A stretch of DNA of 64,000 bases, taken from positions 1,605,081 through 1,669,080 of the forward strand of contig JAMYGW020000009.1 in the NCBI GenBank assembly GCA_025617375.2. The letters run 5' to 3'. The notes below the pieces were generated by a model. That model saw nothing but the letters and a program-made list of their open reading frames with translations. It was not told the origin of the DNA and made no database searches. This stretch comes from Acarospora socialis. Its lineage: Eukaryota; Ascomycota; Lecanoromycetes; Acarosporales; Acarosporaceae. Positions 1 to 64,000 of the stretch are shown one piece after another; within the stretch, counting starts at the first letter, position 1, and every line of letters begins with the position of its first letter. Both the position numbers and the translations under genes were made by a program.

Positions 1-221
1 TGTCGGTTCACGAGTAGCAGAGGTGTAGTGGTGATCTGAACGGGGAGGGCACAATTGATGGGCCAGTTCCCTAGATCTACAGATAAACGTTGCTGGTCCA
101 CAAGCATCTTATGGTATTCGAGGTCTTCCTCCGTCTGAGGCGGAAGAAGCTCGTTGTCGAGGACGTGCGCGTATATGAGATCGCGAAGCTCGCGGGGGAG
201 GTCCAGCAGGTAGGTAGCCAT
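1..221 (-). CDS. 2EXR/F-box-like protein, N-terminal part (runs off the window)
   Basis: The complementary strand opens with ATG at 221 and stays open for 73 codons to the window edge. The N-terminus contains LLDLPRELRDLIYAHVL, and the visible part ends in TPLLLVNR. This combination (LPxELRxxIY, then a short gap, then LLxVNRQ) is the hallmark of the 2EXR/F-box-like N-terminal domains that are very common in dothideomycete hypothetical proteins. Such proteins are usually 200-400 residues and of unknown function; some may be adaptors of SCF ubiquitin ligases, but that is family-level inference only. The 3' end is cut by the window, so no length or intron statement is possible. Confidence 0.7.
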   Translation of the reverse strand, partial: MATYLLDLPRELRDLIYAHVLDNELLPPQTEEDLEYHKMLVDQQRLSVDLGNWPINCALPVQITTTPLLLVNR

Positions 222-837
222 CACTGATCTTGGCTTCTCTTCAAGGCGCGAGGATAGCAGAGGACGGTGCATGACACGAGAAAACAGTCTCGTGTACGGT
301 ATCGCGGCGCGGTGCAAGGAGACGCCCCGACTTTGTAGGTCTGCAAAGCTCGACATACACCAAGCTGGCTGTCAGGGACTGAAGAGGAATGGTAAAAGCC
401 TGCATGTGGAAAGAACTCAGATGAACAACCCCTCTTGGTCCATGACCAATACATCTATCATTTCACAGACCACATTGAAGACGCAGTGATCAAGTGGCAG
501 GATAGTTGAACGGTAGGTTGTTGGTTAGGACTAATACTGTATATGTTATGTTCCTAGGGTTTGGAACGTGTCGAAGTCTTAAATTCTCTTCGGAAGGTAT
601 GATGCATAGCGATTACATGCCTGCGAACCTCATCTCATCTACCGTATGAGACCAGGCAGCGATTATTCTAGCCCTTAAGTGTCCAGCAGTCCTAGATGCT
701 GCGGTTCCGTACAGCACAGTAACCTTATTAGACCGTCACCACGCAACCCCCACATCCAGGCGGGGGGCTATACCTAGTCAGCATACCCCACACCCTAACC
801 GGGTCGATACTCGTACAACAAGCCAGGAGTCGTCACA
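222..837. other. Intergenic, divergent promoter region
   Basis: This spacer lies between the divergent 2EXR-like gene and the dephospho-CoA kinase gene. The short open frames here have no family resemblance. No tRNA or repeat was seen. Confidence 0.5.
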
Positions 838-1665
838 ATGCTCCTCATCGGCCTAACCGGCTCCATCGCAACCGGCAAATCGACCGTCTCCGCCCTCCTC
901 TCCCAACCCCCATACCACCTCCCCATCATCGACGCCGACTTGCTCGCCCGCAAAGTCCTCGAGCCCGGCACGCCCGGCTACCGGCGCATCGTCGCGCACT
1001 TCGGCCCCACAACCCCGGACCTGCTCGTGCTCGCCACCGGTGTCGGCGGAGGCGAGCACGGCCCCAATGGCCAAGGCCGCCCGCTCAACCGGCCCGCGCT
1101 CGGCCGGCGCGTCTTCGGCGACGACCCCGCCACCAAGCGCGACCGCGCCGTCCTGAACGCCATTGTGCACCCCGCCGTGCGCTGGGAGATGTGCAAGGCC
1201 GTGCTGCGCTACTACGTGCGGGGCTGCTGGGCCGTGGTGCTGGATATCCCGCTGCTGTTCGAGTCCCGTCTCGATCGGTTCTGCGGCGTGGTCATGGTGG
1301 TTGCGGTGAGGGATCCGGGGATTCAGATGGAGAGGTTGCGGGCTAGGGATCCGCATTTGTCGGAGGAGGATGCGAGGAATCGGGTGGGGAGTCAGGGCGA
1401 TGTGAGGGAGAAGGCGAGGAGGGCGGAGATGAGGGGGGGCAAGGCGGGGGTGGTGGTTTGGAATGATGGGGGGAAGGAGGATTTGGAGAGGGAGGTGGGG
1501 AGGGTTATGAGAGAGGTGGAGCAGAGGCATCCGAGGTGGTGGGCTTGGCTGCTGTTGTTGGTGCCTCCGTTGGGTGGTCTGGTGGCGCTGAGGAGTCTTG
1601 TGAACTCCTGGCTGATGGCCAGACGGTGGGAGGCAATGAAGCTACAAGAGAAGGCGAAGCTGTAA
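838..1665 (+). CDS. CAB5: Dephospho-CoA kinase
   Basis: Intronless, 275 residues. It catalyses the last step of coenzyme A synthesis: ATP phosphorylates the 3'-OH of dephospho-CoA. The N-terminus is a textbook P-loop, GLTGSIATGKST (residues 5-16). IIDADLLARKVLEPGTPGY (30-48) is the conserved substrate-side motif, HPAVR (111-115) and LDIPLLFESRLD (135-146) are the other CoaE signatures, and LRARD (167-171) with the following helix fits the lid. A hydrophobic stretch at 235-253 (WAWLLLLVPPLGGLVAL) is a probable C-terminal membrane anchor, as in fungal CAB5 proteins, which are placed at mitochondria or ER/lipid membranes. An insertion rich in glycine (about 66-82) is not part of the bacterial core. 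The first ATG places the P-loop at the usual distance, so the start is secure. Confidence 0.93.
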   Translation: MLLIGLTGSIATGKSTVSALLSQPPYHLPIIDADLLARKVLEPGTPGYRRIVAHFGPTTPDLLVLATGVGGGEHGPNGQGRPLNRPALGRRVFGDDPATKRDRAVLNAIVHPAVRWEMCKAVLRYYVRGCWAVVLDIPLLFESRLDRFCGVVMVVAVRDPGIQMERLRARDPHLSEEDARNRVGSQGDVREKARRAEMRGGKAGVVVWNDGGKEDLEREVGRVMREVEQRHPRWWAWLLLLVPPLGGLVALRSLVNSWLMARRWEAMKLQEKAKL

Positions 1666-2219
1666 AGTATACGTCGCAAATCGTTCCGAGAGAGCCCCTG
1701 TTCTTACCGCGAGGTGATCTATACCTGCGTGCCTGGGTGGTTCTTGCTCCGCGGTCGTCTTTATAACCGCAAGAGAAAAGAGAAGGTCATCAGGATGCGA
1801 AAGCAGAACCGCCTGTACTCTCTGAACTATGGCCTGCGGAGAAATCCCGAGTCTAAGAGTACCTGGCTTGTTCAGGCTCGTTAGGCTCTCCTGTACACTA
1901 ATACGGTCAACCTCCTCGTACTGCCTCCCTGCCCTAGGGCTCAGAATCAAATGGGTGGGGTTCATGACCTGGGCCAACTTGAGCACCCAGAAGCGATTGG
2001 ATAGTTCTAGTACAATAGAGATATATCTCGAGCGGCCACTACCTTCATTGGATAGTCATCACATGATGGTGGACACTAAGGTAGTCCCAATGCAAGGGAA
2101 GGAAGCCGGACATAGCTTCCTTCGAGATAGAAGTAGCAACCCGGTTGTCGGATTGAATCGACTTCTACAGAGAAAGCCCGATGTGAACATTCATGTAGGA
2201 ACCCCACATCTTCCTTACC
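1666..2219. other. Intergenic
   Basis: No supported gene on either strand. Short overlapping frames lack family motifs. Confidence 0.4.
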
Positions 2220-3695
2220 ATGCTCCGGGTTGGTGCTGGGAATTACCACAGCAAAGGGATTGATCCCTCGGCACCCATGTGTGTTATCACGCTTAGGGTC
2301 TTTGCCTCGAAACCAGGGACACCACATCACAACCATGTAACAGCCCCACAACCTGGCAATACTCCACTGATAGAGATCAATGTTCCTCAAGGCACAGAGA
2401 AAGTCGCCCTACCGGACCGATATACTCGACAAGCACAGACTCTGGAAGACGTCCCTTCTGGGAGTACTCCCAAACAATGGAATCCTCCGCCTGCCATACC
2501 CGTTGTTGCAGCATCCGTACCAGAGTCGATCCCAGCTGCACCTCCACTAGACCCTAAAGGAACCGAATCAACAAGTCGTCGCAGCTCAATTCGGAGAGCG
2601 GCTCAGCAACCAAGTTCGAACGGCTCTCGTTCATCAAAGAAAGTGCACTTTTCTATCTCCAACTCCGAAGATTCACTCGATTTGCCGGATTCAGAATTCT
2701 CGCTTCCCAATCCACCTCCGCCCGCTGCGCTCCCGTCAGATTCAAATGCAATGGCGATAGGAGAGAAGCCTCCAGCGTATGCTCCACCTTCTGGAGAGCA
2801 TGATGAAGAGGAGACAGAGAGTGACTTTTCAAGCGACATTGATGATGGAGAGATGGTCCAACAAGCTTTCATGAGAGAGCCTCAAGGAGATAACGACCAC
2901 CTGTACCGGATGGATTGGGGCGATCTTGATAGCGATTCGGGAAGCGCAGTGGACGGATCCGAGCCTGCCCTCTCAGTTCCCTTCAAACACGCCGTTACTT
3001 CCAGACCTTCTTTCGCGCAGCCTCTCGTGAGTAACGATGATGTTAAGAGCTCCACGCCATCCGGTCACTCTACGCATCCGAAGGCTGGCGAACAACCAAA
3101 AAATGTAACCAGCCACCCGGGGACCATCTCTGTTCCAGCTGAACAACAGCCAGCATCATCAATTCAACAGCCAATGCACCCTGGCGACTGGGAGAACGAC
3201 AGCGTGGTAGGGAGCACAATCGACGACAGCGTACCTGCGATCCGCGCTCCACTCAGATCTTACATAGCGGGTAACAAAAGACCTATCAGCTTGCACTCAG
3301 CGAAATTTCCAATTACCACTGATGGCGCATCAGACAACGCTCCGCAGGGTGTCAAAAAACAGGACAGGGTGTCCATTATTGGTCACGCAACTGTCAATGC
3401 GCCATCCAAATCGCCTACTCACGCTGCAGTGGGCTCACCTCAGACTCAACCCAGTCCGATCGCTGTTCACCGAAGGAGAATGCGCCAAACACATGACGTT
3501 GGATTAGACGGGATCATTGAAGACAATGGTGATGGCAACGCCAAGGGACAGTTCCATCGTGATGCACAAGAGCTTTCCCCGCGTTCGTCGCAACAAATCA
3601 CCCGTGAGGTGCACTATGACCGTCGAACCGGGACCATCTCTTATGAAGGGTGGCGGGATGGTTATGCGTACGTCACTAGAGTCAGAGGATCTTGA
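2220..3695 (+). CDS. Hypothetical low-complexity protein
   Basis: One 491-codon frame without introns. The protein is rich in Ser, Pro, Asp and Glu, and looks largely disordered. It has an acidic patch around residues 195-210 (HDEEETESDFSSDIDDGE), Ser/Arg-rich stretches (SRRSSIRRAAQQPSSNGSRS) and a short, more ordered C-terminus with REVHYDRRTGTISYEGWRDG. I do not recognise a domain. The frame is far longer than chance at this composition, and codon usage resembles the neighbours, so a real gene is likely. The start is the first ATG after an in-frame TAG at 2196-2198. An upstream exon joined by splicing is possible, because the first 30 residues look less natural than the rest. Confidence 0.6.
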   Translation: MLRVGAGNYHSKGIDPSAPMCVITLRVFASKPGTPHHNHVTAPQPGNTPLIEINVPQGTEKVALPDRYTRQAQTLEDVPSGSTPKQWNPPPAIPVVAASVPESIPAAPPLDPKGTESTSRRSSIRRAAQQPSSNGSRSSKKVHFSISNSEDSLDLPDSEFSLPNPPPPAALPSDSNAMAIGEKPPAYAPPSGEHDEEETESDFSSDIDDGEMVQQAFMREPQGDNDHLYRMDWGDLDSDSGSAVDGSEPALSVPFKHAVTSRPSFAQPLVSNDDVKSSTPSGHSTHPKAGEQPKNVTSHPGTISVPAEQQPASSIQQPMHPGDWENDSVVGSTIDDSVPAIRAPLRSYIAGNKRPISLHSAKFPITTDGASDNAPQGVKKQDRVSIIGHATVNAPSKSPTHAAVGSPQTQPSPIAVHRRRMRQTHDVGLDGIIEDNGDGNAKGQFHRDAQELSPRSSQQITREVHYDRRTGTISYEGWRDGYAYVTRVRGS

Positions 3696-4025
3696 GTCGT
3701 TTCTAAGACGCCATGGACCATTCAAAATAGCCCACTGCGGAAGAGGATGCACGAGGTTTCTTGTTTCGGCAGGAACAGAGGAACTGCATAATAAATGCCC
3801 GCCTAATGTATCCAGAGCATGCTTCATGACTTGCATTCTCAAAGGTCTGGAGGAGGTTTGACCGCCGCTAGAAGCAATATCATCTACCCCGATAGGCGCC
3901 ACATCACAGTTGAGCCAGGACAAGAGAAACAGTCACGGTGAATGGACAGGGAAGTCACAGTCAGAAAGTGAAAAACACTTATCGTTGCCATTGCTATGGT
4001 TATTTGCGCGAACCTGCATCGATTA
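3696..4025. other. Intergenic between convergent genes
   Basis: Spacer between the hypothetical gene (+) and MPP6 (-), presumably holding both 3' UTRs. Nothing else was seen. Confidence 0.5.
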
Positions 4026-5109
4026 TCACAAAGCTCTCGACTTCTTCGGCTGATCACCTCCACTGAAACCGTCCTTCTTTCTCTTCTCCTTCCGCTTGGG
4101 TTGCGGACACTCGTTCTTCCTATGGCCTTTACCGCCGCAATTGAAACACTCAACGTTCTGATTCATCGCATTGCCACCGTTTGAGATAGAACCGAGCTTG
4201 TTGAGCTTCACCTCTTTGCTCTTCCGCTTCTCGGCCAGTCGCGCCGCTTCGGCTTTGGCGGCCCTCCTTTGCGCCTTGCGCTCAGCTTTTGCGCGCTGAG
4301 TAGCTTCCTCTCTGGATGCTCGGATTAGTTCGTTTGTCTCTGTGGGATCATCTTCGTCGCCGTCTGCATTATTAGCGCTTCCGGAGTCGTCATCTTCAGA
4401 TGAAGAGGAGGCTTCGTCGTTTCCGTTCAGTCGCTTCTAGAGCAGGATAGACATCAGCACAAAAACATAGAACCATATAATATAAGGAAACACGCTTTAT
4501 TCAACAACCCGGAATTTCACTGACCTCCAAAGCCCGATTGAACCTCCCAAAACTCCTCCGACCCACCACAGCAGCAGGCCTAAAACTGCCCTCGTCTTGA
4601 TCCGCAGACACAGACTCATGATCCAACCCCGAGTAACTAGCACTCATGACCCGTAAAGCCGCACCCCCGTTTCCCAGTCCATTCCCCAAAGCCCCATCCA
4701 CCCCGTCCCTCTCCTCCGGCCGAAAGCTCAGAAACCACTTCGTCTCCCCCGCCTCCGCCGCCTGGCGCTCCAGCGCCTCCTCACGCTTCGCCTCTTCAGC
4801 CGCGACAGCGGCCTGGACGGCGCGCAGGTCTGCGCTTGCCGGTTCAGCTCTAGAAGGGGAAGCATCGGCGTCGAGCTTCTGACGTTTCGGTGAGGGTTCG
4901 TCAGGAGTTGTGGGTGTGGGCGAGGACGCGGAGGCGGAGGCTGCAGCTCGTTGCATGAACTGCGTGGTGTGGAGGGTTGGGTTAGTGAGTTGAGGCGGGC
5001 AGTCTGGGGGGACAATGGGGGGTTGGGAGACGCAACGCACCTTCATGGTTAAGAGACGAGAGGACATGGATTTGGGCGGTCTCGTGGTTGGGGGTGTTGT
5101 GGTGGCCAT
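4026..5109 (-). CDS. MPP6: M-phase phosphoprotein 6 homologue, nuclear exosome cofactor, with C-terminal zinc knuckle
   Basis: Three exons on the complementary strand: 5109-5041, 4959-4525 and 4436-4026, with introns of 81 and 88 bp (GTGCGT..CAG and GTCAGT..TAG). The spliced protein is 304 residues. MSSRLLTMK joined by splicing to FMQRAA is the family's N-terminal signature; ETKWFLSF (exon 2) and GRRSFGRFN (end of exon 2) are the other two conserved blocks. MPP6 binds RNA and tethers the Mtr4 helicase to the Rrp6-containing nuclear exosome. Exon 3 adds an acidic Ser/Asp tract, a long basic helix and one CCHC zinc knuckle, CFNCGGKGHRKNEC (about residues 265-278), ending in a Lys-rich tail. The knuckle is unlike human MPP6 and recalls Air1/2 of TRAMP. 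The first ATG was chosen; a start at the inner MSSRLL Met (residue 15) is possible. Confidence 0.85.
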
Positions 5110-5373
5110 CTTGGATAGTAGGGCGGACGTCGTGTTCTTTCTAGGTCGGAGTTCACCATGCGTAGTGGACGGGCAGTTACTGTCCAGTGATGAAGATTTG
5201 CGGGTTTAGGTTGAGGGTTGAAGAGTGTGGTGTTTATGCCCTCTACGGAGCGAAGAAGCAAGGATCGGAGTTTACCGAGCGCCGCCGACCGAGCTGTGTC
5301 CTTGCCTATCAACTTCACCTCACCTCCCACGCCCACCGCAGCCCAATCCGCAACCCGCAACCCATAACCCACA
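5110..5373. promoter_or_regulatory. Shared divergent promoter of MPP6 and NDUFS6
   Basis: Only 264 bp separate the two start codons, so both genes must draw on this spacer or on overlapping 5' UTRs. A C/A-rich pyrimidine tract directly precedes the NDUFS6 start. No specific factor site is claimed. Confidence 0.55.
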
Positions 5374-6247
5374 ATGCTCTCCACCACCCGCACCCTCCTT
5401 CCCGCCCTCTCCCGCTCCACCACCATCCCCCTCCTCCGGGGCCTCCGTCTCTACTCGACCGCGAACCGCACCTCCGACCGCATCCCAACCAACGACCCCA
5501 ACCCACCACCGCCCGCCCAAAACGTCTCCGAATCCAACGCCATCCCCACCACCGCGGCTGGCAACTTCGATGCCCCGCTTCAGGAATACCCCGAGGACGC
5601 GGAGCGCCAGCGGCGGATGCAGGCGCCGAATCGCGCGCGGCCGTGGTCGCGAAGTCAGGCGGAGCGGGCGCAGGCGATGAGTGGGCCGAGGTTCGAGCAG
5701 ACGATTATGGAGTTGCAGGTACGCTTCTCCGCCACTGCATTGGGGAGGTTTCTCGGTGGGATGGGCGAGGGGCCAAGATGGGTGGAGTAGGGGAGGGCTT
5801 GTGGAGGGGACTGTCGGTGCTAACTTAGGCGGTGGATTCTAGCCACAACCGTGGGCGGCGATCGAATTGATCCATAAACAACCCGTGCGGTGGATGAAAG
5901 AGGCCAAGGCTTCGTGCGATGGCGGGGGCGGGGCGTTGGGCCATCCGAAGATCTTCATCAATCTCGATAAGCCGCAGATCTGTTGGTGCACGTATTGTGG
6001 ACTTCCCTTTGTAGGTCTCCCCTTTGTCGTTTGAACCATGGATCGGATGCCTTGTTGCGGGGTTGGGAAGCGTTGTGGAGGTTGTGAATATGCAGAGCTG
6101 ACGGACTTTCCGTGGCAGGCGCACGAACATCATAGGAAGTTACTGGAATCTCAGCCGTCCACTTCCTTCCCACTCGACCCCGTCGGCGATGCGGCGGAGG
6201 TCAACGAGTCACAACGCGTGTCGGATGAGGCGTTTGGTCATCGTTGA
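5374..6247 (+). CDS. Complex I zinc-binding subunit, NDUFS6 (13 kDa) family, mitochondrial
   Basis: Three exons, 5374-5718, 5843-6010 and 6119-6247, all phase 0, with introns of 124 and 108 bp (GTACGC..TAG, GTAGGT..CAG). The product is 213 residues. The N-terminus is a typical mitochondrial presequence (MLSTTRTLLPALSRSTTIP, rich in Arg/Ser/Thr, no acids). The second exon carries the diagnostic block GHPKIFINLDKPQICWCTYC followed by GLPF, the zf-CHCC (NDUFS6-type) zinc site; AHEHHRK follows in exon 3. In complex I this subunit sits at the matrix arm and binds zinc late in assembly. Fungal members are longer than the roughly 120-residue animal protein because of the presequence and linker. The N-terminal half is low complexity and is probably partly removed on import. 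Confidence 0.88.
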
Positions 6248-6566
6248 CCTTGGCTTGGTTGAGTATTCAAAGGATTTGAGATGTCGTTTTACCTCTTGGC
6301 AGGTGGCAGCGCATGTAAATAGCACTTGATTCAAGAGAGGATTTGTGCCCCTATCGCAGAATTATAGAACCGACATGATATCTAGCAAAAACGTATCGAC
6401 AGTATTTGGGCGGTTTTGTCTTGTATTCGTGCTGAGCACACCCCTCTTCTCAACTCATCTCAGTGCCCTCATGTAGTATGGCCAACATACCACCACCTGA
6501 ACCAAAAACATAGCCGGCCCCCATCCGCCCTAATCCGCATCCTTTCTCCCTCTCGCATATTGTCCT
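6248..6566. other. Intergenic between convergent genes
   Basis: 3' flanks of the NDUFS6-family gene and the YjbQ-family gene. No gene or repeat was seen. Confidence 0.5.
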
Positions 6567-7193
6567 TCACATCTTCTCCCCCTGAATCGTAGCCACAACC
6601 TTCCGCTCATGCCTCGCGGCCCTAAACTCCAAATACCATATCCCCTGCCACGTGCCCGTCGCCAACTTCCCATCCTTGATCGGAACCGACACGCTCGCCC
6701 CGATAAGCGCCGCCTTGATATGTGCCTGGTCCCCACTTTCATCAGCAAAACACCCTCCTCCACCACCGCAAAAATCCCTCTCCACTCCTCGCTCCCCAAC
6801 ATCCGGACAAGACCAGCGCACTCAACCCCCCGTCCAACACGGCGCAAAGCCACAAAAAACAGAGTGTGACCAAGCAGAGTCGAGAAAAAGTAGGAGATGA
6901 CGAACCGGCATATCGTCCCTCCCCTCCGCCGCATGCCGATACAACCCCTTCCCCATCCCCTTCCTCCCCTCATCCTCCGGCACGATCCGATCCAACGCAT
7001 CGCTCATATCGGCCCGCACATCCTCGTCCCAATTCTCATTCAGGCTCAGCGCGCAACTCGTATGCTGCACGAACAGATGCAGCAACCCCACTTTCACCGT
7101 CTTCAGTTCCGGAAGGCCGGACTCGATGTGTGACGTTACGAGGTAGGAGCCTCGCGACGAGGGTGGGAGGAGGAGGGTGCGTTGGAGCCACAT
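6567..7193 (-). CDS. YjbQ/UPF0047 family protein
   Basis: Two exons on the complementary strand, 7193-6906 and 6725-6567, joined across a 180-bp GTTCGT..CAG intron in phase 0; 148 residues, the usual family size. The full signature is present: a start MWLQRTLLLPPSSRGSYLVT, then FVQHTSCALSLNENWDEDVR, YRHAAEGRDDMP joined to AHIKAALIGASV across the intron, and GTWQGIWYLEFR near the end. Bacterial YjbQ has weak thiamine-phosphate synthase activity; the cellular role of the fungal proteins is not settled. The frame stays open upstream to an ATG at 7577. That extension would add 128 residues containing a hydrophobic segment, but it is Ser/Thr/Pro-rich and unlike the family, so I start at the conserved Met. 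Confidence 0.85.
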
Positions 7194-7955
7194 TGTTGGA
7201 GTCGTACTTGGAGGTTGTGCGGGGGGTGGGGGACAGTGGTTTTGGTGGAGGGGTGAGGGTGTGGATGTGGGGGTGAGGAATGGACGGAAGGGCAGTTTGA
7301 GCAGGGAGATGAAGAGGGCCGGGTAGAAGGCTGGGATGAAGATTGCGAGGAAGAGGAGGGTTGTCGTTGTGGAGATGGTGGTTGTGTGTGTGGTGGGCAT
7401 TAATGTTAAGTTGGGTGTGGGTTGCGGCGAGGGCAGGGAGAGGTGGGGCGACGTCATTGTTAGCCGGGTGCTGGTTGTGGGTTTCTTATCTGGTGCGTTT
7501 ATTTTGCCTCGTCGCTGTGAATTAGAGAGGGTTCCTAGAGAAGGCCTTATCGTTGCAGGTATCACTTCTGTTATCATTGTCTGGTACAGTTGACACAGTC
7601 AGTTGTTTTGGGGTGAGGTTGTGTTGCAAATGGAGGACATTAGGTTGATGCCGCAAACTCGATTGCTGAAGCTAGCTATTGCTCTACGAGGCAACAGGAT
7701 GACAGCTATGTGCAGTAATAACTGTAGAGCAGAGTAAGGGCAAGAGCAAGAGCAAGTTCCACCTCCTCGTCCGAACACGTTTCAGCTCCAGGGAAGCAGA
7801 AGTCCACGCAGTACGAGAAGCTCATCGAAAGCTATCCTGTCCCACCTTCAGATGATAGCACAAGATGTAAGCCCGAGTCGTCAGGATAGCTAGAAACATC
7901 AGCAAAAGCATGTAATCGCCGTCGCGCTGTGACTTACTCTCCGTCTAACCTCATC
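7194..7955. other. Intergenic, with an open N-terminal extension frame of the YjbQ gene
   Basis: Between 7194 and 7577 the complementary strand is open in frame with the YjbQ gene and would encode a Thr/Pro-rich segment and a possible membrane helix. Whether it is 5' UTR or a leader cannot be decided from sequence alone. From 7578 to 7955 nothing was seen. Confidence 0.4.
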
Positions 7956-8513
7956 TTACTGCTTCTCCTGACGGATAAAGTAAGGATACCCTCCCGGCTG
8001 CGCGTACTGCCAGAACCCAGGCTGAAGATTCTCCATGATATCGTTCGTGTTCCGCAGCGTGTAGCTGCCGTCCAGCTCGCGACACCACCACTGCTGCGAC
8101 GCGCTCGGCTTGTACGGGACCAGCGGAACGGGCTTGGTAACGCCAGTCTTCTGCGCGATGGCGATGTTCTCGGCGTCGACTTGAGCTTTGCTCGCGCCGT
8201 GCCAGTGGTGGTGAGTGTAGTGCTCGGTGGCGACAGGGGCTGGAGCTTGAACCGCGGCGGCTTGCGGAGGGTGGTAGGTCAGTTGAGGTTGTTGGACGTA
8301 CTGAGCCTGGTGAGGTTTGTTAGCAAGTTTGGTTTTGAAAAATTTGCTGGTGAGATGGAAGCAGACATGGTGGTAGTGAGGTGCGGCAGTGCTGTCGTTG
8401 CGATGATAGCGCTGCGTTGAAGGGACATAGGTGTAGATGTGTGGCTTCTGCGGAGCAGGGCTGGGCTGAGGAGCAACAGCAGCTTGCGGTGGCACGTAGG
8501 TGTAGATGTTCAT
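7956..8513 (-). CDS. Conserved-looking small hypothetical protein
   Basis: Intronless as read, 185 residues on the complementary strand. The first half is Pro/Gln/Tyr/His-rich with a repeated IYTYVP motif (residues 3-8 and 26-31). The C-terminal third is compositionally normal and looks folded: QQWWCRELDGSYTLRNTNDI followed by MENLQPGFWQYAQ and GGYPYFIRQ. I remember similar W-rich C-termini in small dothideomycete proteins but cannot name a family. The region encoding residues about 35-75 is less convincing and could hide an intron. No signal peptide is visible. Confidence 0.6.
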   Translation of the reverse strand: MNIYTYVPPQAAVAPQPSPAPQKPHIYTYVPSTQRYHRNDSTAAPHYHHVCFHLTSKFFKTKLANKPHQAQYVQQPQLTYHPPQAAAVQAPAPVATEHYTHHHWHGASKAQVDAENIAIAQKTGVTKPVPLVPYKPSASQQWWCRELDGSYTLRNTNDIMENLQPGFWQYAQPGGYPYFIRQEKQ

Positions 8514-9282
8514 GATGACTTAAGGATTGGGTAGGATGATGAGGAGTTGTTGTGCAATCTCAGGTTGGGATGATTAGATTCGAAATCAGTTGTGGTCAAG
8601 TGATGATGTGAGGCTCGTTCGTGACGAAAAAAGTTGTTGACGAGGAGAAGAGAACTCTTCATACGGAGGGATGAAAACAGTATACAACATGCATGTGACT
8701 CACAGGATAAAACGCAGCCCCCTCAGGTACAAGGACCCACTCAGTCTTTTCGTCCTCCTTTTTCTCTTCCTTTCTCTTTTCTTTCGGAGGATCCTCTAGC
8801 CAGACATCTGCAAAGGGCCAGCAACCACAGCACATCTTGTCTGTAGTGGAAGGGATATGAATTGTTGAATTGGCAAATTGGTGTTCGATGCAAAGAGCAG
8901 ATCTGGAAAGAGCACCCTAGAGCAAAGATTGCCGGAGAGGACAAGGAAATGGCAGAGGAGGTGGGGCATCGACGAGGAAGTGAATGGCAACGGTTGCTCA
9001 CAGGGCTGGCATGTGACCATGCCATTGGCCTGTACGACGTGACAGTAGAGTTGTTCAAGTACAACATATAGTGAAGACTTTGGATCATTTAGCTGATAGA
9101 GAATGAAAAACGTCATCACACAATAAGCACTGAATATGTCAGGAATATTTTATCTGTCAAGAAACATGTATATGGCCTGTAGATGTCGCGCAACCCAACC
9201 ACCACTTACCTCAAGGTGAGAGAGATAACCAACTTTCCATGGTAATATATACAAGATCGGTAGAAATAGATGGCTCGGATAT
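8514..9282. other. Intergenic
   Basis: Upstream of the small hypothetical gene and downstream of the DNAJC11-like gene. No gene or RNA was supported. Confidence 0.45.
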
Positions 9283-12165
9283 CTATACATGCAGTTCATG
9301 TGTTCTCATTGGACAGCGAAGAGGTTGGTCATCTTCCACCGTGACTAGGTGTTCCTTGTCCGCGAACAAGTAGTGTACGCGTAAGACTTTTGGGGACAGC
9401 GGAGCTGGGTCGTAAAACCCTAAGATTTGAGACTATGATGGATGAGCAGAGGACTTGGAATAATTCTCGAAGCGACTTACTTTTACCATGTGCCGGGGTA
9501 TATCCAATTGGCCCGAGTCGACCAACGCCGCGACGGCGATGGTGACATCAGTGACCTCGCCTGGCTTCCAGAGATTCTCATCTGTAGCATCTGGTCTGCC
9601 TCTCTGTTTTGTTTGCAAGACCCCATACTCCGCCTTTAGGATGACCAAACCGCCTTTGTTTCTCTCTCGACGTTGCCGACGTTGGACTTGATCCCTCATC
9701 AGACTCGTTGCTTCACCAGCTTCCACTTTTCGCTTGTCGAGCAATTTCCGAAGCTCTTTCCGTCGCCTTGCCCTGTCCTCTTTACGTTGTCGCCGAGCTG
9801 AGGTTCGAATGAAACCATAGTCAATGGCGATATAAGTTGCCCAAGGCACAGCCAACGCCCACATGACAGCCTCCTTGCTCAGAGTCTCCGTGGGACATAC
9901 GGCGATGGGAACATCAATCTTCTGCCCCAGCCGTTTCCAGGAGACTGAAACAATCAAACCCCGTGCACCTTGTAGCCCCACGGCAAGGCCAATGCTCGTA
10001 AAGTCACCAACCTGTCGCGTGCCTTTGAGCGTCCAGGCAAGAGAGAGGTCGAGTCCAACAGTTCCCTGTATTTCCAGCCTGACCCCACGAGCGGCCTTGG
10101 TAGCTACCAAGCTTGACGATGGGTCTGCAGGGTCCCCAGAGCCAGTCCACTCAGATTGAAGTGGAGGACCGGAAGCTTTGCCAAAGACGTCCCTGCCATA
10201 TAGCACCGAGAAACTGCTACCGTATGGTGAAGCATCCACTTGAATGTCCCAGGATGTTTGAGCATCGACACGATTTGAAGGCCTTTGATTAGGTCTCTCG
10301 GCATACTCTGATTCGGCGCTAGCTCGTTTCTTCTCTGCATTGTCGTCCACGTCCTCTTTCGGTGATGGTGCAGGCAAGAGCTTGAGACCAACAGACATGC
10401 TGCTGGTGCCACCTTCTAAGGCATACGGGACCTTAGAGTTCACTCCTAAGCTGATGAAAGGATGAAGAAGTTGCGCGACGGCATGCGGCCAGAAGGATGC
10501 ACCGCTGGACCATGAACAGAACGCAACCTGACGAACCCCGAGCTGCCTTGTAATCTGTATATCTGTAATCGGAGGGACACGCTTCGGTAGATCATGAAAA
10601 GTTGTCTGCAAACGGCAGACAACCGGCCGCGTTCCTTCGGTCACGGTGATGGCTCTTGTCACCATAGCCTGTACAACGCGCCGAGGCAGAATGAGGGTGT
10701 GGACGGCCAGCATGGACCCTTGAAGAACGGACGCTATCGAACGGCCATTGCTCGATGCACTTGACTTCTCCGGGAAAGTATGCTTCAAACTGGTTCCGAG
10801 CGAAAAGTTCCGGGCGAGTATAACGGGAATTTGCGGAACAGCGTTCTATGTGGGATATTGTTATCAGCTACCAATTGCCTTACTAGTAGCTCAACCAGGA
10901 TTACGAGAGGATGACGGACCTGTAGCTCGGATTGCTCCGTCTCGTCGCTGCCAGATTCCACTTGTGGTGTCAGTTGCACAAGCTTGCCCCCCATACCTGT
11001 TGTGACAGTTAGCTCGGGCACATTTTCTTTCGCAGCATCAGACCAATGATGGTTGGTTGACGCTGCTTCACTGGACAAAGAGGCGCCTTGAACACCAGGC
11101 CAAGGTGGTAATCTAGCATCAAATATCCTCCCAAGCCATGGAAGAGACACATTGAAGCTATGCTTTATATTTAAATTGGTTATTCGCACAAGAGGGCGAT
11201 ATGCGTTGGATTCAGGAGGATCGGATCCACAGGAAAACTGAGGGAATAGTCTCGAGACGGGCAACACTCTGTGTTTGGAGCTGAAAAGGTAAGGGTGAAA
11301 CAACGGGACGGCATTAACACGTAGAGTGATTTGTCCCTATACATAAGCCGTTAATCATGTGAACACTAAAGGGATTGCGATTGTTGAGTCTCGGTCCACT
11401 CTCCGGTTCCACTTCAAGTGTATATATAGGTAATTGAACAGGGTAAAGTTGACCGACCTCGCTATTTACAAGCTTTTCCAGAACAGCTCGCTCCCTCCTT
11501 TTCATGATGGCGACCAGCCATTGCCTAAACTCCTCCTTGCCCATGGCCTTGACGCCAACCTGCATCTGCTCTGCTTCTCCGGATCGGCCCATGGCCCCAC
11601 CCAACCCCCATTCGGCCCGAACGCCCTCTTCGCCGAGCAGATCATACACCACCCGTTTGTGTGGATCGATCAACGTCTCATACGCCTGTTGTATTCGACT
11701 GTAATGTTGCTCGGCCATAGCACGTCTATGGGGAGGCTGCTTATCCGGGTGGAAGAGCAAGGAGAGCGAATGATAAGCCGCACGGATCTGTGCTGACGTT
11801 GGGGCTGGCGATTTGGACAAGGCGAGTATGCTATAGTAGTCCGCGCCGTTCGATACGTCGACGCGCTCGAGAAGATCCTCGTCGTCAATGCTTTCCTCCT
11901 CGACGAGATCGCGTGCTGCCGAAGTGCTGCCATCAAGTACTGGCGCAGGCTCGTATTGCTCTTCATCGTCAAAAACGTATTCCTCTCTAGACGCCGCAAA
12001 GTCCCTATGATTATTCATGCCACCCCTCGCCATGTTTCCACTTTCACCTGTGCCTCCTTCCGGCCTGTCCAATTCATCATCGTCGCTGCCGCCCGAATGT
12101 GAGAGGTCTTCGCCGTCGTTCTGCCCTGACCGATGCCTGCCATGCAAACCGGAGCTATCTTCCAT
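9283..12165 (-). CDS. DNAJC11-like mitochondrial J-domain protein
   Basis: Four exons on the complementary strand: 12165-11458, 11336-10920, 10845-about 9477 and 9419-9283. The acidic N-terminus (about 1-105) precedes a J domain (about 108-175) with intact HPD (139-141, LFHPDKQ). Exon 2 opens with GQITLRVNAVPLF, matching the start of the DNAJC11 middle domain. Exon 3 ends with the DUF3395-type block ILKAEYGVL..DVTIAVAALVDSGQL. Exon 4 encodes FYDPAPLSPKVLRVHYLF and ends LRCPMRTHEL, like the animal C-terminus. DNAJC11 works with MICOS/SAM at mitochondrial cristae junctions. About 875 residues, larger than the 559-residue human protein because of disordered inserts. Problem: the obvious last donor (GTAAGT at 9480) is phase 0, while the clearly conserved exon 4 frame needs phase 1, so the last junction is uncertain (non-standard donor or sequence error). 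Confidence 0.8.
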
Positions 12166-14468
12166 GTTCGACCTCGCCTGAAATATATGCTGGTGCTGCT
12201 CGTCTGGAGCAACAGTCCATTGCTCCGCGAGTATGGCGACGATGCACTACTATAAAAGCCATGCTTAATTTCGGCGGAGAGAGTTTAAGGTTCATCGGTC
12301 CAACCCGGGACCGGGGCTTAGTTCGGCTTAGTCATCACAAGGTCCTCTTCCTCATTGTTTCCTGTCAAAGGTACAACAGTACCGTCCAATATCTCTCTTG
12401 CAGCTTTGTTCTGACGAAGGACTTCTCTAACAGTTGTCTAACTGATGGTCACTCTCGAATTTAGGGCACTCGATAGGCATATGTCCATCTCTGTATTGTT
12501 CAGAGCGCTAGGGCACTCTTCTGCATGTTCTTAATAGGCGCTCACTTGCAGGTTAGAACGGAGCCCCAAGGGCTTTCGACTATGAGCACGTTTTCAGAGT
12601 GTGAACGCAACTCCTTGTGAGCAGAGAGCGCCGTCCGTTAAAGGCCTCTCATGGGACCACGTACGGAGTAGATGGGTTCTACAGACGGGAAAAGTTGAGA
12701 TGGACACTGATAGATCCCTCCTACCCTCTGCAGATTGTTATGGCCGGCCTTGTCTCCGGTGGCAAGCTAAGCCTTGATTTGGTCCGCTTTCTGACAAGAA
12801 ATCCTAGCCCTGGTTCAGCGGTCTGCCCCATGGACGTCGTGAAGCCAGCATCATATCAGGTTCTCGCCGTCTTCTATAATAGCGAGCGGCGCAGCCGAGG
12901 ACCAAACAACATTGCCAGCCGGTGACACACATCTCAGACGAAAGAGGCAGCATATATCGCCGTTGGGCATGGGACCTGCATGAGACAGTACCTATCCACG
13001 GCTTCAGTGATGTGCTTGTCTGGGTACGGCATGACAAGACATGAATGTGCCTACTCTTTAACTCCGATATGGCGCAAGCTGCGAGGCGCTACTCTCCTGA
13101 GTCGGGCATCCGGCGAACTTCTCTTGTCCATCGCCGCTTGCTGCCTAGGAGTGAGTCATTTCAGCCTCATCGACTCATACGACTGTCTAGGTTTTGTCAT
13201 GTCAGCCGCCATGTAACATTCTGTTCGCCTTCGGCCTTCGACCTTCAACCGGCTCGGGTCATGCTATTCTAGAAAGTGGCTCGTCAAGTCAAATCAGACA
13301 GCACCAATGAGGTATGAGTATCGGTAGATCGCCTCCTTGTGGTTCATATTAGTACCTGACATCGGCGTCTATGCCGGTAACGACGAGGCCCGAGAACGGA
13401 AATGTTTCGGGTGACCGCATCATTCGAGGATGGCATATGTGGCTGCGAGATCCAATTGCCTGGTCACCGCTCCATTGCAGCATTCTCTTCTGCTGCCACT
13501 CAGAATCATAGCGGAGTGGCCGTGAGATCCCTCCATCGTTGATGGCGATATCTGGATCGGGAGGTTTGAGAATAACTGGATGGAGTGTGCATACTGACGA
13601 GTAATCTGTAAAAGATTGATCTTGGCTGTGTCATGCATGCATCAGCATGCATGTGCCGAGCCTTTCTGCCCTCTCACACCACAGTCACTGATCGAATCAA
13701 CCTCCCCACAACCCACGTATGAGTAGTGTAGAACCTGGTCCCCTAAGACAGAGAACATTCGCGACTTTCTATTTTGGGTACTCGTACCTCGTACCCGTAC
13801 TGAACCTGGTAGCCGGAACAGAGAGTATGGCAAACCATGGTGATGGGAACAATAATTGGTCGCTTTAACCTCAGCTTAACTTATTGCCTTGACTTATTCC
13901 ATCACAAGATTCCACCTACAGCGCTCAACATATAGCAAGCCTTAACAGTTCTTGTACGGAACTGTGTTCGTCATGTATGGGCACTTGCTGCAAATGCGCT
14001 GTGTTGCTGGAGATACCTTATGTTACAGTTTTCTTCCCACATGGCGGCGCAGCAAACCTACAGTACTTACTACCTCCAACACAAGAGTCAGCAGTGGCGT
14101 GCCGTGGCAACGTCACCCTGATCAACAACTGTTTTCTCAGAGCTGAAAACCGAGAACTTCCCGGTTGCGGATAGCTTCGCCGTGCAGATTGCTCTTGCAT
14201 TCACCAATTGCTGTTCACAGCGTCGATATGCTGCAGCGACATGGACGGTCCTCATCCCAGCTGGCAATCACTAACTCTAGGCTTCACTGATGTCCTTTTG
14301 AACAGGTAATCATTGACATAGCACCATTTCTTGATTCACTGTTCGGCTGTTCAGCTGATAGGATAGTGTTACCAAGATCAGGATCTACACAAGATCTCGT
14401 TAGCTACCTTACTACGTACTTATACTATCCCTGTTCTCCACTTCAACAGAAAGTTACATAGAACAAGT
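12166..14468. other. Intergenic, 2.3 kb
   Basis: No supported coding region. Contains a perfect inverted repeat at 13,632-13,653 (9-bp arms of CATGCATGC around ATCA). The rest is unremarkable spacer and the promoter of the AAA ATPase gene. Confidence 0.45.
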
Positions 14469-16295
14469 ATGGGCTTTCAAAAGTCACGCTTCTTGTCGCC
14501 TCCCTCACTGGCGATGGAAGGCAACAACACCGCTGGACCAAGTCTCACCCAGCTGCCTGCCAACATCCTCGAAGCGTTCATCCCGGGCTACTCTATCATC
14601 TCCAAATTCCTTTTAGATGTTCTGGGCTTCGATATCTCCTTGGTAGTCTCGGTATGCTTCTTAATCGTCGCTCTCGGCACGTCAGTCAAGTTCCTCTGGA
14701 GACATGCTTTTGCACAATTCTCCAAGTATTTCATGAGCTCCATCAGCATCGACTCGGACGATGACATCTACGACCACGTCATGGCGTGGTTGGCGGAGCA
14801 GCACATGTCGCAGGTCTCTCGCTCGCTGATGGCCAAGACGGGAAAGGAGAGCGCTTGGGATTCTGCGGAAGATAGGTTCGACGAATACGATTTCGATAGT
14901 AGCACGCTCTTCAACTTCAGCAATTGGGACGCAAAGATTCCTCCACGGTTTGAGCCGTATTTTGGCCAGCATCGCTTTTGGCACAAACGGCGGATCTTCT
15001 TCTTCGAACGCGAACTGAAACAAGTCATCGCGTCCGGATGGGCTGGAAGTACGTTCAAAGAAGACGAGACCATAACCTTGACATGCATTGGCCGCTCGAC
15101 CCGCCCGATCAAGGACCTCATCTTGGAATGTCGAGAGAGGTACCTCGAACGAGAGAATTCTCGAACGGTCGTCCGACGCCCTTCGCCCAAGGAAAGCAGG
15201 GTGAGAGGCAGGAACGTGTGGACTCGCGTTGCCACGAGACCGTCCAGACCGATGGAAACCGTCGTGCTCAACCATGACGAGAAGGCCAGGATCCTGGCAG
15301 ATATCAATGAGTATCTCCATCCCGCCACGCCCGCCTGGTATGCCAATCGTGGTATTCCGTATCGTCGGGGTTATCTCTTTCACGGGCCACCGGGTACGGG
15401 AAAAACGAGTTTAAGTTTCGCTCTCAGTGGTATATTCGGTCTGGATATCTACTGCATCTCTCTTCTCGAACCTACACTCACCGAAGAAGATCTGGGACTT
15501 TTGTTCAGCAATCTTCCTCGACGCTGTGTGGTGCTGCTGGAAGACATCGACAGCGCTGGGCTGAACCGTCGAAACGATCGAACCGGAGAAAATACGACCG
15601 AGAAACCAGACGGACAAACCGAGATTGGGAGAGAAATTGCAAAAGCGTTCAAGTCGGTACATGAAAATAACGAAAAAACAAAGCAAAATCAGGGCATCTC
15701 GTTGTCAGGTTTGCTCAACGCCATCGACGGTGTTGCCTCTCACGAAGGTCGAGTGCTGGTCATGACAACCAACTATCCCGAGAAACTGGACGATGCTCTC
15801 ATCCGGCCCGGGAGAGTGGACATGATTGTGGAGTTCACCATGGCCACCGAGAAACAAATCCGGGAGCTTTTCATCCGGATGTATTCGTCCGATACGCCCA
15901 AACCAACGAAGCAACTGGCCAACGGCAATTTTCACCGGGCGGTTGGTCGCGACCTCGATGAACAGATCAGTGATGGGGACGCTCTCAAGAAAGGTGGTAC
16001 TGGCATGGCATTCGGCAAACCAGGACACAGCATTTTACCACTTCCGGAATTGAAGGGAATCGCGGACGAGTTCGCCAACTGCCTCCCGGAGGGCAAGTTC
16101 ACACCGGCGGAGGTGCAAGGCTTCCTCCTCACCCGGAAGAAGGAGCCGAAACGAGCGCTGGCGGAGGTCGTCGCGTGGAGGGATGCCCAGCTCGAGGCGA
16201 AGGCGGCCAAGGCCAAAGCCAAAGCCCAAGCCAACACCAACAGCACCGCAAAGGAGGATGTGAAGCCAGAAACAGAAGGCACGGCTGATTGTTAG
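14469..16295 (+). CDS. BCS1-like AAA ATPase
   Basis: Intronless, 608 residues. Order of parts: one N-terminal transmembrane helix (about 57-75), a BCS1-type N-terminal domain (about 78-290, with FWHKRRIFFFER and ITLTCIGRSTRPIKDLI), then an AAA module with Walker A GPPGTGKTS (306-314), Walker B VVLLEDIDSA (354-363), and sensor/arginine-finger region VLVMTTNYPEKLDDALIRPG followed by RVD. BCS1 itself inserts the Rieske protein into complex III. Moulds carry many paralogues of unknown substrate, and this one, with a loop of about 40 residues after Walker B and a Lys/Ala-rich C-terminal tail, looks like such a paralogue rather than the housekeeping BCS1. A Met at residue 16 is an alternative start. 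Confidence 0.88.
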   Translation: MGFQKSRFLSPPSLAMEGNNTAGPSLTQLPANILEAFIPGYSIISKFLLDVLGFDISLVVSVCFLIVALGTSVKFLWRHAFAQFSKYFMSSISIDSDDDIYDHVMAWLAEQHMSQVSRSLMAKTGKESAWDSAEDRFDEYDFDSSTLFNFSNWDAKIPPRFEPYFGQHRFWHKRRIFFFERELKQVIASGWAGSTFKEDETITLTCIGRSTRPIKDLILECRERYLERENSRTVVRRPSPKESRVRGRNVWTRVATRPSRPMETVVLNHDEKARILADINEYLHPATPAWYANRGIPYRRGYLFHGPPGTGKTSLSFALSGIFGLDIYCISLLEPTLTEEDLGLLFSNLPRRCVVLLEDIDSAGLNRRNDRTGENTTEKPDGQTEIGREIAKAFKSVHENNEKTKQNQGISLSGLLNAIDGVASHEGRVLVMTTNYPEKLDDALIRPGRVDMIVEFTMATEKQIRELFIRMYSSDTPKPTKQLANGNFHRAVGRDLDEQISDGDALKKGGTGMAFGKPGHSILPLPELKGIADEFANCLPEGKFTPAEVQGFLLTRKKEPKRALAEVVAWRDAQLEAKAAKAKAKAQANTNSTAKEDVKPETEGTADC

Positions 16296-18845
16296 ATCTG
16301 GTGACGAGCTTGGGTGGCCCACAGGTTCAATTGTACAAGCACTTCTAATATCCGAAAACGTCGGACTACTGTTGTATCACGCGGTAATGAAGACGAGAAC
16401 ACGCTGGCTACGAGACATGGAAATCGGATGAGCAACGTCTTTTATCCCTCTCCCATGAGAGTCGGAGGACGAAGTAATGGTAGCTGGGATCATAAATGGA
16501 TGTCTTTTCTTCATCAGTGGCGAGGCGAATCATAGTTGATAGAAATTTTATTTTAGAGAGCGGCCATAATCAGAGAGGGAGTGTTTTAATGCCATTATGT
16601 TTCTTCAGACACTTTTTCGCGCCCCTCATCCTGCACATAACCCCCAATCAGCCACATCGACAGGCACTCCGTCAGTCGAGCTTTGCCGCCCGAAATAAAC
16701 ATACGTCAGCAATGTCTTGAAGCAGGCGCGAAAGGGAATGATTCCATCGAATGACACGATCCAGATTGGCCCTTTGTGTGACTCGACGGTGTGCCCGGTA
16801 AAATCAATCTGCAGAAGCGGAGGCCGTCACAGAGATGCCGGCGTCGATCGCGTCGGTTGGCGGGCTGGCGTCGTGCTTTGCCGCTGGGTCGCGTCCAGCG
16901 GGACCTGCCTACCACTAGAGTATGGCTTTAAACTCCACGACGGCAGCCAATCGAAAATATCATCGTAGCTATCTTGAGGTAAGGGCACGCGTATGTGTTT
17001 CCTGTTGAACTAGCTCCGTAGCTATCTAGATCAAAGGGCTTTGGTTGCTCAAACTCGAAGACTCGCCCGTGTGGGATAGCGTGTCAGGCTCTCTTACCTA
17101 GTGACACCGATCCTGCCCGCTAAAGGCAAACAAACATCTCACCCAGTAACACCCTCTCCGGAATATGCATTCCAGACGACGTACTGTAGATGTACTGTTC
17201 ATTGTAAACGCTGAATGTTCCAGTGGCAGCTGCCAAGTGAGTCGAGTCATTGTGCCTGATACGTTGACACTGCATTGCCTACTATGTAAAGTACCAATTG
17301 TAGCTTCTGCAATACCCAAGGTATTCAGCCTGTGCGAGGTCGAGTCGTGTCACTTGCGCGCACGAAAGCATCTCCAATTGGGCATCCCCTTCCTCCGAGG
17401 CTAGTTATTTGACTCGCGGTTTCAGAAGTGATGAGTTGCACCAATCGTCCTTTCTGCATCAACGAGAGGGTTGTCGAACCGGATGACTGGATTGAGACGA
17501 AAGCCTGCTGAGATCTCGCTTATCCTGGGTATTCTTCAACCGAACCTTGCATCTCACCTCTGATTGGTTTACATTGATCAGTCAGTCCCTAAAACCCCAT
17601 GCCTGGTGCCGTTATCGATAGGCTTTTAGACAAAGCAACCTTCCTTGTTTCCCCTTTGTTCTCTCCCACCTCATACCAATCGATCATTCTCACTCGCAAA
17701 TCATCTCCGCTTCTTCCTTCAGGTACCATACACAAGGGTCCTTACCGTTTCGTTAGCCAGGCACAAGAGACCTACCACCCAATCGGAGGCACATGTCGAT
17801 GCAGGTACCAAGGCATTCGTCCGTGCTTCAGGTCCCGTCTCTCCCAGCTAGCGATCAGGATGGTAAAACTTGTCCCGGCTACTCGCAGGGCAGCTCCTCG
17901 TCCTCTCCTCTCGTGCTTGCCCCTTATCACGGGCTTGCCAAGTCGTATCATACCTTGACTGGCCCCGTTCTACCAGCTCTGGCTGGCTGCAGCTACTCGA
18001 TCCTTTTTCATGGCCCGCTGTTTCATCCCAGGCAGCTGGACTGACTGGCAGATCGTTGCCACGGAAAGTCTAGATGCTTCAACACTACCACACAATGCTT
18101 GTCCAGCAGCACGAGAGCGCGTACTGGGCTCGTGCTTCCACTCACCGACGAACCTGGTAGAACCGCCTATAAATCTGATACTCCTCACCTCGAGAAGTAT
18201 CTTCCTCTTTCTTCTATCTTCACTTTCGGATTGCTTCTTCATTTCATTCCAGTGCTAGATCCTCTCCTTCTCCTACATTCACACAGTCGTGCCTGGAGCA
18301 GACCGCCGATCTTTCGGGACTTCTGTGAAGTTCCTCTAAGCAAGCTAACACTCATTCACTCGGTCCTGTGAATTCTCGAAGACCGGAAAAGTCCTCTTTG
18401 TTCGCGCACTCGAAAGGTATAGACCACTCCATTCATTACGTCCTGCCTGTTGAGTTACAATGCTATTGTTTCGAACAATGAATCCAGCCAGCCTCATTCA
18501 TTCTTGATTCTATTCAACACTGCAACAATGAGTCGGCCCTCGTCTTTATATACCTCGAGCATTCTCTCCCACTTCGATCTTATTCTCCACACTCTCCATC
18601 TCTACGAAACATCTCTAAAGGCGTTGATCGCTAACCTTGTACATCTAGCCTTCTCTCACGGCTTCTATCGGCATCGATCCTGCTTCTCTTCTTCCTTTAT
18701 AAAAGCGACCCTCCTCGAGCGACTGCATTACTTGTACAAGTTTGCGAACGATCTACGACTCCACGTCTTCTGCATATCCGACTTACACTCTTCGTCCGGC
18801 ACGAAGCATATCCTCCTCTACCCTGACACATACTACAACATCGAC
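16296..18845. other. Intergenic 2.5 kb including the LPMO promoter/5' leader
   Basis: No supported gene. From about 17,600 the + strand becomes strongly pyrimidine-rich (CTTC/CCTC runs), typical of long 5' leaders of secreted-enzyme genes in moulds. The frame of the LPMO is open from 18,450, but that extension has no signal-peptide logic and is rejected as coding. Confidence 0.4.
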
Positions 18846-20108
18846 ATGCCTTCTACCAAGTCTGTCCTCATGGCTGCTGCCATCGCCTTCTCCGGCACCG
18901 TTTCCGCTCACATGCTCATGGCTACACCTAAACCATTTGAATTTGCCGACACCTCGACAGCTAATGGTCCGCTTAAACCTGACGGATCTGATTACCCATG
19001 TAAATCGGGCAACGCCAAATTCAACGTTCAGGGCTCCTCTAATACAATGCCCCAAGGCTCGACACAAAAGTTGAGTTTCACTGGTGGCGCCACTCACGGT
19101 GGGGGTTCGTGCCAAGTTTCTCTCACGGCGGACCTCGTGCCTACCAAGAACAGCGTGTTCAAAGTCATCCACTCAATCGAAGGCGGTTGTCCCGCCAGGA
19201 ACACTGCTGGCAACATTGGGGAAAATGCCGGTGCAGCTGATCCGGATACTTATCAGTTCACCGTTCCTAAAGACCTTGCAGCTGGTGATTATACTCTTGC
19301 CTGGACCTGGTTCAACAATCTCGGTAACCGCGAGATGTACATGAACTGTGCCCCGATCACCGTTACCGGCGGGAGTGGCGGGTCGGGCAACGGCAGCGTC
19401 AAGCGGGACGAGGATAGCCTCATCGGCGGTGCATCGTTGAACAAGCGGGCGGCGGGGAGTTTGAGCAGTCTCAGCGCTCTGCCGGATATGTTTGTTGCCA
19501 ATGCCGGCACTGGCTGTGAAACGGCTCCCGGCTCGGGAAATCTTAAATTCCCCAATCCCGGGCCCTCTGTCGAAGTACTGGTATCGGGAGAGCTTAAGGA
19601 CCCCGTTGGCGGTTCCAAATGTGGTGCCTCGACTGGTTCAGGCTCTAGCCAATCACCTAGTGGCCCATCCTCTTCCGCTTCTGGCTCGACTGCCACTTCT
19701 GTCGCAGCGCCACCAAGCAACACCGGCGGCGTCTTTGTCCCTGTCTCCAGCGCCGCGTCCGGAGCCGCCTCTTCTCCGAGCCCCATGCCCAGCGCCGCCC
19801 CCACGGTCGCTTCCTCGCCACCCGTCGCCGCACCTTCATCAGGCTCCTCCGCTCCCGTCAACGGCAGCGGCTCGGGCGGGGCCCAGTCCGGCCCTTGCAC
19901 CGCCGAAGGCTCGTTCAACTGTGTCGGCGGTACATCTTTCCAGCAATGCGCCAGCGGTGCCTGGTCCATTGTCCAACCGATGGCATCAGGAACCAAATGT
20001 ACACCCGGCCAGACGCAGACACTCAATATTGCAGCTGGCAAGCGAAGCGTCCGCTTCTCGCGTGGACACGCTCACCGCCGTCACAACTCCTACCTCGATA
20101 CCTACTAG
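18846..20108 (+). CDS. AA11-family lytic polysaccharide monooxygenase with C-terminal X278-like module
   Basis: Intronless, 420 residues. The signal peptide (residues 1-21, ending SGTVSA) is cleaved just before H22, which then becomes the N-terminal copper-binding His. The second brace His is H84 (GGATHGGGSC). Y165 (REMYMNC) fits the axial Tyr. Mature numbering (1, 63, 144) is close to that of characterised AA11 enzymes. HMLMATPKPF and DYPCK are AA11 hallmarks. AA11 enzymes cleave chitin oxidatively. A Ser/Pro/Ala-rich linker follows (about 255-350), then a Cys-containing module at about 351-385 (CTAEGSFNCVGG..GTKC), the X278-type putative chitin-binding unit common in this family, and a basic tail. 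The start at 18,846 was chosen because it gives a proper signal peptide. Secreted; role in chitin turnover or mycoparasitism is inferred. Confidence 0.92.
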   Translation: MPSTKSVLMAAAIAFSGTVSAHMLMATPKPFEFADTSTANGPLKPDGSDYPCKSGNAKFNVQGSSNTMPQGSTQKLSFTGGATHGGGSCQVSLTADLVPTKNSVFKVIHSIEGGCPARNTAGNIGENAGAADPDTYQFTVPKDLAAGDYTLAWTWFNNLGNREMYMNCAPITVTGGSGGSGNGSVKRDEDSLIGGASLNKRAAGSLSSLSALPDMFVANAGTGCETAPGSGNLKFPNPGPSVEVLVSGELKDPVGGSKCGASTGSGSSQSPSGPSSSASGSTATSVAAPPSNTGGVFVPVSSAASGAASSPSPMPSAAPTVASSPPVAAPSSGSSAPVNGSGSGGAQSGPCTAEGSFNCVGGTSFQQCASGAWSIVQPMASGTKCTPGQTQTLNIAAGKRSVRFSRGHAHRRHNSYLDTY

Positions 20109-21201
20109 ACATCTCTAACCACGTTCGCGGGATCGGACAGTTTCTTCTTCATGTAACATTTTCTTTTGTCTACCGGGTGGGGGCTAGACATTTCTTTGTA
20201 GATATCATGTAGATGAGAAGCATCTTGGCGGAGTCATTAGGTATGGGTGGTAGAATTTAGGGTAGCCTTGGACAAAGCCATTCGGCAAATATCAGATGTG
20301 AAATTACATTCTTTAACAAAGCGAGTTTCGAAAGAATAGGAATTCTGGATATGTGACACCAACGCTGAATCCATATTTCGAGTAGCAGTGCAGCCGTAGT
20401 GGGACTAATCAAAGCAGCCATGTTTATCTCTCCCCAACATTTCGTCTCACAACCCTATGAAAACAGGTCGCTGCAATCGAGACTCATTCGGATGAACAAC
20501 CTTGCAGATGAAAGTCTGGCTCCACGATGGTCTTCGCCGTTGTCGCCGCACCCTTCATCCAGCCGAAGCACTGTTACTCACTCGTATCACTGTAAACCAC
20601 CTTGTTCAATCAACTCTCCCTAATCATAGTAAAGAAGACATCGTGAAATGTCCAGGCCGCACTCACGCCAGTCTCAACCGGGGAGGTGAATAATGCTATT
20701 GTCTCCCAGGTCCTCCGATCCACATCCACACCCACATCCGCACCACCCAGAAGTCAAAACAGTTCGGCGCTCATCTCCAATTGCCCCTAGCCACGACTTG
20801 ACTCGTACCTAGAGTCCTTCGTACCGTAGTCACCTTGACCCAGACATCTTACATGAGGGTAGTTGCCTAGGTATGGGTACTCAGGGTAGGGGAGTAGAAG
20901 AGAGGTTGGTTGGAAGCTATCTAGACTCTGGGGAAGATAGACGAGGGTAGCTGCTTGCTACACGGCTTTGTGTGGCGAGGTGGGGCTTGTGCTGTTCTTT
21001 TCGGGCGCCGGCGTTGGTTGGTGGCGATGGGATATATGAGGGCCGCGATTTCTCTCTCGACACATAGAAAGATAAATATAGGTCTATCAAGCTGTGTAGT
21101 TATGAACCTTGACATAACCGCGGCAAAATGACCAAACGTCTCACCCGTTGCAACTCCACGCTAAGGGTGCAGCAGAAATCCCAACAGTTCTCAGAATGCT
21201 C
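20109..21201. other. Intergenic between convergent genes
   Basis: No supported gene, only 3' flanks of the LPMO and the DUF3433 gene. Contains several GTACCTAG/CCTAGGTA-like short palindromic words (20,800-20,900). Confidence 0.4.
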
Positions 21202-24200
21202 TCAGCGCTTCCCCCAGGGCCTCCACATCGTTCGCAGTCTCCTCCGTAGACCTCCACTCCCTTCACGCTCTCCATTTGTCGCCTGTAGCGGTTCGAAGAA
21301 CGGCACTCGCTCGATCCCCATACGTCGCCGACCATCCTTATCAGGGAACAGCTTTCCGTAACCGAATCTCCACCCCTTGCTTTCTAAATGCCGCATCTGC
21401 TCCTCGACGGTGACCGCTCCTGCATCTTTCCCGGATTCCGTCTTCAGATCTTCGACGACATTGCCCGCGGCGAACGAAGCGATGACGGAAGCTAAACTGG
21501 TTGGAATACGTGGGAGGAAATCTTTGGGACGTGCGATGTAGAGCCAGGCAGCGACGGCAAGGTCGAGGGAGAGGATGGTGATGGCAAGCTTGAACATGGT
21601 CGGATTCATGAAGACACGCCAGTGGCCCGTGATCGCTTTTGCCGAAATGGTGGTGGTGGAGTCTGGGGATGGGCTCCCAGGGAGAGGGAACCAGACTGTG
21701 TTGAGGCTGAGGAGAATGGCAAACACACGGCTGTAGACGGAGCTGAAGAGGGCGGCGGTTGGGTCGAAGAGAGGGACTGGTGTGTGCGGGTCCAGTATAG
21801 CGGGAGAACGGGTGAGTTGTTTAATGAGATAGTTGGGCCAGTCCGCCGCGAGGGTGTCGTTGTGCCAAGCCATGCCCCTGTTCGTACCCGTGCGAAGATA
21901 TGCGGTAATAATGTCGTTGGATGCGGAGAAGAGTGCGGTCGCGTTGGTCATTGCCGGAACTGGATCTACCGGTCTGCTGTCGAGAACCCTGCCGGAACTG
22001 TCCACAGTGACCTCAAAGCTAGTGTTACTGAGTCGAGGCTGGCAGACCATGAACATATGGTCCATTGAAACAGAAGTAGTGTTGCGAGCTGAGTTAAACA
22101 CAGTGTTGTTGGTAGGGCGTGCTTCCAGCGTGATGTTTGAGCGGATCCATCCAGCTACAATCTGCGCCCGGCAGAAGGCCCTTTCTGCACTGCTTCCTGT
22201 ACCGTTACGTTCGGCCACAAGGGTCAGAACCTCGGCTGCATTTGTTCCCTGTGGATTACCCACCCAACCCACATCTGCCTGGCATCGGAGCATACCTCCA
22301 TCAGGTTGATAGTGAGCGGTCGTGAGTGTTGCAGCTGTAGCGTTGTTGCTGAGAATGAGGTTGAACTGATTTTTGCCCTGAGAATTGTGCAGCTGCTCAC
22401 ACTGGAACTCTGCCCTTACAGCGGTCGTTGTAGCTTGATAGTGAGTAGCTTTGTCGGCAGAGGGAGGTAATTCGAAGGGCACAAAATAATGATCTGGCGT
22501 CACCCAAGGCGGAAGAGGTGTGCCGCCCGTGATGTTGGTATCTGCGATGTAGAAAGTATCCTCATTGATCCCAGTACCCATCCAAGTAACATTGGGTTTC
22601 ATTGTAGCAAGATGTAAAGGACGTAGAAGGAGGCCATTGCTCAAATAGACAAAGTGTTGGTTGAACAGACCGCTCAAGGCAATTGTGAGTATGTTGGCCA
22701 ACAAAGCCACACCACAAACAGCTGCGAGCAGAAAGTGTTGGGCTCGTAGCGCTCGCCAGAAGACAAGTTGTGGAGTAATTGATGAATATCTCAAGTTTAG
22801 AGAAGTCGACGGAGGGGCATTGCCACGGCGTAATCGATCGAAAGGCTGAAAGAGGCAAAGTAGTCTATTGAGTACTACCCAGAAAGGTTCAATGAGCGTT
22901 GCAATAGACGTTGGAAGATAATTGAGTAATAACTGTTGAACTAGAAAATTCTCTGAGGGTAGTGGTAAACCTGAGGGCAAGGGGGTTTAGCGAAGCTACC
23001 ACTGGGATATTTGCGGAGATTTACCGGTTTGTTGGTCGATCTTGTATTTCAGAACAGTTAAGATAGCAAGGAGCGTAGCTAAGAGAGACATGAAGAGCAG
23101 ACCAACAGGTATACTCAACTCAATGGGTCGCTCGGTCTTGGTCGGCGACTTGGACGTGAGAGCAGTAACGGATGGTTTTGAAGCTAGCTTTCCCTGTGCC
23201 ACACCGGAGACGCTATGGTGGAGAGGTTCAACACCTAAGACATGATCATCGGTCTTCTGTGAGTATCGAAGTCGAAATTGATGTTGCTGGATCACCTTCT
23301 TGAAGGTGGTAGAGTCTGCTTGGTCAAGATCTCGAAGAAGGTTAAGCAAGTCACGGTCACGGGAAAGAGACATGACTGCAGTGATTGAACTGGGATTGCT
23401 ACTTAAGCAGCTGTGCCTGTGACAGCAGACAATCAAGAGGTATACTGTAAGGGCGAGGACAATCAATAGCGCAGCTTGAACCGTGATGGTGAAGATACTA
23501 GAAAGGAAGACTGCGTCCATTTGACTTGCGCGCCAACCCGAGACGACGTTTGCAGTGTTGTCGTTTGACACCATGATTGAGTCTATGGCAAGTGCGAAGG
23601 TGAGCCGATGTGCGGCCTGAAATGCAGAGGCCAAATTATCTGGTTGTAAGTAATCATCTGGAAGAAGACGTGAAGCGGCAACAGCGAAGGCAACCATATT
23701 TGTAACCGGAGTGGTCAAGCTCCAATTGCCTAAACGAGCAGATTGATCGAGAGGTAGTTCGTCAGGCAGGTCAACACGATGTGGCTCAGGCTCTTGGACC
23801 ACAGGATCGACTAGACTGTCCTCCCGTACACCAGTAGCCAGAAGGTACTCGAAGTGCGTACGGTTGAAAGCTTGGTCTGATAAAATCTTCTTAGGTCCGA
23901 GTGGAGAGACAGATAAGACAGAAAGATCGGGCAAGCTAATGTTTGCTTTAACTTCCTGAGAGTAATAGCTACCCTCGCAAAACAAAGCCGTGAAGTCGAG
24001 AGTCTTGCTCGCAGGGTCTGGTGGCAATCTCGACCAAATCGCTAGGAAGTTGTGTGATGCATTTCGGGTACAGTTAGGGCCTTGCAAGAAGTAGTGGAGA
24101 TAATCGTTGTTGTAGTATCCGATATATTCGGCGGAGAATCTTTTCCCTTGCTGCGATTGCCCTCCGGGTCCAATATAGCTCGTTCGGCACCCCTTTCCAT

Positions 24201-25250
24201 TGTCAAACGTACCCTCAGGCGACGGGTCATCTTTCCACACCGCGGGATGACATGCTAAGTCTGTGCTATATTGTATAGTCGATGAGCTCCAAGTAACGTT
24301 TTGCCCAGGTTCGTTGATGGAAGACTGAGCCTTGAAAGGCGTAAGGGCCAGCTCCCTGGTTGTAAAGGCGGGCAATGGTCGGTCATGCCAAACAATACCA
24401 TACGCCGTTCTGAGTAATCCAGTAGTCATTTTCTTCTCCTGATCACTAACTGGTAGAAGCGAATGCGAAATGGACATGGGAGCTGCAACGGATTTGGTGA
24501 TTGAAGAAGATGTGAAGATAGCACTTTGGAGCGGAGTTATGGCCCAGAAGACGATCATCATGATTGTACCCGCACAAACCACAGCCCATTGCCTAAAATA
24601 TTAGCATCGGCGCTCTTAATATGGATAAGACTTCTCACTTTCGCTTGGCAGCACGAATGGGAACAGCTGCAAGAAAATCCACTGGATAATGAAGCAAGAC
24701 AGAGTCTGCAGCAGCAGCACCGCAGCTTTTCGACAACTGAAAGAAGGGTTCCAGTCTTTTCACGTCCAGATCAATCCAGCTCCATAGCGTGCTGTACATG
24801 ACTGCAAGAATAGTCGGAAGGTACAGGTACATGAACGAGTAAGCTGTGGGCAGGTCGTCGATGTTTTCGGCAAATAGGATCCCTCCATCTCGCCGAGTCT
24901 TCCAAAGGAGTAAACCGAGCAGTATAATGAGTGCGCCGGTGATCAGGATTGTAGGGATAAGCACGATCGATTGCAGACTCGCAGGCTTCCAAGACTGGCT
25001 TTTAGCTGATCGCCAGCGCGAAGCATTAGCTCTTGAAGAACGGTGACCTTGATGGATAAACGAGTGTATATATACCTCGTCTTTGCTGCGTCCCTAATGC
25101 TAAATATCCGTTCTGCTTATCATTGTTCAATGGTTCCTTCGATCGCTTGGGAGAGAAAATGAACCGCCCAGGCTTTTCACCGCATCGACTCGCATGAAGG
25201 CCGCTGCGAGATTCTGACACTGGGCGCTGGCAGGGCAATCGATTCTCCAT
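21202..25250 (-). CDS. Large DUF3433-family membrane protein
   Basis: Four exons reconstructed on the complementary strand: 25250-25076, 25005-24639, 24592-23025 and 22970-21202. The introns are 70, 46 and 54 bp with GT..AG ends, and all phases agree (1, 2, 1), giving 1,292 residues. A cytosolic basic N-terminus leads into SWKPASLQSIVLIPTILITG and a helix, then further helices around YLYLPTILAVMYSTLW, AVVCAGTIMMIVFWAI, VQAALLIVLALTVYLLIV and IPVGLLFMSLLATLLAIL. A second similar half follows (YLPTSIATLIEPFWVVLNRL, AAVCGVALLANILTIALSGL). Between helices lie long extracellular-type loops rich in NxT/S sites. W-x-P after a short N-tail and two repeated halves are the known DUF3433 layout. Members are fungal plasma-membrane or wall-associated proteins of unknown function. 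The first exon is less certain than the others. Confidence 0.82.
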
Positions 25251-26017
25251 CCAGAGCACTAAGAGTACAATGCGACCAATGAATAGAAATAGAGAGATGT
25301 CTCTCCACGAAGCTGTTCAATGGGAGCCTTGAAGTGCCTTAAACGTGCAACGCTGCTGGGAGGAACGGGTGAAGAGACCATAAGAGATAGGCATCTATTT
25401 CAATAGGTAGAAATATCCAACGGCTGTTTGCTATAACAGGGCGGTGTTTGCGCAACCGCCCGCAGACGCCGCGAAGATCTAAGAATATCGCAAAAACTGA
25501 ACAATGATTGGTAGAACAATTTGAGAAAGCGCAGTGCAAACTGAGATACGTTTCAGATGAGATTCGCAAACCAATCATGTGCCATGCATGACATAATAGA
25601 CGCTGAGACAGCAAGGCAGAATCCCGCATCTTCTGAAAGGGTCGTTCAGAGTCGATGCCCGGACTAAGTTTGCCATACTCGAGTGCTCCTTTCTGAAAGG
25701 ACAACGACATCGCATGGTCATAGATTTTCGCTCTCCATTAGCGCGATGGAGTAATTTAAGTAGGTATGTTAATTTCCTAGTTCTGTACAACCCTCTGCCG
25801 ATTCTAGGGGAAGTTGAACTTTAGAGAAGGCGAACAGTGCTGTGGTTTCAGGCGGCTACAAGTAGGTGGGTAGAGATTAGAACAGCTCGCGTAAGCGGAA
25901 CTATGCGGAGGGCTAAAGCCCGCGCAGCCCACAACGCTAAACGAACATCGAAAGTCAGCATTTCATGTTGACGACAGCCATCGGAACACAGCATCTACTA
26001 ACGACAACGCCGACAAG
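25251..26017. promoter_or_regulatory. Divergent promoter region of the DUF3433 gene and RPL4
   Basis: A 767-bp spacer between divergent genes. A CGACAGCCAT..ACGACAACGCC stretch just upstream of the ribosomal-protein ATG resembles housekeeping leaders. No factor site is claimed. Confidence 0.4.
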
Positions 26018-27355
26018 ATGACTACTCGTCCTACGGTCACGATAACTTCCGCTGATGGCTCAGCCAGCGGTTCAACGCATCCTCTTCCGGCCGTCTTCAA
26101 GTCGCCGATCCGTCCCGACATTGTTCAGTATGGCCGACTCAGTCTTGATGCTGAGGGCCTTGTTGCTAACGGCTTGAGCAGAACGGTGCACACTGGAATG
26201 GCGAAGAACAAGAGACAGCCGTATGCTGTGAGCGAGAAGGCGGGCCATCAGACGTCAGCAGAGTCTTGGGGTACCGGTTAGTAGATGGATTTAATAGTGC
26301 TTCTGAATATCGATGGAATGCTGTCTTTGAATTAAACTCGGGAGCATGGAAGGAATTGGCTTGTTGTGCTAATGAACGTTTAACATAGGTCGCGCTGTGG
26401 CCCGTATTCCTCGTGTCTCTGGTGGAGGTACTCACCGCGCCGGTCAGGCCGCATTCGGTAATCAATGTCGCGCCGGTCGGATGTTTGCGCCTACAAAGGT
26501 GTGGAGGAAGTGGCACCAGAAGATTAATCTTGGTCAGAAGTACGTTCAGGCTGGTACTATCGCAGCTACGAAGCTATACTGATCCGTGGCAGGCGCTTTG
26601 CTACCACCTCCGCCTTGGCAGCCTCTTCTGTCCCATCTCTCCTCATGGCCCGTGGCCACCACGTCTCCACCGTCCCCGAAGTCCCTCTAGTGGTTGCGTC
26701 GTCCGCCTTTGAAGGAGCCGCCATCGCCAAAACATCGGCTGCACTCGCACTCCTCAAGGCCGTCGGTGCTGGTCCCGATGTCAGCAAAGTGGGCAAGTCC
26801 CGCAAACTGCGAGCTGGAAAGGGAAAACTTCGAGGTCGCCGCCACCGCCAACGCCGTGGACCCTTGATTGTGTACAGCCCTGACGAAGACGGCAAGGAAC
26901 TCGTCCGTGCTTTCCGTAACATCCCTGGTGTCGAGACCTCTTCGGTGTTCGCGCTCAACCTACTGCAACTTGCACCCGGTGGACATCTTGGGCGATTCAT
27001 AATCTGGACTTCATCCGCGTTTGCTGCTCTAGATAAGATCTACGGCTCAACCACTACTCCTTCCGCTTTGAAGAAGGACTTCCTGCTCCCATCGAATGTA
27101 GTCTCCAACGCAGACATCGGTCGCTTGATCAACTCCTCCGAAGTACAAGCCGTTGTACGTCCGGCGAAGGGCGGAGCGAAGACGAAGCGCGCGGGAGTTC
27201 AGAAGAAAAACCCTCTTCGTAACAAGCAAGTGTTGCTGAGACTCAACCCATACGCTAAGACGTTCAGCCACGAGAAGTTGGGCCAGCAGTCGTTGGAGGG
27301 CGGAAAACCGAAGAGGGCTGCGGAGAGTTTCGCCAAGATCTTGCATGAGGATTAG
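26018..27355 (+). CDS. RPL4: 60S ribosomal protein L4 (uL4)
   Basis: Four exons, 26018-26127, 26182-26276, 26389-26539 and 26593-27355, with introns of 54, 112 and 53 bp. All phases fit, giving 372 residues, the usual eukaryotic uL4 size. Recognisable blocks: [17 protein letters not shown] joined to [60 protein letters not shown], then [20 protein letters not shown] (the tip loop that lines the exit tunnel) and [20 protein letters not shown]. It is a core component of the large subunit near the nascent-chain tunnel. The 112-bp intron 2 was inspected for box C/D snoRNA motifs, since RPL4 introns host snoRNAs in animals; none was seen. Confidence 0.96.
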
Positions 27356-30300
27356 GCGTAGGGGTGGACGTGGATGTTAGAACTGCTGCGTGGTTATGAA
27401 CTGGTAGTACTCATGCAAAGCTATTGAGCTTCTCTCTGCATTGTGCATTAGAGTACTATCGACCTTTGCTCTGATACCTTGCATTGTTGTTTCCATAAGC
27501 CGAGCGCCCAGCTTGGGTCTATTGAAACCCCGTGAACAACTGATTTCGCCATCTCCTCGCCATCCCAACCATGTCCGGTCCTCCGCCTACTCCCCTTCGA
27601 TACCCAATGTCCTACTCCATTCTGTAGGAGATGTGCTGGAACTGGAGGTCTCGTATATATAATAAACTATTGCCTACGAGAATACCATATCTAAATAATT
27701 CGTATACTGGATCCGACTCTACGTACATATGACAATCTCAGAGACTCCCTGTAACAGCTCCCTACGCAGTCACGAAGTAGCTAACATCGATTCTAGCATA
27801 GTCTCTGGTACAAGTATGAGTACACGATGTTTGCTATTGCTGCCTATCCAATAGTCATCGTTATCCTGAGTTGGACGGAAGACATCTGCCATGGGCCTGT
27901 TCCAGGTGCGAGGAGGATGTGTGGGGTTGGAGGCTTCTGGGGTTCGGTGCTTGGGGCTTCGGATTGGTTTATGTAACGACTTCGCAGATATATAAGTAGG
28001 GAGATTCAGCTGGAAATCTCTACCTGGAAACCTCTCAACTTTCCCTCTCCGCGCTGGAACGAGGGAGCCGTGTCCGGAGGTCGTGATGGGTCTCGTCCGT
28101 CCGCATGGTCCGGCTCTGGGGGATCTAGGTTGGTGGCAGTGCAGTATTGTTCATAAGGTGCGTAGAGATGCGGGTGTCTGGTGTCTGGTGCCTGGTGGCT
28201 GAGGTGTGCTTGCTCGGTTGAGAGGTACGTGGTGTGGTTCGATGTCTGTCGCTGTATTGTAAACGGGACCTGGCTAGAAGGCGTAGCTTGGAGGGTCTGA
28301 GATTCCGGTTTGAGGTCGAGAGTGTAGGGTTGCTTGAAAGCTGTTGAGACAATGCATGTTTCACGGTTCCGGACCCGTAGACGTTTGTTGAGGATGTGCT
28401 GGCATGGATTTAGAAGAGACGAGAAATGATGCAGCGTAGGTACGCAGGAAACGCTCGAGATGCGGTAGGCCACCACTGCGGTCTTCCAAGCCCAAGTATC
28501 TTATCTAGACGGTAGAGAATTAGTAGAAATTTGACCACTCTACAACGTTACGGATGGAGAAGGCATAGCGACAAGGATCTGCCAGGTCTCGGGATCGTGA
28601 GATGCGGAGTAACTCAGGCGCTGCTGCGGTCATCGCTAACTGGTCTATAAGAGGCTGTGAAAAAGATGCGCTCTGCGGCCAGCGCGTTACTGGGATGGCA
28701 TGGCTCTCCAAGGCTTGGACGCAACGGTGGCGATTTGCGCTAAGGATACCAGTTGAGATGGATACTCAATTCCTTCCCTTCTCCTGCTCGTTGTGTCGAT
28801 CTTTCATGATTAGGTCCATCCATGTAAGATGTGTCGATGTTGGGGGTGAGCGAGGAGGTTTTGGGGCTTAGCCGGGCGGAGCTGAGCTGGAGTAGACTGT
28901 CGCCTGTAAGACTATCAGTTGTAGCCATCATGGGGAACCATTGACACCTACTTTGTGAGTGCTAAGCATTGTCGTCTGCTGAGACATTATGAAGAGTTGG
29001 ATGTTTGCATATTGCTCTGAGGTGGACGCAATTAGCCTCTTGTCGCTATCGATCGTCATCGGCGGTGGAAGATGAAGATCATGAGACACGAATGAACTGC
29101 CTTGGTGTCGCTTGTTTCCCCAGAAAACGATCATGATGCTGGATTATCGTGTAATCCAACTTGGAGAGACTGTCTCATAGATCAAAGCTCGTTTGACATT
29201 CGCACAAGTACTGAGTTCGATATCCAGCTGTCAGCTTCGGATAGACCGACCGAGCGACGCCATTAACGGCGTATGGCCCAGTCTCTGACAGTCTTTCAGA
29301 AGGCACACTATTACCTTTCGGTAGGAATCTAGCTTCTGAGGGCGCTTTACAGCGGTCAAGATGCAGCAAATGACGACCTCCCATTTCAGCAGTTGAGAAC
29401 AAAACAACCAAGAAAGGGGTGCCAAAACTCGGACGGTTAACCTTTTCTCACTCTTCTTGTCCCGAATGAGATAGAATCGTAAAAGGTGAAATCCGAGGGA
29501 TGGTTCTCTTATCGCTCACCGCTCGGCTTCGCACCCTCTCAAAGCCAATCGTGGATGATAACTATGCGCTCTTGACACTGCAATGGCGCGGAAAGGACAG
29601 CGAGGTCAAATGCCGAGGTTTGACAAAGCTGATGATGGCTGTCTTTGTACGACCTTATTGAGTCAGGTAATGCATTCCTTTACCGGGACGACTGCATGTT
29701 TACATGCAGCACGGTCTGATCGGATCCTTTATGGTGATTGACACTGACCAACATGGCCATCCATCGAGGCCAAGTCCTGTAGGTACCAAAACAAGCGTAA
29801 TACAACGTGGTATCGTCATATGCGCCAGGTATAGTTCAGAGCTACGGTACTGTAGCGGTGACACCCTGCTTGAGTTGTACATCTTGTGAGACAGCGGTTC
29901 GTGCTCGAAATGCACCAGTGCTGATCGAAGCTTTGGCTAAGGTGGCCAGGCATGAACTGCCGTGCCATGCACTTCCACTTGTCACCGATATATTGCCTGT
30001 AGATCGATCCCAGTCCATGTAAAATACCGAATGCTGTTCCCATCGGACACTCCGACTCGTTCCTCCGTCATGAAAGAGAACATCATCGTCAACGGCAGTA
30101 GAGCATAGAACTACGAGACATTAGCTTTTAAGTGTAGCCATATAGAGATCCATCTCCTCGTTGAACCTACTTGGTCTACCCGTATAGAGTTCGCGCGCAG
30201 CGGATAATTCTTCCAACTGCATGTCAGCCACATGAGATGGCGTGGAAGTATGGCGCAATCCGCGGCGGACCCTCTGCTCTTGGCCCCAAGGAATCAATTC

Positions 30301-33300
30301 TGGCGGCAATCTCGAAGCGACGGCACACCTTCAAGTGCGTTCTCTCTGAGGTTACCTTAAGGTAGGTAGGAGGTACGTAACTTGGAAAGTATATCTTGGC
30401 TTTGGAGGAGCCCAAGGCCCCTAAGTTCAACGCTAAGCCACCAGTCCCGGGAATTTGAGATGGATGGAGATCGTGAACCGCTTGACTGTCTCCAACAAGA
30501 CAGCATTGAGTTAGTCTAGTAACCACTTGTGGAGGTCGCACGTGGCATCCATCACAATACAACCACAACTACACATACAGTGTTGATGCTGCCGAGGGTC
30601 AATGCGCGACATGCGGCAGGGTATTTGGGAGACAAGTGAGGGATTGCGTCTTCGTGCAGCAACCGCGACGTTACCTTGATGGGCTTCTCCCACCGGCTGA
30701 GTCATACCACGTTATCCGAGCGTTTGTTGTGGAGAGGAGTTGGAACTTCTTCATACAAGTATGGGTATCAAGGCTCAGCTATGATCGACAGACACACCGA
30801 GTCAACAACCCAGCTGTTGTCTTGATATCGGGGCCAATCGTGTTGGGGAAAGTGTGTAGGACAAGAGGTTGATTGGATGATCCCCGATCAACCCCACTCA
30901 AACAAGGCTGAGGTGCATGGAGCTGCACGTCCATGCAGTAGCGCCCATTCGCACGAGAGAGAGACAGAGGAAGGCGAGGCGTCGAGGCTCCTCCCTCAGA
31001 TCCGGATTCCCCGGCCCGGCTGGCGGAGCTATCAATCGTGCTTGTGCGATTTAATATTGCAGCGAAGTGTGCCGTTCCTGCAGTAGGGACAAAGTTAACT
31101 CGACCTTAGAACCATGTCACTCGCCTGTTGACTTCCGTCTCAAGTCTGAGGCCGACTCAACCCAGAGCGGCACGCGCTGAGGATGAGGCGCATATTTGAC
31201 GGTAAGTGGAACTACGGTGACGGTCGACAATTGCCGGCCATCAGCGGTCCTCTTACGCGTCGTGCCATTGTTCGAAGAGGGTAACGCGGAACGAGGACGA
31301 TGTGAAGTGGGTTAGACGAAGAATAATTAAGCACGCCAACTCCGACCGCTTTGACTGTACCGATTCGGCAGTACATCTCGGTCGGAGGCAGAGCAGGGCC
31401 AGACACCGACTGAGCGTTTCTGTTCTGCATCCGCCTTCAGAGTGGTGTGTGTTGTTCGGTTACAGGGTTGCAGATCAGATCTTCCCAGCTTCTGCGAACC
31501 CCCCTTACGCTAACAGGCGGAACACTAAGGGGTCCGTGTTTCCGATGTCGATGGTGGGATGATGTCGACGGCGGGCTTGTCCGTGAAGACATAGAGCATG
31601 GAAGGCAACAGGGTAGCGGGATTTTAATAATCTTTAGCTTTGCGATCCACAGCCAAGGTACCTCCTTTCTTTACAGTTCGGTACGCTGTTCATGCACCAA
31701 TTGTGCGGCTGCATATTACTGCAGGGATAGATCCGGGCCTGAGTGCTGAAGGCAGCAGTCTCAAGCTCCATTATCTCCTCTTCCACTCTTCCTCTGTTTC
31801 CTATCTTATAAAAACCGCGTATAGAGTCGTTTGATACAACTGCCTTGGATACCTGTTATGGTACTCCCTGAGTCACTCGGTTCAGTTGGGAGTTAGGTGT
31901 TCTTTTCGAACTCTGTGTTAATGCGCACCGATCAAGGATTGGTAGATCCTTCATCTCGGTCGTTTTCCCGTCCGCGCGGGCGTCCATGCAGTTCTTATTC
32001 CACGGGGCGTAACAGTTATTACCCTGTCCCTTTCAACGATCATTGCGTCTTGAGTACTGCAGTTTTTAGCCTATTGACCTAAGTGAGCTGCATGGCTTCC
32101 ATTAGTGTCGGCTTACTGCCGATCTGCGGAGAAGATACGGTACTGGAACAGAATTCACGAAGAACTCTTCACTAATATTACGTACCATACCTTACCGAAT
32201 CAGGTCCTTCTCGTTCGCGGCTCAAGAATGTATCCCTTCTGTCTAAGTTGATATGTGTACCTTAAGGTACTCTAGCAGTCTGAATGAGAGGATGGTTGCT
32301 GTCAGTAGACTTCAATTTCTTCATCCTCGAGACGCGATCAGGTTTGTCGGAAACGAGGAAGAGATGCTGATATAAATAGCGGTACCGATGCCTGCTGAAT
32401 GCATCTCGCCGAATCGGGCTGGTTCACTGACACCTTCCACCTGTACTTCATACACTATATGTACAAGATGCTCTTAGCCTCGAGTTGGAGTTGGGGGCAG
32501 TGAAGAGTGATTTGATCACAAGTGTGTGGATTACTCCGCCGCACACCCTTAGCCTTTCAACCTCTCTGTCCAGACGTGATCAAAGCGCTCCGCCACCAAA
32601 AGTTCAAAGGAAAACCTACTATAACCGATTAATGTAAGCATGCCGAAAAGATGGAACGGTTTCACCCTGGCCGTGGGTAGATCTGAGCTGATTTTGACTG
32701 CGATGATCCTACTTTACTTTGTCATCCTTGTATCCTGCCTAAGCAGCCGTTGCCTCGTTTCGTCTCTTTCCGTTGCCTTCAGTTCGGACTCTCTAACCTT
32801 GTACGTACAACGTACCGTGAAGTCATTGCTATGCCTACTTTGACATACGATTAAATCTCATCTTCGTCTTGACGTTTCGTTTATCTTCGTTACTACTGTT
32901 TATCATCCTCATCTCAATCGGAGCCTTAAGGTGCCAAAACATCCTCAGCTTGGATTTCTTCCTCGAACCTCGATCTGGTCACCACTTCGTCGCTTACCAC
33001 TGGGTTATCCTGCTCGGCTTTCCCAGGGATTCGACTGCATTCAAGCTATAGACTGCACTGCTGATCGTAACAGTGGACAAGATTAAGCCGCTGAGGACTT
33101 GCTTACCTCGGCCACGCTCCGGTTGTGTGTGGTATCGAGTCTTGAAACGACGTTGACGCTGGACCAATCCTAAAAGTTTCGAATGTCAAACCACGTTCAC
33201 TGACGCCCCAACCGATTAAAGAGACCGAGCTGTCATCTTGGGCCGTACTGTGTTCAAAGTTCCACTCTTACTGAATGTTAAGTAGCAAGGGGAATTGAAT

Positions 33301-33435
33301 CTGAGAGAGTAACCGACCAAGTGTCACGTGATCAACATTGAGGAGCCATCAGGAATCTGGTATCCGTTCCTAGGACTCAAGAGGCTCTAAGAAATTCGAA
33401 CATTTTCGCAGAGTTCTGCCAATCGACCATCTTCA
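27356..33435. other. Gene-poor 6-kb stretch
   Basis: No frame in this stretch looks like a protein on either strand. Open frames are short, overlap on both strands and lack domains. GC content stays ordinary, so this is not part of the AT-rich block. Features seen: a perfect 8-bp inverted repeat with a 2-base loop (29,692-29,709, CTGCATGT..ACATGCAG), CCTTAAGG-centred palindromic words (for example near 30,355 and 32,263), and pyrimidine-rich runs at 31,750-31,800 and 32,690-32,940 that could be leaders of non-coding transcripts. Possibly regulatory sequence, unrecognised lncRNA or old decayed DNA. Confidence 0.45.
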
Positions 33436-34335
33436 ATGGCACATCTCACTATTCAGCTTCCACCCCCACCTGGATTTCACGCGGGCTTTGACCCAGTCCG
33501 ACACCAGGTGACGGAACCAAGAATGTATGATTCGAGACGTCGCTCATTACGTTCCATGGAGTTTCCAAAAGCTATGAACCAGGAACAGCTGCCGCCTGTC
33601 AGCCAGCTGCTCACCCCTTCTTCCCAGTCAAGCCTTCCATCATCACCTTTCTCTCCGCAGTACCGGCTCGACTCGCCGACCTCTCTACAGCAATTGTCCT
33701 GCCCCAGCTGGCCACTGGACAGGCGAGCAAGAATGTCTTCTCTAACTTACTCAGACGGCATTGCTACACCGCCAGGGGCACCACCTCATCGGAAGCTGTC
33801 TTATCCCATGCCAATGTTAGATACAGCTCTACCATTACGCCCTACGAGGTATCCTTATGGAGGGTCCGAGAACCGTGAGCCAGATGAATCAGCGTACTCA
33901 CCCTACGTTCACAGATCAAATTCGGATCCATGCTCATACCAGCATGTCCTGTCCGCACAGACCACCCAATACGAGCAGCCTCTTTCTTACCGAATGGCAG
34001 AGCCACGCCAACAGTTGGAGGTCGGCTGTAGCCGCAGTAGCAGTCAACGAGAAGGTTCTGAAGTTGCCCAGTTCATCCCCCGTGCCATCCGCGAGGAGGT
34101 CATCCCGGGTGAAGGGCTCTGCTATGTGTATGAAGATGGATCGCATTGCCGGAAGATGATCGACGGGGAGACCGTCAACGTGAACTGGAGACTCACCAAG
34201 GCGGGCAAGCCACGGAAACGACTTGCGGTAGCGTGTCTGACCTGTCGGGAGAAGAAGATCAAATGCGACCCTGACTGGCCGAAGTGTCTGCAGTGTGAAA
34301 AGTTTGGACGAGATTGCAGATTTCAAAGCGCGTGA
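33436..34335 (+). CDS. Zn2Cys6 transcription factor with C-terminal zinc cluster
   Basis: A 299-codon frame. The first 200 residues are disordered (Pro/Ser/Gln-rich). An ordered block GLCYVYEDGSHCRKMIDGE precedes the cluster CLTCREKKIKCDPDWPKCLQ followed by CEKFGRDC, with spacing C-x2-C-x6-C-x6-C-x2-C-x6-C, the canonical Zn(II)2Cys6 binuclear cluster. Most fungal zinc-cluster proteins carry it at the N-terminus; here it ends the protein, as in a small conserved class with the same KAGKPRKRLAVACLTC lead-in. The stop TGA overlaps a good donor (GCGC|GTGAGT at 34,331). Splicing to about 34,380 (TTCAG) would instead add about 15 residues, so the true C-terminus is open. Nuclear DNA-binding regulator; targets unknown. 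Confidence 0.88.
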   Translation: MAHLTIQLPPPPGFHAGFDPVRHQVTEPRMYDSRRRSLRSMEFPKAMNQEQLPPVSQLLTPSSQSSLPSSPFSPQYRLDSPTSLQQLSCPSWPLDRRARMSSLTYSDGIATPPGAPPHRKLSYPMPMLDTALPLRPTRYPYGGSENREPDESAYSPYVHRSNSDPCSYQHVLSAQTTQYEQPLSYRMAEPRQQLEVGCSRSSSQREGSEVAQFIPRAIREEVIPGEGLCYVYEDGSHCRKMIDGETVNVNWRLTKAGKPRKRLAVACLTCREKKIKCDPDWPKCLQCEKFGRDCRFQSA

Positions 34336-36194
34336 GTTACCATACTCCTCAGTTGTTCAAGTTCTGTTTGCAATGTTCAGGGTTCCGCCTGCCATTCCAG
34401 CTCACAGCTCGCCCAACGTTTAAAGAGGCAACTGCTTCTTCTAGTCTAACTGTCCGATCTTGTCTCTGTACCTTCTACTGACTTTTGAGACAGTAAAAGA
34501 AAGCGCTCCTGAATTCGCCTTACGGCTGTTCCAGACTCGCAAACTTTCACTGTTCGAAACATTTGAGAGACTCTACGAAAAGCCAAGAAACCTTGTGCTG
34601 AAGCGCTTAACACCTCTGCATAACGGACTCAGTATTGTCCAATGAGACAAGTCAGCTTACTCATACGCCACTTCTGTGTTCCTGGAAGGAATTTGTCGTT
34701 TTGCCTGACCTTGAGAAGGAAAGCCAATCTTACATCCGAAAGAAGATCGCGTCTGCCCTCTGGATTGGCCTGTGGTTGGACCTACCCAGATACACCAAGC
34801 AACTGATCATTCGAGACATTCGATAGCATCTTCGAAGGAGGGCACCGCATCTCACTCAAACACCAACTTGTCTGGGTTATGCCCGTATTGAGTATGTTGC
34901 AGCAAGTCCTAAAAAAGACAGACGCTCCTGAGCCCGAGCTTACTTTCCTGCGAGACTCAGCAGGAGACAGGATCTCTTTAACCTCCACACCTACGTCAGC
35001 GGTCGTTTGTACACCAGGTAACACTCTATCACCACGCTCGTTGCTGGTACTTGACCTTTCTCACAACTCAAACACGGATACATCGACAGCACACGCTCAG
35101 AGTCCTGCCAAAGTTGTACAACCTACACAATATCCCTTACGAGATGAGAACATCGTACATGATCACAACGTCTACACACTACGTTCGCGGACGTATCTGC
35201 TCGTATACACTTGACACAGACGCCACATCAGCCACGGAGAACGGTTGTCAACTCGCATTCTTGGAGTCCGTACTAGAATGCTGGCGCCCAACGTCCGGGA
35301 CAGAACATACACAAGTACATTCGGCTCACCGAGCGACTCGAGCGCCACAGCAACGACTAAGCAACGGCACAATACCTACAGAAATCCACGCTGTCCTCCA
35401 CCCCAAGCCTGGTTCGCGATCTTTGGTTGCGTGGCGTATGGCTTACGCGCGTTTGTTTATTCGGTTCGACCGAGAAGGCCAAACAACAGGGCCGCAGAGT
35501 AAGGGGCAAGGAGCGAAGGGGAATAGAGTAAGGAAAATACTGGAAACGAAACGGGCGGTTGGATAGGATATTTGAGATAAAGGGCATCGGGCTATGGGGC
35601 CACAGTGTGCTGAGGTGCTACATGGGAGATTCCAGTGTTAGGGTTCTGATGCAGGATATTATAGCGCTGCAAGTATCATTCTCTTGACTGGTTTGGAGGA
35701 TGTTGCGACGGAGGTAGGGCTGTGCTATGGTCTTCGCGGGATGTAAAATGTAGGGCTTTGAGGCGGGCCGGAACACGGAGGATGAGTATCCTGATGGTGC
35801 AGCCGTTTGTGGGTAATGATCCTTATGAAGACAAGAATAATACTCATATAGGGTTGGATGTCAAACCCTCAATAGTAAGGCTGTTCAAATGTTCCAATGG
35901 GTTTTGAATAAATTGTATGTACTCCATACAACTCCACGATTTTGAAGGATCTAATCTGAGCAACCTCGGCTTGCACCCCCACCCCTCGAAAACGCGGAGC
36001 AAGTTCCGCACTCCACACTCCGCATTTCTTCGGGACTTTCTGTATCCTGGAAGATCTTTGATTTCTCGATTTCTTGCCTGTTTGGTTTGAGCATGGATGA
36101 GTGTTACGTACAGGGTAATAACTGGAAGTATTGAACCCTTCTATACTGAAACAATCCTACACTTTGTTCCGGCTTCACATCAGAAACCACGACA
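34336..36194. other. Intergenic, 1.9 kb
   Basis: No supported gene. A 171-codon + frame at 35,051-35,566 has no domain or natural composition. If the zinc-cluster gene is spliced at 34,331, its last exon lies at the start of this stretch. Confidence 0.4.
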
Positions 36195-38581
36195 ATGGCG
36201 CCCTCCTCCGCCTCCCCCACCGCCTTCCCTTCCCCAAACCTGAAACCCCTACCAACGCCCCGTCTCCTCTGGCGTCATCCACACCCTGAAACAACGCAAC
36301 TATACCGCTTCAAAAACCTCATCTCTCGAAAACGTAACCTTTCACTCCCAACCTTCCAAGATCTATACAACTACTCCATCACCCAGCGGGCCGATTTCTG
36401 GCAGGACGTGTGGGAAGATGACGAACTAGGGATTGTGCATGAGGGCAAATACACTGCCGTACGTTATTTATTCCCTGCCTCGACTACGGTTAATTTTGGC
36501 GAAGACTAACGTGCTGCGAGTGGTGTAATACAGGTTGTCGACGAGTCGGCTCGTATCGATTCCGTCCCGCACTGGTTCGCCGGCGTGCGACTGAACTTCG
36601 CCGAGAATGTTCTGTACACAGCTTCTTCGGGTTCGCGGTCGACGCGTAGTACGAGGCACAAGGAGGCGTCGAAGGTGGCTATCACCGAGGTTCGCGAGGG
36701 CGCGTCTTCGATCCGGACGTTGACGTGGGGAGCCCTGCGCGCACGCGTAGCGCTGATGGCGCTGGCCCTCCGCGCGCACGGAGTGCGGAAGGGCGATCGG
36801 GTTGCGGTGGTGGCGAGTAATTCGATTGATACGCTCGTCGTCTTCCTCGGATGCACCGCTTTGGGCGGGGTGTTCAGCAGTAGCAGTACGGATATGGGGA
36901 GTGTGGGCGTTTTGGAGCGGTTGGTCCAAATTGAGCCCGTGTGGGTGTTCGTCGATGACTGGGCGGTGTATAATGGGCGAAAGGTCGACTTGAGGGGAAA
37001 GATGGCGGAGATCATGGAGGGGATGAAAAGGGTGAAAGGGTTCCAAGGGCTGGTCAGTCAGCCGCGCTTCGAGGAGCAGGCGAATGTTGGTGCGGTAGGA
37101 GGCGTCACGACTTTGAGCAATTTCCTTGATGTTGTTGATGAGAAGAGTGTTGGAAAGGATGGGGAACGGTTGAAGTTCGAGAGGGTGGAGTTCCGCGACC
37201 CATTCTTGATCGTGTATTCGTCGGGCACAACTGGCCAGCCGAAGTGTATCGTGCACTCAACGGGCGGGGTGGTCTTGTCGGCCATGAAGGAGGGGATGTT
37301 GCATCGGGAGACAGGACCAGAGAGCGTATGTTTGCAGTATACTACTACGGGGTGGATCATGTATCTGGCCAGCGTCCAGGCGTTGTTGTTTGGCGCGAGA
37401 GTGGTCATGTATGATGGAAGTCCCTTCGTGCCGGATTTGTTGACATTTCTGAGGTTGATTGGAGAGCAGAAGTATGTTCATTCTCGTAGTAACCTCGAAA
37501 AGTCGATGTTAATTCACACGCAGGGTTACCCATCTCGGCATATCACCTCGGTACCTCCACGAGATCCAGAAGAACAACATCAGTCCCCGAGAAGTCACGG
37601 ATCTGGGTGCATTGCAAGTAGTGACGAGTACAGGCATGGTCCTGTCAGACGCGCTCTTCGAATGGTTCTATGACGTGGGATTTCCTTCCAAAGTTCATCT
37701 AGCCAACATCTCCGGTGGAACAGACCTCGCTGGTGCGTTCGGCACCGAAAACCCTCTTACGCCGGTATATGTCGGCGGCTGCCAAGGTCCGAGTCTAGGG
37801 ACGCCGATTGCGGTCTACGACCAGCTCGAAGAAGGCGGTATTGGTGTGAGAGGTAGACCTGTGGCGGATGGCGTCCCTGGGGAACTGGTCGCAACCGCTG
37901 CATTCCCCAACATGCCGGTTAAGTTTTGGGGAGACAGAGACGGGTCAAAGTATTTCAATGCATACTTCGCGAGATTTGACAGTAGGATCATCCTTTGTGT
38001 ACCGGTGGCGGAGCTGATATGCCGACAGATGTCTGGACACACGGCGACTTTGTCATGTTCCATCCGGTCACCAAAGGATTGATATTCCTTGGTAGAGCCG
38101 ATGGCGTTCTCAACCCATCAGGAGTAAGGTTCGGCTCAGCTGAGATCTACAGCATCATCGAAGCTCAGTTCTCCGAGCAAATAGCGGACTCAATATGCGT
38201 TGGGCAGCGGCGGCCCCAAGACAACGACGAGAGCGTAATGCTCTTCTTGCTGCTGAAACCGGGCGCCGAATTCACCAAAAAACTTGTGAATAATGTCAAG
38301 ATGGCGATTAGAAAAGGCCTTAGCCCCAGGCATGTGCCGAAATATGTCTTCGAAACACCCGAGATTCCGGTAAGCTGTGCTTGAGCAATTATTTCAAATT
38401 TCTAACCTCTAACCTGTCATAGACGACGGTAAATCTTAAAAAGGTCGAGTTGCCAGTCAAGCAGATCGTATCTGGCAAGATCATCAAGCCTTCTGGAACT
38501 TTGCTCAACCCGCAAAGTCTCGAGTATTACTATCGGTTTGCGAAAGTGGAGGACCTTTCGGAGCCGGCCGCCAAGCTCTGA
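36195..38581 (+). CDS. Acetoacetyl-CoA synthetase
   Basis: Five exons, 36195-36458, 36534-37471, 37524-37981, 38029-38369 and 38423-38581, with introns of 47-75 bp. All phases fit, giving 719 residues, close to the family's roughly 670-700. It joins acetoacetate to CoA using ATP (via acetoacetyl-AMP), feeding sterol/lipid synthesis or ketone use. Visible marks: ACS N-domain NLISRKRNLSLPTFQDLYNY and FAGVRLNFAENVL, AMP-binding P-loop YSSGTTGQPKCIVHS (about 316-330), TTTGWIMYL, ISGGTDLAGAF, VWTHGDFVMFHP and GRADGVLNPSGVRFGSAEIY (the A8-type hinge), and a C-terminal SGKIIKPSGTLLNPQ lysine loop. The GGTDLAGAF block separates it from acetyl-CoA synthetases. Cytosolic. Alone, with no pathway partners nearby. 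Confidence 0.93.
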
Positions 38582-38855
38582 ACCAACCTTTGCGACTGAC
38601 GAACAGCTTGAGGTCATAGACGTGGAGCGACGACAACGCACTGGGTGCTGTACTTGCCTACCTGCCACGGCTTTCTGAAAACTGGCCACGCTGCGGTCTA
38701 GCCGTCACGACCGCTCGGACTAGACAATGATTGATATCAGTCGCTGTCGACCGTTTGTATCCTTCGACACGCGTTGAGTGTAGATCAAGAGCAGTCGCGG
38801 CACTTATAGACTTGGCACCCCTATAGAAGCATAGACAAACAAGAGTATCATCTCT
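38582..38855. other. Intergenic between convergent genes
   Basis: 274 bp of 3' flanks. Nothing else was seen. Confidence 0.4.
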
Positions 38856-39746
38856 TCACTTCTTGCCCTTCTTCTTTGCACCGCCATTTCGATCTCGCTC
38901 GTCCCTCACGAACCCACCTCTTACAAACGCATCCCGCGCTACTGAGTTTATGATCCGAAAACGATCCGGGCCGAGCTGGATACCTCCATACCACCTTGTA
39001 ACCACCACCATGACCTCCCACAAGTCCATGACCTGCATCAGGTGTAATAGCCTCCCTCCCGCGGCTGTCTCACCGTCATCATCGCAGTCCTGGAAGGTAG
39101 TATTCGCTTCGCCCTTTATCCGCCAAGCTGTGATGTTATGCGTCGCTTTTGCAACCTTTTTGTCCGAACATAACAGTTGATGTATATATTGTGTGGCTTG
39201 AGCCGGCGTAGAGACGGGTGCCACGCGGGCGACAAAGACTGACTTCTTCTCCGTGATAACTCCCGAGACTGTCCAAGGTGGGTATTCTCCAAGGAGATGT
39301 TGCTCCGTGGACTCGACAGCATTCCGTTCAAGGGTACTTTGTGTCGTTCCGAGGATCACTGTGTCTTTCCCATCGTCTCTATTGCCCGCAGCGACCTGCT
39401 CATCTCCGGTTGTCGCGCCTGTTTCGCTATTGAGCACACTCCTTACCTCCTCTATCAGATCGAACAAGCACACCTCTCCTTCTCGGAACACTTTCGCAAG
39501 CACGTCCCGAACTGTCTCCACCACTCGTGCCCCAGTGCCTTTACTGATGTCTCCGCCGACATGCTGTGTGCCTAGTACCGTGGGTGGAGACAAGGGGTAG
39601 TCATCCGCGAACTGCAAGCGAATAGCTACAGGTTGATCGGGAAGGTTTAGGATGTAGTTGTAATATTGTGGGGTCTCTGCAACAAGAGTTTCGAAGTCGT
39701 AGATGCTGTTGATGGCTTGAATCTCGTTTTGAAGATCTTCTGACAT
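38856..39746 (-). CDS. YIH1: YIH1/IMPACT homologue, inhibitor of Gcn2 activation
   Basis: Intronless, 296 residues. The N-terminal RWD domain (about 1-108) has LQNEIQAINSIYDFE at the start and the family's LQFADDYPLSPPTV turn. A charged linker of about 45 residues leads to the UPF0029/IMPACT domain (about 160-280), with KKSVFVARVAPVSTPAQATQ, KVAKATHNITAWRI and VVVTRWYGGIQLGPDRFRII as diagnostic blocks. The tail is Lys-rich. YIH1 competes with Gcn2 for Gcn1 and so restrains the amino-acid starvation response; it also binds actin. It is the last intact gene before the AT-rich block: its start codon lies only about 320 bp from the first LTR, so its promoter sits at the edge of probable heterochromatin. 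Confidence 0.93.
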   Translation of the reverse strand: MSEDLQNEIQAINSIYDFETLVAETPQYYNYILNLPDQPVAIRLQFADDYPLSPPTVLGTQHVGGDISKGTGARVVETVRDVLAKVFREGEVCLFDLIEEVRSVLNSETGATTGDEQVAAGNRDDGKDTVILGTTQSTLERNAVESTEQHLLGEYPPWTVSGVITEKKSVFVARVAPVSTPAQATQYIHQLLCSDKKVAKATHNITAWRIKGEANTTFQDCDDDGETAAGGRLLHLMQVMDLWEVMVVVTRWYGGIQLGPDRFRIINSVARDAFVRGGFVRDERDRNGGAKKKGKK

Positions 39747-39830
39747 GGTTAGAAACCGACTCTCTGATGTTTTTCGACAGATTTATGATTGCCTAATACT
39801 ATGTAAAAGGTAGATTGAGTGTACGAACTA

Positions 39831-39920
39831 CAGTGCCGGAAAAAACTCTGTGCCGTTTGAAAACTCGCGAAAACCACACTTTTTGAAATGCTCGGTTTTT
39901 CTTAAAAACACACAAATCTG
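39831..39920. repeat. Possible mariner-type transposon end
   Basis: The sequence TA-CAGTGCCGGAAAAAACT, followed by a second GTGCCG 14 bp on, resembles the terminal inverted repeat of Tc1/mariner elements (TA target, CAGTGCC start). No matching opposite end was found, so this is at most a remnant. It marks the point where composition begins to turn AT-rich. Confidence 0.3.
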
Positions 39921-40065
39921 CAACTACTCCACAACCGCAGCTTATACAGACAATCTGAGTATGTAAAATGATGAATTATATATAGATCTAATAGAAATTC
40001 AATTTTCATATGTATCTTTAAGCAATTACATGAGTGATTATCCAAAACAGTCTGTTTTAAGTGTT

Positions 40066-40376
40066 TGTTACGTCCTAGAACTGAGATTCCTCGGGTATGT
40101 TAGGACTAAGGTGTTTGTGCTTGTTGATATAAGGGTTCTCTGATACAGCAATGTTGAATAAACACTTTATTGTAACTAACTTGAGAAGTAAGTTGAACAC
40201 AGTCAATTTCATAGAAAAATTGATCCTACTATATAAGAGACTGCATGTCTGCTCAATGTTGTGTTGTTGTGCTCTGATTCACTGTCTTGCTGATGTGTTG
40301 TCATGCTGTATCTTGCTGTGTGTCTTCTCAGATGTAGTGTTTCTTCTGTTAAGTTCTCTTGAGTATGATTGTAACA
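40066..40376 (-). repeat. LTR of copy C (311 bp)
   Basis: Starts TGTTAC and ends GTAACA, an inverted 6-bp end. Shares the CTACTATATA block with the other LTRs. The 5-base flank to the left is GTGTT; no partner duplication was located. Confidence 0.8.
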
Positions 40377-40451
40377 TCATCTTTTCTCTTTGAGACACTA
40401 GTTCTCTAGTGTCTATTTAAGCAAGAGTATATAAGTTGAATGTCATTCACA

Positions 40452-40868
40452 ATGATAATTTTCAAAAGTGAAAATCATCTTAAACTCACAAAAGAAATTC
40501 AACTGAGTGACAATCTAACTCTTTTTTCTTGCAAATACTGTATTGTCTGTAATCTTCATTGTTTTTCTATAATTGAAGAACATTTTAAGTAATCAAAGTG
40601 TGATAAGTATATCTGTAACAGTCATTCTTATATTGTGATAATGTGAAAGTTTCTTAACAAGACTTGTTTTTTTCTTCAAAGAAAAATAAGTAAAGCAAAT
40701 AATGAATTGACAACACTCTTCACAAAAATTATTCATCTTTAAAAGTTCTTAAATTTTGTCAATTATTATACTTCAGAAAAGATCAACTGTCTTGTTGCTG
40801 AACTTAATAGTGATAATAATGAGACAGAAAATAAAGAAGATTTTTTAACTGAGCAATACATGCAATAA
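40452..40868 (+). pseudogene. Antisense Cys-rich ORF of copy C, degenerate
   Basis: Opposite in strand to the element. Reading from ATG at 40,452 gives a protein alignable to those of A and B, with the cysteine block CKYCIVCNLHC, then SKCDKY, and the acidic ending LVAELNSDNNETEN. In-frame stops interrupt it (TAA after HFK, TGA at the position shared with A and B, and one TAA). A TATATAA lies at 40,428-40,434. It is the most diverged copy, so the ORF predates the split of the LTR subfamilies. Confidence 0.65.
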
Positions 40869-40935
40869 TTAATTAATTTGATGTCATCATTCTTCTGAAA
40901 TTTTATTGTTGTCTTTTTTCAAAATATTAAAGTGT

Positions 40936-41884
40936 TGTTAAAATTGAAACATTTCTATTACTTAATATTAGATGTTTTAATTATTTAAAAAACTAAAATA
41001 CACAAAGAATAACTTTTGTGTATAATAACTAAGCAATATCACATGACACAGAAGATTTTAACACTAAATTAAATAGAGTTAAACTTCTAAAAAGTCTTTT
41101 AATTTCAACACTCTTTCTTAAATCTAGTTAATCTAAATATTCTAGACAATTTAAATACTTATTCATTAATTAGTATAAGTTCTTTGATAAAGTGATCACC
41201 AAACTGAGTTAACTCTGACTAACCTGAATCAAGCTTCTGAATCAAGTCAAGCTGAGTTAAGTTTTTGAGTTTGAAGATTCAAGCTAAGTTTGATTTGAAA
41301 GCTCAGTTTAACTCAGACATTTAGTTCAGATTTTAATGATTATAATTATGATTAAGTAGACTCTTGAATTAGAGTTCAAGAATTTGAGTTGAAAGAGTGT
41401 GATACATGAGCATTATAAGTAAGTATTATATATTGAACAAAGATATTGCTTTCATTCTAAGATTACTATTTATCACATCAAGAAGACAGTATTTCTGAAG
41501 TAATTTTAATCACTTTTACTTCAATTTACATCTTTTGATGCAATATTTCAGTTATGCATGTATCTCTTGATGAGAATCATATTCTTTTGCTGAATAATAA
41601 TTCATTTTGTGTAAATTGCAGCAAAATTAACATCTGAACAAGTTAGTTTATAGTTTTTTAACAGTGTGTTCAATATACTTTCAAAGAAAACAACAACATA
41701 TACTTCTGCAGCTTCTTGCAAACTTTTTATGACTGAGATTTGAAATTAAAAGTTCTTGTTGTGATGTCAAATCTTTATTGAATAGTTCTGAGTGATTTTT
41801 CAGCATAGTTACTGAAAGAAAAGTTTTTTCATTAAGAAATCAGTTGATCTCTGATAGTGACATATTTCACAAAGAATGACAGTT
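40936..41884. other. AT-rich block without recognisable content
   Basis: No alignable element and no coding remnant I can name. At 41,200-41,400 short words such as GAGTTAA and TCAAGCT recur in both orientations. Confidence 0.5.
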
Positions 41885-42365
41885 ATAGAGTAGAATTGAG
41901 TGTTAAAATTGAGCAATAAAATTGAGCAATATCATGAGCACTGTCATCAAGCATCAAAACAAAGCATCAAGATGAAGCATCAAAACTAAGCACTGTCATA
42001 AAGCATCATCATGAAGCACTGTCACAAAGTATTAAAATAAAGCATCAAAACTAAGCATCAAAACTGAGCATCAAAACAAAACATCAAAACTGAGCAATAA
42101 AATTGAGCAATAAAATTGATCAGTATTATAAGCACTGAAACTGAGCACTAAAATGAAGCATTATTATAAAGCACTGAAACAAAGCATCAAAATTGAGCAT
42201 TAAAACTGAGCAATAAAATGAAGCACTGAAACTGAGTATCAAAATAAAGTACTGAAACAAAGCATCAAAACTGAGTATCAAAATAAAGCATTGAAACAAA
42301 GCATCAAAATAAGACATCAAAACAAGATATCAAAACTGAGCAATAAAATTAAACAATAAAATTAA
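41885..42365. repeat. 13-bp minisatellite array, left arm
   Basis: About 35 tandem, imperfect units with consensus AGCATCAAAACTG. Common variants replace CATC with CACTG or CAATA. Its complement forms the right array, so the two arrays are inverted relative to each other. Open frames across it only reflect the repeat and are not genes. Confidence 0.85.
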
Positions 42366-42954
42366 GTTTACTGTCTGACTTTCAGCAGTGAGCTGATCTA
42401 GATTTTGCAGTAACTGTCTGAGTTTCTTCATCTTTATCTGTATTTGCAGCAGTATTTATCTTAATCTTCACTCATATCTCATCAATATTCTTTTTCATGT
42501 TTTCTTCACTCTTTTCTTTTCTCTTTTCTTCATCACAGATTTTCTCATTCTCATGTGTCTTTTCAGCAGTCAATGTCTTTTCTCTGCTCAGTACTGTCTT
42601 CATAGTGTTGCATTTTGTTGATGATTTCTTGCTACATGTCATAATGTAAAATAACAATTTAATAAAGTTCTAAGATTAAGTTAACAGAAGCATTATAAGA
42701 AATTAATATAAAGATATTTTTGAGTGACTGTGTGTTCTAATATATGTAAAAGTCTAAGTTGATGAGTAATTGTAATTTGAAGTTCATCATTAAAAGATGT
42801 TACTGAGATGTTAAAGAGACTGAGATGTTATACTAGTAAATATTACATTCATTTATGATATGTGTGTCAATGTTATAATGTTAGTAAACATCATATTCAC
42901 TCATGATATGTGCATCAATATTATAAGTAAATACATCAATACATCTATCTTTAA
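42366..42954. other. Spacer between inverted minisatellite arrays
   Basis: About 590 bp. The complementary strand has a 61-codon open frame (42,657-42,472) with a Lys/Glu-rich sequence ending ENMKKNIDEI, which may be a decayed coding remnant. Near 42,830-42,930 a unit of about 55 bp ending in TTCA(T/C)TCATGATATGTG is present twice in tandem. Confidence 0.5.
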
Positions 42955-43795
42955 CACTCAGTTTTTATCTTCACTTTTATTGCTCAGTCTCTACATTCAA
43001 TCTCTATGCTCAGTCTTTACACTTAGTTTCTATGCTCAGTTTTTATGCTCAGTTTCTATACTCAGTTTCTATGCTCAGTTTCTATGCTCAGTTTCTACAT
43101 TCAATAAGTTTATCATTTTGTTTTAATGCTTCATTCAGATGCTTTGTTTTGATACTTTGTTTTGATGCTTTATTTTGATGCTCAGTTTTAGTACTTAATT
43201 TTAGTGCTTCAATTTGATGCTTCATTTTGATGCTCAATTTTGATGCTTTGTTTTAATGCTTAATCTTAATGCTTTAATTTGATGCTCAATTTTGATGCTT
43301 TGTTCTAATGCTTAGTCTCAATGCTTTGATTTGATGTTTAATTTATTGCTCAATTTTATTGTTCAGTTTTGATGTTTTGTTTCAGTACTCAATTTTAATG
43401 CTTCATTTTGATGCTTAATTTTGATGCTTCATTCTGGTGCTTAGTCTTGATACTTTAATTTGATGCTCAATTTATTGCTTAATTTTATCACTCAGTTTTG
43501 ATGTTTCATTCTAGTGCTCAATTTTGATACTTTGTTCTGATGCTTAGTCTTGATGCTTTGATTTGATACTCAATTTATTGCTTAATTTTATCACTCAGTT
43601 TTGATGTTTCATTCTGGTGCTCAATTTTGATGCTTTGTCTTGATGCTTTGTGATGATGCTCAATTATAGTGCTTTGTCTTGATGCTTTGTGACAATACTT
43701 AATTTTAATGCTTAATTTTAATACTTCAATTCAGTGCTTTATTTCAGTGCTCATTCTATCACTCAATAATAATGCTCATTTTAGTGCTCAAAGCT
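42955..43795. repeat. 13-bp minisatellite array, right arm (inverted)
   Basis: About 60 imperfect tandem units of TGATGCTCAGTTT/TGATGCTTTGTTT, the reverse complement of the left-arm unit. The first units (43,005-43,100) form a homogeneous TATGCTCAGTTTC subfamily; the rest are more diverged. Together with the left arm it could form a large imperfect hairpin. Confidence 0.85.
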
Positions 43796-43942
43796 AACTT
43801 TATATTCTAGACTCTCACAATAACAGAATTCTCAGATACTAAGTTTTCATTTTTCTTTATTAAATAACTTGTCTCTATTTCATCAATAAGCTCAGAAAAT
43901 ATCTTAAATATAAGCTCTGATTGTTGTAATCATTCTTATAAG
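43796..43942. other. Pre-insertion flank of element A
   Basis: AT-rich sequence that, before insertion of A, continued directly into 56,322 onward. No feature recognised. Confidence 0.4.
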
Positions 43943-43947
43943 TCATT
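43943..43947. repeat. Target-site duplication of element A, left copy (TCATT)
   Basis: TCATT immediately left of the LTR. The same five bases lie immediately right of the other LTR (56,317-56,321). Five bases is the normal Ty3/gypsy duplication size. Confidence 0.85.
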
Positions 43948-44308
43948 TGTAATGTTTTAATCTGAGATTTCTCAAGTATGTAGAGTTAAGAGTTTGTGCT
44001 TATTGATATAACAGCTGGTCTGAAATGGTTCTGAACTTTAACTCTTAGATGATTATTTGAGTTAAACATAATTGTTTTCATAAGAAAAACAACTCTACTA
44101 TATAGAATGTGCTTAACATCTCTGTATCAAGCATTCTTGATGTTTTGATGTTTTAATATTGAGAAATTGAGTTTCTGACTTGTCTGCTTATCATTAAGTC
44201 ATTATACTGTTATATGACTGCTGTCTAGCAATCTTCTTTGTACACACTTTGAGTGAATTTTTAATCACAGACTTGTGAGTTTCTTTCTTTCTAGATATGA
44301 TTGTAACA
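43948..44308 (-). repeat. 3' LTR of element A (361 bp)
   Basis: Begins TGTAATGTTTTAATCTGAG and ends ATGATTGTAACA. Same length and subfamily as 55956-56316 (both share GCTGTCTAGCA followed by TCTTCTTTGTACACACT), and unlike the 349-bp LTRs of B. A pyrimidine tract (44,309-44,323) adjoins it, the complementary polypurine tract. Confidence 0.9.
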
Positions 44309-44387
44309 TCATTTTTTTTCTTCAGACACTAGTTCTCTAAAATTTATTTAAGTAAGAGTATATAATGACTTTTTGTCATCAGCAACA

Positions 44388-44810
44388 ATGCTTTTTAAAA
44401 ATTTTAATCATTTAAGAATTACAAAGAAAATTCAGATCAGTGATAGTCTTATTATGTTTTTTTGTGAATTCTGTATCACTTGTGATCTTGATTATTTTGT
44501 TATGTTCAGTGAAAGATCAAAGTGTGATAAGTATACTCATCATGATCATCTGTGCATTGCAGTTTTGTGAAAGTCTCTCAACAGAACTCATCTTTCTCTT
44601 CAAAAGAAAATAAGTGATGCAAATATGACTCTTGATGTTCTTGCTGTCAAGATAATACATTTTCAAAAGACTTTAAATCAAACAGATTGTCATATTGCAC
44701 AGAAGATTGACTGTCTTGCTGCTGAACTTGATAGTGATAATGATGAAATTGAGAATGAAGATTCTCAAACAATGTTATAACTTATTAACTTAATATTGTC
44801 ATTCTTCTGA
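44388..44810 (+). pseudogene. Antisense 140-codon Cys-rich ORF of element A
   Basis: Opposite to gag-pol, between the end of integrase and the 3' LTR. 423 bp including the final TGA, exactly the same length as in B. In-frame TGA at codon 61 and TAA at codon 131 break it. The cysteine pattern CEFC..(x6)..Y..SKCDKY..(x6)..C follows the Zn2Cys6 spacing with the third and fifth Cys read as Tyr (TAT). A TATATAA lies at 44,359-44,365. The second half is a predicted helix ending in the acidic stretch LAAELDSDNDEIENED. Confidence 0.75.
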
Positions 44811-44859
44811 GCTAATATCAACTTTCTTTCTCAAAATGTTGTAATGTTTTTGTGTAGTT

Positions 44860-47830
44860 CTTGAGATTTTCTCTTGATTTTCAGATATTTTCTGAGATGT
44901 CATAATCTTTTCACTTGATGAGATAGTGAACTTTCTCATTAATCATTCTCTTTTCTAGAATATTCTTGACTTCATATTCTTTGTTGAGTTTGACAGATAT
45001 TTTGTTGATTTAAAGTGATATGAACTGATTGCAGTGCTGTAACATGAATGCATGAAATACAGAATGTTTATTCATTTTCTTGAGTAAGTTTAGTTCATAG
45101 TTTAATTTCTTGATGTTTCATATGATCTTGAATGATTCAATGTTTTTGTTCTTTAGCTTCTTGCTTTTTCTCTTTGTTCATATGTTGTTTGTTTTTAGAT
45201 ATATCTTCTCTTTCTCTTTGAATGATTTTGTCTTTATCATTTGTTTCATCTGCTGTTCAATCTATTTCATCAGATCTTGATGCAGTTTTTTCATCTGTGT
45301 AATATTTAAAATTACTTTTTGACTTTGTGATCTGTGTTCTTTGAAATCTCATTATATCTTTGAGTTGTAGTCATAGTTCACATAGAAAGACATCTCTTTC
45401 ATGATTTCATTTCTTGCATTGTTGTATGCAAACTGTGCTGTAAACAACAGTCATACTCAGTCATTTTGACTTCTGTTGACATAGTGTCTCAAGTATGTTT
45501 TTATTGTTTAATTTATTCACTTACTTTGTTCATCTGTCTGTGAATAATATGCTATTAACATCTTGTGTTTTATTCTGAGCTCTGCTGTAAACATTTCTCA
45601 GAACTTACTTGTAAACAGTTTGTCTCTGTTAATGATAAATTCTTTTAATAGTTTATGACTGTTAATCAATTCTCTTAGTATTGTGTATGTCAATGTCAGT
45701 GCTGTTGTGATTTTCTTGAATGAAATGAACATCATGTACTTGATTAATCTGTTCACTATGATCAATATACTGTAAAATTTCATTTTTCATGTCAGATCTT
45801 TTGACAATGATAGCTTCATAATGAAGTTTATGATAACTGACTTTCATGATGTGTTTGATGCATCTAGTTGTGTTACTTCATTGTATTATTTATCTCAATT
45901 AATCTTGTTTCTTCAGTATAAATTACACACAGTGATCATTCTGATGACTCAATTTCTAAAATTACTAATATTGTGTCTTTTTCTTACTAAATCTTTGATG
46001 CATTTAACTTTTAGATGTTCTTCAGTTTTGCTGTAGTGACATATCTTTATAAGTTCTTTATCTGTCAAGAAAGCTTGCTTTATCTTGTATATTGCTGCTA
46101 AGTTCTTCATGAGAATTTTGTTGTTGTCTTTGCTCAGAATTTCAACATATATCATTTGTACATCTTCATGATCAAATCATCTGCTCAAGATATCTGCTTT
46201 ATTATTCTCATTATTTTTCTTGTAATAAATTTGAAATTCATAATCTGTTAACTGTTCTGCTCAATGAATCTGTCATTGATTGAGTTGTTTTGTTATTGTA
46301 AAGTTTCTCAAATTCTTGTGATCTGTATAGATTTAAATTGACTTGTTTGTTTCTGCAAGATAAGATCTTCAGTCTTGTAGTGCTTTTACTATTGCAAGAA
46401 GTTTCTTATTATGAATCTCATATCTTTTCTTGAGTTCTGATAACTTTCTAAATCAATATGCTATGAGTTTCTGCTGCTCTTTCTCAATCTGATATAAATA
46501 TGTGTTTATTGTGAAATCTGAAGCATCAGTTTTCAGTATTTTCTTGTATGCTGAATTGAATATTCTCAGATGTGCTGTTTCACTAAAACTTTTCTTTAAT
46601 ATGTGAAACACATTCTTCTGCTTTTTACTTCAATGTTATTTTTTGCTTTTGTGTGTCAAATGTGTTAGTGATTTTGCAATTCTTGCATAATTTGATACAA
46701 ACTTTCAATAATAGTTCATCAATTCTAGAAAGACTTGCACTTTCTTGATTCTTCTCAGTGTTGATCAATCTTTAACTACTTTTATCTTCTTTGAATTCTT
46801 CTTAATCTGTTCAGATCAAATTACATAGTCTAGAAACTTGACTTTCTTAATCTCAAATCTGTTTTTTGACTTTTTCATGTACAGAGCTCTCTTGTTGAGT
46901 CTTGTCAGTATTTTGTGCATATATTTGTGATGCTCTTCAAGATCTTCTGAATATATCAGAATGTCATTGAGATATGTGATCATAAAATCATTGAGATATT
47001 CTCTTAATATGTCATTGATTAATCTCTGAAAGATGACTGAGATGTTTTTTAACTCAAATAACATAACAATATACTCATAATGTTCATATTTTGTTCAGAA
47101 TGCTGTTTTTCATTCTTTATCTTCTTTCATTCTGACTTGATAGTAGATGTTCTTAAGATCTAAACTCATAAATTACTTAATCTTCTTTAATCAGTTTTGC
47201 AGCTCTTCTATCAACAGTAGTGAATAATTATCTCTGTGAATTATTTCATTGAGCTGTTTGTAGTTGATACATAGTTGTTTTTTGTCATCTTTCTTGAGTA
47301 CAAACAGAATTGAGTATTCTGCTGATGACTTTAATGATTTTATGAATTCTCTCTTGAGATTCTCATCAAGATAAGTTTTAACTTTCTTGAGTTGATTCTC
47401 ACTCATTGAGTATAATGACATTCACTTAGATTGCTTTCTGTTCAATAGTGATATCTTATGATCTTATAACTTATATTCTAATAAACTCATCTCTGATTGT
47501 TTAGAAATCTCATATGTGTCTTTAACTGTGTATATTTCTTTTGTAACTCAATTAATCTTTGAATTCTTTTTGCACAATCAAGACATTTTTAGCATTGTGT
47601 CATATTCAATTGATTTCATAATGTCAAATGTTATCTCTTGTGAGTTTTCAAGAATTGAGATCTCTACACAGACTTTCTCATTAATTTTTTTAATGACTTC
47701 ATTTGTCATTTGTATGTTGAATGAACAGTGCACTCACTGTGTCTCTAATTTCAACATATCAATTATTTTTTTGCTTATGATGTTACTGTCTACTTCAGAA
47801 TTCACTAAAGTATTGATCTGATATCTGTCA
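44860..47830 (-). pseudogene. pol remnant of element A (protease, RT, RNase H, integrase, chromodomain)
   Basis: On the complementary strand. The chromodomain is visible near 44,900-44,980 (YEVKNILEKRM..HYLIK, with TGA where the family has Trp, then KDYD). The integrase zinc-binding part lies around 46,155-45,949, and RT at 47,421-46,816 with QRLINDILREYLNDFMITYL followed by ND. That YLND is a mutated catalytic YLDD. The protease reads LVNSEVDSNIIS (about 47,815-47,780), with the active-site D-S-G-A lost. Most stops sit at expected Trp or Arg codons and read TGA. Confidence 0.88.
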
Positions 47831-49686
47831 ATTGTGATTTTGATTCATATTTGATGATTATTATTTTGTCTTTGAGATGTCACTAGCTTCTTATTCTCTA
47901 GTCTTGTCAAGAGAGCTTTTCATTTTTTGACTCATCTGATCATTCAGCTTGTCTTTAAAGTTCTTGAAATCATTTTGATTTTCTTTTGATCATAAAATTC
48001 ACATACTTTAGACTGTATTGCTCAATGTATCTTTCTGAGTGTAGTCAAAATTCATACTGATTGTACTTTATCTGCAACTGACTTTTTAAGACTTTTACTC
48101 TTTGCAGAAATTCTGATGATATATACTTCTTGCTGCAGATTTATCTGTTTTTATTCTGTGTGATATATTCTTTGAGTAAGTGTATTTCAATCTTGTGACT
48201 CTTTGTCTTTCATACAAGAAATTTCAATAATATAATGTTGTCACTGCTGAGACATTCATCTTTAACAGCTATCATCAGCTCATCTAGCTGATCATATATT
48301 TTGCACTCTTTCACACTCTTGTGTTGTGCTTTTCATTTTCAAGCTTGTATCTCTTGTTCAAGCTCACACTTCTCAAACTGAAGCTTTTCTTCTCTCAACA
48401 CTCAGCATTGATTTTTCAGATGCTGATATGTCATCTTTAGTTTCATATTGATTTTTCATTTGTCAATTTCTTTCTGATTCACATTCAAGTTCAGTGTCTA
48501 TTAAATGCTATCACTGTAGTCTTTTATTTGAGTTTCTCAAGTATCAGTCTCTTCAATCTCAGCATCAAGAATGTTTTTCTTGATATATTCTTTTGTTAAA
48601 ATAGCTAATTCTTTCTCATAGATCAGTCAATTCATCATGTTGTATCTGTCTTTAGCATCTTTACACTGTCACTGAGAATATCATTCAGCTTCATCTTTTG
48701 CACTTATGTGTACTCTGCACATGTCATCATAACAGACTGTTCAGCTGAGAACATTGTGCATTATATGTGTATTTTTCTTGACTGCTGCTGCTATATTTTT
48801 TCTTTTTATTTGAGATTTGTTGCACTCTCAGACAAGATGTTCAGATTTTTCACAGTTGTAACACATTTACATTTCATTTCACAGTGTTATCTGAGACTTA
48901 CTGAATCACTTCTGCTGACATTCAGACTTCATTTGTTTAGTTTTTTATGACTTTTAACAACACTTCTTAATTACATTAAGATTCATAGAATCTGTTCTTC
49001 TATGTCTTATCAATGAAATATATTGCTTTGTTCACAGTCAAAAGCTTTCTTCTTGATCTTCTATCATAGATAACATTCAATATTTTTTTTGTTTCATCTG
49101 TCATTTTCATTGACAACTGTCAATGTTAATACTCAAATTAATCATTTTCTGAAGATCATCTGATCATTTTGCTCAAGCTATCTTGTCTTTGATGAACTTC
49201 TTCAACTCACAATAGTACTGATAAATAAGTGCTTCATTATCTCATCTGATAAGTACTGTTAATTGCTGAAACTCTGTGATGTATACTGTTGTTGATTTAC
49301 TCTGTCACAAGATATAAACTTGTTTCTCTGCTGTTCTTTCTTTGTTGATCACTCTGAAGACTTTCTTGAGTTTTTTCTTGAACTTGTTGAAGTCATTGAA
49401 CATGAACTTCATGTTAACATTGCATTTGTTGTAATTCTTTTCTAAAAATTCATGTAACTTGAGATCAACTTAATCAAAGACTGTGTTCACTAGATAGGTT
49501 GTTGCAAACAATGTTTTTTCTTGATTAATTTGAAACTTTAATTGATTGAATTCAATATACAGATCAAGCTTAGTCACAAAGACTTACAACTTTTTTCATT
49601 CTTCATCAAAGATATCAAGTATCTGAATCTTTGATGCACTCACAGATAGTTGTATTATCTGAGCTGACATCACTGATTGTGCTGTC
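47831..49686 (-). pseudogene. gag remnant of element A (larger part)
   Basis: Complementary strand. A CCHC knuckle is visible around 48,830-48,870 (CYNCEKSEHLV, a TGA, then EC), indicating a nucleocapsid. Upstream is a coiled-coil-like gag body broken by TGA stops. The first about 30 codons lie on the other side of element B (55,844-55,927). Confidence 0.75.
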
Positions 49687-49691
49687 ATTCT
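49687..49691. repeat. Target-site duplication of element B, left copy (ATTCT)
   Basis: ATTCT immediately left of B; the identical copy lies at 55,839-55,843. The gag sequence of A on the two sides joins through one copy and matches the uninterrupted gag of B (TCACTCT|ATCTGAG), proving the insertion point. Confidence 0.93.
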
Positions 49692-50040
49692 TGTAATGTT
49701 CTCACATGAGATTTCTCTCATATTAGAGCTAAGATTTTGATCTTTTGATATAAGAACTGATCTGAAATGGTTCTGGTCTTAAGTCTTAGATTGTTACTTA
49801 AGTTGAACATGATTGTTTTCATAAAAAAAACAATTCTACTATATAGAACATGCTCAACACTTCTGCATTAAGCTCTCTTGATGTCTTGATGTCTTGATGT
49901 TGAGGAGTTGAGCTTCAGCTTGCTCACTCATCATTAAGCTGTCAAGATGTCACATAATCACTGTCTGAACATTTCTGACCATATACTCTCTGAGTATACA
50001 TCTCAGTTTGTTTTAAGTTTCTTCTGACTTGATTGTAACA
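49692..50040 (-). repeat. 3' LTR of element B (349 bp)
   Basis: Begins TGTAATGTTCTCACATGAG and ends TTGATTGTAACA. Followed at 50,041-50,056 by TCATTCTTTTCTCTCT, the complement of a polypurine tract. Pairs with 55490-55838. Confidence 0.92.
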
Positions 50041-50091
50041 TCATTCTTTTCTCTCTAGATGCTAGTTCTCTAGAGTTTATTTAAGTGAGAG

Positions 50092-50098
50092 TATATAA
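50092..50098 (+). promoter_or_regulatory. TATA-like box upstream of the antisense ORF (element B)
   Basis: TATATAA, 20 bp before the ATG at 50,119, inside a conserved stretch CTAGTTCTCTAG..GAGAGTATATAA. The same box sits at 44,359 (A) and 40,428 (C). The distance to ATG is short for a classical TATA-directed start site, so its role is uncertain. Confidence 0.45.
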
Positions 50099-50118
50099 TC
50101 AAGTCATCATCAGCAACA

Positions 50119-50541
50119 ATGCTTTCTAAAAATTTCAATTGTCTGAGAATCACAAAGAAAATTCAGCTCAGTGACAGTCTCATCATGTTTCTCTGTGAGT
50201 TTTGTACTGTCTGCAGTCTTGATTGCTTTGTCATGATTGATGAAAGATCAAAATGCAATAAGTATACTCATCATGATCATCTGTGTGTTGCAGTTTCATG
50301 AAAGTCTCTCAACAGAACTTGTCTCTTTCTTCAAAAGAAAATAAGTAATGTGAATGTGATTCTTGATGCTCTTGTCATCAAAGTGATGTGTTTTCAAAAG
50401 ACTTTAGATCAAATGAATCATTGTATTACACAAAAGACTGATTGTCTTGCTGCTGAACTTAATAGTGATAATGATGAAACTGAGAATGAAGATTCTCAAA
50501 CAATATTACAACTTGTGAACTCAATGTTTTCATTCTTCTGA
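50119..50541 (+). pseudogene. Antisense 140-codon Cys-rich ORF of element B
   Basis: On the strand opposite to gag-pol, between integrase and 3' LTR. 423 bp with one in-frame stop, a TGA at codon 61 (50,299), where A and C also have TGA, probably an old Trp codon. The first half carries LCEFCTVCSLDCFV and RSKCNKYTHHDHLC: spacing C-x2-C-x6-C-x9-C-x2-Y-x6-C, that of a Zn2Cys6 cluster with Tyr at the fifth position. The second half is helical, ending in the acidic LAAELNSDNDETENED. I recall short fungal proteins with a zinc cluster followed by a helix, but cannot name a family. Likely encoded a small nucleic-acid-binding accessory protein. Confidence 0.8.
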
Positions 50542-50559
50542 GCTAAAGTCAATTTTTTT

Positions 50560-53500
50560 TCTCAAAATGTTGAAGTGTTCTCACACAGTTCTTAAGATTT
50601 TCTCTGAGTTTTCAGGTACTTTCTGAGATATTGTAATCTTTTCATTTTATAAGATAGTGAGCTTTTCTGCTAATCATTCTCTTTTTTAGAATGTTCTCAA
50701 CTTCATATTCTTTATTGAGTTTAATAGGTGTTTTGATGGTCTGAAGTGATATGAACTGATTGCAGTGCTGTAGCATGAATGCATGAAATACTGAGTGTAT
50801 CTTCATTTTCTTAAGTAAGTCTAGTTTGTAACTTATTTTCTTGATATTTCTTTTGATCCTGAAGAGTTCAATGCTCTTGTTCTTCAGCTTCTTGCTTCTT
50901 TTTTTGATGTGAATATTGTTTGTTCTCAAGTATACTTTCTCTTCTTCTCTGAATGATTTTGTTTCTGTTGCTTGTTCTGTTTGTTGTCTGATTTGTTCTG
51001 TTAGATCTTGATGCAGTTTTTTCAGTTGAGCAATGTTCAAAATTGCTTTCTGACTTTGTGATTCATGTTTTTGTGAATCTTGTCATATCTCTGAGTTGTA
51101 GTCATAATTCATGTAGAAAGATGTCTTTCTTGTGATCTCATTTTTTGTGTTGTTGTATGCAAACTGTGTCATGAACAACAGTCATATTCAGTCATTCTGG
51201 TTTTTGTTGACATAGTGTCTCAAGTATGTTTTTACTGTTTGATTCATTTGTTTGCTCTGTCTGTTTGTTTGAGAATGATATGCTGTTGACATCTTGTGTT
51301 TTATTCTGAGTTCTGCTGTGAACATTTTTCAAAATTTGCTTGTAAACAGCTTGTCTCTATTGGTGATAAATTCTTTTGATAGTTCATGATTGCTAATCAA
51401 TTCTTGCAGTATGGTATGAGTCAATACTGGTGCTGTTGCAGTTTCTTTGAACAAAATGAACATTGTGTACTTGATTAATCTATTCACTATGGTCAATATA
51501 CTGTTGAATCTTACTTTTCATGCTGAATTCTTTGATGATGATAACTTTGTAATGAAGTTCATCATAACTGACTTTCATGATGCATTCAGTGTGTTCAGTT
51601 GTGTTACTTCATCATATCATTTGTTTCAGTTGATCTTATTTCTTCAGCATGAATTGCACATGACAATCATTCTGATGATTTGATTTCTGAGATTGTAAAT
51701 GTTGTGTCTTCTCTGCACAAGATTCTCTGTGCACTTGATTTCTAGGTGTTTGCTGATTCTGTTGTGATGACACATCTTAATGAGTTCTTTGTCTGTCAAG
51801 AGAACTTGCTTTATCTTATATATTGCTGCTAAGTTCTTCATGAGAATTCTGTTATTGTTCTTGCTTAGAATTTTGACATGTATCATTTGTACATCTTTGT
51901 GATTGAGTCATCTGCTCAGAACATTCACTTTATCATTCTCATTATTCTTTCTGTAATGAATCTGAAATTCAAAGTCTGTCAATTGTTTCACTCAACAAAT
52001 CTGTTGTCAGTTAAGTTGTTTTGTTGTAGCAAAATTTCTTAAGTTCTTGTGATCAGTATAGATCTGAATTGACTTGTTTGTTTCTGTAAAATAAGATCTT
52101 CACTTTTGCAGTGCTTTCACTATTGCAAGAAGTTTCTTATCATGAATCTCATATCTTTTCTTGAGTTCTGATAGTTTTCTAGATCAATACACTATGAATC
52201 TTCATTGCTCATGTTCAATCTGATATAGGCATGCTTCTACTGCAAAATTTAAAGCATTGATTTTCAGTACTTTCTTGCATGCTGAATTGAGTATTCTTAG
52301 ATGTGCTGTTTCACTAAGACTTTTTTTTAATATGTGAAATGCATTCTTCTGCTCTTTATCTCAATGCTATTTCTTGCTCTTGTGTGTCAAACATGTTAGT
52401 GGTTCTGCAATTCTTGCATAATTTGATACAAATTTTCAATAATAGTTCATTAACTCTAGAAAGACCTGTACTTCCTTGATTCATGTTGGTGTGAGTCAGT
52501 TTCTGACTGCTACAGTTTTTTCTGAATTCTTCTTGATGATGCTTGATTGAATTACATAGTTTAGAAATCTAACTTTCTGAGTCTTGAATTGGCTTTTTGA
52601 CTCTTTCACATATAAGACTCTCTCATTGAGTCTCTCAAGCATCATTTGCATGTGCTTGTGATGTGTCTTCAAGTCTTTAAAGTACATCAGTATGTCATCA
52701 AGATATGTGATCACAAAGTCATTGAGGTATTCTCTTAACATGTTGTTGATCAATCTTTGAAAGATGACTGAAGCATTCTTTAATTCAAACAGCATAACAA
52801 TATACTCATAGTGTTCATATCTTGTTCAAAATGCCATCTTTCATTCTTTGCTCTCCTTCATCCTTACTTAGTAGTAAGTGTCTTTAAGATTTAAGCTAGT
52901 GAACCACTTAGTCTTGCTCAATTGATTCTGCAGTTTCTCTATTAACAGTAATGAGTAACTGTTTCATCTTGTTATATTGTTGAGCTGTCTGTAATCAACA
53001 CATAGTCATTTTCTGTCATTTTTTTTTGATACAAACAGAATCAAGTATTCTGCTGGTGATTTTGATGATTTTATGAATCTTCTTTTGAGATTCTCATCAA
53101 GGTAAGTTCTAACTTTCTTGAGTTGATCTTTGCTCATTGAGTATATAGACATTCACTTAGGTTGTTCTTCTTTCAATAGTGGTATTTTGTGATTTCACAG
53201 TTGGTGTTTCAGTAAACACTTCTTGAATGTAGGTAGAATCTCATATGCTCTTTTGATGACATATATTTTTCTGTTTTTTCAGTTAATTTGAGGGTTTCAT
53301 TTTCTCAGACATGACATTTCTAGTATGATGTTGTGCTTCATTGACTTCATGATGTTCAGTATCATCTCTTGACATCTTTCTGTTACATTGGTTGTTATAT
53401 GATCTTCTTTATTAATGTGCTTGTAGATTCTGTTTGTCATTTGTATGCATGCATGACATGATGATGATATTGATTGAATCTCTAGTTTCTGTACCATTTT

Positions 53501-53716
53501 CTTGAAAATGTAGTTGCTTGTTGCATCTGTGTCAATTAAGACTTTCATTACTTTTAGCAGGCAAATTTTCTGCTTGACATCTATTTCAACTATCATTCTA
53601 TTCTGATTATTTTCTTGAGACATTAAGAGCTTCTTTTTTTCTAGTCTTGTTGAGAAAGCTTGTTGTTTTTTGACTTCTCTGCTTGTCTCACTCATCTTCA
53701 TAGTTTCTGAAATCAT
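50560..53716 (-). pseudogene. pol remnant of element B (protease to chromodomain)
   Basis: Complementary strand. Protease at 53,716-53,297 (VLIDTDATSNYIF: the catalytic D-T-G-A now reads DTDA). RT at about 53,130-52,496 with QRLINNMLREYLNDFVITYL followed by DDILMY (intact catalytic Asp pair). The frame then continues through RNase H (SRKLSELKKRYEIHDKKLLA) with TGA at expected Trp sites. Integrase zinc domain at 51,886-51,644 (HHNRISKHLEIKCTENLV), integrase core leftward, and a chromodomain ending at 50,642 (YEVENILKKRM..HYLIK then TGA for Trp). The Pro to Leu/Ser and Gly to Glu/Asp changes match CC and GG loss. Confidence 0.9.
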
Positions 53717-55461
53717 TGTGATTTTCTTCTGATCATAAGGTTTGCATACTTTAGACTGTGTTACTCAATGCATCTTTTCAGGTGTAATCAGAGTTCATAC
53801 TAATTGTACTTCATCTGCAACTGACTCTCATAGACTCTTACTTGTTGCAGAAATTTCAGTAATATGTACTTTTCACTGAAGATTCATTTGTCTTCATTCT
53901 GCATGGCATACTCTTCAGATAAGTGTATCTTTATCTTGTAACTCTTTGTTTTTCACACAAGAAATGTTGATGTTATCACATTGTTGCTGTTGAAACATTT
54001 GTCTTTAACAGCTGTCATCAACTCATCTAGTTGATTGCATGCCTCATGCTCTTTTTCTTTTTTGTGCTGTACTTTCTGTTTTCAAGCTTGCATCTCTTGT
54101 TTGAGCTCTTTTTTCTTGAATTGCAGCTTTTCTTTTGTCAATGCTCTGTGTTGATTTTCAGAGTGCTGGTATGTTGTCTTCAGCTTCATATTAACTTTTT
54201 ATTTGTTAATCTCTTTCTGGTTCACATCTGAATTCAGTACTTGTTAAATGCTATCACTGTAGTTTTCTTCTATCTGAGTTTCTTGAGTATTGATTTCTTT
54301 GATCTTGACATCAAGAACATTTTTCTTGGTATATTTCTTTGTAAGAATAGCTAGTTCTTTCTTGTGAGTCAGTCTATTGTGTTCACCCTTTGTCTGTCTA
54401 AACTTCTTGAAATATCATTTGACTTTATTCTTCACACTCATGTGTGTTCAACACATATCATTGTAACAGACTGTTCAGCTAAGATTGTTGTGCACTACTT
54501 TTCTAGTTGCAACTGCAGCTTGCTTTCTTTTGTATTGAGGTTTTCTGCAATCTTGTGCAATATGTTTGATGATTTTACAGTTATAGCATTTTCACATCTC
54601 AGTCATGTTCATGAGCTTTCTCTTCATGAACATGTTCTTTCTGTCTCACAGTGCTTTTTCTGGTTTTCTGAGTACTGATGATTCTCAATTGATCATGTTG
54701 AGGTTCATGAAGTCATTTCTATATTGTGAAGTTATTCTTCTTTCTTATCTCTTGAGCACTTTGTGTCTGGTTTTTCTCATCTGTCTTTCTCATTGATAAC
54801 TGTCAATGTTAATGAATAAGTTAATCATTTTCTGAAGATTGCTTGATTGTTCTGCTCAAGCTATCTCATTCTTGATAGTCTCTTGAAGTTTTCAGTAATA
54901 CTAATATGTCAGAATCTCATTGTTTCAGTGTGTGAGTGTCACTGTTCTTTGAAACTCTGTGATGTACTTTGCTGCTGATTCACTCTGCTGCAAGATGTGA
55001 ATTTGTCTTGCTGTTGCTTGTTCTTCATTGACTATCTTGAAGACTCATTGCAGCTCACTTTTAAACTCAGTGTAGTCATTAAACATGAATTTCATATTGT
55101 TGTTGCATTCCTGATAGCTTTTTTCTAGAAACTTGTGCAATCTGAGATTGATTCAGTTGAAGACTGCATTCATAAGATACATCATAGTGAACAATGTCTT
55201 TTCTTGGTCAGTCTGAAACTTAGACTGATTGAATTCAATATATAGATTGAGTTTAGTCAAAAAGACTTGCAGCTTTTCTCATTCTCTCTCAAAGATATTT
55301 GGTGTCTGTATCTTAAATGCACTCAGAGATAATTGTATAACTTGAATCAACATCATAACTGATGACATCATCACTCTATCTGAGATAGACAGTAAGAGTG
55401 AGTTTGTCTGAGCTTGACTCAAGAATAAGATTGAGACATTCTTCTGTGTGTCAGACATCAT
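53717..55461 (-). pseudogene. gag remnant of element B
   Basis: Complementary strand, start Met at 55,461 or 55,458 (MSDTQKNVSILFLSQ), about 28 bp inside the 5' LTR. Coiled-coil-like body with TGA stops. One CCHC knuckle, CYNCKIIKHIAQDC (about 54,590-54,550), followed by basic residues. The knuckle's Gly positions are now Lys/Ile, again fitting GG loss. Confidence 0.8.
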
Positions 55462-55489
55462 ACTTTTTATATTGTAAGAGTGTTCAAAG

Positions 55490-55838
55490 TGTAACATTCT
55501 CACATGAGATTTCTCTCATATTAGAGCTAAGATTTTGATCTTTTGATATAAGAGCTGATCTGAAATGGTTCTGGTCTTAAGTCTTAGATTGTTACTTAAG
55601 TTGAACATGATTGTTTTCATAAGAAAAATGATTCTACTATATAGAATGTGCTTGACATCTCTGTGTTGAGCTCTCTTAATGTCTTAATGTCTTGATGTTG
55701 AGAAGTCAAGCTTCAGCTTGTTCACTCATCATCAAGCTGTCAAGATGTCACATGATCACTGTCTGAACATCTCTGACTATATGCTTTCTGAGTGTACATC
55801 TCAGTTCACTTTAAGTCTCTTCTGACTTGATCATAACA
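55490..55838 (-). repeat. 5' LTR of element B (349 bp)
   Basis: Begins TGTAACATTCTCACATGAG and ends TGATCATAACA. Just inside it on the complementary strand, three bases precede TGAACACTCTTA, which could be a TGG-type primer-binding site with the second G mutated; no tRNA match is claimed. Confidence 0.92.
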
Positions 55839-55843
55839 ATTCT
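55839..55843. repeat. Target-site duplication of element B, right copy (ATTCT)
   Basis: Partner of 49,687-49,691. The gag start of element A resumes directly after it. Confidence 0.93.
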
Positions 55844-55927
55844 ATCTGAAGTAAATGATAAAGATGAATTTGCTTGAGCTTGTCTTAAAAATAAGATTGA
55901 GACATTCTTCTGTGTGTCAGACATCAT
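55844..55927 (-). pseudogene. gag 5' end of element A, cut off by B
   Basis: Matches the first codons of gag in B (including the CATTCTTCTGTGTGTCAGAC block around the Met) and joins in register to 49,686 once B and one ATTCT are removed. Confidence 0.8.
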
Positions 55928-55955
55928 ACTTATTATATTATAAGAATATTCAAAG

Positions 55956-56316
55956 TGTAACATTCTAATCTGAGATTTCTCAGATATGTAGAACTAAAAG
56001 TTTGTACTTATTGATATAACAGCTGATCTGAAATGATTCTGAACTTTAACTCTTAGATGATTATTTAAGTTGAACATAATTGTTTTCATAAGAAAAATGA
56101 CTTTACTATATAGAATATGCTCAATGTCTCTGCATTGAGCATTCTTGATGTTTCAATGTCTCAATGTTGAGAGATTGAGTTTTCAGCTCATCTGCTCACC
56201 ATTAAGTCATTGCATTGTTACATAACTGCTGTCTAGCAGTCTTCTTTGTACACACTTCAGATAAACTCTTGATCACAGATCTATGAGTTTCTTTCTCTTT
56301 AGATATGATTGTAACA
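55956..56316 (-). repeat. 5' LTR of element A (361 bp)
   Basis: Begins TGTAACATTCTAATCTGAG and ends ATGATTGTAACA. Same subfamily and length as 43948-44308. Confidence 0.9.
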
Positions 56317-56321
56317 TCATT
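56317..56321. repeat. Target-site duplication of element A, right copy (TCATT)
   Basis: Partner of 43,943-43,947. Confidence 0.85.
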
Positions 56322-57360
56322 ATATAATTTAAAGAAGATGTTTAATGAGTACTCAAACAACTCAAAAATTGTTCAGACACAGAAAAGGCATCAGAAACTT
56401 ATGAAAAATGAAAACATTAAACAAATTAAACATATAAAGACAGCAAATTACAGAGCTGTGAAACAGAAGAGAGACATTATGAAAAAGTTAAAAGAATATA
56501 AAATCACAAATTTTGCTGTACAGAAAATCATGAAAGAAAAAATAAAGAAAGAAGTTTTGAAAAAGCAATATAATCATGAAATATCTGATAGATTTTAAGA
56601 ATTATAATGCTCTATTATAATACTTCTAACTATCTGCAGCTGTCTATTATAAAGATAAGCTTAAAGCTTGTTTGATGAAGCAGAAGAATCAAGCTTGAAT
56701 TGATGAAAAAACTGAGAAGAAAAGATTATTTACTGATGCTTTGACTCTGAAAGAGAAGTATAAGTTTAAGAAATTACAGCAAGAGATATACTTTATATTG
56801 AAGTTTTATAGTTTCTCTGACTTTCTTCAGTTTGTTGACAAAAATGTCATTATCAATGAAAAGTACAGCAATATCAATCAGCAGATTGACAAACATCTTG
56901 CTGTTGTAATGAAACATTAAAAAAAAATCATTGATCTCACAGAAGAGCAAAAGCTACATAATGCTGAGAATTTTGATTCTGCAAAGACAATGTGTCTTTT
57001 CTGTAGTGATGTTCTTAATCTTAAGTATATTGCTGATTATGATCATTCATAAGTATTATATCACTCAGTTATAACACTTTGTACTTTTAACAGTGACTAA
57101 ATATATTCAAGAGTCTGCAGTTGATCAAGAAGAAGAGAAAGAAAAGAGTGTTGTTAAAGATGTTAATAAAGCTTGTGTGATAAAGTTTGAAGATGAGAAG
57201 TTCTCAGATGATGATTCAATTGATTAGTTTATTATTGATGCAGCAATTACTGATGTAAAAGATGATAAAAAAAAGAAAGATAAAGCTGAAAATAATGAGA
57301 ATGATGAGAGTATTACAGATGAGAACAGTGATGAGAAGAAAAATGAATAGTAAAGTAATA
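56322..57360 (+). pseudogene. Unrecognised Lys-rich coding remnant
   Basis: An open frame to 56,598 encodes a Lys/Gln/Asn-rich helical peptide (KIVQTQKRHQKLMKNENIKQ and onward, ending NHEISDRF). Beyond a stop, a frame-compatible stretch continues with TGA/TAA breaks to a CLFC motif near 57,000, and an acidic Glu/Asp/Lys-rich end follows at 57,100-57,350. It looks like the 3' part of an old transposon or host gene, but I cannot assign a family. Confidence 0.4.
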
Positions 57361-58149
57361 CACAGTTTTATGATGACTAAAACTGTAAGATAGTAAGAGA
57401 ATAATCAGAGATGTCTGTCAAATTGTTTATTTTTATATTTTTGATAATCAATTATCTGATTATGAATATGAATTTTTAATAATAAGTTTTTTCTCTCTAA
57501 AATATTGTGTTTAATGCTATTACATAACATAGATTGAAGTTGTAGTATAGAATTTTACATTAAATTATCTACTTCAATAACTGATTATTGTTAACTTGTT
57601 ATGCAGAGTAGCATTCTCATTGATTTTATTATGTATAAATTATAAGAATTTTGTCTTTTACTTGTGTAAATTTTGTGATCACATGATCACATTCTTATGA
57701 AAAAAAACTTACAAAGTTTCACAACACTCTTCAAATTTTACTATTGTTATACTACAATAAAACATCATCTACTCAATCAACTTACTCTGAGAAATCATCA
57801 TTATGTCTTTATACAGTTCTTTCTTCAATCAGCTGACAAGTGACTCAGAAAGTTCTTTTATGAGTGTTTTCACTGATAGAGTTTGATCATCTTAACAGAT
57901 ACAATCACTCTCTTTAACTTTAACAAATGCATATAATTCAGAGTATGTTCTTTGAATTTCTGCAATGAAGCAAGAGTTTTAAGAGTGATAAGAAACAACT
58001 ATATAAAGTTAAGACACAGTTGCAAAAGTCAAAAAACATGTTTCAATGCTGTAAAACAGTTCAAGTTGCTCAGCAAGACAGATTTCAATCTTTGCAGCAC
58101 TGAATATCACTGTATGCTATGTTTTTCAGTTATAACACTTTAATATAAC
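57361..58149. other. AT-rich spacer, possibly the hAT N-terminal region
   Basis: No confident feature. A 63-codon frame at 57,952-58,143 ending HCMLCFSVITL could be a decayed zinc-finger N-terminus of the hAT transposase, out of frame with the rest. Confidence 0.35.
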
Positions 58150-59563
58150 ACTCACATCTGTGCAGACAGTTCAAAAAATCATTGTCAAATTACTTAACTT
58201 TACTTCTGAAGTCTTCAATCAGCAAATTCTTCAATTTATTATAGCACTCAATTTGTTCTTTCATGCTGTTGAGCATCTAGAGTTTTGAACACTCATCTAA
58301 ATATGTTATGCTGAAATTAAGATTTCAGATCAAACAAAAGTTACATAACTTCTTAAACATCATACTGTAAACATTCAAAAAGATGTTCTTGCAGAACTTA
58401 AGCTGCAGATTAAAGTCTTTATTATACTTGATGAATGAATCAGTCTCAATTATCTTGCATTTTTAAACATCACTGCATACTTCATTAACACTAAGTGAAA
58501 GTACAAAGAGATACTTCTAGCATTCAGAGAAATAAAGAATCAATATAGTGGTGAAAATTTAGTTGAGTATGTTTTTAAAATGTTGAAAAAGTGAAATTTA
58601 ACACATCAGTTATTAGTGATCACAACAGACAATACTTTCAACAATTATACTTTAAGACATCATCTCAGTCAACTTTTAAGTGCAAAGAATATAATTTGAA
58701 GTGATGAAACTGAAATCATAAATTGCATGATACATGTTATTCAGCTTGCAGTCAATCAGCTACTTATATATTTGAAAGTTAATGTTAAAAATAATCACTT
58801 TACAACTACATTCAATGACAGTAAGCTACAAAAGCTCATCTTTAAAAAGAACTATTTCTTTAATATTATACTGAAAAAGATCAGTAAATCTTTTGTAACA
58901 CTTCATTATAACACTTCATTATAATGCTTCATTTCAGTTAATCATTATGCTAACAAAATATTGATGAAAATTCATATACTTGCTATTGCAATCATGACAT
59001 TATCACAGCAACTTAAGCTGTTCAAAGAATTGCAGAAGACAAATTCACAGAGTATGATTGAGAATGTAAGAACTCAGTGAAACTCATTTTATGATATGCT
59101 GAATTAAACATATAAACTATGAATCAAACTCTCTCAATAAATAGAGCATTTGACTAAAACAACAAGCAGAATGAAGTTTCTCAAGTATAATACAAGAAAG
59201 TGACAGCATGTCAAGTACATACTGCATCTTCTGAAACACTTTAAGAATTAAACAGAGATTATGAGTGTTATTAATGAGTCAACAATTTACAAACTGTGAT
59301 TCACATACAACAATCTGTTTGATCATCTCAAAAATCAGAACAAAGTAATTGAGAAGTTTAAATTATTCTTCAATTCTGAGTTGCTGAATGTCATTGATGC
59401 ATGTAAAAAAAAACTAACTCAATATTATGAAAAGACAGAAGTCAATCATGAATTGTTCTGTAATCTTGAGACAATATTGAATTTATGCAACAAGCTTAAT
59501 ATGTACAATGTAGACATTCTTCAATCTGTCACTATGTGTGAACAGATCTTTAAAGAATCATGA
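58150..59563 (+). pseudogene. hAT-family DNA transposase remnant
   Basis: One frame reads through the hAT core when stops are ignored: FFHAVEHLEF, ISLNYLAFLNITAYFI, KYKEILLAFREIKNQYSGEN, ITTDN, MIHVIQLAVNQLL, then NSFYDML, TEIMSVINESTIY and LTQYYEKT. These match, in order, the catalytic core and the insert of hAT (hobo/Ac/Tam3) transposases. My tally in this frame is 9 TGA, 5 TAA and no TAG stops. Several TGA codons sit exactly where the family has Trp (before KYKEI, in the WNSTYDML-type motif), others where Arg is expected. Terminal repeats and the 8-bp target duplication were not found. Completely inactive. Confidence 0.8.
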
Positions 59564-60780
59564 CAAAAATTTAATCTTTCACTAGCAAAATCTTAATATT
59601 TCAGATGAATTCATTCAACATACACTAGTGAGAAAGTGTGAGCAAATATTCATAATTATTTAAAACAATTTAATGACTAATGTTGTTTACATCAGAGAAT
59701 TTCACATTGATCAAAAGCATCATTATCATTCAACTCAATCAAAACTTCAGTTGAAACATGAAGAGTTCTACACTATTGTGTACTCATTTGAATCATTTTT
59801 ACAATGCATCTGTTACACTCAATGATCTTGATCATGATTAAGATAAATATGCAATACTCATTTGACAGTGTCAACACTTCTGACTGCAAATCAGCTCTTG
59901 AAGATGCAAAAGCTCTTGACTGTGATTAAGCACTTGTGTATGTGAAAGATATAAATAACAATGATTTTCTTGATGACTCAAAAATCTTTAACTGTAATTA
60001 AAAACTTAATGATCAGATAATCTGAACTGCTTAAGAGTCTTTGAGTGTGATTAAGATCTTGATGATACATCAAACTTTGACATCAAATATTTTGTTATGA
60101 ATACAAAGAAGATCAGAATAAAGAGTTGTTCATTAAGATTGAGAAAACTTAACATGTCATGACAAGAAAAATCAGCAATCAAGCTTGAGAATTAACAACA
60201 TAATTTGACATGATTTGACAGCAACCAAATCTGAGTGAATTTATCATGTTATGACATGAAAAATCAGCAATCAAGATCAAGAAGACTTATCATATCATGT
60301 CATAAAAAGACAGCATGTTTAACTTTTGATCACAGTCACAATCATTATGATGTTTACATTCTTAATATTCAAAGATTTTCTTAAGAACACTCAGAAAAAA
60401 AAGAAAAGATTGTTCATCAAAGTTGAGAATATGTATCATATCATGACATGAAAAGACAGTATGTTGAATGAAATAGAGTTGACTTCAATTGTAAGTAATG
60501 AAGACAACAGTATAAGCAAAAATTGACATGATATTGAGATCAAAGTAATGAGTCTCAAGAATTCAACACTAAACTAAATTCAGAGTACAACAAAGAGTCT
60601 TAACATAATTAACAATTATGAGATCTTTGTTCATCAAATCTTATAATAGCTTGATCTGCTCAGACAGAATGTCTTTTTTCTTTTATTATGTGTTTATAAG
60701 CTGTTGACAATTGTCACAATCATTTCACTACAGCTATGTTGATAGTTAATATTTCAACTCTTTTCTCAAATGAAACTATT
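59564..60780. other. AT-rich, no recognisable gene
   Basis: Possible degraded C-terminal part of the hAT transposase near 59,600-59,900. Otherwise recurring words such as CATGACA(A/T)GAAAA(A/G) near 60,150-60,450 (TCATG-containing units repeated about four times). Confidence 0.4.
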
Positions 60781-60799
60781 GTTATAGCAGATCATCATT

Positions 60800-61647
60800 T
60801 CAACACTCTTCACAAAGCTCTTTAGTTTATAGTTAAACAATTAAAAAAGAAACACTATCAGTAACAGCAAGAGCTGAGTGACTATCTTACACATGCAAGT
60901 TAAGTCATTAACAATGTCATCAAAGCATTTTATAAATACATCTGCAAAAACAAAAGCTGAAAACAAGCAGTCAGCAAAAATATCTTTTTAAAAGAGATCA
61001 GAAAGCTGCAAAATGTAGTTGTTAAAACTGTGAAAGAACAAAACTGACAGAAAGAGATTCACAAAAGAATACTTGAAAAGTGAGAACAAGCAGTGAAAGA
61101 CTTGCTTATTCAGATTATGTCATATAATTTTCTGATAGTGATGAGAAAATATTTAATTAAGTGCTCTCTGAAGAAAATACTTTTAGAAGTTAATCAGTGA
61201 ATTCTTCATCAAAAACTTTACTTTAAGTCTGACATTTTCATGATTTCAGAGTCTCTGACAAGCAATTTTGATCATGTTTTAAATAAGAGAGTTATATTGA
61301 AACTCATCAAGCAATGAGATTTAAGAAAAGTGAAGTTGTGTATGAATTGCATAGAATTGATGAAATTAAGAAATCAAGATCAAATAATGAAGAGTCTTAT
61401 TGTTGTCTCACTGTCTTCTGAACAAAATAATGAATCAGAAGTTAAAGAGTTTTTAAACTCATCTGAATCTGAGATAGAAGATTTTTCAAAGATCTTGATG
61501 ACTGACTCTGCTGAAAATGATGATTTTATTGTGAATAAAAAAGATGAATCTTTGCAGATTAACTACAATGATATTAATGAGATTTCATTACATTCAATCA
61601 ACAACAATTCAGAAGAAAATGTGAATCATATAGTCACAAAGTTTTGA
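60800..61647 (+). pseudogene. Unrecognised protein remnant with Trp-to-TGA scars
   Basis: A single frame is readable for about 280 codons, broken mainly by TGA (for example at LIKQ-stop-DLRK and VNQ-stop-ILHQ), and open without break from 61,330 to 61,647. The upstream part is Lys-rich and helical; the open part is acidic (NSSESEIEDFSKILMTDSAE). Its stop pattern equals that of the hAT and pol remnants, so it was once coding. The family is not recognised; it could be a gag-like or helitron/transposon accessory protein. Confidence 0.5.
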
Positions 61648-63887
61648 TCTGATCATACAGAAGATGTTGAGAGAATTTGTTTATTGCTTAAAAAAGATCT
61701 TTACTCACTAACATCTTCAAGTTCAACAATGCTCTGTTCATTTCATCTTGAAGAGTATTTGCTTATTGAAGAAAATGTTTCATTATGAGATAGTGTGCAA
61801 CAAACATCAACAAGATGTTGTCTTTCATCTGAGTTTGAAGACTCATGAAATTGACTTAAATATTTTATTTAATTGATTACATCAGCTTTAAATGAACTGA
61901 CAGCACATAAAGAAGTTTAAAGTCAGAAAAGAGACTGAGTTTTGATTTTAAAGAAGACATTGACTCACTGAAGCAATGAACAATCTAGATCTCTATAAGT
62001 TTTGAAGTCAAGTTTTAACATTTTTCTCATTTAAGTGAAGCAATCTGTTAAAAGAACTGAATGTGTGATCAATTAAGAACTCAGACATCAACTATATTCA
62101 TTATTCATTTGTCAACAACTGATGGGCAGAAGAGTCAACAATCATTTTTAAGTCAGTTTATATTGTGAATGAGATTGTAAACTATGAGTTTAATATGTAT
62201 CAACATTATTTCAGAACTCTTGATGAAAAAAAGAATCAGAGTTAAATTAAGACAATGCTTTACTCTTTAAGATAGCAGCTTATATAACAGAATTCTGTTA
62301 TGTATTTAATTGTCTGTCATCATTGATTGAATAATTCATAATGATTGATATTTTATCTCTTTTACTTCAAGAAAAAACTGATCTTAAATACATTCTTACT
62401 TGAGCATTTATCAGTGAAGCTATCTTCTCATGATCATCATAACTATTGAGTTGATCATCTGACTCAATCTATGAACTTAAGTTCTAATCATCATTGAATT
62501 GTATTAAACAATATGTGCATTTTCAAAGATAATACATCAAAACAAAATATATCATTCTGATTTGTAGATCTGCAGAAGAACTTGAAACAGTTAAAATTAT
62601 CTGAAATAAACATCTAATCTTAACTTGCAGAGATATATTGAAATCTAAAGATCTTTAAATGAATGTTCAAGAATATATCTTGATGATTTGTGACACTTTC
62701 TTTTAGATTTTCTGTCACAATCAAATTATCTGAACTCTTTTCTCTGTCAGATGTCTTAGTGTGTTGTGTTTAATGAGATTCATTGATGATTTTAGCTGAA
62801 AAAGATCTTTTTTTAAAGTCTGATCATGATGCAGCTGTGTAATATGTACATTGCTGATGTGCTCAAGCACAAAAGCACATGAATAAATACTTTCAACATC
62901 TATAACAGATTAAGCAGAAAGTCTTTGACAAACAATTTTATTTCTATTGTCTCAATCAAGATCTTGATGAAAGAAATCTGTCAAAAAATTTTGAAAAACT
63001 CAATTTTTCAGAAGATCAGTTGTCTACAGAGAGTTCTGAACTGCTGTGAAGAAAGAATAAATTGATATAATGATGTTATTTTCAGTATGATAAAGTTGAA
63101 GCAGATGACAAAAAGAATTTTAGTGCATCACACAGTTCTGTAACTAATATCTTAATAATTTTATCTTTTTGTCTTTGCAATTCTCATCATTGCTGTATTT
63201 TTCAGACAAGTTCTTGATTTCAAACTTTTCATGCTCAGCAAGCTAAGTCATATATCTATATATCTGATTCATCTCTCATCATGCAATCACATGTAGTTCA
63301 AAAAGTTCAGAAATGATTCAAAACAATTTGATAATTAAGAAAGTCTCATGAAATCTTACATCTATCTCAAAAATGACTCATTATTACTTATACTGTCTGA
63401 CTCAATTGTAACTGTGAAATAACACAAAGAACTAACATCAGATTAACTCTCTTCAAGTAAGATGTCTTCTTATGCATCTACATTATGCAGTGATTTTAAT
63501 CATGATTAAGACAATTATACAGTGTTCATTTCTTCAAAATTTCAGTTGTGAAACTAGATTCAATTTCATTCTCAAGATCTCTTTTTCAAGCATTAATTTA
63601 GTTAACAATGACTAATCTTTGTGAATCATTTTTTTTCTTCATCTAGCAAAGAAAATACTATTTAATCATTTCAAATAATCATCAAGCTTTTTTCAACATA
63701 TCAGTTAATTCATCTTGCATTCTTACAGTTATAATATGTCTTTTAACAGCAATTCTTTGTTCTTTGATGATCTTCACAAAGTTGTTATTTGTTACATTTG
63801 CTGCATCAATGTAAAGTTCAAGCATCTATCTGTTCATCTCAACAACTATTATAAAAAAACTTTGTCTTCAGAGTTCAGAAGAATTGC
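61648..63887. other. AT-rich subtelomere
   Basis: No gene supported. CC, GG and CG are almost absent here (a rare exception is GGG near 62,124). There are no degenerate telomeric repeats and no recognisable telomere-linked helicase. Confidence 0.5.
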
Positions 63888-64000
63888 TTAGGGTTAGGGT
63901 TAGGGTTAGGGTTAGGGTTAGGGTTAGGGTTAGGGTTAGGGTTAGGGTTAGGGTTAGGGTTAGGGTTAGGGTTAGGGTTAGGGTTAGGGTTAGGGTTAGG
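63888..64000 (+). repeat. Telomere, (TTAGGG)n
   Basis: 113 bases, nearly 19 perfect TTAGGG units with no variants, running to the window end. The G-rich strand points outward 3', the correct orientation for a right chromosome end. The array meets the AT-rich DNA at a single point (GAATTGC|TTAGGG). Confidence 0.98.

Follow-up and report, generated by a model that had tools for sequence, protein, structure and literature searches.

CpC- and CpG-directed C-to-T hypermutation of repeated DNA in the fungus Acarospora socialis

Features of the locus

The window analysed here, a stretch of 64,000 nucleotides from A. socialis, is divided between ordinary genic DNA and a subtelomeric block in which several dinucleotides have nearly vanished (Table 1). 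The block carries a pair of elements whose assignment to the Ty3/gypsy group, made from sequence, is supported by matches to RVT_1 and SH3_Tf2-1. The first of the pair keeps 0-1 CC and no CG per 2 kb, with no CC, GG or CG in its reverse transcriptase piece (W46), and the second has no CG and some remaining CC and GG (18 CC+GG and 0 CG in the corresponding piece, W52). CC and CG are also nearly absent from the dispersed repeat with minisatellite arrays, and the 17 genomic places related to 58,001-60,000 match it over 1.26-1.45 kb at 83-90% identity.

Table 1. Features of the 64-kb window (positions counted from its first letter)
Feature	Position	Strand	Remarks
Ordinary genic DNA	1..39930	.	GC ~52%, ORFs; internal control without the signature
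Hypermutated subtelomeric block	40136..63887	.	GC 27-34%; CpC, CpG and GpG nearly gone, CpA/TpG kept
Third gypsy-type copy, putative, a fragment	40366..40837	-	likewise mutated; repeat families D12, D13, D16
Dispersed repeat with minisatellite arrays of 13-bp period in opposite orientations	41894..43782	.	families D1-D3, inverted pairs I1-I18
Ty3/gypsy-type element, putative	44297..49991	-	mutated almost fully; limits approximate; repeat pairs offset ~5,731 bp
Second copy of the same element type	50030..55789	-	mutated less completely; limits approximate
Open piece with SH3_Tf2-1 (gypsy integrase end)	50645..51082	-	E 1.1e-12
RVT_1 reverse transcriptase region	52553..53005	-	C9:1657633-1658085; 3 TGA and 1 TAA inside
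Piece of another dispersed repeat inside the block	58001..60000	.	17 further genomic places
Telomere (TTAGGG)n	63888..64000	+	GG kept; right end of window

Composition and extent of the hypermutated block

The near-loss of CC, GG and CG is confirmed for the stretch between about 40.14 kb and the telomere at 63,888. An earlier sequence-only reading had recognised this block, which is real, and had set its start at 39,930, slightly early, since scattered CC, GG and CG continue up to 40,134, where the left edge is abrupt. Only 68 such dinucleotides remain between 40,225 and 63,880, CC occurs 0-7 times per 2 kb, and depletion affects every one of the 47 half-kb windows that span 40,001-63,500. Within 42,001-62,000 there are 15 CC, 48 GG and 0 CG where base composition predicts 457, 434 and 445, and the observed sum of 63 compares with 1253-1412 in 200 base shuffles, which rules out base composition alone as the cause. 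The hand count on which the sequence-only reading relied is reproduced, the 48 C of 47,461-47,760 comprising 24 CT, 23 CA and a last C whose A lies just outside, with no CC, CG or GG.

CpA/TpG are over-represented in the block, CA being enriched and TA depleted (TA odds 0.59), and on the line 45,001-45,060 CA+TG outnumber AC+GT by 14 to 7, the ratio of about two to one given previously. With a mean TpA/ApT of 0.67 and a mean (CpA+TpG)/(ApC+GpT) of 1.61, none of the 23 one-kb windows is scored as affected by repeat-induced point mutation (RIP), as had been anticipated. In simulations, full conversion of CpC and CpG (together CpS, C before C or G) in genic DNA produced sequence that looks like the block, with a GC content of 0.27-0.35, and CpA conversion produced sequence unlike it.

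Depletion in genic DNA, which had been named as evidence that would count against the proposed hypermutation, was looked for in the window at 1-40,000, around the methyltransferase genes and in 12 fixed interior samples of the genome, and the ordinary genic DNA so sampled is spared. CC and CG odds are 0.95 and 0.91 over 1-39,500; the depleted half-kb windows number 0 of 80 in 1-40,000, and depleted windows 0 of 54 around the methyltransferase genes; and 11 of the 12 interior samples are normal. The twelfth, L059 (C2, 1.0 Mb), is depleted and is a repeat, with matches to C9:1646974-1648811 in the window, inside the dispersed repeat with minisatellite arrays, and to places on other contigs. All four depleted or mutated sequences searched (the gypsy element, a LINE, 58,001-60,000 and L059) are multi-copy in searches that covered the whole 31.1 Mb of this single genome.

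Mutation spectra of two repeat families

C-to-T and G-to-A transitions dominate in both the LINE and the gypsy family. For the LINE, 19 of 20 copies of a young family were read against L027 and distinct sites were counted; C>T and G>A together account for 89 of 124 distinct changes, and both strands are affected (C>T at 42 sites, G>A at 47). By context the mutated sites are CpC 57/72, CpG 6/6, CpA 16/234 and CpT 10/172. Aligned repeat copies, which had been proposed as a means of refuting the idea, therefore show C-to-T changes concentrated at CpC and CpG instead of CpA, and the proposed preference for CpC and CpG, distinct from classical RIP, is borne out; the wording that CA is spared holds as a matter of degree, CpA and CpT changing at low, nonzero rates. 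CpG as the sole target, as in a basidiomycete-type decay of methylated CpG, was rejected on the LINE CpC count and on the scarcity of CC in the block.

In the gypsy family, CpG is absent from all 12 mutated copies read, with losses of 45-74% at CpC, 13-32% at CpA and 24-38% at CpT, and CpG was lost earlier than CpC. Each of these copies, compared with L045, shows 158-229 C>T or G>A changes, 49-71 reverse transitions and 56-65 transversions, and the change at CpA and CpT exceeds the divergence between two little-mutated copies. In-frame stops comprise 127 TGA, 9 TAA and 5 TAG, and TGG codons became TGA 72 times, TAG 5 times and TAA 5 times. The 3' neighbour decides the target and the 5' neighbour carries little weight (TCC 0.68, ACC 0.42 in the gypsy family), a pattern that suggests a process of the methyltransferase kind.

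The presence of RID and DIM-2 homologues and the drop in GC of the repeats would suit classical CpA-directed RIP, its odd appearance here then stemming from composition or saturation. The chance of this is practically negligible: the LINE and gypsy spectra, the dinucleotide odds (TA depleted, CA enriched) and the stop types (127 of 141 are TGA) rule out CpA as the target.

Tempo of mutation in the LINE family

Among 10 older LINE copies (45 pairs), CpS differences reach 0.269 per site, whereas transversions amount to 0.0011 and other transitions to 0.018. When 9 young copies are compared in pairs, CpS changes make up 132 of 136 differences. CpC and CpG sites have been mutated recurrently, because 543 of 946 pairs of CpS sites are incompatible, as against 3 of 120 pairs of other sites. 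Fourteen copies round to 100% identity, and the nine of these that were read, L027 included, show 0-4 CpS differences from L027. Neurospora RIP generally mutates all copies in a cross; the many young A. socialis repeats that are hardly mutated differ in this respect, so the process is slow, rare or blocked in them. An Rfam search of L016 gave no match.

These gradations bear on a passive explanation, in which the CpC and CpG of repeats are permanently methylated, by a process like methylation induced premeiotically (MIP) together with DNMT5 maintenance, and 5-methylcytosine slowly deaminates. It would fit the gradation of LINE copies from almost untouched, as several young ones are, to heavily mutated, the DNMT5 homologue in the genome and the disappearance of CpG before CpC. 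Private LINE changes (CpS 23, CpW 19, other 22) likewise give only an 18-fold CpS excess, within reach of such decay; this count misses recurrent mutations and takes 16 of its 22 other changes from the single divergent copy L041, and we judge the pairwise and homoplasy comparisons a better gauge of the LINE rate. Against passive decay stand the CpS differences of the older copies, some 250-fold above transversions per site, and the near-completeness of the loss across more than 20 kb, so that we regard it as rather unlikely, if a serious contender.

Target sites in the LINE reading frame

The LINE reading frame avoids CC and CG where the protein permits. CC falls in the three codon phases as 18/5/3 and is retained where proline requires it; at synonymous positions C follows C in 5/115 cases and A or T in 33/154 (p 4e-5), and G follows C in 0/115 against 32/134 (p 4e-10). 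Codon junctions hold 3 CC (10.0 expected) and 0 CG (12.5 expected), and GG shows no depletion there (14 against 14.7 expected). The purging is thus one-sided, sense-strand CC and CG being depleted at junctions and GG not.

Heavily methylated repeats can be mis-called, and the pattern could in principle reflect methylated CC and CG read as TC and TG in the assembly. Such an artefact is extremely unlikely, because mis-calling would not respect codons in the way that the LINE frame does, and there are copies of one and the same element with hardly any differences; the even phasing of GG (19/13/14) and its undepleted junctions run counter to the codon argument.

Methyltransferase and heterochromatin genes of the host

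The sequence-only reading saw no responsible gene, which is true of the window to the extent that it was examined; the genome, by contrast, contains homologues of RID, DIM-2 and DNMT5. The RID-type gene (C2:1,420 kb) has an SPPCQ motif, a 52-bp intron and no internal stop, and its predicted product is 79% identical to that of Pleopsidium flavum over 301 aa. The DIM-2 homologue (670 bits to chain 9bap) has an uninterrupted frame, the DNMT5-type homologue (693 bits to 7r76) is seen in pieces, and there are one candidate HP1 and one candidate DIM-5. The nearest relatives of RID and DIM-2 are those of Acarosporales-type lichen fungi, and the host is probably itself a lichen-former.

Enzymes with altered target recognition had been suggested as the object of such a search; the homologues were found, and the residues compared are not unique to this fungus. 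In an alignment of the host DIM-2 with the best 120 of 1244 matches, 34 of 121 sequences have arginine at position 1170 (Neurospora numbering). Of the ten nearest relatives in the matches listed, P0124 and P0128 have histidine there and P0125 threonine; N1170R was rejected as a unique specificity switch. A Thr-to-Cys change in RID was rejected likewise, cysteine being present in 16 of the 65 sequences that fit the search pattern among the best 120 of 1368 matches, a count that leaves aside the 55 outside the pattern and includes one fit (P0004) that fell elsewhere in the protein.

A deaminase had been offered as the alternative to a variant RID/Dnmt pathway, and the form considered here is a cytidine deaminase of the AID/APOBEC kind that edits repeat DNA or retroelement cDNA. 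Retroelements do show C-to-T hypermutation here, and both-strand methylation alone does not explain why LINE junctions are short of sense CC and CG and not of GG. AID/APOBEC enzymes generally read the 5' neighbour, however, whereas the target here is set by the 3' neighbour with a modest 5' effect; the LINE copies are mutated on both strands, and two other dispersed repeats (58,001-60,000 and L059), which may themselves be retroelements, are depleted as well. A search limited to the APOBEC_N family found no match at E 0.01, with a control signal in one genome, below the cut-off. A deaminase of this kind is accordingly disfavoured and highly unlikely. A TET/JBP search found no match, its control being equally silent.

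Proposed mechanism

Probably, then, A. socialis subjects its repeats to a RIP-like defence that acts on both strands with CpS in place of CpA specificity and largely spares CpA and CpT. A variant RID/Dnmt pathway, which the sequence-only reading had put forward, is the best remaining explanation, given the dependence on the 3' neighbour and the RID, DIM-2 and DNMT5 homologues. Either homology or H3K9me3/HP1 heterochromatin may mark the repeats as targets; a RID/DIM-2-type C5-methyltransferase, choosing its target by the 3' neighbour, would engage CpC and CpG; and C or 5-methylcytosine at these sites would then be deaminated to T. Either one CpS-specific enzyme or two enzymes, for CpG and CpC, could be involved, and maintenance of CpG methylation by DNMT5 may account for CpG vanishing ahead of CpC.

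A bolder version is offered only tentatively and is on balance doubtful: that the mutator follows the rule "C before a G:C pair" through a RID/DIM-2 loop that reads the +1 pair, and that a LINE, probably centromeric, has evolved in step with this mutator. In DIM-2 of the Acarosporales type, the residue corresponding to Neurospora Asn1170, which contacts the +1 partner base, is often arginine. Such a side chain could recognise guanine in either strand, which would yield CpC plus CpG. The LINE, for its part, would shed CpG, and CpC on the sense strand, at every place where the encoded protein can do without them.

Significance

The available portion of a 2025 screen that covered 1,239 genomes concludes that RIP-like defences share a preference for CpA (PMC12543289). 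CpC, the least favoured context in Neurospora, is here a main target together with CpG. RIP surveys have been built on CpA, and standard indices shift the wrong way on CpS-mutated DNA, so genomes of this kind would pass for RIP-free. How RID and DIM-2 come by their sequence preference becomes testable by exchanging their target-recognition regions, and the LINE may be a natural example of a transposon persisting under a mutator through loss of target sites.

Comparison with known systems

No precedent for CpS-directed RIP was found in the literature searched, which did not take in Clutterbuck 2011, reportedly an early survey of RIP contexts. A search for Acarospora genome papers found none among the 14 listed. 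The A. socialis process resembles Neurospora RIP in converting C:G to T:A on both strands of repeats and in the accompanying RID, DIM-2, HP1 and DIM-5 homologues or candidates, and differs in the dominance of CpG and CpC, the order in Neurospora being CpA>CpT>CpG>CpC in the part of the source available (PMC5496416). In Trichoderma reesei CpA and CpG are about equal and CpC is least favoured, according to the same portion of that source, and the accessible text on Aspergillus nidulans MATE elements gives CpG and CpA (PMC2621366); CpG is thus a major target in both, as in A. socialis, whereas CpC leads in neither, as far as these texts go.

The CpG or TpCpG RIP-like mutation of basidiomycetes (Microbotryum, Rhizoctonia) also turns CpG to TpG in repeats, and no claim of CpC targeting was found in the available portions of the sources on these systems. 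In the report on R. solani AG8, however, Table 2 lists CpC changes every 214 bp and CpG changes every 370 bp (PMC4014442), and these CpC changes, which there occur also in genes, are a possible precedent on the part of that report available.

AT-rich repeats are shared with the lichen fungi Endocarpon pusillum and Cladonia rangiformis. The indices in the accessible part of the Endocarpon paper (TpA/ApT 1.47, substrate 0.70) are classic and opposite to those of the A. socialis block (PMC3897900). For Cladonia, the portion available reports RID and DIM-2 and a repeat peak near 16% GC (PMC12542154), lower than simulated CpS conversion alone would leave. Finally, MIP in Ascobolus involves Masc1, an enzyme of the RID class that acts on repeats, in the available part of the source (PMC4352252), and methylates without mutating, whereas the repeats of A. 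socialis are mutated.

Depletion of CC, GG and CG in a subtelomeric block

The assembly comprises 31.1 Mb in 38 contigs, and the 64-kb window is the right end of contig C9, terminating in a (TTAGGG)n telomere. Ordinary genic DNA, with a GC content of about 52% and long ORFs, occupies the left 40 kb; from about 40,136 to 63,887 GC drops to 27-34%, CC, GG and CG are nearly gone, and CA and TG are elevated. The stretch 42,001-62,000 contains 15 CC, 48 GG and 0 CG, compared with about 457, 434 and 445 expected, and the CC+GG+CG total was never below 1253 in 200 base shuffles of it. Depletion was found in 47/47 half-kb windows over 40,001-63,500 versus 0/80 over 1-40,000, and the hand counts of block dinucleotides in the sequence-only reading proved exact when recounted. 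Standard indices of repeat-induced point mutation (RIP), with thresholds taken from an excerpt of PMC7882544, scored 0/23 one-kb windows of the block as RIPped.

When every C before C or G (CpS) in the window's genic DNA was converted by simulation, GC reached 0.27 (one pass) to 0.35 (gradual), with CA odds of 1.39-1.74 and TA odds of 0.77-0.38; the corresponding values of the block itself are 0.295, 1.54 and 0.59. Simulated CpA conversion instead gave CA 0 and TA 1.88, and CpG-only conversion left CC at 1.08.

Repeats in the block and candidate methyltransferase genes of the genome
Feature	Location	Details
Ty3/gypsy-type element	block	two tandem copies, spacing about 5,731 bp
Third gypsy-type copy	block	fragment
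RVT_1 + SH3_Tf2-1 domains	block, minus strand	
13-bp minisatellites	window 41894-43782, within block	opposite orientations; part of repeat dispersed over several contigs
Dispersed repeat	window 58,001-60,000	17 further places match 1.26-1.45 kb at 83-90% identity
DIM-2	C3:855.6 kb	1158-aa open frame, DUF7893, MTase; 670 bits to chain 9bap
RID-like	C2:1,420 kb	SPPCQ, 52-bp intron, no stop
DNMT5-like	C8:614 kb	MTase piece + separate 1184-aa frame with SNF2; 693 bits to 7r76

The same signature is present at other contig ends. The first 10 kb was read at the left ends of 17 contigs, as 20 half-kb windows each (10 readable for C6), and 15-19 of 20 were depleted at C2, C5, C7, C8, C11, C14 and C17, 12 at C1, 3-7 at C3, C4, C10 and C12, and none at C6, C9, C13, C15 and C16. 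Of 12 samples of 1.5 kb taken at preset interior sites, 11 were normal; the depleted one (C2, 1.0 Mb) is a dispersed repeat with a further match to the minisatellite region of the window. In the neighbourhood of the three methyltransferase genes, 0/54 windows were depleted.

Other features of these contig ends were also observed. Positions 1-2500 of C14, with a GC content of 15% and no CC, GG or CG, exceed every other CpS-free stretch at the ends read in AT content. Contig C1 runs past both telomere arrays (1-3469 on the left and 4,073,064-4,079,479 on the right), and its left extension resembles organellar DNA attached distal to the telomere, since it is AT-rich, lacks CpS depletion and carries two tRNAs. 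Contigs C15 (247 kb) and C16 (182 kb) are AT-rich and keep CC and CG in their first 10 kb, C15 encoding a bacterial-type LSU rRNA and tRNAs; they are perhaps organelle genomes, such as a photobiont plastid.

Sequence context of C-to-T changes in two retroelement families

A search with one LINE copy gave 40 matches of 94-100% identity (40 of 57 candidates were scored), and the same 1.35 kb was read in 20 of these copies, of which 10 have a stop codon within the RVT_1 match and 10 have none there. When 19 copies were compared with a reference copy (L027, to which L028 is identical), distinct C-to-T (or G-to-A) sites numbered 57/72 at CpC, 6/6 at CpG, 16/234 at CpA and 10/172 at CpT, the remaining distinct changes being 14 T>C, 8 A>G and 13 transversions. 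Little depended on the base 5' of the C (ACC 18/25, CCC 10/12, GCC 11/15, TCC 18/20), the second C of CCA, scored as a CpA site, was changed in 2/41 cases, and the hit rate per copy was lower for CCC (0.04) than for CCA (0.12) and CCT (0.13).

Hits at CpS in this family are recurrent and not merely inherited, because no single tree can accommodate 543/946 pairs of informative CpS sites, versus 3/120 non-CpS pairs. Differences per site among 10 older copies (45 non-independent pairs) were 0.269 for CpS, 0.018 for other C/G transitions and 0.0011 for transversions, so CpA and CpT transitions show some increase too, 15-fold smaller than that at CpS. Of the 136 pairwise differences among 9 young copies, 132 are at CpS; therefore, the process has been active since the last copying burst.

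The 40 scored copies (of 57 candidates) lie on C1-C12 and C14, each of these contigs having a single cluster (such as those at C1 2.65-2.80 Mb, C9 1.25 Mb and C12 0.15 Mb), with none of them on C13. The young family is probably a centromere-specific LINE.

For the gypsy family, 61 places were listed (151 RVT_1 matches of all kinds were counted), and a reverse transcriptase region of about 1.05-1.08 kb was read in 12 copies plus the two in the window. Two little-mutated copies (L045 and L046) share 77% identity, and relative to them CpG is completely gone from the other 12, in which 44-52% of C and G in CpG sites are changed (about one base per CpG) and losses are 45-74% at CpC, 13-32% at CpA and 24-38% at CpT. 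The background between the two little-mutated copies is 0.09-0.10 for CpA, 0.11-0.12 for CpC, 0.17-0.25 for CpG and 0.18-0.24 for CpT. Therefore, CpG is lost first and CpC next, with CpA and CpT slower yet above this background. Stops in the L045 frame comprise 127 TGA (14 coinciding with TGA of L045 itself), 9 TAA and 5 TAG, and Trp codons changed from TGG to TGA 72 times, to TAG 5 times and to TAA 5 times, showing that, of the two G in this codon, the one opposite CpC is altered much more frequently than the one opposite CpA. Measured against L045, context past the 3' base was minor (CCA 0.61, CCT 0.59, CCC 0.52, CCG 0.49), and the 5' contexts TCC and ACC scored 0.68 and 0.42.

It is unlikely that slow, passive decay of 5mC at CpC and CpG accounts for these changes: young copies are nearly untouched and hits form a gradient between copies, as such decay would have it, but the about 250-fold excess of CpS changes over transversions, the recurrence of hits and the near-completion of loss favour directed mutation. 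These observations make a RIP-like directed process the probable source of the CpS mutations.

Apparent imprint on the LINE coding frame

The part of the open LINE frame that was read (1.35 kb, 451 codons, GC 36%) has 18 CC in phase 1-2 (Pro codons) against 5 and 3 in the two remaining phases, 3 CG overall, and GG phases of 19/13/14; for comparison, the host DIM-2 ORF has CC phases of 75/68/65 and CG phases of 71/61/87. Synonymous C was found in 5/115 cases after C versus 33/154 after A or T (p 4e-5), and synonymous G in 0/115 versus 32/134 (p 4e-10). At codon junctions of the reference copy, CC was observed 3 times with 10.0 expected from codon shuffles (5/1000 as low), CG 0 times with 12.5 expected (0/1000), and GG 14 times with 14.7 expected, which is no depletion; the purge is therefore clear for CpG and sense-strand CpC, not for antisense CpC. 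This strand asymmetry contrasts with present-day hits, which fall on both strands. The codon pattern suggests that the LINE family has long been exposed to such a mutator, and it counts against a sequencing artefact as the source of CC and CG loss.

Candidate machinery

A PF00145 search found three C5-methyltransferase genes in the genome. The BAH match of the DIM-2 frame is slightly under the cut-off, and 7r76, matched by the DNMT5-like frame, carries the PDB name Rad8 and is presumably Cryptococcus Dnmt5. There is one chromo-shadow match (HP1) and one Pre-SET match (a DIM-5 candidate), and an APOBEC_N profile search of the genome gave zero matches at E 0.01. Dnmt1-group C5-methyltransferases select their target by the 3' neighbour and AID/APOBEC deaminases read the 5' neighbour; the mechanism would be of the methyltransferase type, because target choice follows the 3' neighbour.

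The nearest relative of the RID-like protein is from Pleopsidium flavum (79% over 301 aa), a member of the Acarosporales, Lecanoromycetes. Pleopsidium DIM-2 is 75% identical to the host protein over the MTase domain, and metagenome proteins are nearer, up to 93%. The fungus is probably a lichen former of this group.

In the part of the Neurospora DIM-2 structure report consulted, N1170 and R1145 contact the +1 partner base, T1167 contacts the +1 backbone and R1175 intercalates (PMC11315935). The host protein retains R1145, T1164, T1166, T1167, D1173 and R1175, and has R at position 1170. Among 121 sequences (this fungus plus the best 120 of 1244 hits), R1175 is confined to the host protein and the ten hits nearest to it (P0121-P0130); R1170 occurs in 8/11 of this group (P0124 and P0128 have H, P0125 T) and also outside it, in 34/121 overall. 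In RID of this fungus, the TT motif has Cys in place of its second Thr, a variant shared by 16/65 pattern matches (from the best 120 of 1368 RID hits), and 11 aligned relatives have Thr there. As specificity determinants, DIM-2 positions 1170 and 1175 and the RID Cys may be regarded as leads, not proof. Teloschistales lichens apparently have a second, diverged RID paralogue (P0065, P0070, P0074, P0075, P0080, P0089, P0090, P0101, P0102), with pairs, for example, in Loekoesia (P0016 and P0065) and Blastenia (P0025 and P0070).

Comparison with described RIP systems

Among the matches listed in the literature searched, no report of CpC- and CpG-directed RIP was found. The RIP signatures given in an excerpt of one study are CpA, CpT and CpG (Amselem et al., 2015; PMC4352252), and the term CpC is absent from the portion consulted of a 2026 review on fungal methylation (PMC13297926). 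A CpA preference is common to 1,239 genomes, according to the section seen of a recent survey (Badet and Croll, 2025; PMC12543289). The available part of a paper on Rhizoctonia solani AG8 emphasises CpG, although CpC changes are commoner than CpG changes in its Table 2 (PMC4014442).
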